Source: Loxodes magnus
Taxonomy: Eukaryota; Ciliophora; Karyorelictea; Loxodida; Loxodidae
Assembly: GCA_946699065.1 (NCBI GenBank)
Contig: CAMPDV010000281.1
Span: 248,001 to 312,000, forward strand
Length of the DNA stretch: 64,000 bases
Direction: 5' to 3'
Position numbers and translations under genes: made by a program. Positions 1 to 64,000 of this stretch are shown here, piece by piece (position 1 is the first letter of the stretch; the number at the start of each line of letters is the position of its first letter). Under the pieces are notes generated by a model that was not told the DNA's origin, made no database searches, and saw only the letters and a program-made list of their open reading frames with translations.

Positions 1-2422
1 AACAAAAAATAGAAAAGATATATATATGAAGGAAATAAATTTGAAAATTAGAAGACGCTTATTTACTTTAAAATTCTTTTAGAAGTAATCAATCTAAGTA
101 ATAAAAAGTTTTACGTATAACTAGCTTATTTTGAGTACTTTAGAAAACTTTTTCATTTTGTATATTTCGAATATAAAAAACTTTATTATTTTTGTCTGGC
201 AATTAAGCTAAAAATACCTGAAAGATTTACATTTCAAGTTTCATTCTTTTTGAAAAACTAGTTTATAATTATTATTTTAATTGACTTGGTCTTATTAAAT
301 AATTTTTTTCTAGATACATTGTTAAATTTGTGATTTATTTGATTATTTTATTCCATCCAACTATTTTAAACTTTATCCTTAAAAATTCAAAACACTCTAA
401 ATTTAGTTAAAAACTTATTAATGCGAAACAAATTATTATTCTTATATTTCTTCATTAAAAATCAAAAAGTTGTAATCTAAAACTAAAAAAGGCTAACTAA
501 GTAAGATATATCATTATTTAATGAGGAAATACTAAGTAAAACTCATAAGAAATAAATAGAGGGAACTTAGAATTATGATTATAAGCTTTTATCTATAAAC
601 TATTTTATAATTTATTTTAATTTAGTTTTTAGTATGTATTTATATGAATAAAATGTATATGCTTTAGACTCTTAATTAAAAGAAATCATATTTAAATGAA
701 AATCTAGTGAGAGTAGAAATTGAATGATTCTTTATTAATAGTTAGCTATGCATCAAAAATTAATTAAATATTGAGTAATAGATTTATAGCTACTATTCCT
801 CTTAAAAACTTATTGCTATAAATGAACGAATAAGTTTATTATAAATAAAGATCATCCAATTTAACTATTCAATGATAAAATAACCAAAAAGGAAGTTATT
901 GTTATAAGCTTTAATAAAAACACACGCAATTAATTATTTTTTTAATTATTTTTAAAATAATAATTTTCTCTATAGAAGCAAATCTAATATTCTAAGTTGA
1001 AATAAATAAAAAAGAAAAAATCACTTTAAAGATTATAAAATACTATATATATATAAAATTAAAATGTGAAAGTCATAATATATACAAATGAAACTATATA
1101 TAAATATATATAATATATGTCTAATAAATTATTTAATATCTAATTAGTTAATAAATTAAGATACCAATTTTTTTTAATAGTTATTGCTATTAAAATAATT
1201 GCTAGAAAAGTTTTCTTTCTCAGTTTTAGTTTATGCTTTTTATATATATCATCATCTAGGTTTTCAGAAGAAATTTAATTTATACTAATAAGTTTTTTTC
1301 TTTATCTAGCGAAATATTTTAAGATAAGTATTATAATTTAAATAGATTAACGATCTATTTTTGCTATTATCGTAGGATATTATTTGTCTTCACTAAAATC
1401 TAATATCAAAATTTAACACAAAATAGAATCAAACGAAATCCTTTATTATTTACTTTTTCAATACTTGATTATATCTTATTTACTAAGATAATTAAAATAT
1501 AAGGAATATTCATAGAATATAGAAGATAATTTACTCAGTATTTATAATATTTATTATTTCTCAGTGTATGTTAAGAAAAAATATAGTCTAAATAAATTTA
1601 ATGGAAACTTTCGTACTCATTAGAGAATTTTATATATTATATATGATTCATATTTATGATTTAGATTTATTATTTAACCTATTCAAGATTATTAAGATAT
1701 TAATATTTTATATTTTTTATTCTCTTATTTCTAAGCAAACTTGACTGAGTGTTTTAAAAAAGGGAAAAAGAAAATAAAGGAAATTATAAAATTTTTATTT
1801 TAATAATCAAAAAACAAAACTTGAGCTTATATTTATCTATATACTTTAATATGCTTCTTTTTCTTCCTATCTATTTTAGTAATAGTTTTTAAAGCAAACT
1901 GAAAGTATTTTATAAATTTTATTCATACATTAGGAGAATAGAGTAAAATAAGAATAATCAAATTATTAATAAAAATAAATCCTTATTCGAAGATAAATAT
2001 TTAGAGTGCTTCATATCTAAGCAATATAATTAATTTTATTAATAGAAATCTTTTTATTTGACTTTTTTTTAATTTTTTTAAAGTTAAAACTTATTTATTT
2101 TAATTTATTTTATTTTCATTCTGCATTTAGTTCCTAATAGAAATGAAAATAATTTTAAAAAAAATTGTTTTAATTAACATGATTTTATTTTCATATTTAC
2201 ATACAATATTTAAATGAAAAGAAGAAAAAAATGATAAAATATAGAATCATTTTTGCCTATAATCTTTAAATTCTTGGCAATAAAAATCTTGTTGGTCTTA
2301 AGGTCTAAAATGCAAAAAATCTAAAAAATAATTTATAATATTCAAAATTTCTATTAAAAGATAAATTCTATCGAAATTAAAAAATTTGAAATGAGAAATT
2401 TGACTTAAAATTTAAAATACTT
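1..2422. other. AT-rich flank left of the array, no gene recognised
   Basis: Very AT-rich sequence with TA dinucleotide tracts (for example around 1045-1120). I see no tRNA, structured RNA or convincing coding frame. Without strong stop codons an open frame means little here. An ATG at 2423 directly precedes the array and is treated with the first array copy. Confidence 0.6.
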
Positions 2423-3058
2423 ATGCTACAAATAAGAGAAAGAGATGTTGAATATTTTGAAACAGTTTATGAAGAATAAAAGGAAAAATAGTTTGTGTAG
2501 TAAGAATATGTTGAAAATGAAACTTAAGAAAAAGAGGTGTAAAAGTAAAGAGTTTTATATAAGACAGAACAAGTTTAAAAGATAAGAAAAGTATAGATTG
2601 AGCGTTGAGGTTAAAAAAAATATTTTGGAAAGTTTGGTCCTAGATATAAATGAATTGAGGAAAGTTGAGAACCATATTATGAAAATGAATAAAAACCTTA
2701 TATAGAATAATACACAGATATTGAATACGTAACAGTTCCAGTAATAAGAACTCGTTAAGTAGAAGTGGAAGAAGTAAAATAAGTTCCAATCGAGGTGAAA
2801 AAAGTAAGATAAGAGATTTATGTTGAGTTGGTCTAAAAAGAAGTAAATAAACAAAGAGATGAATGGTATGTGAAATACTCTGAGGAAGAAATTCGTGAAA
2901 AAGCGTTTGAATCCTTAAAGTAGAAAGTATTAAACCAATAAACTTAATAAAGCTATATTTGTTTCTATATATTCGTTTTTGGTAAATATTTCCATTTTAA
3001 TATAATTTTTATTAAAAGTATACTTAACAATTATAATATAAGTCATTCAGAAAGATGA
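2423..3058 (+). pseudogene. GTPase copy 1, N-terminally truncated (no GTPase domain)
   Basis: The left array junction removes the first 231 codons. The flanking DNA supplies an in-frame ATG at 2423 and three further codons before array codon 232, so a 211-residue frame runs to TGA at 3056-3058. It would keep the charged Val/Pro-rich region and the hydrophobic C-terminus but lack every nucleotide-binding motif. Whether it is expressed is unknown; the in-frame ATG may be chance. Confidence 0.6.
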
Positions 3059-3808
3059 GAAATTATAATATGATAGAACTTGAAAAGTTGTATAAGGTAT
3101 TATGTAAGATTTGTGTATGAAGACGAAAACATCTAATATAGAAGAAAGCATTATACTTTCTGACTCAACTTAGAAGCTTGAAGATGAATAATCCACAAGG
3201 TGTACAGCTTAATTTCTTTAGTGAGTATTCATAAAGATTCGTATATATTTACTTTAATTATTTTATTAAAATATTTAAAGAAGCATAAATCTAAAAAACT
3301 ATCCAAAAAATTGAAACTGAAAAATATTTATAAAGACAATCATAAAGATTGTAAGTAAAAAAAATTAATTGCTGATTCAAAAAGTGTGCATGCTTCCTCA
3401 TAATGATAGACTATGAAAAGGCAAGACTAAAGATACATGCTTGTTGGTAAAGACTTTTTGGCAGATGCAATATGTTGCCGATTTACACTAAATATAGTAA
3501 TTTAGTTCTTTATAAATGAGCACTAATATTGTTTAAGTGATGATTATGTTTTTGAACTCCGAAAAAAATAATAAAGCAAGTAATTAGCTATAATAATTTG
3601 CAATAAATAGGGTAAACCTATGACTTTAACATAACTGAAGATTTTACATTTTGATATAAGGTAAAATATTTTAAACTCTACTAAATTATGTTGCTAGTAT
3701 GTTATAAAACAGTAGTTTTATGTTTAATTTTGCATTATTTCTTTTATAAGTTTTTAAATCATACAATAAAGGTACTTTATAATAGAAACTATAAAGTCAT
3801 TATATAAC

Positions 3809-5125
3809 ATGGAATCAAATTAGAATGTTTTAGTTTGAATAGGATCCACTGGTCATGGTAAAACATCATGTATAAACAGTTATGCAGGTCTAACCTTGAG
3901 AACTGGAGCAGTTAATTCATGCACTTAGAATGTAGAATTTCATAAAAATAAAAAGGCTTTAGGATGAGTAGTGGACACACCTGGACTAAATGACAATAGA
4001 ATAGGTGAGTAGTTTAGTAATGATTAAATTAGACAAGCGATATGGTTCAGTATCTTGGAAAAACAAAATTTAACTAATTCTATTTGGTTTGTGTATGTTT
4101 TAAATCCTCACTAAAGACCTACATATAAGGATATAGAATTTTATTTTAGTATTTTAGGAAATGATTATCTTAAAAGTACAGTTTTTGTTATCACAAAAAA
4201 AGATTTAAGTAAGGACTAAGATTTGTAGGAAATTGAGGGAATGCTGAGAGAATTAGAATTACGTTATCATTAGTAGTTACTATTTGTACATTGGAAAAAT
4301 AGAGAGTGTACTGAAGAAGAAATGAACTTATAAATAAGAGAACTAAATGATAAACTAAGAAGACTACCACCCTATTAAAGTCAAGAAATTGTAAACTTCT
4401 AAAAACTTCTTGAAGAAGAAATTAAGACACAAAATACTAAAGAAGAAAACTTAGCAACAAGAGTAGTAGATTATTATGATTTAGAAGAAGTTCCAGAATA
4501 AAGAGAAAGAGATGTTGAATATTTTGAAACAGTTTATGAAGAATAAAAGGAAAAATAGTTTGTGTAGTAAGAATATGTTGAAAATGAAACTTAAGAAAAA
4601 GAGGTGTAAAAGTAAAGAGTTTTATATAAGACAGAACAAGTTTAAAAGATAAGAAAAGTATAGATTGAGCGTTGAGGTTAAAAAAAATATTTTGGAAAGT
4701 TTGGTCCTAGATATAAATGAATTGAGGAAAGTTGAGAACCATATTATGAAAATGAATAAAAACCTTATATAGAATAATACACAGATATTGAATACGTAAC
4801 AGTTCCAGTAATAAGAACTCGTTAAGTAGAAGTGGAAGAAGTAAAATAAGTTCCAATCGAGGTGAAAAAAGTAAGATAAGAGATTTATGTTGAGTTGGTC
4901 TAAAAAGAAGTAAATAAACAAAGAGATGAATGGTATGTGAAATACTCTGAGGAAGAAATTCGTGAAAAAGCGTTTGAATCCTTAAAGTAGAAAGTATTAA
5001 ACCAATAAACTTAATAAAGCTATATTTGTTTCTATATATTCGTTTTTGGTAAATATTTCCATTTTAATATAATTTTTATTAAAAGTATACTTAACAATTA
5101 TAATATAAGTCATTCAGAAAGATGA
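3809..5125 (+). CDS. AIG1/GIMAP-like GTPase with charged Val/Pro-rich region and hydrophobic tail, copy 2 (reference copy)
   Basis: A 438-residue protein when TAA/TAG are read as Gln and TGA as Trp, ending at TGA 5123-5125. The N-terminal 190 residues carry the GTPase motifs: P-loop GSTGHGKTS (12-20), a candidate switch Thr39, DTPG (56-59) and TKKD (129-132). These are typical of TRAFAC GTPases of the AIG1/Toc34/septin group; the TKxD form and likely tail anchor favour AIG1/GIMAP. Residues 190-400 are highly charged and probably helical; 325-362 have alternating Val-Pro/Val-Glu steps like alveolin or articulin repeats. Residues 404-433 are hydrophobic and could anchor the protein in a membrane. 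Trp is encoded by TGA at 10, 53, 289, 304 and 309 and by TGG at 79, 93, 162 and 375. The ATG was chosen just upstream of the first GTPase strand; the frame stays TGA-free for about 400 bp further upstream. If TAA can terminate, the protein could end near residue 400. Confidence 0.85.
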
Positions 5126-5875
5126 GAAATTATAATATGATAGAACTTGAAAAGTTGTATAAGGTATTATGTAAGATTTGTGTATGAAGACGAAAACATC
5201 TAATATAGAAGAAAGCATTATACTTTCTGACTCAACTTAGAAGCTTGAAGATGAATAATCCACAAGGTGTACAGCTTAATTTCTTTAGTGAGTATTCATA
5301 AAGATTCGTATATATTTACTTTAATTATTTTATTAAAATATTTAAAGAAGCATAAATCTAAAAAACTATCCAAAAAATTGAAACTGAAAAATATTTATAA
5401 AGACAATCATAAAGATTGTAAGTAAAAAAAATTAATTGCTGATTCAAAAAGTGTGCATGCTTCCTCATAATGATAGACTATGAAAAGGCAAGACTAAAGA
5501 TACATGCTTGTTGGTAAAGACTTTTTGGCAGATGCAATATGTTGCCGATTTACACTAAATATAGTAATTTAGTTCTTTATAAATGAGCACTAATATTGTT
5601 TAAGTGATGATTATGTTTTTGAACTCCGAAAAAAATAATAAAGCAAGTAATTAGCTATAATAATTTGCAATAAATAGGGTAAACCTATGACTTTAACATA
5701 ACTGAAGATTTTACATTTTGATATAAGGTAAAATATTTTAAACTCTACTAAATTATGTTGCTAGTATGTTATAAAACAGTAGTTTTATGTTTAATTTTGC
5801 ATTATTTCTTTTATAAGTTTTTAAATCATACAATAAAGGTACTTTATAATAGAAACTATAAAGTCATTATATAAC
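5126..5875. other. Spacer of the array unit (750 bp, repeated between all copies)
   Basis: This stretch separates the stop of one GTPase copy from the ATG of the next. It is AT-rich and contains several in-frame TGA codons in its first half. Its second half (from about 5477) is TGA-free in the frame of the downstream gene and reads into it, so a longer N-terminus cannot be excluded. Five of the eight single-base insertions of the array fall in copies of this spacer, which argues that it is mostly non-coding. Promoter and 3' signals must lie here but I cannot assign them. Equivalent spacers follow each copy. Confidence 0.6.
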
Positions 5876-7192
5876 ATGGAATCAAATTAGAATGTTTTAG
5901 TTTGAATAGGATCCACTGGTCATGGTAAAACATCATGTATAAACAGTTATGCAGGTCTAACCTTGAGAACTGGAGCAGTTAATTCATGCACTTAGAATGT
6001 AGAATTTCATAAAAATAAAAAGGCTTTAGGATGAGTAGTGGACACACCTGGACTAAATGACAATAGAATAGGTGAGTAGTTTAGTAATGATTAAATTAGA
6101 CAAGCGATATGGTTCAGTATCTTGGAAAAACAAAATTTAACTAATTCTATTTGGTTTGTGTATGTTTTAAATCCTCACTAAAGACCTACATATAAGGATA
6201 TAGAATTTTATTTTAGTATTTTAGGAAATGATTATCTTAAAAGTACAGTTTTTGTTATCACAAAAAAAGATTTAAGTAAGGACTAAGATTTGTAGGAAAT
6301 TGAGGGAATGCTGAGAGAATTAGAATTACGTTATCATTAGTAGTTACTATTTGTACATTGGAAAAATAGAGAGTGTACTGAAGAAGAAATGAACTTATAA
6401 ATAAGAGAACTAAATGATAAACTAAGAAGACTACCACCCTATTAAAGTCAAGAAATTGTAAACTTCTAAAAACTTCTTGAAGAAGAAATTAAGACACAAA
6501 ATACTAAAGAAGAAAACTTAGCAACAAGAGTAGTAGATTATTATGATTTAGAAGAAGTTCCAGAATAAAGAGAAAGAGATGTTGAATATTTTGAAACAGT
6601 TTATGAAGAATAAAAGGAAAAATAGTTTGTGTAGTAAGAATATGTTGAAAATGAAACTTAAGAAAAAGAGGTGTAAAAGTAAAGAGTTTTATATAAGACA
6701 GAACAAGTTTAAAAGATAAGAAAAGTATAGATTGAGCGTTGAGGTTAAAAAAAATATTTTGGAAAGTTTGGTCCTAGATATAAATGAATTGAGGAAAGTT
6801 GAGAACCATATTATGAAAATGAATAAAAACCTTATATAGAATAATACACAGATATTGAATACGTAACAGTTCCAGTAATAAGAACTCGTTAAGTAGAAGT
6901 GGAAGAAGTAAAATAAGTTCCAATCGAGGTGAAAAAAGTAAGATAAGAGATTTATGTTGAGTTGGTCTAAAAAGAAGTAAATAAACAAAGAGATGAATGG
7001 TATGTGAAATACTCTGAGGAAGAAATTCGTGAAAAAGCGTTTGAATCCTTAAAGTAGAAAGTATTAAACCAATAAACTTAATAAAGCTATATTTGTTTCT
7101 ATATATTCGTTTTTGGTAAATATTTCCATTTTAATATAATTTTTATTAAAAGTATACTTAACAATTATAATATAAGTCATTCAGAAAGATGA
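5876..7192 (+). CDS. AIG1-like GTPase, copy 3
   Basis: Same length and frame as the copy at 3809-5125, with no difference noticed in the coding part. It carries the G variant of the synonymous Val codon at the position equivalent to 21104. The downstream spacer has the C variant. Confidence 0.85.
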
Positions 7193-7942
7193 GAAATTAT
7201 AATATGATAGAACTTGAAAAGTTGTATAAGGTATTATGTAAGATTTGTGTATGAAGACGAAAACATCTAATATAGAAGAAAGCATTATACTTTCTGACTC
7301 AACTTAGAAGCTTGAAGATGAATAATCCACAAGGTGTACAGCTTAATTTCTTTAGTGAGTATTCATAAAGATTCGTATATATTTACTTTAATTATTTTAT
7401 TAAAATATTTAAAGAAGCATAAATCTAAAAAACTATCCAAAAAATTGAAACTGAAAAATATTTATAAAGACAATCATAAAGATTGTAAGTAAAAAAAATT
7501 AATTGCTGATTCAAAAAGTGTGCATGCTTCCTCATAATGATAGACTATGAAAAGGCAAGACTAAAGATACATGCTTGTTGGTAAAGACTTTTTGGCAGAT
7601 GCAATATGTTGCCGATTTACACTAAATATAGTAATTTAGTTCTTTATAAATGAGCACTAATATTGTTTAAGTGATGATTATGTTTTTGAACTCCGAAAAA
7701 AATAATAAAGCAAGTAATTAGCTATAATAATTTGCAATAAATAGGGTAAACCTATGACTTTAACATAACTGAAGATTTTACATTTTGATATAAGGTAAAA
7801 TATTTTAAACTCTACTAAATTATGTTGCTAGTATGTTATAAAACAGTAGTTTTATGTTTAATTTTGCATTATTTCTTTTATAAGTTTTTAAATCATACAA
7901 TAAAGGTACTTTATAATAGAAACTATAAAGTCATTATATAAC

Positions 7943-9259
7943 ATGGAATCAAATTAGAATGTTTTAGTTTGAATAGGATCCACTGGTCATGGTAAAACAT
8001 CATGTATAAACAGTTATGCAGGTCTAACCTTGAGAACTGGAGCAGTTAATTCATGCACTTAGAATGTAGAATTTCATAAAAATAAAAAGGCTTTAGGATG
8101 AGTAGTGGACACACCTGGACTAAATGACAATAGAATAGGTGAGTAGTTTAGTAATGATTAAATTAGACAAGCGATATGGTTCAGTATCTTGGAAAAACAA
8201 AATTTAACTAATTCTATTTGGTTTGTGTATGTTTTAAATCCTCACTAAAGACCTACATATAAGGATATAGAATTTTATTTTAGTATTTTAGGAAATGATT
8301 ATCTTAAAAGTACAGTTTTTGTTATCACAAAAAAAGATTTAAGTAAGGACTAAGATTTGTAGGAAATTGAGGGAATGCTGAGAGAATTAGAATTACGTTA
8401 TCATTAGTAGTTACTATTTGTACATTGGAAAAATAGAGAGTGTACTGAAGAAGAAATGAACTTATAAATAAGAGAACTAAATGATAAACTAAGAAGACTA
8501 CCACCCTATTAAAGTCAAGAAATTGTAAACTTCTAAAAACTTCTTGAAGAAGAAATTAAGACACAAAATACTAAAGAAGAAAACTTAGCAACAAGAGTAG
8601 TAGATTATTATGATTTAGAAGAAGTTCCAGAATAAAGAGAAAGAGATGTTGAATATTTTGAAACAGTTTATGAAGAATAAAAGGAAAAATAGTTTGTGTA
8701 GTAAGAATATGTTGAAAATGAAACTTAAGAAAAAGAGGTGTAAAAGTAAAGAGTTTTATATAAGACAGAACAAGTTTAAAAGATAAGAAAAGTATAGATT
8801 GAGCGTTGAGGTTAAAAAAAATATTTTGGAAAGTTTGGTCCTAGATATAAATGAATTGAGGAAAGTTGAGAACCATATTATGAAAATGAATAAAAACCTT
8901 ATATAGAATAATACACAGATATTGAATACGTAACAGTTCCAGTAATAAGAACTCGTTAAGTAGAAGTGGAAGAAGTAAAATAAGTTCCAATCGAGGTGAA
9001 AAAAGTAAGATAAGAGATTTATGTTGAGTTGGTCTAAAAAGAAGTAAATAAACAAAGAGATGAATGGTATGTGAAATACTCTGAGGAAGAAATTCGTGAA
9101 AAAGCGTTTGAATCCTTAAAGTAGAAAGTATTAAACCAATAAACTTAATAAAGCTATATTTGTTTCTATATATTCGTTTTTGGTAAATATTTCCATTTTA
9201 ATATAATTTTTATTAAAAGTATACTTAACAATTATAATATAAGTCATTCAGAAAGATGA
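7943..9259 (+). CDS. AIG1-like GTPase, copy 4
   Basis: Intact 438-codon frame ending in TGA. G variant in the gene, C variant in the downstream spacer. Confidence 0.85.
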
Positions 9260-10009
9260 GAAATTATAATATGATAGAACTTGAAAAGTTGTATAAGGTA
9301 TTATGTAAGATTTGTGTATGAAGACGAAAACATCTAATATAGAAGAAAGCATTATACTTTCTGACTCAACTTAGAAGCTTGAAGATGAATAATCCACAAG
9401 GTGTACAGCTTAATTTCTTTAGTGAGTATTCATAAAGATTCGTATATATTTACTTTAATTATTTTATTAAAATATTTAAAGAAGCATAAATCTAAAAAAC
9501 TATCCAAAAAATTGAAACTGAAAAATATTTATAAAGACAATCATAAAGATTGTAAGTAAAAAAAATTAATTGCTGATTCAAAAAGTGTGCATGCTTCCTC
9601 ATAATGATAGACTATGAAAAGGCAAGACTAAAGATACATGCTTGTTGGTAAAGACTTTTTGGCAGATGCAATATGTTGCCGATTTACACTAAATATAGTA
9701 ATTTAGTTCTTTATAAATGAGCACTAATATTGTTTAAGTGATGATTATGTTTTTGAACTCCGAAAAAAATAATAAAGCAAGTAATTAGCTATAATAATTT
9801 GCAATAAATAGGGTAAACCTATGACTTTAACATAACTGAAGATTTTACATTTTGATATAAGGTAAAATATTTTAAACTCTACTAAATTATGTTGCTAGTA
9901 TGTTATAAAACAGTAGTTTTATGTTTAATTTTGCATTATTTCTTTTATAAGTTTTTAAATCATACAATAAAGGTACTTTATAATAGAAACTATAAAGTCA
10001 TTATATAAC

Positions 10010-11326
10010 ATGGAATCAAATTAGAATGTTTTAGTTTGAATAGGATCCACTGGTCATGGTAAAACATCATGTATAAACAGTTATGCAGGTCTAACCTTGA
10101 GAACTGGAGCAGTTAATTCATGCACTTAGAATGTAGAATTTCATAAAAATAAAAAGGCTTTAGGATGAGTAGTGGACACACCTGGACTAAATGACAATAG
10201 AATAGGTGAGTAGTTTAGTAATGATTAAATTAGACAAGCGATATGGTTCAGTATCTTGGAAAAACAAAATTTAACTAATTCTATTTGGTTTGTGTATGTT
10301 TTAAATCCTCACTAAAGACCTACATATAAGGATATAGAATTTTATTTTAGTATTTTAGGAAATGATTATCTTAAAAGTACAGTTTTTGTTATCACAAAAA
10401 AAGATTTAAGTAAGGACTAAGATTTGTAGGAAATTGAGGGAATGCTGAGAGAATTAGAATTACGTTATCATTAGTAGTTACTATTTGTACATTGGAAAAA
10501 TAGAGAGTGTACTGAAGAAGAAATGAACTTATAAATAAGAGAACTAAATGATAAACTAAGAAGACTACCACCCTATTAAAGTCAAGAAATTGTAAACTTC
10601 TAAAAACTTCTTGAAGAAGAAATTAAGACACAAAATACTAAAGAAGAAAACTTAGCAACAAGAGTAGTAGATTATTATGATTTAGAAGAAGTTCCAGAAT
10701 AAAGAGAAAGAGATGTTGAATATTTTGAAACAGTTTATGAAGAATAAAAGGAAAAATAGTTTGTGTAGTAAGAATATGTTGAAAATGAAACTTAAGAAAA
10801 AGAGGTGTAAAAGTAAAGAGTTTTATATAAGACAGAACAAGTTTAAAAGATAAGAAAAGTATAGATTGAGCGTTGAGGTTAAAAAAAATATTTTGGAAAG
10901 TTTGGTCCTAGATATAAATGAATTGAGGAAAGTTGAGAACCATATTATGAAAATGAATAAAAACCTTATATAGAATAATACACAGATATTGAATACGTAA
11001 CAGTTCCAGTAATAAGAACTCGTTAAGTAGAAGTGGAAGAAGTAAAATAAGTTCCAATCGAGGTGAAAAAAGTAAGATAAGAGATTTATGTTGAGTTGGT
11101 CTAAAAAGAAGTAAATAAACAAAGAGATGAATGGTATGTGAAATACTCTGAGGAAGAAATTCGTGAAAAAGCGTTTGAATCCTTAAAGTAGAAAGTATTA
11201 AACCAATAAACTTAATAAAGCTATATTTGTTTCTATATATTCGTTTTTGGTAAATATTTCCATTTTAATATAATTTTTATTAAAAGTATACTTAACAATT
11301 ATAATATAAGTCATTCAGAAAGATGA
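10010..11326 (+). CDS. AIG1-like GTPase, copy 5
   Basis: Intact 438-codon frame. It is the last copy whose downstream spacer has the C variant (around 11662-11668). Confidence 0.85.
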
Positions 11327-12076
11327 GAAATTATAATATGATAGAACTTGAAAAGTTGTATAAGGTATTATGTAAGATTTGTGTATGAAGACGAAAACAT
11401 CTAATATAGAAGAAAGCATTATACTTTCTGACTCAACTTAGAAGCTTGAAGATGAATAATCCACAAGGTGTACAGCTTAATTTCTTTAGTGAGTATTCAT
11501 AAAGATTCGTATATATTTACTTTAATTATTTTATTAAAATATTTAAAGAAGCATAAATCTAAAAAACTATCCAAAAAATTGAAACTGAAAAATATTTATA
11601 AAGACAATCATAAAGATTGTAAGTAAAAAAAATTAATTGCTGATTCAAAAAGTGTGCATGCTTCCTCATAATGATAGACTATGAAAAGGCAAGACTAAAG
11701 ATACATGCTTGTTGGTAAAGACTTTTTGGCAGATGCAATATGTTGCCGATTTACACTAAATATAGTAATTTAGTTCTTTATAAATGAGCACTAATATTGT
11801 TTAAGTGATGATTATGTTTTTGAACTCCGAAAAAAATAATAAAGCAAGTAATTAGCTATAATAATTTGCAATAAATAGGGTAAACCTATGACTTTAACAT
11901 AACTGAAGATTTTACATTTTGATATAAGGTAAAATATTTTAAACTCTACTAAATTATGTTGCTAGTATGTTATAAAACAGTAGTTTTATGTTTAATTTTG
12001 CATTATTTCTTTTATAAGTTTTTAAATCATACAATAAAGGTACTTTATAATAGAAACTATAAAGTCATTATATAAC

Positions 12077-13393
12077 ATGGAATCAAATTAGAATGTTTTA
12101 GTTTGAATAGGATCCACTGGTCATGGTAAAACATCATGTATAAACAGTTATGCAGGTCTAACCTTGAGAACTGGAGCAGTTAATTCATGCACTTAGAATG
12201 TAGAATTTCATAAAAATAAAAAGGCTTTAGGATGAGTAGTGGACACACCTGGACTAAATGACAATAGAATAGGTGAGTAGTTTAGTAATGATTAAATTAG
12301 ACAAGCGATATGGTTCAGTATCTTGGAAAAACAAAATTTAACTAATTCTATTTGGTTTGTGTATGTTTTAAATCCTCACTAAAGACCTACATATAAGGAT
12401 ATAGAATTTTATTTTAGTATTTTAGGAAATGATTATCTTAAAAGTACAGTTTTTGTTATCACAAAAAAAGATTTAAGTAAGGACTAAGATTTGTAGGAAA
12501 TTGAGGGAATGCTGAGAGAATTAGAATTACGTTATCATTAGTAGTTACTATTTGTACATTGGAAAAATAGAGAGTGTACTGAAGAAGAAATGAACTTATA
12601 AATAAGAGAACTAAATGATAAACTAAGAAGACTACCACCCTATTAAAGTCAAGAAATTGTAAACTTCTAAAAACTTCTTGAAGAAGAAATTAAGACACAA
12701 AATACTAAAGAAGAAAACTTAGCAACAAGAGTAGTAGATTATTATGATTTAGAAGAAGTTCCAGAATAAAGAGAAAGAGATGTTGAATATTTTGAAACAG
12801 TTTATGAAGAATAAAAGGAAAAATAGTTTGTGTAGTAAGAATATGTTGAAAATGAAACTTAAGAAAAAGAGGTGTAAAAGTAAAGAGTTTTATATAAGAC
12901 AGAACAAGTTTAAAAGATAAGAAAAGTATAGATTGAGCGTTGAGGTTAAAAAAAATATTTTGGAAAGTTTGGTCCTAGATATAAATGAATTGAGGAAAGT
13001 TGAGAACCATATTATGAAAATGAATAAAAACCTTATATAGAATAATACACAGATATTGAATACGTAACAGTTCCAGTAATAAGAACTCGTTAAGTAGAAG
13101 TGGAAGAAGTAAAATAAGTTCCAATCGAGGTGAAAAAAGTAAGATAAGAGATTTATGTTGAGTTGGTCTAAAAAGAAGTAAATAAACAAAGAGATGAATG
13201 GTATGTGAAATACTCTGAGGAAGAAATTCGTGAAAAAGCGTTTGAATCCTTAAAGTAGAAAGTATTAAACCAATAAACTTAATAAAGCTATATTTGTTTC
13301 TATATATTCGTTTTTGGTAAATATTTCCATTTTAATATAATTTTTATTAAAAGTATACTTAACAATTATAATATAAGTCATTCAGAAAGATGA
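12077..13393 (+). CDS. AIG1-like GTPase, copy 6
   Basis: Intact frame. The following spacer is the first with the T variant (near 13730) and has one extra T in a T-run near 13818, which shifts all later unit coordinates by one. Confidence 0.85.
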
Positions 13394-14144
13394 GAAATTA
13401 TAATATGATAGAACTTGAAAAGTTGTATAAGGTATTATGTAAGATTTGTGTATGAAGACGAAAACATCTAATATAGAAGAAAGCATTATACTTTCTGACT
13501 CAACTTAGAAGCTTGAAGATGAATAATCCACAAGGTGTACAGCTTAATTTCTTTAGTGAGTATTCATAAAGATTCGTATATATTTACTTTAATTATTTTA
13601 TTAAAATATTTAAAGAAGCATAAATCTAAAAAACTATCCAAAAAATTGAAACTGAAAAATATTTATAAAGACAATCATAAAGATTGTAAGTAAAAAAAAT
13701 TAATTGCTGATTCAAAAAGTGTGCATGCTTCTTCATAATGATAGACTATGAAAAGGCAAGACTAAAGATACATGCTTGTTGGTAAAGACTTTTTGGCAGA
13801 TGCAATATGTTGCCGATTTTACACTAAATATAGTAATTTAGTTCTTTATAAATGAGCACTAATATTGTTTAAGTGATGATTATGTTTTTGAACTCCGAAA
13901 AAAATAATAAAGCAAGTAATTAGCTATAATAATTTGCAATAAATAGGGTAAACCTATGACTTTAACATAACTGAAGATTTTACATTTTGATATAAGGTAA
14001 AATATTTTAAACTCTACTAAATTATGTTGCTAGTATGTTATAAAACAGTAGTTTTATGTTTAATTTTGCATTATTTCTTTTATAAGTTTTTAAATCATAC
14101 AATAAAGGTACTTTATAATAGAAACTATAAAGTCATTATATAAC

Positions 14145-15461
14145 ATGGAATCAAATTAGAATGTTTTAGTTTGAATAGGATCCACTGGTCATGGTAAAAC
14201 ATCATGTATAAACAGTTATGCAGGTCTAACCTTGAGAACTGGAGCAGTTAATTCATGCACTTAGAATGTAGAATTTCATAAAAATAAAAAGGCTTTAGGA
14301 TGAGTAGTGGACACACCTGGACTAAATGACAATAGAATAGGTGAGTAGTTTAGTAATGATTAAATTAGACAAGCGATATGGTTCAGTATCTTGGAAAAAC
14401 AAAATTTAACTAATTCTATTTGGTTTGTGTATGTTTTAAATCCTCACTAAAGACCTACATATAAGGATATAGAATTTTATTTTAGTATTTTAGGAAATGA
14501 TTATCTTAAAAGTACAGTTTTTGTTATCACAAAAAAAGATTTAAGTAAGGACTAAGATTTGTAGGAAATTGAGGGAATGCTGAGAGAATTAGAATTACGT
14601 TATCATTAGTAGTTACTATTTGTACATTGGAAAAATAGAGAGTGTACTGAAGAAGAAATGAACTTATAAATAAGAGAACTAAATGATAAACTAAGAAGAC
14701 TACCACCCTATTAAAGTCAAGAAATTGTAAACTTCTAAAAACTTCTTGAAGAAGAAATTAAGACACAAAATACTAAAGAAGAAAACTTAGCAACAAGAGT
14801 AGTAGATTATTATGATTTAGAAGAAGTTCCAGAATAAAGAGAAAGAGATGTTGAATATTTTGAAACAGTTTATGAAGAATAAAAGGAAAAATAGTTTGTG
14901 TAGTAAGAATATGTTGAAAATGAAACTTAAGAAAAAGAGGTGTAAAAGTAAAGAGTTTTATATAAGACAGAACAAGTTTAAAAGATAAGAAAAGTATAGA
15001 TTGAGCGTTGAGGTTAAAAAAAATATTTTGGAAAGTTTGGTCCTAGATATAAATGAATTGAGGAAAGTTGAGAACCATATTATGAAAATGAATAAAAACC
15101 TTATATAGAATAATACACAGATATTGAATACGTAACAGTTCCAGTAATAAGAACTCGTTAAGTAGAAGTGGAAGAAGTAAAATAAGTTCCAATCGAGGTG
15201 AAAAAAGTAAGATAAGAGATTTATGTTGAGTTGGTCTAAAAAGAAGTAAATAAACAAAGAGATGAATGGTATGTGAAATACTCTGAGGAAGAAATTCGTG
15301 AAAAAGCGTTTGAATCCTTAAAGTAGAAAGTATTAAACCAATAAACTTAATAAAGCTATATTTGTTTCTATATATTCGTTTTTGGTAAATATTTCCATTT
15401 TAATATAATTTTTATTAAAAGTATACTTAACAATTATAATATAAGTCATTCAGAAAGATGA
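14145..15461 (+). CDS. AIG1-like GTPase, copy 7
   Basis: Intact 438-codon frame. T variant in the downstream spacer, G variant in the gene. Confidence 0.85.
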
Positions 15462-16211
15462 GAAATTATAATATGATAGAACTTGAAAAGTTGTATAAGG
15501 TATTATGTAAGATTTGTGTATGAAGACGAAAACATCTAATATAGAAGAAAGCATTATACTTTCTGACTCAACTTAGAAGCTTGAAGATGAATAATCCACA
15601 AGGTGTACAGCTTAATTTCTTTAGTGAGTATTCATAAAGATTCGTATATATTTACTTTAATTATTTTATTAAAATATTTAAAGAAGCATAAATCTAAAAA
15701 ACTATCCAAAAAATTGAAACTGAAAAATATTTATAAAGACAATCATAAAGATTGTAAGTAAAAAAAATTAATTGCTGATTCAAAAAGTGTGCATGCTTCT
15801 TCATAATGATAGACTATGAAAAGGCAAGACTAAAGATACATGCTTGTTGGTAAAGACTTTTTGGCAGATGCAATATGTTGCCGATTTACACTAAATATAG
15901 TAATTTAGTTCTTTATAAATGAGCACTAATATTGTTTAAGTGATGATTATGTTTTTGAACTCCGAAAAAAATAATAAAGCAAGTAATTAGCTATAATAAT
16001 TTGCAATAAATAGGGTAAACCTATGACTTTAACATAACTGAAGATTTTACATTTTGATATAAGGTAAAATATTTTAAACTCTACTAAATTATGTTGCTAG
16101 TATGTTATAAAACAGTAGTTTTATGTTTAATTTTGCATTATTTCTTTTATAAGTTTTTAAATCATACAATAAAGGTACTTTATAATAGAAACTATAAAGT
16201 CATTATATAAC

Positions 16212-17529
16212 ATGGAATCAAATTAGAATGTTTTAGTTTGAATAGGATCCACTGGTCATGGTAAAACATCATGTATAAACAGTTATGCAGGTCTAACCTT
16301 GAGAACTGGAGCAGTTAATTCATGCACTTAGAATGTAGAATTTCATAAAAATAAAAAGGCTTTAGGATGAGTAGTGGACACACCTGGACTAAATGACAAT
16401 AGAATAGGTGAGTAGTTTAGTAATGATTAAATTAGACAAGCGATATGGTTCAGTATCTTGGAAAAACAAAATTTAACTAATTCTATTTGGTTTGTGTATG
16501 TTTTAAATCCTCACTAAAGACCTACATATAAGGATATAGAATTTTATTTTAGTATTTTAGGAAATGATTATCTTAAAAGTACAGTTTTTGTTATCACAAA
16601 AAAAGATTTAAGTAAGGACTAAGATTTGTAGGAAATTGAGGGAATGCTGAGAGAATTAGAATTACGTTATCATTAGTAGTTACTATTTGTACATTGGAAA
16701 AATAGAGAGTGTACTGAAGAAGAAATGAACTTATAAATAAGAGAACTAAATGATAAACTAAGAAGACTACCACCCTATTAAAGTCAAGAAATTGTAAACT
16801 TCTAAAAACTTCTTGAAGAAGAAATTAAGACACAAAATACTAAAGAAGAAAACTTAGCAACAAGAGTAGTAGATTATTATGATTTAGAAGAAGTTCCAGA
16901 ATAAAGAGAAAGAGATGTTGAATATTTTGAAACAGTTTATGAAGAATAAAAGGAAAAATAGTTTGTGTAGTAAGAATATGTTGAAAATGAAACTTAAGAA
17001 AAAGAGGTGTAAAAGTAAAGAGTTTTATATAAGACAGAACAAGTTTAAAAGATAAGAAAAGTATAGATTGAGCGTTGAGGTTAAAAAAAATATTTTGGAA
17101 AGTTTGGTCCTAGATATAAATGAATTGAGGAAAGTTGAGAACCATATTATGAAAATGAATAAAAACCTTATATAGAATAATACACAGATATTGAATACGT
17201 AACAGTTCCAGTAATAAGAACTCGTTAAGTAGAAGTGGAAGAAGTAAAATAAGTTCCAATCGAGGTGAAAAAAGTAAGATAAGAGATTTATGTTGAGTTG
17301 GTCTAAAAAGAAGTAAATAAACAAAGAGATGAATGGTATGTGAAATACTCTGAGGAAGAAATTCGTGAAAAAGCGTTTGAATCCTTAAAGTAGAAAGTAT
17401 TAAACCAATAAACTTAATAAAGCTATATTTGTTTCTATATATTCGTTTTTGGTAAATATTTCCATTTTAATATAATTTTTTATTAAAAGTATACTTAACA
17501 ATTATAATATAAGTCATTCAGAAAGATGA
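16212..17529 (+). CDS. AIG1-like GTPase, copy 8, +1 T near the C-terminus
   Basis: One extra T in the T-run near 17475-17481 shifts the frame inside the hydrophobic C-terminal tail (about residue 420). The GTPase and charged regions are unaffected; only the last residues change. The extra base could be real slippage or a sequencing error in a homopolymer. Confidence 0.75.
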
Positions 17530-18279
17530 GAAATTATAATATGATAGAACTTGAAAAGTTGTATAAGGTATTATGTAAGATTTGTGTATGAAGACGAAAA
17601 CATCTAATATAGAAGAAAGCATTATACTTTCTGACTCAACTTAGAAGCTTGAAGATGAATAATCCACAAGGTGTACAGCTTAATTTCTTTAGTGAGTATT
17701 CATAAAGATTCGTATATATTTACTTTAATTATTTTATTAAAATATTTAAAGAAGCATAAATCTAAAAAACTATCCAAAAAATTGAAACTGAAAAATATTT
17801 ATAAAGACAATCATAAAGATTGTAAGTAAAAAAAATTAATTGCTGATTCAAAAAGTGTGCATGCTTCTTCATAATGATAGACTATGAAAAGGCAAGACTA
17901 AAGATACATGCTTGTTGGTAAAGACTTTTTGGCAGATGCAATATGTTGCCGATTTACACTAAATATAGTAATTTAGTTCTTTATAAATGAGCACTAATAT
18001 TGTTTAAGTGATGATTATGTTTTTGAACTCCGAAAAAAATAATAAAGCAAGTAATTAGCTATAATAATTTGCAATAAATAGGGTAAACCTATGACTTTAA
18101 CATAACTGAAGATTTTACATTTTGATATAAGGTAAAATATTTTAAACTCTACTAAATTATGTTGCTAGTATGTTATAAAACAGTAGTTTTATGTTTAATT
18201 TTGCATTATTTCTTTTATAAGTTTTTAAATCATACAATAAAGGTACTTTATAATAGAAACTATAAAGTCATTATATAAC

Positions 18280-19597
18280 ATGGAATCAAATTAGAATGTT
18301 TTAGTTTGAATAGGATCCACTGGTCATGGTAAAACATCATGTATAAACAGTTATGCAGGTCTAACCTTGAGAACTGGAGCAGTTAATTCATGCACTTAGA
18401 ATGTAGAATTTCATAAAAATAAAAAGGCTTTAGGATGAGTAGTGGACACACCTGGACTAAATGACAATAGAATAGGTGAGTAGTTTAGTAATGATTAAAT
18501 TAGACAAGCGATATGGTTCAGTATCTTGGAAAAACAAAATTTAACTAATTCTATTTGGTTTGTGTATGTTTTAAATCCTCACTAAAGACCTACATATAAG
18601 GATATAGAATTTTATTTTAGTATTTTAGGAAATGATTATCTTAAAAGTACAGTTTTTGTTATCACAAAAAAAGATTTAAGTAAGGACTAAGATTTGTAGG
18701 AAATTGAGGGAATGCTGAGAGAATTAGAATTACGTTATCATTAGTAGTTACTATTTGTACATTGGAAAAATAGAGAGTGTACTGAAGAAGAAATGAACTT
18801 ATAAATAAGAGAACTAAATGATAAACTAAGAAGACTACCACCCTATTAAAGTCAAGAAATTGTAAACTTCTAAAAACTTCTTGAAGAAGAAATTAAGACA
18901 CAAAATACTAAAGAAGAAAACTTAGCAACAAGAGTAGTAGATTATTATGATTTAGAAGAAGTTCCAGAATAAAGAGAAAGAGATGTTGAATATTTTGAAA
19001 CAGTTTATGAAGAATAAAAGGAAAAATAGTTTGTGTAGTAAGAATATGTTGAAAATGAAACTTAAGAAAAAGAGGTGTAAAAGTAAAGAGTTTTATATAA
19101 GACAGAACAAGTTTAAAAGATAAGAAAAGTATAGATTGAGCGTTGAGGTTAAAAAAAATATTTTGGAAAGTTTGGTCCTAGATATAAATGAATTGAGGAA
19201 AGTTGAGAACCATATTATGAAAATGAATAAAAACCTTATATAGAATAATACACAGATATTGAATACGTAACAGTTCCAGTAATAAGAACTCGTTAAGTAG
19301 AAGTGGAAGAAGTAAAATAAGTTCCAATCGAGGTGAAAAAAAGTAAGATAAGAGATTTATGTTGAGTTGGTCTAAAAAGAAGTAAATAAACAAAGAGATG
19401 AATGGTATGTGAAATACTCTGAGGAAGAAATTCGTGAAAAAGCGTTTGAATCCTTAAAGTAGAAAGTATTAAACCAATAAACTTAATAAAGCTATATTTG
19501 TTTCTATATATTCGTTTTTGGTAAATATTTCCATTTTAATATAATTTTTATTAAAAGTATACTTAACAATTATAATATAAGTCATTCAGAAAGATGA
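18280..19597 (+). CDS. AIG1-like GTPase, copy 9, +1 A in the charged region
   Basis: An A-run at about 19336-19342 has one more A than the other copies. This frameshifts the gene near residue 353, inside the Val/Pro-rich repeats, and would remove the C-terminal tail if real. Confidence 0.7.
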
Positions 19598-20348
19598 GAA
19601 ATTATAATATGATAGAACTTGAAAAGTTGTATAAGGTATTATGTAAGATTTGTGTATGAAGACGAAAACATCTAATATAGAAGAAAGCATTATACTTTCT
19701 GACTCAACTTAGAAGCTTGAAGATGAATAATCCACAAGGTGTACAGCTTAATTTCTTTAGTGAGTATTCATAAAGATTCGTATATATTTACTTTAATTAT
19801 TTTATTAAAATATTTAAAGAAGCATAAATCTAAAAAACTATCCAAAAAATTGAAACTGAAAAATATTTATAAAGACAATCATAAAGATTGTAAGTAAAAA
19901 AAATTAATTGCTGATTCAAAAAGTGTGCATGCTTCTTCATAATGATAGACTATGAAAAGGCAAGACTAAAGATACATGCTTGTTGGTAAAGACTTTTTGG
20001 CAGATGCAATATGTTGCCGATTTACACTAAATATAGTAATTTAGTTCTTTATAAATGAGCACTAATATTGTTTAAGTGATGATTATGTTTTTGAACTCCG
20101 AAAAAAATAATAAAGCAAGTAATTAGCTATAATAATTTGCAATAAATAGGGTAAACCTATGACTTTAACATAACTGAAGATTTTACATTTTGATATAAGG
20201 TAAAATATTTTAAACTCTACTAAATTATGTTGCTAGTATGTTATAAAACAGTAGTTTTATGTTTAATTTTGCATTATTTCTTTTATAAGTTTTTTAAATC
20301 ATACAATAAAGGTACTTTATAATAGAAACTATAAAGTCATTATATAAC

Positions 20349-21665
20349 ATGGAATCAAATTAGAATGTTTTAGTTTGAATAGGATCCACTGGTCATGGTA
20401 AAACATCATGTATAAACAGTTATGCAGGTCTAACCTTGAGAACTGGAGCAGTTAATTCATGCACTTAGAATGTAGAATTTCATAAAAATAAAAAGGCTTT
20501 AGGATGAGTAGTGGACACACCTGGACTAAATGACAATAGAATAGGTGAGTAGTTTAGTAATGATTAAATTAGACAAGCGATATGGTTCAGTATCTTGGAA
20601 AAACAAAATTTAACTAATTCTATTTGGTTTGTGTATGTTTTAAATCCTCACTAAAGACCTACATATAAGGATATAGAATTTTATTTTAGTATTTTAGGAA
20701 ATGATTATCTTAAAAGTACAGTTTTTGTTATCACAAAAAAAGATTTAAGTAAGGACTAAGATTTGTAGGAAATTGAGGGAATGCTGAGAGAATTAGAATT
20801 ACGTTATCATTAGTAGTTACTATTTGTACATTGGAAAAATAGAGAGTGTACTGAAGAAGAAATGAACTTATAAATAAGAGAACTAAATGATAAACTAAGA
20901 AGACTACCACCCTATTAAAGTCAAGAAATTGTAAACTTCTAAAAACTTCTTGAAGAAGAAATTAAGACACAAAATACTAAAGAAGAAAACTTAGCAACAA
21001 GAGTAGTAGATTATTATGATTTAGAAGAAGTTCCAGAATAAAGAGAAAGAGATGTTGAATATTTTGAAACAGTTTATGAAGAATAAAAGGAAAAATAGTT
21101 TGTGTAGTAAGAATATGTTGAAAATGAAACTTAAGAAAAAGAGGTGTAAAAGTAAAGAGTTTTATATAAGACAGAACAAGTTTAAAAGATAAGAAAAGTA
21201 TAGATTGAGCGTTGAGGTTAAAAAAAATATTTTGGAAAGTTTGGTCCTAGATATAAATGAATTGAGGAAAGTTGAGAACCATATTATGAAAATGAATAAA
21301 AACCTTATATAGAATAATACACAGATATTGAATACGTAACAGTTCCAGTAATAAGAACTCGTTAAGTAGAAGTGGAAGAAGTAAAATAAGTTCCAATCGA
21401 GGTGAAAAAAGTAAGATAAGAGATTTATGTTGAGTTGGTCTAAAAAGAAGTAAATAAACAAAGAGATGAATGGTATGTGAAATACTCTGAGGAAGAAATT
21501 CGTGAAAAAGCGTTTGAATCCTTAAAGTAGAAAGTATTAAACCAATAAACTTAATAAAGCTATATTTGTTTCTATATATTCGTTTTTGGTAAATATTTCC
21601 ATTTTAATATAATTTTTATTAAAAGTATACTTAACAATTATAATATAAGTCATTCAGAAAGATGA
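20349..21665 (+). CDS. AIG1-like GTPase, copy 10
   Basis: Intact frame; the last copy with the G variant (21104). The spacer before it has one extra T near 20290. The spacer after it has three extra bases in A/T runs between about 21936 and 21992, the largest cluster of differences in the array. Confidence 0.85.
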
Positions 21666-22418
21666 GAAATTATAATATGATAGAACTTGAAAAGTTGTAT
21701 AAGGTATTATGTAAGATTTGTGTATGAAGACGAAAACATCTAATATAGAAGAAAGCATTATACTTTCTGACTCAACTTAGAAGCTTGAAGATGAATAATC
21801 CACAAGGTGTACAGCTTAATTTCTTTAGTGAGTATTCATAAAGATTCGTATATATTTACTTTAATTATTTTATTAAAATATTTAAAGAAGCATAAATCTA
21901 AAAAACTATCCAAAAAATTGAAACTGAAAAATATTTTATAAAGACAATCATAAAGATTGTAAGTAAAAAAAAATTAATTGCTGATTCAAAAAAGTGTGCA
22001 TGCTTCTTCATAATGATAGACTATGAAAAGGCAAGACTAAAGATACATGCTTGTTGGTAAAGACTTTTTGGCAGATGCAATATGTTGCCGATTTACACTA
22101 AATATAGTAATTTAGTTCTTTATAAATGAGCACTAATATTGTTTAAGTGATGATTATGTTTTTGAACTCCGAAAAAAATAATAAAGCAAGTAATTAGCTA
22201 TAATAATTTGCAATAAATAGGGTAAACCTATGACTTTAACATAACTGAAGATTTTACATTTTGATATAAGGTAAAATATTTTAAACTCTACTAAATTATG
22301 TTGCTAGTATGTTATAAAACAGTAGTTTTATGTTTAATTTTGCATTATTTCTTTTATAAGTTTTTAAATCATACAATAAAGGTACTTTATAATAGAAACT
22401 ATAAAGTCATTATATAAC

Positions 22419-23735
22419 ATGGAATCAAATTAGAATGTTTTAGTTTGAATAGGATCCACTGGTCATGGTAAAACATCATGTATAAACAGTTATGCAGGTC
22501 TAACCTTGAGAACTGGAGCAGTTAATTCATGCACTTAGAATGTAGAATTTCATAAAAATAAAAAGGCTTTAGGATGAGTAGTGGACACACCTGGACTAAA
22601 TGACAATAGAATAGGTGAGTAGTTTAGTAATGATTAAATTAGACAAGCGATATGGTTCAGTATCTTGGAAAAACAAAATTTAACTAATTCTATTTGGTTT
22701 GTGTATGTTTTAAATCCTCACTAAAGACCTACATATAAGGATATAGAATTTTATTTTAGTATTTTAGGAAATGATTATCTTAAAAGTACAGTTTTTGTTA
22801 TCACAAAAAAAGATTTAAGTAAGGACTAAGATTTGTAGGAAATTGAGGGAATGCTGAGAGAATTAGAATTACGTTATCATTAGTAGTTACTATTTGTACA
22901 TTGGAAAAATAGAGAGTGTACTGAAGAAGAAATGAACTTATAAATAAGAGAACTAAATGATAAACTAAGAAGACTACCACCCTATTAAAGTCAAGAAATT
23001 GTAAACTTCTAAAAACTTCTTGAAGAAGAAATTAAGACACAAAATACTAAAGAAGAAAACTTAGCAACAAGAGTAGTAGATTATTATGATTTAGAAGAAG
23101 TTCCAGAATAAAGAGAAAGAGATGTTGAATATTTTGAAACAGTTTATGAAGAATAAAAGGAAAAATAGTTTGTCTAGTAAGAATATGTTGAAAATGAAAC
23201 TTAAGAAAAAGAGGTGTAAAAGTAAAGAGTTTTATATAAGACAGAACAAGTTTAAAAGATAAGAAAAGTATAGATTGAGCGTTGAGGTTAAAAAAAATAT
23301 TTTGGAAAGTTTGGTCCTAGATATAAATGAATTGAGGAAAGTTGAGAACCATATTATGAAAATGAATAAAAACCTTATATAGAATAATACACAGATATTG
23401 AATACGTAACAGTTCCAGTAATAAGAACTCGTTAAGTAGAAGTGGAAGAAGTAAAATAAGTTCCAATCGAGGTGAAAAAAGTAAGATAAGAGATTTATGT
23501 TGAGTTGGTCTAAAAAGAAGTAAATAAACAAAGAGATGAATGGTATGTGAAATACTCTGAGGAAGAAATTCGTGAAAAAGCGTTTGAATCCTTAAAGTAG
23601 AAAGTATTAAACCAATAAACTTAATAAAGCTATATTTGTTTCTATATATTCGTTTTTGGTAAATATTTCCATTTTAATATAATTTTTATTAAAAGTATAC
23701 TTAACAATTATAATATAAGTCATTCAGAAAGATGA
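22419..23735 (+). CDS. AIG1-like GTPase, copy 11
   Basis: Intact frame. It is the first copy with the C variant (23174), a synonymous GTG to GTC valine change shared by all later copies. Confidence 0.85.
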
Positions 23736-24485
23736 GAAATTATAATATGATAGAACTTGAAAAGTTGTATAAGGTATTATGTAAGATTTGTGTATGAAGA
23801 CGAAAACATCTAATATAGAAGAAAGCATTATACTTTCTGACTCAACTTAGAAGCTTGAAGATGAATAATCCACAAGGTGTACAGCTTAATTTCTTTAGTG
23901 AGTATTCATAAAGATTCGTATATATTTACTTTAATTATTTTATTAAAATATTTAAAGAAGCATAAATCTAAAAAACTATCCAAAAAATTGAAACTGAAAA
24001 ATATTTATAAAGACAATCATAAAGATTGTAAGTAAAAAAAATTAATTGCTGATTCAAAAAGTGTGCATGCTTCTTCATAATGATAGACTATGAAAAGGCA
24101 AGACTAAAGATACATGCTTGTTGGTAAAGACTTTTTGGCAGATGCAATATGTTGCCGATTTACACTAAATATAGTAATTTAGTTCTTTATAAATGAGCAC
24201 TAATATTGTTTAAGTGATGATTATGTTTTTGAACTCCGAAAAAAATAATAAAGCAAGTAATTAGCTATAATAATTTGCAATAAATAGGGTAAACCTATGA
24301 CTTTAACATAACTGAAGATTTTACATTTTGATATAAGGTAAAATATTTTAAACTCTACTAAATTATGTTGCTAGTATGTTATAAAACAGTAGTTTTATGT
24401 TTAATTTTGCATTATTTCTTTTATAAGTTTTTAAATCATACAATAAAGGTACTTTATAATAGAAACTATAAAGTCATTATATAAC

Positions 24486-25803
24486 ATGGAATCAAATTAG
24501 AATGTTTTAGTTTGAATAGGATCCACTGGTCATGGTAAAACATCATGTATAAACAGTTATGCAGGTCTAACCTTGAGAACTGGAGCAGTTAATTCATGCA
24601 CTTAGAATGTAGAATTTCATAAAAATAAAAAGGCTTTAGGATGAGTAGTGGACACACCTGGACTAAATGACAATAGAATAGGTGAGTAGTTTAGTAATGA
24701 TTAAATTAGACAAGCGATATGGTTCAGTATCTTGGAAAAACAAAATTTAACTAATTCTATTTGGTTTGTGTATGTTTTAAATCCTCACTAAAGACCTACA
24801 TATAAGGATATAGAATTTTATTTTAGTATTTTAGGAAATGATTATCTTAAAAGTACAGTTTTTGTTATCACAAAAAAAGATTTAAGTAAGGACTAAGATT
24901 TGTAGGAAATTGAGGGAATGCTGAGAGAATTAGAATTACGTTATCATTAGTAGTTACTATTTGTACATTGGAAAAATAGAGAGTGTACTGAAGAAGAAAT
25001 GAACTTATAAATAAGAGAACTAAATGATAAACTAAGAAGACTACCACCCTATTAAAGTCAAGAAATTGTAAACTTCTAAAAACTTCTTGAAGAAGAAATT
25101 AAGACACAAAATACTAAAGAAGAAAACTTAGCAACAAGAGTAGTAGATTATTATGATTTAGAAGAAGTTCCAGAATAAAGAGAAAGAGATGTTGAATATT
25201 TTGAAACAGTTTATGAAGAATAAAAGGAAAAATAGTTTGTCTAGTAAGAATATGTTGAAAATGAAACTTAAGAAAAAGAGGTGTAAAAGTAAAGAGTTTT
25301 ATATAAGACAGAACAAGTTTAAAAGATAAGAAAAGTATAGATTGAGCGTTGAGGTTAAAAAAAATATTTTGGAAAGTTTGGTCCTAGATATAAATGAATT
25401 GAGGAAAGTTGAGAACCATATTATGAAAATGAATAAAAAACCTTATATAGAATAATACACAGATATTGAATACGTAACAGTTCCAGTAATAAGAACTCGT
25501 TAAGTAGAAGTGGAAGAAGTAAAATAAGTTCCAATCGAGGTGAAAAAAGTAAGATAAGAGATTTATGTTGAGTTGGTCTAAAAAGAAGTAAATAAACAAA
25601 GAGATGAATGGTATGTGAAATACTCTGAGGAAGAAATTCGTGAAAAAGCGTTTGAATCCTTAAAGTAGAAAGTATTAAACCAATAAACTTAATAAAGCTA
25701 TATTTGTTTCTATATATTCGTTTTTGGTAAATATTTCCATTTTAATATAATTTTTATTAAAAGTATACTTAACAATTATAATATAAGTCATTCAGAAAGA
25801 TGA
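24486..25803 (+). CDS. AIG1-like GTPase, copy 12, +1 A in the charged region
   Basis: The A-run at about 25434-25439 has one extra A, which would frameshift the gene near residue 318, before the Val/Pro-rich repeats. GTPase motifs are intact. Confidence 0.7.
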
Positions 25804-26553
25804 GAAATTATAATATGATAGAACTTGAAAAGTTGTATAAGGTATTATGTAAGATTTGTGTATGAAGACGAAAACATCTAATATAGAAGAAAGCATTATA
25901 CTTTCTGACTCAACTTAGAAGCTTGAAGATGAATAATCCACAAGGTGTACAGCTTAATTTCTTTAGTGAGTATTCATAAAGATTCGTATATATTTACTTT
26001 AATTATTTTATTAAAATATTTAAAGAAGCATAAATCTAAAAAACTATCCAAAAAATTGAAACTGAAAAATATTTATAAAGACAATCATAAAGATTGTAAG
26101 TAAAAAAAATTAATTGCTGATTCAAAAAGTGTGCATGCTTCTTCATAATGATAGACTATGAAAAGGCAAGACTAAAGATACATGCTTGTTGGTAAAGACT
26201 TTTTGGCAGATGCAATATGTTGCCGATTTACACTAAATATAGTAATTTAGTTCTTTATAAATGAGCACTAATATTGTTTAAGTGATGATTATGTTTTTGA
26301 ACTCCGAAAAAAATAATAAAGCAAGTAATTAGCTATAATAATTTGCAATAAATAGGGTAAACCTATGACTTTAACATAACTGAAGATTTTACATTTTGAT
26401 ATAAGGTAAAATATTTTAAACTCTACTAAATTATGTTGCTAGTATGTTATAAAACAGTAGTTTTATGTTTAATTTTGCATTATTTCTTTTATAAGTTTTT
26501 AAATCATACAATAAAGGTACTTTATAATAGAAACTATAAAGTCATTATATAAC

Positions 26554-27870
26554 ATGGAATCAAATTAGAATGTTTTAGTTTGAATAGGATCCACTGGTCA
26601 TGGTAAAACATCATGTATAAACAGTTATGCAGGTCTAACCTTGAGAACTGGAGCAGTTAATTCATGCACTTAGAATGTAGAATTTCATAAAAATAAAAAG
26701 GCTTTAGGATGAGTAGTGGACACACCTGGACTAAATGACAATAGAATAGGTGAGTAGTTTAGTAATGATTAAATTAGACAAGCGATATGGTTCAGTATCT
26801 TGGAAAAACAAAATTTAACTAATTCTATTTGGTTTGTGTATGTTTTAAATCCTCACTAAAGACCTACATATAAGGATATAGAATTTTATTTTAGTATTTT
26901 AGGAAATGATTATCTTAAAAGTACAGTTTTTGTTATCACAAAAAAAGATTTAAGTAAGGACTAAGATTTGTAGGAAATTGAGGGAATGCTGAGAGAATTA
27001 GAATTACGTTATCATTAGTAGTTACTATTTGTACATTGGAAAAATAGAGAGTGTACTGAAGAAGAAATGAACTTATAAATAAGAGAACTAAATGATAAAC
27101 TAAGAAGACTACCACCCTATTAAAGTCAAGAAATTGTAAACTTCTAAAAACTTCTTGAAGAAGAAATTAAGACACAAAATACTAAAGAAGAAAACTTAGC
27201 AACAAGAGTAGTAGATTATTATGATTTAGAAGAAGTTCCAGAATAAAGAGAAAGAGATGTTGAATATTTTGAAACAGTTTATGAAGAATAAAAGGAAAAA
27301 TAGTTTGTCTAGTAAGAATATGTTGAAAATGAAACTTAAGAAAAAGAGGTGTAAAAGTAAAGAGTTTTATATAAGACAGAACAAGTTTAAAAGATAAGAA
27401 AAGTATAGATTGAGCGTTGAGGTTAAAAAAAATATTTTGGAAAGTTTGGTCCTAGATATAAATGAATTGAGGAAAGTTGAGAACCATATTATGAAAATGA
27501 ATAAAAACCTTATATAGAATAATACACAGATATTGAATACGTAACAGTTCCAGTAATAAGAACTCGTTAAGTAGAAGTGGAAGAAGTAAAATAAGTTCCA
27601 ATCGAGGTGAAAAAAGTAAGATAAGAGATTTATGTTGAGTTGGTCTAAAAAGAAGTAAATAAACAAAGAGATGAATGGTATGTGAAATACTCTGAGGAAG
27701 AAATTCGTGAAAAAGCGTTTGAATCCTTAAAGTAGAAAGTATTAAACCAATAAACTTAATAAAGCTATATTTGTTTCTATATATTCGTTTTTGGTAAATA
27801 TTTCCATTTTAATATAATTTTTATTAAAAGTATACTTAACAATTATAATATAAGTCATTCAGAAAGATGA
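26554..27870 (+). CDS. AIG1-like GTPase, copy 13
   Basis: Intact frame with the C variant. From here to the right end I saw no further indels between units. Confidence 0.85.
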
Positions 27871-28620
27871 GAAATTATAATATGATAGAACTTGAAAAGT
27901 TGTATAAGGTATTATGTAAGATTTGTGTATGAAGACGAAAACATCTAATATAGAAGAAAGCATTATACTTTCTGACTCAACTTAGAAGCTTGAAGATGAA
28001 TAATCCACAAGGTGTACAGCTTAATTTCTTTAGTGAGTATTCATAAAGATTCGTATATATTTACTTTAATTATTTTATTAAAATATTTAAAGAAGCATAA
28101 ATCTAAAAAACTATCCAAAAAATTGAAACTGAAAAATATTTATAAAGACAATCATAAAGATTGTAAGTAAAAAAAATTAATTGCTGATTCAAAAAGTGTG
28201 CATGCTTCTTCATAATGATAGACTATGAAAAGGCAAGACTAAAGATACATGCTTGTTGGTAAAGACTTTTTGGCAGATGCAATATGTTGCCGATTTACAC
28301 TAAATATAGTAATTTAGTTCTTTATAAATGAGCACTAATATTGTTTAAGTGATGATTATGTTTTTGAACTCCGAAAAAAATAATAAAGCAAGTAATTAGC
28401 TATAATAATTTGCAATAAATAGGGTAAACCTATGACTTTAACATAACTGAAGATTTTACATTTTGATATAAGGTAAAATATTTTAAACTCTACTAAATTA
28501 TGTTGCTAGTATGTTATAAAACAGTAGTTTTATGTTTAATTTTGCATTATTTCTTTTATAAGTTTTTAAATCATACAATAAAGGTACTTTATAATAGAAA
28601 CTATAAAGTCATTATATAAC

Positions 28621-29937
28621 ATGGAATCAAATTAGAATGTTTTAGTTTGAATAGGATCCACTGGTCATGGTAAAACATCATGTATAAACAGTTATGCAGG
28701 TCTAACCTTGAGAACTGGAGCAGTTAATTCATGCACTTAGAATGTAGAATTTCATAAAAATAAAAAGGCTTTAGGATGAGTAGTGGACACACCTGGACTA
28801 AATGACAATAGAATAGGTGAGTAGTTTAGTAATGATTAAATTAGACAAGCGATATGGTTCAGTATCTTGGAAAAACAAAATTTAACTAATTCTATTTGGT
28901 TTGTGTATGTTTTAAATCCTCACTAAAGACCTACATATAAGGATATAGAATTTTATTTTAGTATTTTAGGAAATGATTATCTTAAAAGTACAGTTTTTGT
29001 TATCACAAAAAAAGATTTAAGTAAGGACTAAGATTTGTAGGAAATTGAGGGAATGCTGAGAGAATTAGAATTACGTTATCATTAGTAGTTACTATTTGTA
29101 CATTGGAAAAATAGAGAGTGTACTGAAGAAGAAATGAACTTATAAATAAGAGAACTAAATGATAAACTAAGAAGACTACCACCCTATTAAAGTCAAGAAA
29201 TTGTAAACTTCTAAAAACTTCTTGAAGAAGAAATTAAGACACAAAATACTAAAGAAGAAAACTTAGCAACAAGAGTAGTAGATTATTATGATTTAGAAGA
29301 AGTTCCAGAATAAAGAGAAAGAGATGTTGAATATTTTGAAACAGTTTATGAAGAATAAAAGGAAAAATAGTTTGTCTAGTAAGAATATGTTGAAAATGAA
29401 ACTTAAGAAAAAGAGGTGTAAAAGTAAAGAGTTTTATATAAGACAGAACAAGTTTAAAAGATAAGAAAAGTATAGATTGAGCGTTGAGGTTAAAAAAAAT
29501 ATTTTGGAAAGTTTGGTCCTAGATATAAATGAATTGAGGAAAGTTGAGAACCATATTATGAAAATGAATAAAAACCTTATATAGAATAATACACAGATAT
29601 TGAATACGTAACAGTTCCAGTAATAAGAACTCGTTAAGTAGAAGTGGAAGAAGTAAAATAAGTTCCAATCGAGGTGAAAAAAGTAAGATAAGAGATTTAT
29701 GTTGAGTTGGTCTAAAAAGAAGTAAATAAACAAAGAGATGAATGGTATGTGAAATACTCTGAGGAAGAAATTCGTGAAAAAGCGTTTGAATCCTTAAAGT
29801 AGAAAGTATTAAACCAATAAACTTAATAAAGCTATATTTGTTTCTATATATTCGTTTTTGGTAAATATTTCCATTTTAATATAATTTTTATTAAAAGTAT
29901 ACTTAACAATTATAATATAAGTCATTCAGAAAGATGA
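28621..29937 (+). CDS. AIG1-like GTPase, copy 14
   Basis: Intact 438-codon frame, C variant in the gene and T variant in the spacer. Confidence 0.85.
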
Positions 29938-30687
29938 GAAATTATAATATGATAGAACTTGAAAAGTTGTATAAGGTATTATGTAAGATTTGTGTATGAA
30001 GACGAAAACATCTAATATAGAAGAAAGCATTATACTTTCTGACTCAACTTAGAAGCTTGAAGATGAATAATCCACAAGGTGTACAGCTTAATTTCTTTAG
30101 TGAGTATTCATAAAGATTCGTATATATTTACTTTAATTATTTTATTAAAATATTTAAAGAAGCATAAATCTAAAAAACTATCCAAAAAATTGAAACTGAA
30201 AAATATTTATAAAGACAATCATAAAGATTGTAAGTAAAAAAAATTAATTGCTGATTCAAAAAGTGTGCATGCTTCTTCATAATGATAGACTATGAAAAGG
30301 CAAGACTAAAGATACATGCTTGTTGGTAAAGACTTTTTGGCAGATGCAATATGTTGCCGATTTACACTAAATATAGTAATTTAGTTCTTTATAAATGAGC
30401 ACTAATATTGTTTAAGTGATGATTATGTTTTTGAACTCCGAAAAAAATAATAAAGCAAGTAATTAGCTATAATAATTTGCAATAAATAGGGTAAACCTAT
30501 GACTTTAACATAACTGAAGATTTTACATTTTGATATAAGGTAAAATATTTTAAACTCTACTAAATTATGTTGCTAGTATGTTATAAAACAGTAGTTTTAT
30601 GTTTAATTTTGCATTATTTCTTTTATAAGTTTTTAAATCATACAATAAAGGTACTTTATAATAGAAACTATAAAGTCATTATATAAC

Positions 30688-32004
30688 ATGGAATCAAATT
30701 AGAATGTTTTAGTTTGAATAGGATCCACTGGTCATGGTAAAACATCATGTATAAACAGTTATGCAGGTCTAACCTTGAGAACTGGAGCAGTTAATTCATG
30801 CACTTAGAATGTAGAATTTCATAAAAATAAAAAGGCTTTAGGATGAGTAGTGGACACACCTGGACTAAATGACAATAGAATAGGTGAGTAGTTTAGTAAT
30901 GATTAAATTAGACAAGCGATATGGTTCAGTATCTTGGAAAAACAAAATTTAACTAATTCTATTTGGTTTGTGTATGTTTTAAATCCTCACTAAAGACCTA
31001 CATATAAGGATATAGAATTTTATTTTAGTATTTTAGGAAATGATTATCTTAAAAGTACAGTTTTTGTTATCACAAAAAAAGATTTAAGTAAGGACTAAGA
31101 TTTGTAGGAAATTGAGGGAATGCTGAGAGAATTAGAATTACGTTATCATTAGTAGTTACTATTTGTACATTGGAAAAATAGAGAGTGTACTGAAGAAGAA
31201 ATGAACTTATAAATAAGAGAACTAAATGATAAACTAAGAAGACTACCACCCTATTAAAGTCAAGAAATTGTAAACTTCTAAAAACTTCTTGAAGAAGAAA
31301 TTAAGACACAAAATACTAAAGAAGAAAACTTAGCAACAAGAGTAGTAGATTATTATGATTTAGAAGAAGTTCCAGAATAAAGAGAAAGAGATGTTGAATA
31401 TTTTGAAACAGTTTATGAAGAATAAAAGGAAAAATAGTTTGTCTAGTAAGAATATGTTGAAAATGAAACTTAAGAAAAAGAGGTGTAAAAGTAAAGAGTT
31501 TTATATAAGACAGAACAAGTTTAAAAGATAAGAAAAGTATAGATTGAGCGTTGAGGTTAAAAAAAATATTTTGGAAAGTTTGGTCCTAGATATAAATGAA
31601 TTGAGGAAAGTTGAGAACCATATTATGAAAATGAATAAAAACCTTATATAGAATAATACACAGATATTGAATACGTAACAGTTCCAGTAATAAGAACTCG
31701 TTAAGTAGAAGTGGAAGAAGTAAAATAAGTTCCAATCGAGGTGAAAAAAGTAAGATAAGAGATTTATGTTGAGTTGGTCTAAAAAGAAGTAAATAAACAA
31801 AGAGATGAATGGTATGTGAAATACTCTGAGGAAGAAATTCGTGAAAAAGCGTTTGAATCCTTAAAGTAGAAAGTATTAAACCAATAAACTTAATAAAGCT
31901 ATATTTGTTTCTATATATTCGTTTTTGGTAAATATTTCCATTTTAATATAATTTTTATTAAAAGTATACTTAACAATTATAATATAAGTCATTCAGAAAG
32001 ATGA
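30688..32004 (+). CDS. AIG1-like GTPase, copy 15
   Basis: Intact 438-codon frame, C variant in the gene and T variant in the spacer. Confidence 0.85.
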
Positions 32005-32754
32005 GAAATTATAATATGATAGAACTTGAAAAGTTGTATAAGGTATTATGTAAGATTTGTGTATGAAGACGAAAACATCTAATATAGAAGAAAGCATTAT
32101 ACTTTCTGACTCAACTTAGAAGCTTGAAGATGAATAATCCACAAGGTGTACAGCTTAATTTCTTTAGTGAGTATTCATAAAGATTCGTATATATTTACTT
32201 TAATTATTTTATTAAAATATTTAAAGAAGCATAAATCTAAAAAACTATCCAAAAAATTGAAACTGAAAAATATTTATAAAGACAATCATAAAGATTGTAA
32301 GTAAAAAAAATTAATTGCTGATTCAAAAAGTGTGCATGCTTCTTCATAATGATAGACTATGAAAAGGCAAGACTAAAGATACATGCTTGTTGGTAAAGAC
32401 TTTTTGGCAGATGCAATATGTTGCCGATTTACACTAAATATAGTAATTTAGTTCTTTATAAATGAGCACTAATATTGTTTAAGTGATGATTATGTTTTTG
32501 AACTCCGAAAAAAATAATAAAGCAAGTAATTAGCTATAATAATTTGCAATAAATAGGGTAAACCTATGACTTTAACATAACTGAAGATTTTACATTTTGA
32601 TATAAGGTAAAATATTTTAAACTCTACTAAATTATGTTGCTAGTATGTTATAAAACAGTAGTTTTATGTTTAATTTTGCATTATTTCTTTTATAAGTTTT
32701 TAAATCATACAATAAAGGTACTTTATAATAGAAACTATAAAGTCATTATATAAC

Positions 32755-34071
32755 ATGGAATCAAATTAGAATGTTTTAGTTTGAATAGGATCCACTGGTC
32801 ATGGTAAAACATCATGTATAAACAGTTATGCAGGTCTAACCTTGAGAACTGGAGCAGTTAATTCATGCACTTAGAATGTAGAATTTCATAAAAATAAAAA
32901 GGCTTTAGGATGAGTAGTGGACACACCTGGACTAAATGACAATAGAATAGGTGAGTAGTTTAGTAATGATTAAATTAGACAAGCGATATGGTTCAGTATC
33001 TTGGAAAAACAAAATTTAACTAATTCTATTTGGTTTGTGTATGTTTTAAATCCTCACTAAAGACCTACATATAAGGATATAGAATTTTATTTTAGTATTT
33101 TAGGAAATGATTATCTTAAAAGTACAGTTTTTGTTATCACAAAAAAAGATTTAAGTAAGGACTAAGATTTGTAGGAAATTGAGGGAATGCTGAGAGAATT
33201 AGAATTACGTTATCATTAGTAGTTACTATTTGTACATTGGAAAAATAGAGAGTGTACTGAAGAAGAAATGAACTTATAAATAAGAGAACTAAATGATAAA
33301 CTAAGAAGACTACCACCCTATTAAAGTCAAGAAATTGTAAACTTCTAAAAACTTCTTGAAGAAGAAATTAAGACACAAAATACTAAAGAAGAAAACTTAG
33401 CAACAAGAGTAGTAGATTATTATGATTTAGAAGAAGTTCCAGAATAAAGAGAAAGAGATGTTGAATATTTTGAAACAGTTTATGAAGAATAAAAGGAAAA
33501 ATAGTTTGTCTAGTAAGAATATGTTGAAAATGAAACTTAAGAAAAAGAGGTGTAAAAGTAAAGAGTTTTATATAAGACAGAACAAGTTTAAAAGATAAGA
33601 AAAGTATAGATTGAGCGTTGAGGTTAAAAAAAATATTTTGGAAAGTTTGGTCCTAGATATAAATGAATTGAGGAAAGTTGAGAACCATATTATGAAAATG
33701 AATAAAAACCTTATATAGAATAATACACAGATATTGAATACGTAACAGTTCCAGTAATAAGAACTCGTTAAGTAGAAGTGGAAGAAGTAAAATAAGTTCC
33801 AATCGAGGTGAAAAAAGTAAGATAAGAGATTTATGTTGAGTTGGTCTAAAAAGAAGTAAATAAACAAAGAGATGAATGGTATGTGAAATACTCTGAGGAA
33901 GAAATTCGTGAAAAAGCGTTTGAATCCTTAAAGTAGAAAGTATTAAACCAATAAACTTAATAAAGCTATATTTGTTTCTATATATTCGTTTTTGGTAAAT
34001 ATTTCCATTTTAATATAATTTTTATTAAAAGTATACTTAACAATTATAATATAAGTCATTCAGAAAGATGA
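32755..34071 (+). CDS. AIG1-like GTPase, copy 16 (last complete copy)
   Basis: Intact 438-codon frame ending in TGA at 34069-34071, followed by a full spacer and the start of the truncated seventeenth copy. Confidence 0.85.
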
Positions 34072-34821
34072 GAAATTATAATATGATAGAACTTGAAAAG
34101 TTGTATAAGGTATTATGTAAGATTTGTGTATGAAGACGAAAACATCTAATATAGAAGAAAGCATTATACTTTCTGACTCAACTTAGAAGCTTGAAGATGA
34201 ATAATCCACAAGGTGTACAGCTTAATTTCTTTAGTGAGTATTCATAAAGATTCGTATATATTTACTTTAATTATTTTATTAAAATATTTAAAGAAGCATA
34301 AATCTAAAAAACTATCCAAAAAATTGAAACTGAAAAATATTTATAAAGACAATCATAAAGATTGTAAGTAAAAAAAATTAATTGCTGATTCAAAAAGTGT
34401 GCATGCTTCTTCATAATGATAGACTATGAAAAGGCAAGACTAAAGATACATGCTTGTTGGTAAAGACTTTTTGGCAGATGCAATATGTTGCCGATTTACA
34501 CTAAATATAGTAATTTAGTTCTTTATAAATGAGCACTAATATTGTTTAAGTGATGATTATGTTTTTGAACTCCGAAAAAAATAATAAAGCAAGTAATTAG
34601 CTATAATAATTTGCAATAAATAGGGTAAACCTATGACTTTAACATAACTGAAGATTTTACATTTTGATATAAGGTAAAATATTTTAAACTCTACTAAATT
34701 ATGTTGCTAGTATGTTATAAAACAGTAGTTTTATGTTTAATTTTGCATTATTTCTTTTATAAGTTTTTAAATCATACAATAAAGGTACTTTATAATAGAA
34801 ACTATAAAGTCATTATATAAC

Positions 34822-35503
34822 ATGGAATCAAATTAGAATGTTTTAGTTTGAATAGGATCCACTGGTCATGGTAAAACATCATGTATAAACAGTTATGCAG
34901 GTCTAACCTTGAGAACTGGAGCAGTTAATTCATGCACTTAGAATGTAGAATTTCATAAAAATAAAAAGGCTTTAGGATGAGTAGTGGACACACCTGGACT
35001 AAATGACAATAGAATAGGTGAGTAGTTTAGTAATGATTAAATTAGACAAGCGATATGGTTCAGTATCTTGGAAAAACAAAATTTAACTAATTCTATTTGG
35101 TTTGTGTATGTTTTAAATCCTCACTAAAGACCTACATATAAGGATATAGAATTTTATTTTAGTATTTTAGGAAATGATTATCTTAAAAGTACAGTTTTTG
35201 TTATCACAAAAAAAGATTTAAGTAAGGACTAAGATTTGTAGGAAATTGAGGGAATGCTGAGAGAATTAGAATTACGTTATCATTAGTAGTTACTATTTGT
35301 ACATTGGAAAAATAGAGAGTGTACTGAAGAAGAAATGAACTTATAAATAAGAGAACTAAATGATAAACTAAGAAGACTACCACCCTATTAAAGTCAAGAA
35401 ATTGTAAACTTCTAAAAACTTCTTGAAGAAGAAATTAAGACACAAAATACTAAAGAAGAAAACTTAGCAACAAGAGTAGTAGATTATTATGATTTAGAAG
35501 AAG
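34822..35503 (+). pseudogene. GTPase copy 17, truncated at the right array junction
   Basis: The complete GTPase domain (227 codons, including P-loop, DTPG and TKKD) is present. The array then ends and unrelated AT-rich DNA follows from 35504. The frame stays open into the flank, so a chimeric protein without the charged region and the tail is possible. Together with the truncated copy at 2423-3058 it adds up to about one gene. Confidence 0.75.
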
Positions 35504-37122
35504 AAATCACTTTATAATTTTAAACTCAGATTAAATATTTTCTTGGCTTGCCAACTTCCGTTCATACTTTAAACATCTATGAAAATGTTTGTCATTAGAA
35601 ATTTAATATTTATGAAAAAATAGTTGGATTTTATTTTTTAAAGTTCTAATTATTTTTAAGATTTGCTTTTTTATTAATTCTTTTATTAAAATTAATGCTT
35701 TTATACACTTATCCTCATATAAGACATATCTGTGAAAAAATACATAAGAAGGAATTATTAATATAATAAAAGTTTCGTAAATATAAATAAAAATATTCTT
35801 TCTTTAGTATATTAGCTAGTATTTACACTTTAAATATTTTTTATTTCTTTTTTACCTTTTCTTATTTAATTAATCTTAAAGGGTCTCATTTGCTTGAATC
35901 CAAATTTATCTTGAAATAATAAAAGTATATATGAGAAAGTCTTTTAATTAGCATTTATGAACCTTAGTTTTCTCATAAATATAAAGAAAAATATTTTAAA
36001 GCTTAATGATGAAATAAAGATATAAGGGAAATATTTTTAGTATATAAACTAAGGAGAAGCAATAATGTAAATAATCAAATCACATATTACTTATATTTAT
36101 TAGCATCAACATTATTTTATTTATTTAAGCTTAGCTCTTATATTAAAAATCTATAATATAAATTAAAATAAATTAACTAGATAGCAATAAAAACTAGAAG
36201 ATTCTTATGTATAGCATTTAAATTGAGATTTGAATAAATATATCTTAAAGGATAAAAGAAGTAATTGCTAATATAAAATTTAAGATAATAGCAAAATTTA
36301 TTATATTTAGATATACAAACCTTTATAGTCAATTAGTTATTATATAAGTATATATTATAGTTATTTTAATATGATACTTATAAATATCGTAATAAGAGAA
36401 ATCATATATATTTAAATAGGATAATATGCAAGAAGAAATAAAGGTATAAACTAATTGTAGTTAATACTAGTAATATTATCATTTTAATATGAATATTTTA
36501 CCTTCATATTTCAAATAAATTTGTATAATTAGTTAGTTTTGAAAAATTATTAAATGGTAAAATAGAAAATTCTTAAATAGCAATCTTTTAAATACTTGAC
36601 TAGATATATAAATATAACATGATGAACTAGAAGAGAGACAAGATATTTGTTTGAAAGGTTCTATAAGCTTAATTAGATTAAGTTATAAATCATAATTATA
36701 AACTAAATCAAATAAAAAATATGGAAAATTTAATAAAATATTAATAGTGAGTAGAGATTATTTACCACTTTTAAAGCTATTTTTTAAATATAAATCATAT
36801 ATATCATCTTTCGAAAAAATGAAATAAATTCATCGTTTAAAAAGTATCAGAGAAGGAATTAACTAATTACTCTCTAAGAAAGTAAATTAAATATTTTAGA
36901 AATTCAGAAAAAATTTAGAAACAAATAAATGAAATAGATTTTCTTTTTAACTTAGATAAATGAAATAATATATTTTTAATAGGTAGAATCATTTTGTTAT
37001 AAAATTATCTCGATTATCTTGATAGAATTAAATATTTTCATTTTATTTACTTGCTATTTTGAAGATTTTACAAATGGATTAGTCAATTTATATTTAAAAA
37101 GTATCTAGGTATAATTGTAGAA
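35504..37122. other. AT-rich region right of the array
   Basis: No recognisable gene. An 18-bp motif at 36385-36402 is shared exactly with 44812-44829 and lies about 20 bp before an ATG (36426) in both places. The frame after 36426 begins with several Glu/Lys codons but soon becomes compositionally indistinct, so I do not call a gene. Confidence 0.5.
36385..36402 (+). repeat. 18-bp motif, copy 1
   Basis: TATCGTAATAAGAGAAAT occurs here and at 44812-44829, followed in both by similar AT-rich sequence and GGATAATATG around a possible start codon. It could be a promoter or leader element, or the remnant of a dispersed repeat. Confidence 0.5.
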
Positions 37123-37196
37123 GACTCCGTAGCTCAATAGGTTAGAACGTTTGGCTGTTAACCAAAAGATCGGTGATTCAAGTCCACCCTGTGGCG
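37123..37196 (+). pseudogene. Degenerate tRNA-Asn (GTT)
   Basis: The 74-nt sequence has tRNA-Asn layout with anticodon loop CTGTTAA (anticodon GTT), a good anticodon stem (TTTGG/CCAAA) and a T-loop TTCAAGT. The acceptor stem GACTCCG/CTGTGGC has three mismatches, and the D-stem (GCTC/GAAC) and T-stem (GGTGA/CCACC) one each. A T5 run follows directly, as for Pol III. This many mismatches suggests a pseudogene; a divergent functional tRNA is less likely. Confidence 0.75.
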
Positions 37197-38077
37197 TTTT
37201 TGCCATCTTAAATTTGATCTTTTATTATTTAAAGAAAGAATTAATTATAATATGAATGTTAAATACTTATACATATACATCAAAATGTAATTCTCAAAAA
37301 TAGATTTTTATAACTACTATACCCTGCAAGAACATAACTGTACTGAGTTATTAGAGAATCATTTTAATTTAATAATAAAAGATACTTAATGATATTATTA
37401 ATTAAATAATTTATTATCTTTTATTTTTTGGACAACGATAAATGTTTACCTTTCCTAATGCGACATGAATATTAAAAAAAATGTAAAAATAATAAAATAA
37501 AAATGAGTAAAGATGCAAAGATACATATCAAGCATAAAAAGAATCCTTTTTGAGTTAGCAAGAAAATGCATTTTTTATTTTAAAGAATATATTGATTCTT
37601 TATTATTTTTCTTTATGCAATAATTTATAAATAGGAAAAATATTTACATCCTCTAAAATTCTTATCTAAAATATTCAATCAAATTATTTAATTATAGACA
37701 AAAATTATTAAAATTCCTACTAATACTGGACTCTTTAATATTGTATAAACTAAACTTATTTATAAAATTTCTGCTTTTGAAGTGATATTATCATTCTAGT
37801 ATAAATATCTTTATTTTTTTACACCTTTTTATGAATTTTTTATTTATGATATCTTTATTTTTGAATAAAAGTATCATGACTTTGGGAAAAAAATACTAAT
37901 TGATGCTTAAATACCTTTGTTTATTTATAGCAAATGAATAATCATAAATATATAGTATAATCTATTTATTTAAAGTTCTTATAAGCAAGAATTATATATT
38001 TATCGATGAGAGTTTACTTAGTATTTTTATTTAATCTAGGAAAATTTTTGATTTTAAAATAAGACTAATTACTAAAA
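37197..38077. other. AT-rich spacer between tRNA-Asn and tRNA-Pro
   Basis: No gene, RNA or repeat recognised; composition is close to the left flank of the array. Confidence 0.5.
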
Positions 38078-38149
38078 GGGCTGTTCCGGGAATTGAACCC
38101 GGGACCTCTCGCACCCTAAGCGAGAATCATACCACTAGACCAAACAACC
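38078..38149 (-). tRNA. tRNA-Pro (AGG), copy 1
   Basis: A 72-nt cloverleaf on the minus strand: acceptor GGTTGTT/AACAGCC with one G-T pair, anticodon arm CTCGC-TTAGGGT-GCGAG (anticodon AGG), T-arm CCGGG-TTCAATT-CCCGG, and C at the discriminator. It is identical to the tRNA at 46568-46639 on the other strand. A short T4 run follows the 3' end. Confidence 0.95.
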
Positions 38150-38290
38150 TTTTAATATAATACTAACTATTATTATAAATAAAGCTCTTTTAATTTAATT
38201 ATAAAATAATAGAAGATTAACTAGATTCTTTCCATAATTTGTATATAAGCAATTGCTTTATTCACATATTTTAATCATCTATGTTTTTGT
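38078..38290 (-). repeat. Inverted duplication with tRNA-Pro, left arm
   Basis: The tRNA-Pro and about 140 bp of its 5' flank match the region 46421-46639 on the opposite strand. The flank shares long blocks, for example TTGCTTATATACAAATTAT, with substitutions and small indels. The 3' flanks do not match, so the duplication ends at the tRNA terminator. Confidence 0.8.
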
Positions 38291-38958
38291 TCTTTTAATT
38301 ATCGTTTCAAATATAACTTTAAAGATTTTTAGTTTTGACGCAAATAGATAAAACTGACATTCAGCTAAGATAATTATTTTTTCTAATTTATCTTCAATTC
38401 TTGTTTTATTTTTTGTTGTTTGAAAGTTAATTTTCTTTAATTTAATCTTTTTTAAACTAAGACCAAGCTATTTTAGAAATATTTTGTTTAGATTTATTAA
38501 ACTGTTTCTAATTTTTTATTGCTAGGTCATTTAATATTTAATGACTTAAGCAGGAATTCTTTATTATGGTTTTTTCTTTACTATCTCCTACTTAATCAAC
38601 AATTTCAACATTTACAATTATATCTTAATATAACTAATATTCTAAACTTAAATCCCTAATATTAGAAACTATTTATTAAACTACATCTCATTCATTTCTA
38701 CTCCTGCATATCAGTTTAAAAATATTTTCTTAACATAGAAGTAAACTATAGATCCAAATAGCTTTTTACATCATTTTACTTGATAACTAAATTAGCAGGA
38801 CTTAGATACCTGCTCTCCCGATTTAGTTAATAAAGCTCATAACAATTAGCAAATTCTTCTAAACAACTGAAATGTGAATAGTGATATTTCAATCTCTTCA
38901 AAACCTAGAATTAATTGAAATCCTCCAAAAACTAAATTATTATATATATAAATAAATA
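38291..38958. other. Region without a recognised gene, upstream of a structured RNA
   Basis: AT-rich. Minus-strand frames contain many Leu/Ile/Phe codons but no motif I can name. A TATATATATAAATAAATA stretch (38941-38958) sits just before the structured RNA and could be its TATA box. Confidence 0.4.
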
Positions 38959-39191
38959 GGGGGAGCAATCTTCCAACTGAAACTGACTTAAACTATGGTA
39001 CCAGGAAGTATCCCATAGGCGAAAAACCAGCCAAGAGAAAAGAAGATATGATTGAAGAGGCATCAAGTAGCATTAATGACGAAAGATGCCAAATACTAAG
39101 GTCTTAGGTAGCATTCCGATCGCAGCCCTATAGAAGACAAATTAACAAAGGGAATGCTAGCACAGTGGAAGACTCCAACAAGGAATTTTTT
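38959..39191 (+). ncRNA. Structured Pol III-type RNA candidate, class unknown
   Basis: This block is far more GC-rich than its surroundings and lacks coding character. Its ends pair: GGAG (38962-38965) and TCTTCCA (38969-38975) with TGGAAGA (39166-39172) and CTCC (39173-39176). Inside are TATGG/CCATA (38994-38998 with 39013-39017), GGCATC/GATGCC (39059-39064 with 39085-39090) and TAGCATTCC/GGAATGCTA (39109-39117 with 39151-39159). A T6 run (39186-39191) looks like a Pol III terminator, and a TATA-like stretch precedes it. Size and closing stem would suit RNase P, RNase MRP, SRP or telomerase RNA, but I find no conserved core or telomere template that decides. Confidence 0.6.
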
Positions 39192-39472
39192 AACTTTAAG
39201 AATCTTTATTAAAGAGCTGCGCAGAATTGAGGTACTACTCGCTCTATAATCTCATTTATTTATTATTATTATACGGATCTATACTTCCAATCTCTGACAA
39301 CTAGATAATTAAAGGTTAATATAAATTAATCCTAATTATAGACATTTGATATAATTAAATTTTCTTAGAGAAAGGATTTATTGGATCATTAGTATCTTAA
39401 TATAACTTCACTGGATATGTGCTATAGCCTAAATTTTATTTATTTTGATAAATGCTGAATTAGCATGAAATA

Positions 39473-39676
39473 TTAGAAATTTTGACTAGTAAAACTTTTG
39501 CAATTAAGAGAATTAATAAGTTTATTGAAATTGAACATTAAATGAAAATTGCGAAGATTCGGCAAGATGATTAGAATTCTCGAACATTCCTTACTTACCT
39601 TTAAAAATTTTTTAGTTACCGTGACAATACTTTGATGAGTATGAATATTTTCCAGACCTTCAATCCTCAAATACAT
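39473..39676 (-). CDS. Leucine-rich fragment, minus strand
   Basis: An uninterrupted 67-codon frame free of all three stop codons. Its second half has leucine-repeat-like spacing (ILPNLRNFHLMFNFNKL), reminiscent of leucine-rich repeats. A splice-donor-like GTAAGT lies inside it. In a genome that reads stops as sense, the boundaries are uncertain; it may be part of a longer decayed gene or a chance frame. Confidence 0.25.
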   Translation of the reverse strand: MYLRIEGLENIHTHQSIVTVTKKFLKVSKECSRILIILPNLRNFHLMFNFNKLINSLNCKSFTSQNF

Positions 39677-39949
39677 GAAGCTTCAGTTTTTGGTTTAAAA
39701 TTTCAGATTAGAGCGTAGATACAGAACTAAAATTTTAATAGTAAATTGCAGAGTTGAAGGAAGATAAATCGAGTACAATTTGAAATATAATTAGACTAGT
39801 AAATAATACAAAGCTTAATTAATAGAATACCAATTATAGTCATCAAGCCCCTATTTAGTAGTTTCCTTTAATGACTTAAATCAGGGATTCTTTTTTTATT
39901 TAGACTTAATCAAAAAATAATCCTTACGGTGTTGGTAAAACATTTTAAA

Positions 39950-42900
39950 ACTTCGATGAAAATAATTGTAATGATCTTAACTACTTCATACCTATGGAGT
40001 AAACTAAAAATGATATATAATAAAAGAATTTTTAATCACAAAATAGGACATATGGATCAATTTATGATTTGATTTGTATCCAAGACTCTATACTGAAAAT
40101 GAGTATAACACATTAGGGGAACTATAGCAGATAATGGAAAATTAAAATCCTTGCTTGATGAGTTATAACGGCGGAAGGAATTATTGATAAGTCCAGATTT
40201 ATAAGATTGTTAGAATTATATATATTTATTCTTCAGCAAAATTAACAAAGAGATTCTAATTGATTAAGAAGTTGAGGCTACTTATTTTAAATTTGAAGAC
40301 CTTCAATGTAGCGTTGATATTTATTAAATTAAAGCTTTGCAGTCACGACCTGAATAAAAAATTACTGTACTGATACCTAAGAATAAGGAATTTTCTTTTG
40401 AATAAGAGAATTATATTTGAAATCACTAACTTAAGTAACTGAAATCTGAAGTGAAAATTTATACAACATCAAAATTGAAATTCAGTCTGATTTAAAATTG
40501 GAATTATTTAATTCTGAGTGCTTATTTGATATTATATGGGATTATTCGTAAATTAAAGGAATAGTTGAATATAGAAATGCCATGTTGAATTTTGCTGGAT
40601 TAATTTAATTATTCATTCGTGCTCTTTTCAGCTTAGTATGATTAAGCAAGGCGTTTAGTATATTTTTGCAACTAAAAGTTTTCAGATAATTTTTAGCCAT
40701 TTAAGAGAAAAGTTTTGATTGCTCTAGGCTCAAAGACAGAGCTAAAAATATTATAGATTCAGTTCTGAATGCGAATTTTATTCTTTTAATTCTTTGTAAT
40801 ACTCTAATGATTTTTTGAAAATGCCGAATAAAAGCTTAGTTTTAATTGTTTGCAGTCAGATATGTTCATAGTAAAGCATAGTAAATTGTATGTAATTTTG
40901 TCTCTAATAATATCCGAGCTGCTTTGATAATTTATAGAACTACAGTATTCCTTAAGGATTGAGTTATGTTATAAATCAAAATTTATCTTCATGTGTTTTG
41001 TGCTCTTTCTTAATCCTGGATGTAATATCTGCAGTTTCGAATATTAATGATAAACTTTTTTGTAACAACTGTGAATGAGGATACTCTGTCAATACCAACG
41101 AATAAGGTGAAAACTGTAACAAGACACTTCAAAATTGTTTAAAATGCTCAAATCAAAAATACTTGCACTTAATGTGAGGTTTAGTATAAACTTTCCTTGG
41201 ACAAATTTGATTCTAACTGTCCGGTAACTGAATTATTTTCTTTAGAAGAATAGAAATGTCTGCTATAAAACTAAATAATAAGCAATTGCTAAGAGTGTAT
41301 TTAAGAGGGAGTGAATACCTCAAATGTAGTATTAGTTATACAACTTAAAACAAGATATTTGCAAATTTTAGTTAATGCCAGACCAATAAATGCACAAAAT
41401 ACGTGAAAATATTTTCTTTATAGCAAGGAAGATGACAGAAATGTTAGGAAGATGCAATAATTATAGATGGGTAATGTTCAAATTGCAATGATCAAACATA
41501 ATTTCATGAAAATGTAGAAAAAATGAAGAAGCTTGCATTGAGTGTGAGAATAATTACTAAGGAGGCGATGCTTAGAAGAAATGTCTTTGGTGCTAAGATA
41601 AAACTCAATGCTGTATAGAATACAGCTCGTCAGGTTAATGTACTATGTGCTTATAGGGAACATATTTAAGTGATGGAATTTGTATCTTCAACTTTAGCAA
41701 AATCAAATCTAAATTAACAAATCTTGTTAGCAATTCGATAGGATTTTTGAAAGTTGTTTCAAATGTAATCCCGACTAAAACGCTTGCTTAAATTGCAAAG
41801 AAAGGTTTTATTTAGAAAATACGACACGCAAATAATGTAATTTCTAAGGAGGGAAAAAGTATAATAGTTTAGCTTGTTTTGACTGCATTTAGGTTGGGAA
41901 CTTAAAAATTTTACATGTGTAAGTTCAAATGATAAAGAAAACTCAGCTTTATCCTAAAAAGAAAAGAGTCATATAAAAAATTCTGCAGATTTGTAAATAA
42001 ATTTTAAGTCGGGTCTGTTTGCATCAGCAACGTTTTAAACGAAATCCAAAAACGAAGTACAAAACAGTTCACACTATTTTAAGTTATTGTTTTCTTAAAC
42101 TAATTAATAAATCAAAAAGGGCTATTAAGCATTTCCTTTACTGAAAATTTAAAACAATTCTTCTAGTTAAAGTAATTAGGAATTTTTCCTACGGTTTAAG
42201 ACTTCAAGATATTTTTCTAACTGAAAATTAAAAAAACGAAATAACCATTCAAAATTCTAACCTTTATGTTACAATGAGTACTTATTGCTTTCAAATATCT
42301 ACAAAGTAATTTTCCAATTCTTTATATTAATATTTGTTTTCCTATTTTGCTGTGCAGCTTCAAAATGATATAAGTCGAAAAAAAATTTAAAGGAAATTAT
42401 TATTAACTTTAAATTTAGCGCTTTTATTAGATTTTTACTAACGATTAATATTTAAATATGAATGGGAATTTTACTCCAGATTAAAGATTTAAAATTTAGT
42501 AGTTTTTATGTTTGTTTAAAATCTATTTTTGTTTTCATTCTATTAGTAAGTTTTAAATTTAGATAGTTAAAGTATTTTTTGTACGACTGGTTATTCATAT
42601 TAGGTTAAAATTTAATAGAATTAAATTAGAAAAAAATAGCTCAGAGAAACAATAAATTTTAAGAGTATATTAAAGTTTTTCGAAGAGCTCAGATTCGAAA
42701 GAAGATTATCAGTTTCTATTTTTTAAGTCTCTTTTCTAATAAGACGAATGCTTATCTACTTTATATTATTTTTTGCTGAAGCAGTACCAGAACTATAAGT
42801 TTCTACAGTAATGCTTACTTGGAGATGTTGATAACTTACTTTCTGAACTATTGGTTCATAGTCTATGAAAAGCAGCATTTAATGTTAGTCACTAAGCATT

Positions 42901-43070
42901 CTTATGATGAGATAGGCTAGATTGCTATGTTGATGGCATCTTTGATAACTTTCTTTAACATTTTGATGGGCTTTTAGTACTTTTTTATTTGATGCTTCAG
43001 AAGTGGAAAAATGATTAAAGTAAATCTAAAATATCTTCAATTCAAAGAAACTAAAAACAAAAAAATAATT
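39950..43070 (+). pseudogene. Cysteine-rich membrane protein, frame-broken
   Basis: The plus strand codes for Cys-rich repeats with CxxC pairs, such as NCLKC, ACIEC, CLWC, SCFKC, ACLNC and ACFDC, between about 41060 and 41900. The C-terminus (about 42820-43060) has a hydrophobic, probably membrane-spanning stretch and a basic end. This is the layout of ciliate Cys-rich surface or receptor-like proteins. The frame changes at least three times (near 41157, 41312 and 41515) by one base, two of them in A-runs. TAA/TAG read as Gln throughout. Start not identified; the upstream part (from about 39950) looks coding but has no known domain. It may be a pseudogene, or an intact gene with sequence errors. 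Confidence 0.55.
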
Positions 43071-44811
43071 TAATCTTTTATTTAAAATATAACTATTAGC
43101 TTAAGTTACATCTAAAGAAAGCTAGACTTCTTAAATATCTTCTAATATTTTATATTAAATTGAGCCTTTAACTAACATTGTAAGCAAGTAATGTGTATTA
43201 TAATGATTATATGATTTTGTCTTTTACTCAGCTTTTAAACTTTTAGACTTGCTAAGTAATTTTTTCGATTGCTGTTTAATTTTAAATTGAAGTAGTTTCT
43301 ATTTATGTCAAATATTCTTGCCTTTTTCAATTTTAACTTGGACTTTTCTTATATTAATGAAAAAACTTAAATCATTTGGCAAGATGATCATATAAAAAAT
43401 TATCTTTAAGGAAATTTGGAGTACAATTTGAGTTAATAATGAGAAGACTAAACTTCTATTTTAAAATCAAAAATAATTCCAACTTAACCTTCTGCTTCAA
43501 ACATAATGATATTTATCTTCAATGAAAATTACTTATTTTATTTGCTCGAATCTGATAAGAAATTTAAAAGTTAGATTTGCTTTATTTCTAATCTAAATTA
43601 AAAGATTCTTTTTTTCCTTTTAGTATACGACCAAAATATCTCAGACACTTTTCATCTTACTATTCTTAAATTTTCGCACTAAAGAATGAAGTACTAACTC
43701 AATCACTCTGAAAAGCTTAATCCTTATTATTTAAATTTATTAATCAATCAGAGTATATAATCGCATGACTATAGCAATGGTGTATATAAGCCAGATTATT
43801 AAAGTGATATGGCTATTAGTTACTTAATATTAAAAAAAGCTAATCTATTATGAACTTGCCAAATAATAAGCGAATATAGTATACTAAACAAGTATCTAGA
43901 ACTTACAAAATTGAAAAGCTTTTATATTAAAAGACATTAAATAAATCATTCTTATATATACTAAAATAAATTGGTAAGGCTGTATTAGTAGAATATTAAG
44001 ATTAAGTGACGAAGTAGCAAAATTAATTTCAATTTTTATTAATTTTAAGAAAAATATAAAAACTCACTGTAGAAATAAGGATTACCTTTAGATATAATGC
44101 AATAATATAATTATTAATTGTTATGCTAATAAATAAATCAAGCACTATATAATAAAAAAGCATCTATTTTTTTAACTTCTACATGAAGACATCTCAGGAT
44201 ATCACTAAGAAAAATGAATTTGGATAATTAAAATAGATAAATAGAATGTGTCTTTACATAGTTCCTATTAATAGTTAAACTATCATATTTTTACTTTTTT
44301 TTAAGATTTTTACATTTTATTAGCTATACTTTAAATAAATAAATTTAAAGGAAAATCCTTAATAAAAATTTTAAAAGGGATTAATAAATAAAATAACTAA
44401 TGAATAGATACTCTTTATTAAGTGCAACTTACTTAGATTCAATAACTTTATACCTCTTAATCTCTTCTTTATAAAACAAAGATATAAAATGGAAGACAAA
44501 TAAAGTGGATATCTAAACATGCTCTTCTAAACTTATAAACTTTTTGAAGCAAGCTTTTGCTTTTCTATCAAACATAACTTAGTTTATACATTAAAAGCTA
44601 TAATCTTAATACATAGAAATAAAAAATAGAATCTTATAGCCAGCATTAAAACTAAATTTAATCATTAAAAATAAAATTTAGGGATAATAAGAGATAAATA
44701 TATAGATACAGAGATAAGGTATATTTATATTTCATATAGCTAGATGAATCAGCTCATTGTATATTAAACTTTAGTAAAAATTATAAGCTTCTAAATAGGA
44801 AATTTTATATA
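43071..44811. other. AT-rich region without recognised gene
   Basis: No RNA gene or clear coding frame found on either strand. The final part resembles the region 36100-36400 loosely and ends at the 18-bp motif at 44812. Confidence 0.4.
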
Positions 44812-44829
44812 TATCGTAATAAGAGAAAT
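44812..44829 (+). repeat. 18-bp motif, copy 2
   Basis: Exact match to 36385-36402, 23 bp before the ATG at 44853. Confidence 0.5.
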
Positions 44830-44852
44830 TATATATGCTAAAGAAGGATAAT

Positions 44853-45086
44853 ATGGAAGTTAAATAGGAGCTTAGTTTTGGAGATTTTGTTCAGATGAAT
44901 ATGGAATTTTACAACTGGAAATATTGTGGAAATTAAAAGTTATAATTAGAAAGAGCAAAAGCATAGTTATAAAATCTTAAAATTTCAGATTCAAATCTAA
45001 AAACATACTGTTAGATTTGGCAACTAGAATTACAAATCTTACCCTTAGTAAATACAAATAGATAATTAAGAGATAATAATAATTGA
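44853..45086 (+). CDS. Short hypothetical protein, possibly the 5' part of a broken gene
   Basis: From ATG 44853 a 77-codon frame runs to TGA 45084-45086. It has a balanced composition (start MEVKQELSFGDFVQMNMEFY) and a Leu/Gln helical stretch. Coding-like segments continue to about 46150 in changing frames (for example one starting at 45087 in another frame and one around 45645-45760), so this may be a decayed longer gene or the TGA may be Trp. No family recognised. Confidence 0.4.
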
Positions 45087-46420
45087 GCAAGGGTTATTAT
45101 ACAGAAGATGCTGAAATGATAGATATGTTTAAATATAAATCAAGGGAAGTAGTGATATTTATAAATATTTAAATTAGATAATTCTATAGAGGAACAAGAT
45201 AAAGAATGAAGATTCCTTTAATTTCTAAATTAAAGGATATAGTTCATGTTATAATTATTTAAATTTTTGCTACTTTTCCTTCTTCTAAATTTTCATATTA
45301 AGCAGTTGGTTTTAATATAAAAATCTTAGTATGCATTACTGATAGAAATTGATGATTATAGATAGTGAATTTTTATATGAAATATGCTTCAGAATTTCAA
45401 AATTGTTCAGTTCATTGTATAGAGATTTGAATCTTTTAGTTGTAAATGCAATGAGTGAAGTATAGATAATTTAAGAATCCCAGGTAATTAAATTGTGGTT
45501 TGAGAAATTTGCCTTTAACTTAATTTTTTTTCAAGACTTAGCTTTCTATGATTGAGCTATGTCTCTTTAGCTTCAATTGGTAACTGAGATCAAAGAACTT
45601 AACAGTTTTAGAATTTATTAAGATAATTCTTGAAAGTAGAATTATTATGTGTGCAGCTCATCCAGAAATAGTTGTATTTTAACAGCTGAAGCAAATTACA
45701 AAGTTACATTATCAGCACTAGAAGTAGATGAGCAAATGTAAATAGTTTTAAAAAGAGAAGTTTATCAAGTCTGTTGAATGAATTCCTAAAAACATATAGT
45801 CATTCATATGCTAAATTTCCAATAAAGGATTTAAAATACCAGCTATTTTTATAGCAAATAGTACAGCTGTTTAAGAGACATTTCACAAATTGGCTTATAA
45901 TTTACTTTTAAAGAAGTGAAGCATTTTTATATTTATATACAAGAAAAGAAAAAAAGAGATAGAGTTACTTAACAGAATTTAAAACGAATGACTTAGTTTA
46001 TAATATTATTTATATAAAGCACAACTATAGATTTTGGAATGGATGAAAAAAATGGATAAGAAGAAAGTGAAAATGAAGAAATATGACTTTATAAATAAAA
46101 AGGAAGCTAAGAGGCTTAATTTAAAATTAATTTTTCCTGAACACTAAAAAGAGAAATCATAATAGTAAGAAGAAGGATTTATTTTTCAAATTACTAGTTA
46201 GAAATTTAAAATATCAACTAATTATATAAAACTAAATTATCAAAAATAATTAAAGAATAAAGGAATATTAATAGCTAAAACCTTCTTAACTAAAATTTTT
46301 TAACTTAACTCTTTAAGTAAATTTAAATAAGCAAAAATTGTAATATGCGAATAATTGTTTAGTCTAATCAAAAGGTTGCTAGATTGATTAAATTATATTT
46401 AAATTGGTTGTTGTAAAATA
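45087..46420. other. Coding-like but frame-shifting sequence
   Basis: Plus-strand segments with plausible composition occur in different frames up to about 46020. I cannot link them into one protein or name a domain. The last 300 bp are AT-rich and lead into the tRNA-Pro duplication. Confidence 0.3.
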
Positions 46421-46639
46421 GAAAAACTTAGATGATTAAAGTATGTAAATAAAAATATTGCTTATATACAAATTATAGAGGAAGAAAGAATCAAGATAGG
46501 CTTCTTTTATTTTATTATTTGAGCTAAAAGAGCTTTATTTATAATAATAATTAGCCTTATATTAAAAGGTTGTTTGGTCTAGTGGTATGATTCTCGCTTA
46601 GGGTGCGAGAGGTCCCGGGTTCAATTCCCGGAACAGCCC
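46421..46639 (+). repeat. Inverted duplication with tRNA-Pro, right arm
   Basis: Counterpart of 38078-38290. The 5' flank is alignable over about 145 bp with several substitutions and indels, while the tRNA itself is unchanged, as expected if only the tRNA is under selection. Confidence 0.8.
46568..46639 (+). tRNA. tRNA-Pro (AGG), copy 2
   Basis: Identical in all 72 nt to the tRNA on the minus strand at 38078-38149. Followed by a T4 run, GC and TTATTTTTT, which may serve as terminator. Confidence 0.95.
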
Positions 46640-46699
46640 TTTTGCTTATTTTTTATTATTAATTATAATTTGGATCTTAAATTTAACATTAATACACTT

Positions 46700-48465
46700 T
46701 ATCATTTAAAACCAGTTCACTTAAGTTAATACAGTTTTGCTTGTTAAAAATCTTTTATTTTACATTTTTAAAAGCTATTCCATTGAACTTTTTAGCAAGT
46801 GTTAGGAGAAAATTTCCTGTCTTGTAAATTTTAAATTAAATTGCTTGTGTCTATATCATTCTCTTAGTTATATAATTCATTTTTTATATTTTTTTAATTA
46901 ATTTGCTTACCTAATTTTTTAGTTAACGATGTTTCAAATCTTTTTATCTGATTTATACCAAACATGTTTCTTTTGTTTGATATTACTTTAAATATTTTAA
47001 ATTTGCTCTAGTTTAATCTTGAAGGCCCTTTTATACTCTAAAAGCTTTTTTATAGAGGTAAAATAACTTACAATAGCTATTAACCTTAAAAATACTTAGC
47101 TGCTTCATATCTTATTATCCTTAGCTTAAAAAACTAGTTTAGTTATGATATGAGACATAACTATCTATTTTAATTGGCTTTTTAATCATTGAGTTTATTT
47201 AGATAAAATTAAAATACTATAAAGTAACTTCCTACAGAAGATACCTAGGTATGCAAATATTAAAGATGCAATAGCTAAAGTTTAGTTCTTTAATAAGGTT
47301 AAGCTTGATATTATTTGGATTTATAGGATGCATATACATTTAATCTATTTATTTGCTTTCTCTATTATAGTTTGAACACTCTACCTATCATCTAACTGTA
47401 ATTAATATAGCTATTTTATTATTAGGTTAGATAGTTATCTATAAGTATTTCCTAGGATTATTAAGCTTAAGCATATGCTTATAATCATCTTGCTTATTTA
47501 TTTAGATTTATAGATTATCTAATCTCCTAAATTCATTAATAAAATCTGGTTAAATGCTGTGTTATATAAGTTTATGCTAATATTTTACTCAGTAATATAT
47601 CTCCTATTTTTAAGTTCATCTAGCAACCAAATCTCTTCATATGTATATAAAGTTCAACTTTTCTCTATCAACATTTTAAATAACTATAGCTCTTTTATAT
47701 TTCCTTCCTACCTAACAGCGAAAAGCATTCTTAAGTCGTTCAATTATTTGGTTTACTAAATTGCTAGTATTGCTTAATTAGTTTAAAGAAGAGCTAATTC
47801 AAAAAAGCAAGAGTAATGTTGATTTAAGTAACTATAACAGACTAGAAATTAAAGGGGGTAATAGAGATTCTTAATTGAAGTCTCTTAATGGTATAGTTCT
47901 ATGCTTATACATCAATTCTAATTTACTGATTTACATTTAGTTTTTAAGACTTTGAATGATTCCTATATCAATAACTCTTTTATTTTGCAATACTCACTCT
48001 ATTTTGTTTATTTTAGGATTGAAATTTATAAAGGAATGCCTTATGCTATTTAAAGCATTGTGCTAAAGGGTTTGTAGTTATAAAAAGCTTAATGTTTGCT
48101 AGTTAATATTAATTTGAAATCATAAGCAAGACTTACTCATTGTAAAGTAAAGAAGGTTATAATAATGCATTTTAACTTAAAAGGACTTTTAGTGCTTATT
48201 CATAGCAACTCTCGTAATTAGTGGTGAAAAATTTGATGGTAAGAGCCAGAAATAGTGATTTAAATATTCGGTGTTCACCAGGAGGGTTAAGAAATAAATT
48301 AGATCTTTAGTATACAATTTAAAGCTTTACCTGAGTATTTAACTAATAGCTAATATTTCTAAGTTACTTAAATAATAAAGAAAAACTAGGCTGTAAAGTA
48401 CATAACGCTAGGTAATATTTTTGCTTTAATACCAAATTTGATTATTACTTTTAAATCTTAAAAAA
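46700..48465 (+). CDS. Coding-like hydrophobic region upstream of tRNA-Ile, frames uncertain
   Basis: The plus strand has long stretches free of TGA that translate to Leu/Phe/Ile/Gln-rich, partly membrane-like sequence. A frame around 47574-48330 contains the more polar, convincing part (for example RNSDLNIRCSPGGLRNK near 48250-48295). More than one frame looks possible and at least one frame change is needed, so I give limits only as a region. It may be the 5' part of the gene that continues at 48541, with the antisense tRNA-Ile between them. Confidence 0.3.
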
Positions 48466-48538
48466 TGCTCTTGGTGAGGATCGAACTCACGATCTCTGGC
48501 TCATAAGACCAGCGCTTTAACCACTAAGCTACAAGAGC
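48466..48538 (-). tRNA. tRNA-Ile (UAU)
   Basis: A 73-nt cloverleaf: acceptor GCTCTTG/CAAGAGC, D-stem GCTT/AAGC, anticodon arm CTGGT-CTTATGA-GCCAG (anticodon TAT), T-arm GTGAG-TTCGATC-CTCAC and discriminator A. On the minus strand a T6 run follows immediately. The anticodon position rules out tRNA-Met (CAT). It reads ATA, a frequent codon in this AT-rich DNA. Confidence 0.93.
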
Positions 48539-48540
48539 TG

Positions 48541-49617
48541 TTATAAATAGCTAGTTAGCATCTATTTAAATTATTAACTTACTGAATTGATACTATCCTT
48601 ACATCTAAAAGTGTTTAAAGCTTTGACTGTAGTAGTTATCTATTATTTATACTTAGTATAGTGCTTGATAAAATAAGTCTTGATTTATTCATTTTACTTT
48701 AGCGATTAAATATTCAGACCTAAATAAATAATATTTATATCATAAGAAAGTATCTTCCTTGCTTACTATCTAACTAAAGAAGCTGCTAAATTTAAATAAT
48801 TTACTTAGCTGAAAGTAAATTCCTAACACTTAAATACTTGAAAATATTGATTCCTTATTATTTTAGTTCTAAAAGCATATTTAAGGATATGCACTTCTTC
48901 ATTATTTTAAATAAGTATGATTATAGAGCATATAGTACCTTGTTGGCGCTCAGCTCTTTCATTATTTATATTAATAAAAAAAGTGTTCTTGAACTTCTTA
49001 CTGTCATTCTAGCTGTCCAATGAGTCACATCAGCAACTCCAAATAAATATATGAAATACAGTAAGAAGAAAAGGAAATGTAAGAAGATGAATAAGCAAAT
49101 TGAACAAATCCATAGGGAAAGTTACTTAATATACGCTAATGATTCAGAAATTATTATATATAATAGTAAATTTAATAACAACATTGGAAATGTCATAATT
49201 AGTCTTAGAAGTAGCATGACTATATGCAATAATTCACTTTAGCATGTAATTTAAAAAATGATGCTTATCTATATAAATTAATAGTTATACCATATGCAAT
49301 AAATGTAGCTCATTTCCCTCTTAATAGGTATAACTTTTTTCTATGCTTAAAATAGCATACTTATCTTTCTTAGTATATATAGGTGCTTTTACTTATGCAA
49401 TTAGAATGATACCTTATCTTAGTTTCTTGCATCAAAATGCTGGAAAAAATCATATTATGAGGTAAAAAATGAATATCCTAGAATTTTGTATCAAAAACTA
49501 CCTTTTTACAAAGATTAAAACTACTTAGCTTAAACAAATATCTAGTAAGGCTTGATTGTGAATCTTAGAATTAAATATATTACCCAACTTACTACCATAC
49601 TTATGACATAAACTTGA
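48541..49617 (+). CDS. Hydrophobic protein, start not found
   Basis: A single frame of 359 codons runs from just after tRNA-Ile to TGA 49615-49617, with many TAA/TAG as Gln and internal TGA at 48583 and 49021. The N-terminal half is hydrophobic with probable membrane segments (for example STLLALSSFIIYI near 48930-48970). A basic stretch (KKKRKCKK, about 49060-49090) is followed by a segment that faintly resembles the start of a PAS domain (YANDSEIIIYNSKF). There is no ATG near the upstream limit, so the gene probably begins on the other side of the tRNA or an intron is present. Family unknown. Confidence 0.5.
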
Positions 49618-50338
49618 GAAGACTTAAAGAAAAAAATTAAAGGTCTGCATAATGAAAGCTAAGATTTATTAAAATAGAAGAACTGTATTAAAGGCATATC
49701 TTGTGATAGAGAGAATAAGTCTTATATCCAACAATTATTTATAAAAGAATAATAATAAAAAGGAAATAAGACAATTAGTTTATATTTGAATAGAAATATA
49801 CAAGAAATCAGTGTGATGGAACATAATATGATAAAAATTATGAAATTAAAAAGGTATAAAATTGAAATTTTTTAAAGTAAAGTCATTTATAATAAAAAAT
49901 ATCAAAAAGTTAAGTCATTTGATTGAGCTACTTTCTTAAATTAATACAATTTCCTTCTTTTTTAAACTTTTTTCCTTTTAATTGATTATTGTTTAGCTTT
50001 GATGCGATCATTAACTAATACAATTTTTTTTTCCTTTTTGTGATATTTAAGAAATTATTTGCTATTATTATTGGTTTAAAGTTCCACGCTTAAAGCTTAA
50101 ACTATATAATTCATAATTTTAGATCCAATTTAGTTTATTCTTTTAAGTATCATTTTAACTTTTAAGATATTAATCTTCCAACTTCTATCTTTTATTATAT
50201 GGATTTGATTTGTGATATAGCTACTTTTTTTTAATTTAAGTCAAAGAGTTTTTGAACGTTTTTAATTGCAAAAATTTGTTTTTTCAGTTATAGACGTTAT
50301 TAAATGTTTTAGGTTTTGCTTATTTTGTATTTATCTCA
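49618..50338. other. Region between convergent genes; possible extension of the kinase gene
   Basis: The minus-strand kinase frame stays open through a double TGA (50341-50336) down to about 49883 and remains Lys/Gln/Asn-rich, so the kinase gene may be longer. Nothing else is recognised. Confidence 0.35.
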
Positions 50339-53045
50339 TCATTTTTCTTTAATCATTTCCTCTTTCTACTCATCTTTAGCTTCTTCCTTTTTTGCTTTCT
50401 TCATTTCTAAAATCTCAAATCTTTTTGCCATTAACTTCTTGTGAAATATTTTGATTTATAAGTCTAAATACTCCAATTTAAACCTTGAAAATGAGTTTAT
50501 ATATTCTTGTCCGTATAGTAAGAGACACCTTGATATAGCTACTATAATACAGTATGCCATAAGCTAAAAAAGTGAAACGCTTTTTTGCATCTTATCTCTA
50601 ATCCTTTTCTCACTGTGTAGTAACTATGATTTAGTAAGTTTTAGCTATGAGAGTTTAAGATGCTTAAACTTTATAAAGTCATTATACTCTAATTTCCATT
50701 CATTAAGCTGTATTTATACCCTATTCATTAATTTATCCTTAAAACTACTTTCAAAACCAATTTTCATTTCCGGTATTTTTAAATAGACAAATTTACCTCT
50801 TAGTTCTTACTAAGAAAGATATAGTTCTTCAAGTATTGAGCTAATTATTGTTCAGGAAATATATGAAAGTGATTGAGAAATATGAGAAAATAAGCAGAAC
50901 TAGATAGGTTTAACTAAGGTATCAACTTGATTGATAAAAAGACGAATTTTCTAGCGACATTACCGCTTTCAAAAATTGATAACTCATTCAGAGAAATTAG
51001 AAGCTAAATTTATATAATAATGAGTGTGTTGCAGTTGAGATATCTAATACATGTGATTAGAATATATCATTGAATATGCTAATTTAATTATATTAAAATG
51101 AAAGCATTCTTTACTCTTCTTACCTTGGAAGGTATTTTTATAAAATGTTTAAAGCTTTTATTTTTCACCACTTTTTTAATAACGCTTCAGCTTATCTTCT
51201 AACTCTGGTTATAAATCTTAAGATGAACTATGTTTTTATCATTAATTGGAATTATATTTGATATTAGTTGCTGTTTCTAGAAAAGTTATTCCTAGAGAAA
51301 ATATATCTTACTTGTATTCATTTCCCTTTTCTTTTAGTTTGGAGGAAATAAAACCTTCAGTATGAACAACATTAATTTGAGGGACATTTTTATTCATTAT
51401 TTAAGCACTTTCTAGATCTTCTATCTTCAGACTATTTTAATCTTCTATGAAGATATTATGTGTTTTTACACCAAAATGGCAAATATTATTTTTTTGAAGA
51501 AAGGCAAAGCCTTCAATAAGCTAGCAGGATAGGTTGTAAAGTTATTTTATTTTTATATATTCCTTGGAGTCTCATTTAATAAGTTATTTTAGCGTCTCTT
51601 TCTCATAATATTTCATTCTCATGTATCAAGTTCCTTTTTCTTTATCCACTTGAAATTCATATACTTTGCAGATATATTTTTGATAGTTTTCTATCCCTTA
51701 TAACCTCTTAATCAATTCATCCACTTACTTGATATCTTAGTTTTACTTCACGAACTTGAAAAATCAGAATTTCTTTTTTAAAAGTAAAGAAAATTTTAAT
51801 CTGATAGTCCATTTTATCTATTTCATAAGCGAATTAATAGTCTTCTGCATAATATGTAAACTACCATAAATTCAAGCTTGTTTACTTTCTGCTACTATGC
51901 CAATAAATTTTTTATTTCTTATCTGCTTTATTTTAGAAGTAAGAATTTTTTTTAATTGCAGAACTGTATTAGTTGCTCGGCTGGAAATATCCAATCGTTT
52001 TTATCTAACCATAGTTTTTCACAAGGAGTAAAAGCCAGACATTCTTTTAAATCTACTAAGATATAAAAAAGTAAATCTGTGTTATTTAAAAAAACAGGCA
52101 GTATGTAGTTTCTATCCTTAATTTAAGGGGTTTTTAATAAAATTCTGAAGCTTAACTTCCTTTTGATTATTACTTATCTCTTACTCGAGGAATTCTTTAG
52201 TTATACTCTAGTTGGATTATATTGGCCACTTCATGGATTAGCAAAAAACAGTAAGTTTTTGTTATTTTAAAGTATTTTAAGTAGAAATAAGTTAGAGATT
52301 AATTACCTTCATTGAGCTTTAAAAATTCCTATTTTTCTTCTGTTTTTGTAATAAGATCTTAGCAAATATGTCTCAGTAATTAGTCATAGAACTTTTTGAA
52401 GAGTTATATTGTCTAACTATTTCCATATTAAGCTTCTTGAAACACATCTATGGTTTATAAACCTTGATTTTTAGAATTTTGATAAGATTTATTTATCATT
52501 TAGGAACTTTATTTTTAATCAGTTCTGCTTCTTCCAAATGTAGCTATTTCTATTATTCTTAGTATCATTTTCGTTAGATTTTCTTTTATGCAAACTTCTT
52601 AGTTGAAAGTAAAACATTCATAAGTTGTAATCTCTGAGTCTAATGCTTCCATTAGTACGCCTTAGTTTTTACCTTAATCATTTGATAACATTTGCATCTA
52701 GTGTTGCAACTTCATTCTCTACTTATTTAAAACTTCCAAGAAAGAAGAAAAACTATCTTTAAGGGATTTTAATTATGCTTTACATGCCTAGCTCAGATCT
52801 TTGATAATAATTTTAAGTTGTTGCAGCCATTTCAAAATATCTTGGTCTAATTACTAATAACTCCTTTTTCTAGTTTGCAAACTATTTAATTTATTGTTTA
52901 AACTCGTTAACTTTTTTTTATAATGATTCGATTTACATTTTTTCTGATTTTAGTTCGTATCTTTAGTCACATACTTGAACAATTAAAAATCTGGGCATTT
53001 TCCTATATTTTTTCCTTTTTTCGGATCCTTTAAATCAAAGTCCAT
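50339..53045 (-). CDS. Protein kinase-like protein, probable pseudokinase, frame-broken
   Basis: ATG at 53045; end taken at the first of two consecutive TGA codons (50341-50339). The first 370 or so codons form a Lys/Gln/Asn-rich region with Cys residues near the start. A kinase fold follows (about 51945-51000). Recognisable parts are a hinge-like YMRMKYYEKETLKQLI, QLIEGFAFLQKNNICH before the catalytic loop, HFGVKTHNIFI as catalytic loop (about 51455-51478) and KQDIFSLGITFLE for helix F. The catalytic Asp of HRD is replaced by Gly and DFG reads DLE, so activity is doubtful. A basic, Glu/Lys-rich C-terminus follows. Three one-base frame changes are needed: in the A8 run (T-run on plus, 51946-51953), near 50988, and in an A-run near 50776-50780. 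Sequence error, decay or tiny introns could explain them. Confidence 0.6.
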
Positions 53046-53640
53046 TTTTATATAGCTTTTTTAGTTAGTAACATATTGAGAAGCTTCTTAAATATTTCAA
53101 GGGATTGTGAAATTTAAGTTTAGAACTTTTTAAAGCAAAATTGTGAAAAAAATAGAGTTAAAAAAAGGGGAAAGTAATATTCAAATAGATTTATAAGGAA
53201 GTAGTTATAAACAGATCTGAAGATATATCGTTTTGAGTAAAGAGAAGTAGAGTTAGGAAAGGAGATTTCGATATTTTATTCTAAAGCTAAATGAAAATTA
53301 TTCAAGTAGAGTGAAGGGATTAGGACTAAATTAGCTTTCAAATACTTTAAAAGGTCTATAGATGATAATGTATTATAATAGCTTTAACAAAGCAAAGAGA
53401 GAATAGCTTAATATGTATTTGCTAAGAAGGCTAAACCAGAATAAACTAGTTTATGATAAACCTTTTTGATTGCAAGCAGGTTGATTCAACTAAAATATTC
53501 CAGGATCATTTACTTGCAAATAATTAAAATCATAAGAGCTAATAGTAAAATAAATAAATTCATAGAAATAAAATTTGAAGAATAATCAAACGTTAAGTTT
53601 CCTTTATAAATATTAATCTAAATCTTTGTTAACTTACTTT
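53046..53640. other. Intergenic region between divergent genes
   Basis: It separates the minus-strand kinase start (53045) from the plus-strand ATG at 53641, so it should hold both promoters. No motif could be assigned. Confidence 0.45.
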
Positions 53641-54690
53641 ATGTCCTCATTATTACAAGATAGCTAAGCTAAAAAACTTTATTTCTTCGCTTCCTTATCT
53701 TTTACTTGCTAAGATATCTAACTTTCTCAGGAGTCATAAAAATAGCTCTTACTAGCTTTTTATTATTTCAATTTACCTTCTTATGAGAAAGTTAACTAAA
53801 GAAGCGAAAATTATCCAACCAAAAGAGTTGATTTTGATAGCTATATTTATCCATATGTTTTCTATAAATTTTTATTTTTTCATTTAGTTAGATATTTTAA
53901 AGCCATACCTCCTTTCTACTTAATTAAGCTTAGTAATATCATAAGTGTTAGCTATATAATAGTCACTGCTTATGACCTCTTGCTTCATTTCTATTACTGT
54001 ATATAACTTAAAAGAAATACTTTCTCCTTTATTTTAAGAGAGTGCTAGCTTCAAATAATTTATGACTAGCTCTCTTCTATTTTAGTCTTATAGATAGATA
54101 TTAACCATCTGATTATATCAAGATTATTTATACCCTAGCCTTCACTTCTTTTAAAGGATGATCTGTCCTTAAGGAAATATTCGCTTAAATCTCCTTCTTT
54201 TTTAGACTTTTTTCGTTATTCTAAAAATGAAGAATTTAGCTTCTATACCAGCTTGTCAAAGATAAGAATATTTGCCTAGTTTACTTAGTTTATAAATACT
54301 GCCTTTCAAGTTCAATGATTTAGCTGTTTTTAGGTTATTTAAGTAACTAGAGATAATTATTTGTCTTTGATCCCTTTTACTGATTATATAAGCATAAGGC
54401 TAGTTAGTTTATTGTGTATAACTCTAAGTTTTTGATGTCTTGGGATATATTTTTTCACTATTAGCTTAGGTTAATTTATAAGACTCTCCTAACTAGAGTA
54501 AATTTGTCCCTTTCCTTACAATTTAACTCATTTTAACCCTATAAGAGAGACATTCGAGCTGAAATATATAAGTAGTCAATAGATTTAATACAATAAGTAC
54601 CTAGTGAATGGTATTCCACGCTACTCAAGTAGAATTAAGGTAACTTTTGAAGTGATTAACAAGCTAGCTAAGCTTAGTAGTAATGAATGA
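53641..54690 (+). CDS. Multi-spanning membrane protein candidate (349 aa)
   Basis: ATG 53641 to TGA 54688-54690 in one frame, with many TAA/TAG as Gln and two internal TGA (54316, 54433). Hydrophobic stretches lie at about residues 75-130 and 240-280, separated by more polar loops. A random frame of this base composition would be expected to contain more TGA. No family recognised. The antisense strand is also open, so strand assignment rests on ATG, TGA depletion and composition. A second frame begins by overlap at 54687, and the two may be one gene with a frameshift. Confidence 0.5.
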
Positions 54691-55604
54691 GCATATATGT
54701 TTACGAGTTAAATAGCTAAGTTTTATTTAAAAGTATACTATATCTGATTAAAAAGAAGAAGGGATTGAGATAATAAAGGAGCGTCTATGTTAACCATCAT
54801 TTTTATCGTTTTGAACTCTTAGTTATTCAATAGAATATTTTATCTTCAGTTTCATCCTCTTATCTCTATTATTGCTTCAATCATTCTAAACATGTATAAT
54901 ACTTTTTTTCCTTCAGTATCATAACTTTCGTGCTTACTCTTGAAATAATAAAAGGAACCAAATACCCTAAATTAGCAATTCTTCACTTCATTTTATATAA
55001 ATTCTAACTTAAAAAATACCAAAGTCACGAGGAAGTATTTGAGGATTAGATCTTGAACAGTCAATTATAATACTAATGCTTCTTCAAATTTTTACTCGTA
55101 AGATCTAGAAAAAGAGCTATTACTCAAATCCCCTTAGCTGACTTTATTTACTTGAATTAACTATTTTATAGCTTGCTTTTATACTCAGAAAGTCGTAAAT
55201 TAAGATAGTAGATTTATAGTTAAAGCTTATAAAAGGAGTATAAGAAAGGATAGTTGATACTTAAATATTGGTAATAAAAATCTTTACTATATTAGAGTTA
55301 GTTTTAGCGTTGGCTAGAACAAGCAATATCTATAGAATCTAAGCAGCCAATATCATATTAGCATGATTTTATATAAGGTAAAGATAAAAGATGTTTAGAT
55401 CTGTGTATCGAAAATAGTTTTTAGACTTTATAGATTCTAAAGTACTTCGATTCAAAAGACTAATAAATAGTGGTAATGGATAAGTTGGTTTACAAGTTGG
55501 AAAAATCAACAAGCTGATAATTAGCCTGTTTAATCCTTATCATTAAAGAAGTTAAATAGAAAAGCTGGTTGACTATTTCCTTTTCTTTATGTCAAACTTA
55601 GTGA
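54687..55604 (+). CDS. Membrane-associated protein candidate overlapping the previous frame
   Basis: The ATG at 54687 overlaps the TGA of the upstream frame (ATGA). The frame runs 305 codons to TGA 55602-55604 with one internal TGA and three TGG. It has one clear hydrophobic segment (SFSIITFVLTLEI, near 54920-54960) and a polar C-terminal part that looks like normal coding sequence (for example DLCIENSFQTLQILKYFDSK). ATGA coupling is unusual for eukaryotes; a one-base indel that splits a single gene of about 655 codons is the simpler reading. Confidence 0.5.
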
Positions 55605-56876
55605 AAAAAAAGTTATAATAGTGGTACCATCTCTACAAGATAGCCTAGTTATCTTAATATACCATATAAGTATTTATTTAATCACATATATGGAAAATTT
55701 AATAAATTATGGAGAAAAAAACTATCTGAAGACTTAGTTTCGCTTTTACCTTTTTTACTAAACTAACTTCTCTATATTAACTTAAATTAAACTAGTAATC
55801 ATTCAATCATTCCTCATCTCGTTAGTCATGATAATCCTAAGATAGAAGCTAATAACACTTGGCTATTATCCTCTAGCAGCTTCTACATCTTGCAGATTTT
55901 AATTATAAGACTATTTAAATAAATTTTATATTCTTTAGTCTCTTTATTTTAGTCACTTTCTATATAGATCTTTCACATATTTCTTAATATATTCTATTTA
56001 CCATCTAGCCTAACTTATATCCAAATGTATAATTTAACCTTATCATTCTGATTTAGGGCTTCAGTTTAAAAGATTGATTTTTGTTTTATGTGCTAGGTGC
56101 TAGGTTATATATCATAATATAGTGAAAAGTATCATCTTCTTTAATCCGTTTTAGTCTAACTATAAGGATTATCCACATTAGTACGTTCACTTAATATCTC
56201 TTAGTTCTATAACTTAAACGTGCTATTATCTGGCTAATTAAGTAGACCCATATTACTGTCCTATCTTTTATCATTCCTTGGCAAATCAATATTTTTACAG
56301 CTATAGTCATTGTTTCGTAGGTCTCAATCGAGTCTACTTATAATTTAATGGAAATATCACTATGCTACCAAAATTAAAAATGTCAATAGAAACTAGATAT
56401 GCAATTTAGCCCTCTGAAATAAGTCAAGGATGTATTCTAAATGCAGACACATAGTATGCTAGAAAGGATCTTAAATAGATCCATTACTTAAGGAGCTTTC
56501 TCAATAAAAGGGATTTGAGTCACTCTATGCTATCTAAGTTTGACTGTGTTAGATGATTTATCGAAGATAAGCCTTCAGTTTATGGGTTTTAATCTAGTAA
56601 AATCGTGAAGAGGAAACGACAAAATTTTTTTATATAACACATGCGTGAGGGATATTAAGCTGATGAAATATGGATTTAACGTCTAGAATTATAAGTTTAA
56701 AGACTTTAAAATCAGTTTTTATCTAAGATATTCTACTCATATTAAGTTTTAAGTTTAAGGAACTGCTTACAGGGAAGCAGGCATAAGGGTAAAAGATAAT
56801 TGTAAAATTCATTTCTAATAACTAAAATAAGAAGAGAGTGATGGGACTTGAATAAAGACATATATATAATGAATAT
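55605..56876. other. Region without a confident gene
   Basis: Both strands are largely open but I see no start, motif or composition that decides. A tRNA-like T-loop on the minus strand near 56837 lacks the rest of a cloverleaf. Confidence 0.35.
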
Positions 56877-58784
56877 TCAAAGCTGGAAGGAATTATATCT
56901 CACTTTGGCTTTCTATTATAATTCATCTTCAACCTAATTGACTAAGGTTACACTCAACTGCTATCCGAAACCCTCGCTAGAACGTCTGTATCCACTTCCA
57001 ATTTTGTTAAAAAGGAGTTGAATTTTCTAAATGCACTCCTATAGTTTGATAAGCACGTGTTATATCTGTGAAAAGGAGTATAGTTTATCAGAGACTCCGT
57101 CGTAGTTTTTCTAATGTGAATAGCTTACTGAAGATGCTTTTTAGTATTTATCAGATCCATAAAAATCAAATTCAATGATCTGCTTATCCCTCTTATCTCT
57201 CCCTTCATACAGGAAATTTTCTAATATTAGGACTTAAATAAAACTCGCAAAAAACCTAAGATTTTCCTCTTATGCTTTATTCACTTCTAGTTTCATTTTT
57301 AAAGGTTAAAGAATGACTTTGCTAATTAAGATCTTAGACACTAAGTAGAAACAAATTAAAAAGTCTTGCTAATACTTATTTATAGGTCTGAATTATGAAA
57401 ATTACATAAAGCTATTATCCTACATTTCAATGCGGCTTTTTTCAAAGCATGAAAGACAGTCATTTGGAAATAATTTTCCTTGAGTGAATATGAAGAAGAA
57501 AAAAGCTTTAAGTGAATTTGGTAGTTTCTAGTTCTCATTAGCTATAGTTTAAATTAACTCTTAGCAATACCTTATTAGAAATGCCGATTGCTTATTAAAT
57601 TCAGAAGGCTTTTATTTCATCAATTGTTTATCTAGTAACTTACTGAAGTTAACTACTTAGTTGGCGATTAGATCTTGTATTAAGTTATAGCTTATTTTTC
57701 TTAGTCAATTGTTAGCTATTTTTTCATGAAAATTGAAGGCTTCTTTTAAATCCTCTCCATCTTTTGTACAAAGAACTATGCTTTTCTATAGTTTCGAGTT
57801 CTCTTACCTTTTACTGATTTAAATTTCAACTAACTGTTTTATTCCTTACTACTCTGTCTCTTTACTAGTATCTATTTTCTTTTGCTTAGGCTCTGAATCT
57901 ATTTTATCTTAACTTTAAGAAATAAATCATTTATTGGATTTAGCCGTTTTAAAGATTTCCTTATTTAAAATGTTCATTTTTTTGCTTACAATCCATTGAT
58001 TTTCTAAACTAGGAAATGAGGAATTATTGCACTCCAATTAACCTTCTGTTTCTTCCTTTTATATCTAGATATTATCACTTGTTTTCGAATTTTCTAGAAT
58101 ATAGGTTTCTTACATTTCATTGTTTGCCTTTTTGAATTCCTTTTTAGTGAAAAAAGAAGAGCATGAACTCGGGATTTGAATTAAAGCTTTTTCAAGGTTC
58201 TCCTGGCCATTTTTCTTTCTGGTAAAAACTTTATTCAGCTTACTTTTGGATTTTTATGTACTAACTTGATTAGAGGTACTAGTTTATTAAGATGTCCTAT
58301 TAGAATTTTAGGTTTTTGATGTAGTGTCTAACATATCAGAAATACCTAATGCTTCATTACTTTGGTTTTTAAATGAACTCAAGTTTTCTTATTCTTGCAA
58401 CCTACTCACAGAGTTTCTATCACAAATTTCATTTATTTCATTTGAATTCCAACTATAACTTAGATTGCATCCTTCTTGATCTAAGTTTACATTCTTCGAA
58501 TTATCTAAGTTATGCTACCTTTTAGTATTAGACTTAGTTTACTTTTTCTTTAATTCTTTCCCTTTCTAGACCTAATTTTTTTGCTTGAAGGATTTTATTA
58601 TTTCAGCTTGGTTTAAGAATCTTTTGTACTTAAGTTCAAAGCTTTAGTTTAATTGACTTTTACATTAGTATTAAGCTTATTTAGTGCATTAGCTTTTGTT
58701 TTTTTATGATATTTAATTTTGAGCTGGGATTCTTTTCAAGTTCTAATCAGACTCTTCTCCTTCGCTTGTTTTATTAGTATCCAT
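56877..58784 (-). CDS. Q/N/S/K-rich hypothetical protein (635 aa)
   Basis: ATG 58784 to TGA 56879-56877 is one uninterrupted frame with dozens of TAA/TAG read as Gln and internal TGA at two tryptophan positions (SNKWFIS and NNWLRK); two further Trp use TGG. The first 270 residues are polar and basic with Ser/Asn/Gln runs, as in many disordered ciliate proteins. The second half is more ordered, with hydrophobic helices (for example SLKAFFFFIFTQGKLFP and FLICFYLVSKILI). No family could be assigned. The same frame continues upstream to about 59240 with acidic, coding-like sequence (for example FFFVEIEELD), so the true start may be further right. Confidence 0.65.
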
Positions 58785-59500
58785 TAATCATTAACTATTT
58801 CCACTTAAAATGGAATTCGAACTTGTGGTCTAGCTTTTGCTAAAGGAATGTTCTTCAGTTAAATAATTTCAATCCAATTCTTCAATCTCAACAAAGAAGA
58901 ACAAATGAGACTCTGCCTGTTTTCTTCCTTTAAGAAAGCCTTACTTCTATTCCATCTCATCTTTATTCCATCTGCTCTAACTATTTTTTAAAGCATCTCT
59001 TTCTTTATTTGAGCTAATGTTACGTTGTTTGCTTTTTGCTTAATTTTAATTAAAAGGGGTCATTTAACATAAGGTTTATTTAATGCCTTTTTTTTAGTAT
59101 AGTTAAGCCTCCTTTCTACTTTATCTATTATCTTGCTATTTTATGTCTTGATTTTTATTTGACACTTCTTCTCCACTTTATTGCTGATGATACCTAAATG
59201 TAAGATTTTAGTCGTTGTCTAACATAAAGTTCTAGTCCTGAGCTTTAATATCTTTGATAACTGTTTTGCATTGAGTGATCTAATTTTAACTAACAATTAA
59301 GCTGCCTGTTAAAGGCTATCCATTTTACCTCTTAGATAAATCCCACGACTTATTGCCACTTCTATACCTTTACAGATGTAAAGCAATTTTTTTTTCTACT
59401 CTTTTGATCTGCTAATCCTTCCTCGCTTCTTTCTTCGTTTAATTCTCATAACTAATCTTACGAATTTTTCTTAACGACAATCTTTTTTCTTAACTGGGTA
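58785..59500 (-). CDS. Possible 5' part of the Q/N/S/K-rich gene, frame changes
   Basis: From 58785 to about 59240 the frame of the downstream gene is open (TGA read as Trp twice) and polar. Further right, coding-like sequence moves to other frames, near ATATTAAAGCTC (about 59247) and at an A9 run (plus-strand T-run about 59389-59397). A segment with YICKGIEVAISRGIYLRGK and one with EERSEEGLADQKS look genuine. Treated as an uncertain extension, possibly a broken gene. Confidence 0.35.
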
Positions 59501-60129
59501 CACTTGACATTATTAATTTACGTTGAGTAAACTACTAAACCTAGTTAAATATCATGAAAACCTACTTAGTAAGAGTGGCTTAAATTAATGACTTTAACCT
59601 TTAATTCTAGTCTCCTTAACCTATTGGTCAATACTGATGCGACTATTATTTACGCTGCTAGTCAATTTCTTCAAAGAGATCTATCTTTGAGTTTTACTCC
59701 CTTAACTTGTCATTAAACTGAACAAGCCATTACTCTCCTTTTCCATTACTAGCTTCATGGTTTAGAAGTCTAGCATATAGCTTCATTTATATGATATTAG
59801 TAGACTATTTCCCTTTCTTCACTTTCTTTCTCATTATAATCAAACTAACTTACTCAGCACGGTATTAGTTACAGGATTTAGCTATAATACTTCTAAAGCT
59901 TTAAAGTATGTAGGATTATGGTTTATAAGGGTAAATGAAGCTTGAGAGTTAATGTACAAATATGCATCTTAAGTATAAGTTTAACCTTATAACGTTAAGG
60001 AGATTTCAATTAGTCTAATGAGATATAACTAATCCCTCCCCACTTTGCAATATGCTTAGGATATAATTTTACCTAATCAATTAATATGAAGGTACTTCTT
60101 AAAAAGCCTTAGATGGAAGTGAAACCAGG
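59501..60129. other. Region without a confident gene
   Basis: It lies downstream, on the minus strand, of the reverse transcriptase fragment, where RNase H and integrase would be expected. I could not recognise their motifs. Confidence 0.35.
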
Positions 60130-60480
60130 ATTTTAGTTTATCAAGACATAAAAGATAAAAATGAAAAAACTTTGATTCTTAAATTCAATAAATGGAGCGA
60201 ATATTTTTGAGTATCCTGCCAGTCCTAGAATTTCCTTGATATCTTCAATCGCTTTCCAAATTTTTATACCCTCCTTTAACTTTACCAGGAAAAGCAATAG
60301 ATAACTGGTATATCCGAATGCTAATAACCTCATCTTAAATTATCATACATTTATGACAAGATTAAACCAAAGTCCTTTTGAAAAAGGAAGTGATACTACG
60401 ATTAAGACGCTCATATTTAGCATTACTTGTTTGATATTCAAATGTTATCCTTCTTAAGTATACTATAAGGATGTATTAAA
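60130..60480 (-). mobile_element. Decayed Ty3/gypsy-like reverse transcriptase fragment
   Basis: The minus strand encodes LGLAGYSKIFAPF, close to the FLGLAGYYRKF motif at the end of the Ty3/gypsy reverse transcriptase, preceded by a plausible DIKEI. Upstream, in shifted frames, are a KC followed by DEV (compare the KC...EV...LG step) and EEGQHLNIKQV, like the EEHLxHLxxV segment after the YxDD box. The YxDD box itself is not intact. Several frame changes are needed, so this is a relic. Terminal repeats, RNase H and integrase were not seen. Confidence 0.4.
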
Positions 60481-60588
60481 AAGATTGCTTTTATCCTTAT
60501 CTCTGAATCTTAAATATATTATGAAAACATGATCCTTAATATTTATTAGCTTATCTTAATGTTTAAAGCTAGATAAAATTTAACGCCC

Positions 60589-61878
60589 ATGGAGCTAATA
60601 AATTACCTGTATTTGTTTTTCTTTGGTCTTTCAAAGACTGCTAATGTTATTTACTATCTCATAGGAGGTTTCCAGACTTTCGCTATTATAGGATATCTAC
60701 ATTATAAACAGCCATTGAAGCTCTATTCTCAAGTTATCCTACCACTTACACTTCTAATTAGCTTGATACATTTTCCCTTATAACTTGTTAATTTATCCTT
60801 ATTAAATTAATCTTTTTGACTTACCAATTAACTAAGCATTTTAAGATAAAAATTCGCTCTCAGAACTTAAACTAAGCCTACTAACTATTTCTATCAATTG
60901 TCTATTATTTAAGCTAATTATATTACTTAGGTATATTAGAAGGCCTTTTAACATTATTTCTTTATTATTACCTTTAAAGTAACTACTCCTATCATTTTCT
61001 TAGACTATATAACGGGGATAATAGCAGCTGTTTTGATAGAATCTTATTCTGATCATTTAGACTACTTAGATAAAGTCTAACTATTTTAAGATGAAATCAC
61101 AGAAACCACATCAAGGGACTATAACCCACTCTGTTCACTTTACCTTTTAGCAGATTTTTATACTTAATGCCCTATCTCTTTTCTCCCTTTAGAAGCTTCA
61201 GCTATTTTTACTTATTCTGCTTGTAGATATCAAGTCTCTTCTTTCAAAAGACTAAATTTGACTACCTTCTCAAAGAGGATATCTGAATAAGCTTTAAAAG
61301 GGTATAGATTTAGAACTAATTAAATAATTAAAATTTTAGCTTAGATATTGGTCTTAAGAAGGGATAACTTAGAATCATTCTATGCTACTGGTTGAAAAGT
61401 AACTACAAGACTAGTCATAGAATAAAGAACACTAGTATAAGTTAACTGAGATATGCAAATTAGAAGTACAGAAGTTCAGATACTTGGTATTAAGCAAGCT
61501 AATGATAACTATCACTAGTATAGAAATTAGCTAATAAAAAATTCTTAATAAATTGGAGATATTAGACTGGCATATTTTTGAGAAATGAGACTTAGAAACA
61601 GACAGAAATGTATGGCAACTAATTCTTTCCTTATAAGATATAAATTATCATAATAGGTCTATATGTTACTTAAAGGGAAAGCTTCTTATAACGAGAAATT
61701 CTTTTCTAAGCTATATAAATAATATCTCACAAAAAAGCGATAATTTGCTCTTCAAGGATCACAAAAAATTAACAAAGAAAACTAAGAGATTTTTATCAGT
61801 CTAACTAAGTCTCTAACTGAGACTTTCTACAGATAACTTCTTGGTTGTATATATATAATACTAATGTCATCAACATGA
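60589..61878 (+). CDS. Intact hypothetical membrane protein (429 aa)
   Basis: ATG 60589 to TGA 61876-61878 in one unbroken frame of 430 codons. About 27 TAA/TAG occur as Gln and four internal TGA stand where Trp fits (for example LAYFWEM); there is no TGG. The N-terminus is hydrophobic with probable membrane segments at residues 5-35 and 45-65. An acidic loop follows (ESYSDHLDYLDK, near residues 150-165), then a mixed segment with Cys residues, and a basic helical C-terminal third. No family recognised. U6 snRNA begins about 107 bp downstream on the same strand. It is the cleanest example in the window for the dual use of TGA. Confidence 0.65.
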
Positions 61879-61985
61879 GTAATTAATAGGAAGTAGATCG
61901 ATAATATTAAATAAATAAAGTATTGAAAAACCTTAATAAAATAAAAGTGAATAATAAGAGTATAAGTATTTACAGAGTCTTTTTA

Positions 61986-62096
61986 GTTGGAACGCCTCGG
62001 CGATCCATCCCATTAAATTGGAACGATACAGAGAAGATTAGCATGGCCCCTGCGCAAGGATGACACGCTCAAATCGAGAAGTGTATCCCCAATTTT
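61986..62096 (+). ncRNA. U6: U6 spliceosomal snRNA
   Basis: Contains the conserved U6 core: ATTGGAACGATACAGAGAAG, with the ACAGAGA box at 62028-62034 that pairs with the 5' splice site, the AGC triad at 62040-62042, GGCCCCTGCGCAAGGATGACACGC, and an internal stem-loop ACACGCTC...GAGAAGTGT. The 5' stem is GGAACGC-CTCG-GCGATCC. A T8 run (62093-62100) is the Pol III terminator. A TATA-like GTATAAGTATTTA lies about 25-30 bp upstream. U6 acts in the spliceosome, so introns are removed in this organism. Confidence 0.97.
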
Positions 62097-62100
62097 TTTT

Positions 62101-62486
62101 ATCTTCTATTTCAAAGAAAAATTACCTTTATATTGCAAATTCCTATTCATATGTTGTTGAACTAGGTATCATAAGTTAATTTTAAAAGAAGGTAACGTGC
62201 TTATCCAATTTGAATAATGGTTGCTTAGCAAAAAGCAAAAATTAAAGCCTAGTGTTTTATTTACTTTGTAGCCTTGTAAAGACACTTTATCATCACTGCT
62301 TCTTAACTCAACACTAACGATAATCATACTCCTGCTATTATTCCTAATACTCTATATTATTTTAAATCTATAGCATGCCAAGTTCTAGCAAAAAAGCATA
62401 AATTATAACCATTTAGTTATTAAAGAATCTAATCTTCATTATATAAATTAGACTTATAGCTATATCCTTAGATCTACAATCCTTTT
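62101..62486. other. Spacer after U6
   Basis: AT-rich; no gene or RNA recognised. Confidence 0.4.
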
Positions 62487-63601
62487 AAGTTTTTTTAATT
62501 ATAAGCATTAATTTAAAAAATTGTTTTAAGCTTTTAGAAGAATTTAGATAAAAGAAACTATATCTGATTCTTAAAAAAACGGAAGAGTCATAAATAAAAT
62601 TTTGGAAATAGGAAGATTGGTTAAGCTTAAGGAGATGTTGGATGTATTTAGAACAAAGAAAAGACCAGAGTCTATTCAAAGCTTAGCCATTTTGTATAAT
62701 AATCGAAATTGCTTAAAGTAATGCAAATTAAGTTTTCGAATGGTAGTTCATACCAAGATTTACAGTAATCGACTATCTTTTTATTGCTAAAATAAGTTTG
62801 TAAGCAAGTTTCATTTTAAAAAATTTAGAAAACGCGCTAGTAGAAAATCCATAATATGGACATCAATTGTGAAGTTCATTTCTTTCAAAAAGGCCAAGTC
62901 ATTATAACTACAGTATCTACTTGATTATAGATATGAAAGTTGTAGTTCGAATCATTTTAGCAGTTCATAACACATACTAGTTATTTTCAAGTATAATTTA
63001 AAAAAGGGGATTTCTATAGAAACTATTAAGTTTATTATGCTTACTTCACCACGTTTAATCTAAAGCTATATGCTATAGCAGATTATGTAGCTTAATAAAA
63101 TAGTTAGATGATAGAATGAAATGGATGTAGAGATATGGAGGAAAATGAATAACATGTACTACCAGAGCTTAAGTTTAATGTTTTACTCTATTTATTTTTT
63201 ATGATTTTATTAGTTTAACTTTTTGCTTTTAAGGTTGAAAATTTAAAGTATGTAAAAAGGAAAAAAATCGCTTTTCTAGTGTTTTCTAGTGTTTTCTTAG
63301 GTTAGCTTTTGCTATTATTAAATCGATATAATTTCTCTTATTTGATTTTCCATTTTATAAGAGAACTGAAAATCCAGTCAATTTAGATTCTATCATATGA
63401 TGATATCACGAACCTTTTTGATAAGTTCATCTCTTCTCTCCAAGATTTATCTAGCCTTTCATAATTCTAACTTGTAAAGCTAGCCTTTAATATGAAAATA
63501 AAGTTTCTATTCTCTACTGAAATTAGAAGCCCTTTTATATTTTCTAAGCCAATGAAATTATTAAAATTTTATCTTTTCCTTTATAAGAAAAACGAAATGC
63601 A
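62487..63601 (+). CDS. Coding-like plus-strand frame, hypothetical
   Basis: A frame on the plus strand is open with only a few TGA and has balanced composition between about 62640 and 63180 (for example SNGSSYQDLQQS and VHFFQKGQVIITT, the latter faintly like the start of a cyclic nucleotide-binding domain). After 63180 it becomes hydrophobic and less convincing. No ATG can be chosen with confidence. Confidence 0.3.
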
Positions 63602-64000
63602 ATGAGTATTTCCTTATAAAAGACAACTTGAGAAGCTAATTTAAGTTACCATACCTACGTATTTTCCTTCATACATTGCCTTTGCTTTTTATCCTTTTAA
63701 TCTAGAATTTGAAATCTTTCAAAATTGTAAAAAGCAGCTATTAACCTCTAGCATTATTCTTTTATAGTGAAACTAAAAAATAGAGAATCATAGGAAACTG
63801 ACTAACTGTTGATGACTGTATATTTAAAGGCATCATTATGAAGAATACTGTAGCCTATTCCATTTTTATGAAGACAGTGTTAACTTTTTATTTATAAGCG
63901 TATAAGTTAAAACCACTTCAGTTACAAAGATGTCTATATTACATCCTTTAGCTTCCTAATAGCCATTAAGCTCTCTATCGAACTGTTTACTTGAATAGAT
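63602..64000. other. Window end, no recognised gene
   Basis: Short stretch with no motif, RNA or repeat seen on either strand. Confidence 0.35.

Follow-up and report, generated by a model that had tools for sequence, protein, structure and literature searches.

The locus examined here raises the question of how one GTPase gene came to be repeated many times, almost without divergence, at a single site in the genome of the karyorelict ciliate Loxodes magnus. We analysed a window of 64,000 nucleotides (contig C281:248001-312000; feature coordinates below are window positions on the plus strand). A k-mer self-comparison returned one repeat block in the window, 2434..35503, with a period that is mostly 2067 bp (2068-2071 bp in some comparisons), and a search of the window with a unit anchor found it 16 times, head to tail, at a spacing of 2067-2070 bp. 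The 16-unit, 33-kb array claimed in an earlier note on this DNA is thereby borne out: it is made up of 16 such units (2067-2070 bp each), minus 10 bp, and a 33-kb run of almost identical units cannot be put down to chance. TRF run with a longest period of 500 left the array out of its output. If, as we presume, a TRF setting of 2000 denotes the longest period, the array unit would exceed that limit as well. This is the setting with which the paper on the Loxodes magnus macronuclear genome ran TRF (PMC11441545). A literature search confined to main texts brought up, among the papers listed, neither this array nor any array of AIG1 genes (the GTPase family discussed below) in Loxodes.

The 16 units differ by two substitutions and eight single-base insertions in A or T runs, and by nothing else. 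Their mean pairwise substitution difference is 0.96 per unit, or 0.046%, more than tenfold below the heterozygosity of about 0.6% stated for the published genome (PMC11441545), in line with the earlier proposal of very recent amplification or active homogenization. One substitution lies in the spacer (5464; C in units 1-5, T in units 6-16); the other, in the gene (4564; G in units 1-10, C in units 11-16), is silent, with GTG and GTC both encoding valine. Both are confined to end blocks, of 5 and 6 of the 16 units, for which random placement gives probabilities of 4.6e-4 and 2.5e-4. Such block-wise spreading is consistent with unequal exchange at a later stage.

Loxodes magnus uses genetic code table 27, in which TGA is the sole stop codon and is read as tryptophan or, close to the messenger end, as stop (PMC11441545). 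Under this code the first complete GTPase gene (3809..5005) has 399 codons, and 14 further units repeat it. Thirteen of the 16 gene starts lead into an identical 399-residue protein, two are frameshifted, and the one in the last unit loses everything from residue 228 onwards, where the array stops. Thus, the 15 full-length genes reported earlier are present as full-length frames, but only 13 are intact in the assembly. In the two shifted by one base, an extra A costs the frame from residue 355 (18280..19477) or from residue 319 (24486..25683), and these insertions in an A run are probably polishing errors. No standard-code frame of at least 150 residues was found, and we discarded the long minus-strand frames of the unit under table 6, one of which has a translation rich in F, I and L. 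Between the genes lies a spacer (5126..5875). A gene within it was considered and rejected: neither of two spacer frames reached the cut-off of any family, codon periodicity is missing from the in-frame sequence that precedes the start codon, and RNA families gave no match up to E 1 at 4990-5900.

Beyond codon 399, an AT-rich tail of 39 residues extends to the first in-frame TGA (5006..5125), and it is hydrophobic and not coding-like. The tail has 17% GC compared with 28% in the coding part, and no codon periodicity. Its codon score is -22, whereas eight of the ten preceding 39-codon blocks score positive; the remaining two, at -4.9 and -3.2, belong to the G domain, making this score an imperfect guide. 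The hydrophobicity maximum of the tail, 1.71, is equalled by 797 of 5643 AT-rich control frames and by 15% of shuffles. Moreover, similarity between the array and a homologue on contig C1023, described below, is absent beyond about codon 396. We therefore do not retain the membrane anchor that the earlier note had ascribed to the protein. As both this similarity and coding-like codon use end near codon 396, truncation at the 3' end is the best reading of the array gene. The tail may nevertheless be translated, as TGA alone ends genes in this code. An intron that would yield a cleaner stop was sought at 4901-5125 and rejected: the ten GT-AG candidates are 16-26 bp long and not multiples of three, two of them would stop the protein short of the end of the conserved part, at 371 and 374 residues, and the others lead to 438-451 residues.

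The array protein matches the Pfam family AIG1 (PF04548) with 31.1 bits against a cut-off of 27, across positions 3-205 of the 212 in the profile, and MMR_HSR1 with 24 bits against 21.9. The AIG1 model finds matches in 12 of 14 control genomes and exceeds its cut-off in seven of them, so that AIG1-like is a safer name than AIG1; with this limit on the specificity of the model, the assignment to AIG1-like GTPases holds. The nearest solved sequence, and the sole one matched, is GIMAP4 (3lxx), the match being weak (E 0.0078). A single-sequence structure prediction gave a mean pLDDT of 37.8, too low to use. Besides the Pfam score and this solved neighbour, likeness to the AIG1/GIMAP family extends to what we take to be the P-loop, GSTGHGKT, and the motifs DTPG and TKKD. 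The array protein departs from the family in its charged C-terminal coil, and its homologue in being continuous with TPR and kinase sequence. NCBIfam yielded nothing above its cut-off, and phage records no match.

We searched the whole assembly (705,730,643 bases in 7843 contigs) for further copies. Nucleotide and protein searches agreed in placing gene matches only in this array and at C1023:60991-62030, and all 16 spacer matches fell within the array, with none at other places; these counts are lower bounds, all first-look candidates (18 of 18, 25 of 25 and 16 of 16) having been scored. A selfish or mobile amplicon spreading the unit, an idea also raised earlier, would suit a compact unit that carries its own gene and the 4-mer AAAT that adjoins the array at both sides. 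However, the unit and its spacer occur nowhere else, bar one decayed homologue of the gene, and the three unit frames scanned contain no recombinase or transposase family. We consider such an amplicon very improbable, and its dispersed form finds no support in these searches.

The sequence at C1023:60991-62030 resembles the array gene in two pieces, with 83% and 78% identity, and covers the coding part up to about codon 396. Upstream of the start codon, similarity is secure over 5500-5875 of the spacer (score 201, compared with at most 60 in 161 control placements). The stretch 4994-5499 taken alone scores 53, with up to 64 in 40 shuffles, although the local alignment can be stretched to 5287, a possible extension of the shared upstream region. 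At its other end, C1023 reads on from the C-terminal GTPase part, without a change of frame, into sequence that matches TPR (27.0 bits; cut-off 26.8), beyond which protein kinase matches occur in two other frames. The array frame is open, whereas 7 of the 11 indels in the coding alignment have lengths not divisible by three, indicating that the C1023 locus has decayed; the long gap spans 125 bases in one alignment and 126 in another. Between array and homologue, dN is 0.133 and dS 0.313 for the G domain (dN/dS about 0.4, both branches together), and 0.17 and 0.40, respectively, for the C-terminal block. These values suggest that the gene pair was constrained for much of its history, the two branches being inseparable. 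The order of parts is permuted between the loci: C1023 reads upstream region, N part, C part, whereas between the array ends the order is C part, spacer, upstream region, N part. It could also be that the rearrangement took place at C1023 and not in the array.

Both ends of the array break inside the gene: the left end is a C-terminal part (2434..2938) whose N-terminal part is missing from the flank, and the right end is an N-terminal part (34822..35503). Assembly searches with gene and protein found no remainder of the broken gene in either flank. Taken together, the ends lack 10 bp of a whole number of units, a closeness in phase that two random ends would show in about 1% of cases. On the outer side of each end stands AAAT (2430..2433 and 35504..35507), which random positions within these flanks would share with a probability of 1.6%; both coincidences, each at the 1-2% level, were noticed after the fact. 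The left flank is single-copy (2000 bp, one match in the assembly), as is the right (1597 bp, one full match and four short weak ones). Neither resembles the 10 kb surrounding the C1023 homologue, and the assembly showed neither a second allele of these flanks nor a haplotype lacking the array.

These features lead us to favour, with a probability of roughly 0.55, a young chromosomal array in which circle-derived DNA was inserted at a new site and then recently expanded by recombination. A segment comprising the upstream region and the 5' part of the gene, encoding the GTPase and charged coil and cut before the TPR-kinase part, would have formed a DNA circle about 2.07 kb in size. As a monomer or a multimer, this circle would then have opened inside the gene and joined AT-rich DNA at an unrelated site, with a loss of 10 bp and a possible duplication of an AAAT in the target. 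Opening inside the gene would account for both the permuted order and the equal phase of the ends. Moreover, the internal units contain the 10 bp missing at the ends, and on this model these must have come from a circle or multimer that was intact. Further circles, through homologous recombination, or unequal exchange would have raised the unit number to about 16, and the two later mutations would have spread as neighbouring blocks. In the array as assembled, every internal unit has the reading frame restored and an upstream region of its own.

Gene arrays usually arise by unequal exchange, and a tandem duplication in situ followed by unequal crossing over would likewise fit the block pattern of the two substitutions. 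With such an origin, however, the flanks should still contain the missing portion of the broken gene; as none is found there, that portion would have to have been deleted or overwritten later on both sides. In addition, independent losses would bring the ends into phase to within 10 bp in only about 1% of cases. We regard duplication in place as unlikely, if by no means far-fetched.

For the circle-derived insertion there are precedents. In Saccharomyces cerevisiae, XylA carried on an extrachromosomal circle was reintegrated as tandem repeats, and this case resembles the Loxodes array in involving one gene, repeated head to tail, with no repeats flanking the amplified segment (PMC4352087). The two cases differ in that the yeast array lies at the original locus and its circle was isolated, whereas the Loxodes site is unrelated to that of the homologue and its circle is a reconstruction (PMC4352087). 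Certain human segmental duplications change an order A-B/C-D into B-A/D-C via circular intermediates; they share with our locus the permuted order relative to the homologous locus and the presence of only short features at the joints, but are described there as single, whereas the Loxodes insertion is multimeric (PMC7450558).

The array could also be in part a product of the assembly, a real insertion of few units whose number and homogeneity were set by the assembler and by polishing. According to its account of the assembly, the genome paper used Falcon at an identity setting of 0.96 with about 20-30x coverage, polished only with reads filtered at quality 20, and itself suspects misassembly in low-complexity repeats (PMC11441545). 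On our reading of the option, quality 20 is mapping quality, and such a filter would leave the middle of the array unpolished. All eight homopolymer insertions fall within 13817-25435, the middle 11.6 kb, more than 10 kb from either flank; given the filter, we read them as errors. Their restriction to the middle, which leaves that part of the array weakly backed, also suggests that flank-anchored reads reach about 10-11 kb into the array from each side; about ten units would then be anchored, and how many lie between them is an estimate made by the assembler. Homogenization of the units by the assembler is possible. However, the two substitutions stay resolved in ordered blocks, both ends enter single-copy flanks, the assembly search with gene and spacer found no stray contigs of array units, and a chimera would leave the equal phase of both ends unexplained. 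The concern voiced earlier that the array is an artefact is thus answered at its ends, which enter unique sequence, and stands for the number of middle units, which is based on the assembly. Overall, we judge it improbable that assembly shaped the array to this extent.

Should the circle reading be true, a karyorelict, whose somatic nuclei reportedly lack extensive genome editing, still makes multicopy genes along a circle-and-insert route with precedents in yeast and human. The locus would then be a clean natural case, with one insertion into unrelated sequence, a whole number of units and a pair of mutations showing how units spread, and it would let existing reads test for changes in gene dosage between nuclei or clones. 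Judging from the sequence, the upstream region common to the unit and C1023 suggests that each copy may be transcribed on its own. If expressed, the array would supply the cell with more of a truncated GTPase, and this higher dosage may be of benefit. A broader idea, that Loxodes repeatedly amplifies AIG1-type GTPases, here via a circle, as a dosage or immunity-like response with selection for a GTPase free of the TPR-kinase part, strikes us as decidedly doubtful.

That idea draws on a Pfam-based list of 53 AIG1 matches across the assembly, which may include other GTPases, the model being not very specific. The array copies are absent from this list, which is therefore incomplete. Among the matches listed, 34 of 53 lie on contigs C258, C539 and C466, mostly in alternating orientation, and three more form an 8.8-kb repeat on C148.

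To the right of the array, a protein kinase match on the minus strand (window 51203-51760) carries a TGA within the matched stretch, consistent with use of TGA as a sense codon in the array-flanking genes too. The same flank holds a U6 spliceosomal RNA gene (61989-62095, plus strand) and four tRNA genes, two on the plus strand (37123-37196 and 46568-46639) and two on the minus strand (38078-38149 and 48466-48538); two of the four are proline tRNAs, with equal scores.

Elsewhere in the Loxodes magnus assembly, contigs C258, C539 and C466 hold 34 of the 53 AIG1 profile matches listed (16, 11 and 7, respectively). Among these 34, orientation mostly alternates and spacing is often 17-20 kb; one inverted pair of C258 stretches matches at 96% across 5.2 kb. 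On C148 (513513-531491), three of the matches listed have equal scores, lie on one strand and are spaced by 8798 and 8797 bp, which suggests an 8.8-kb tandem repeat. The C1023 stretch with the sole homologue found of the array gene (56000-65999) is a decayed locus with several frameshifts, in which an AIG1-like GTPase part is followed directly by a TPR part and this by a protein kinase part.
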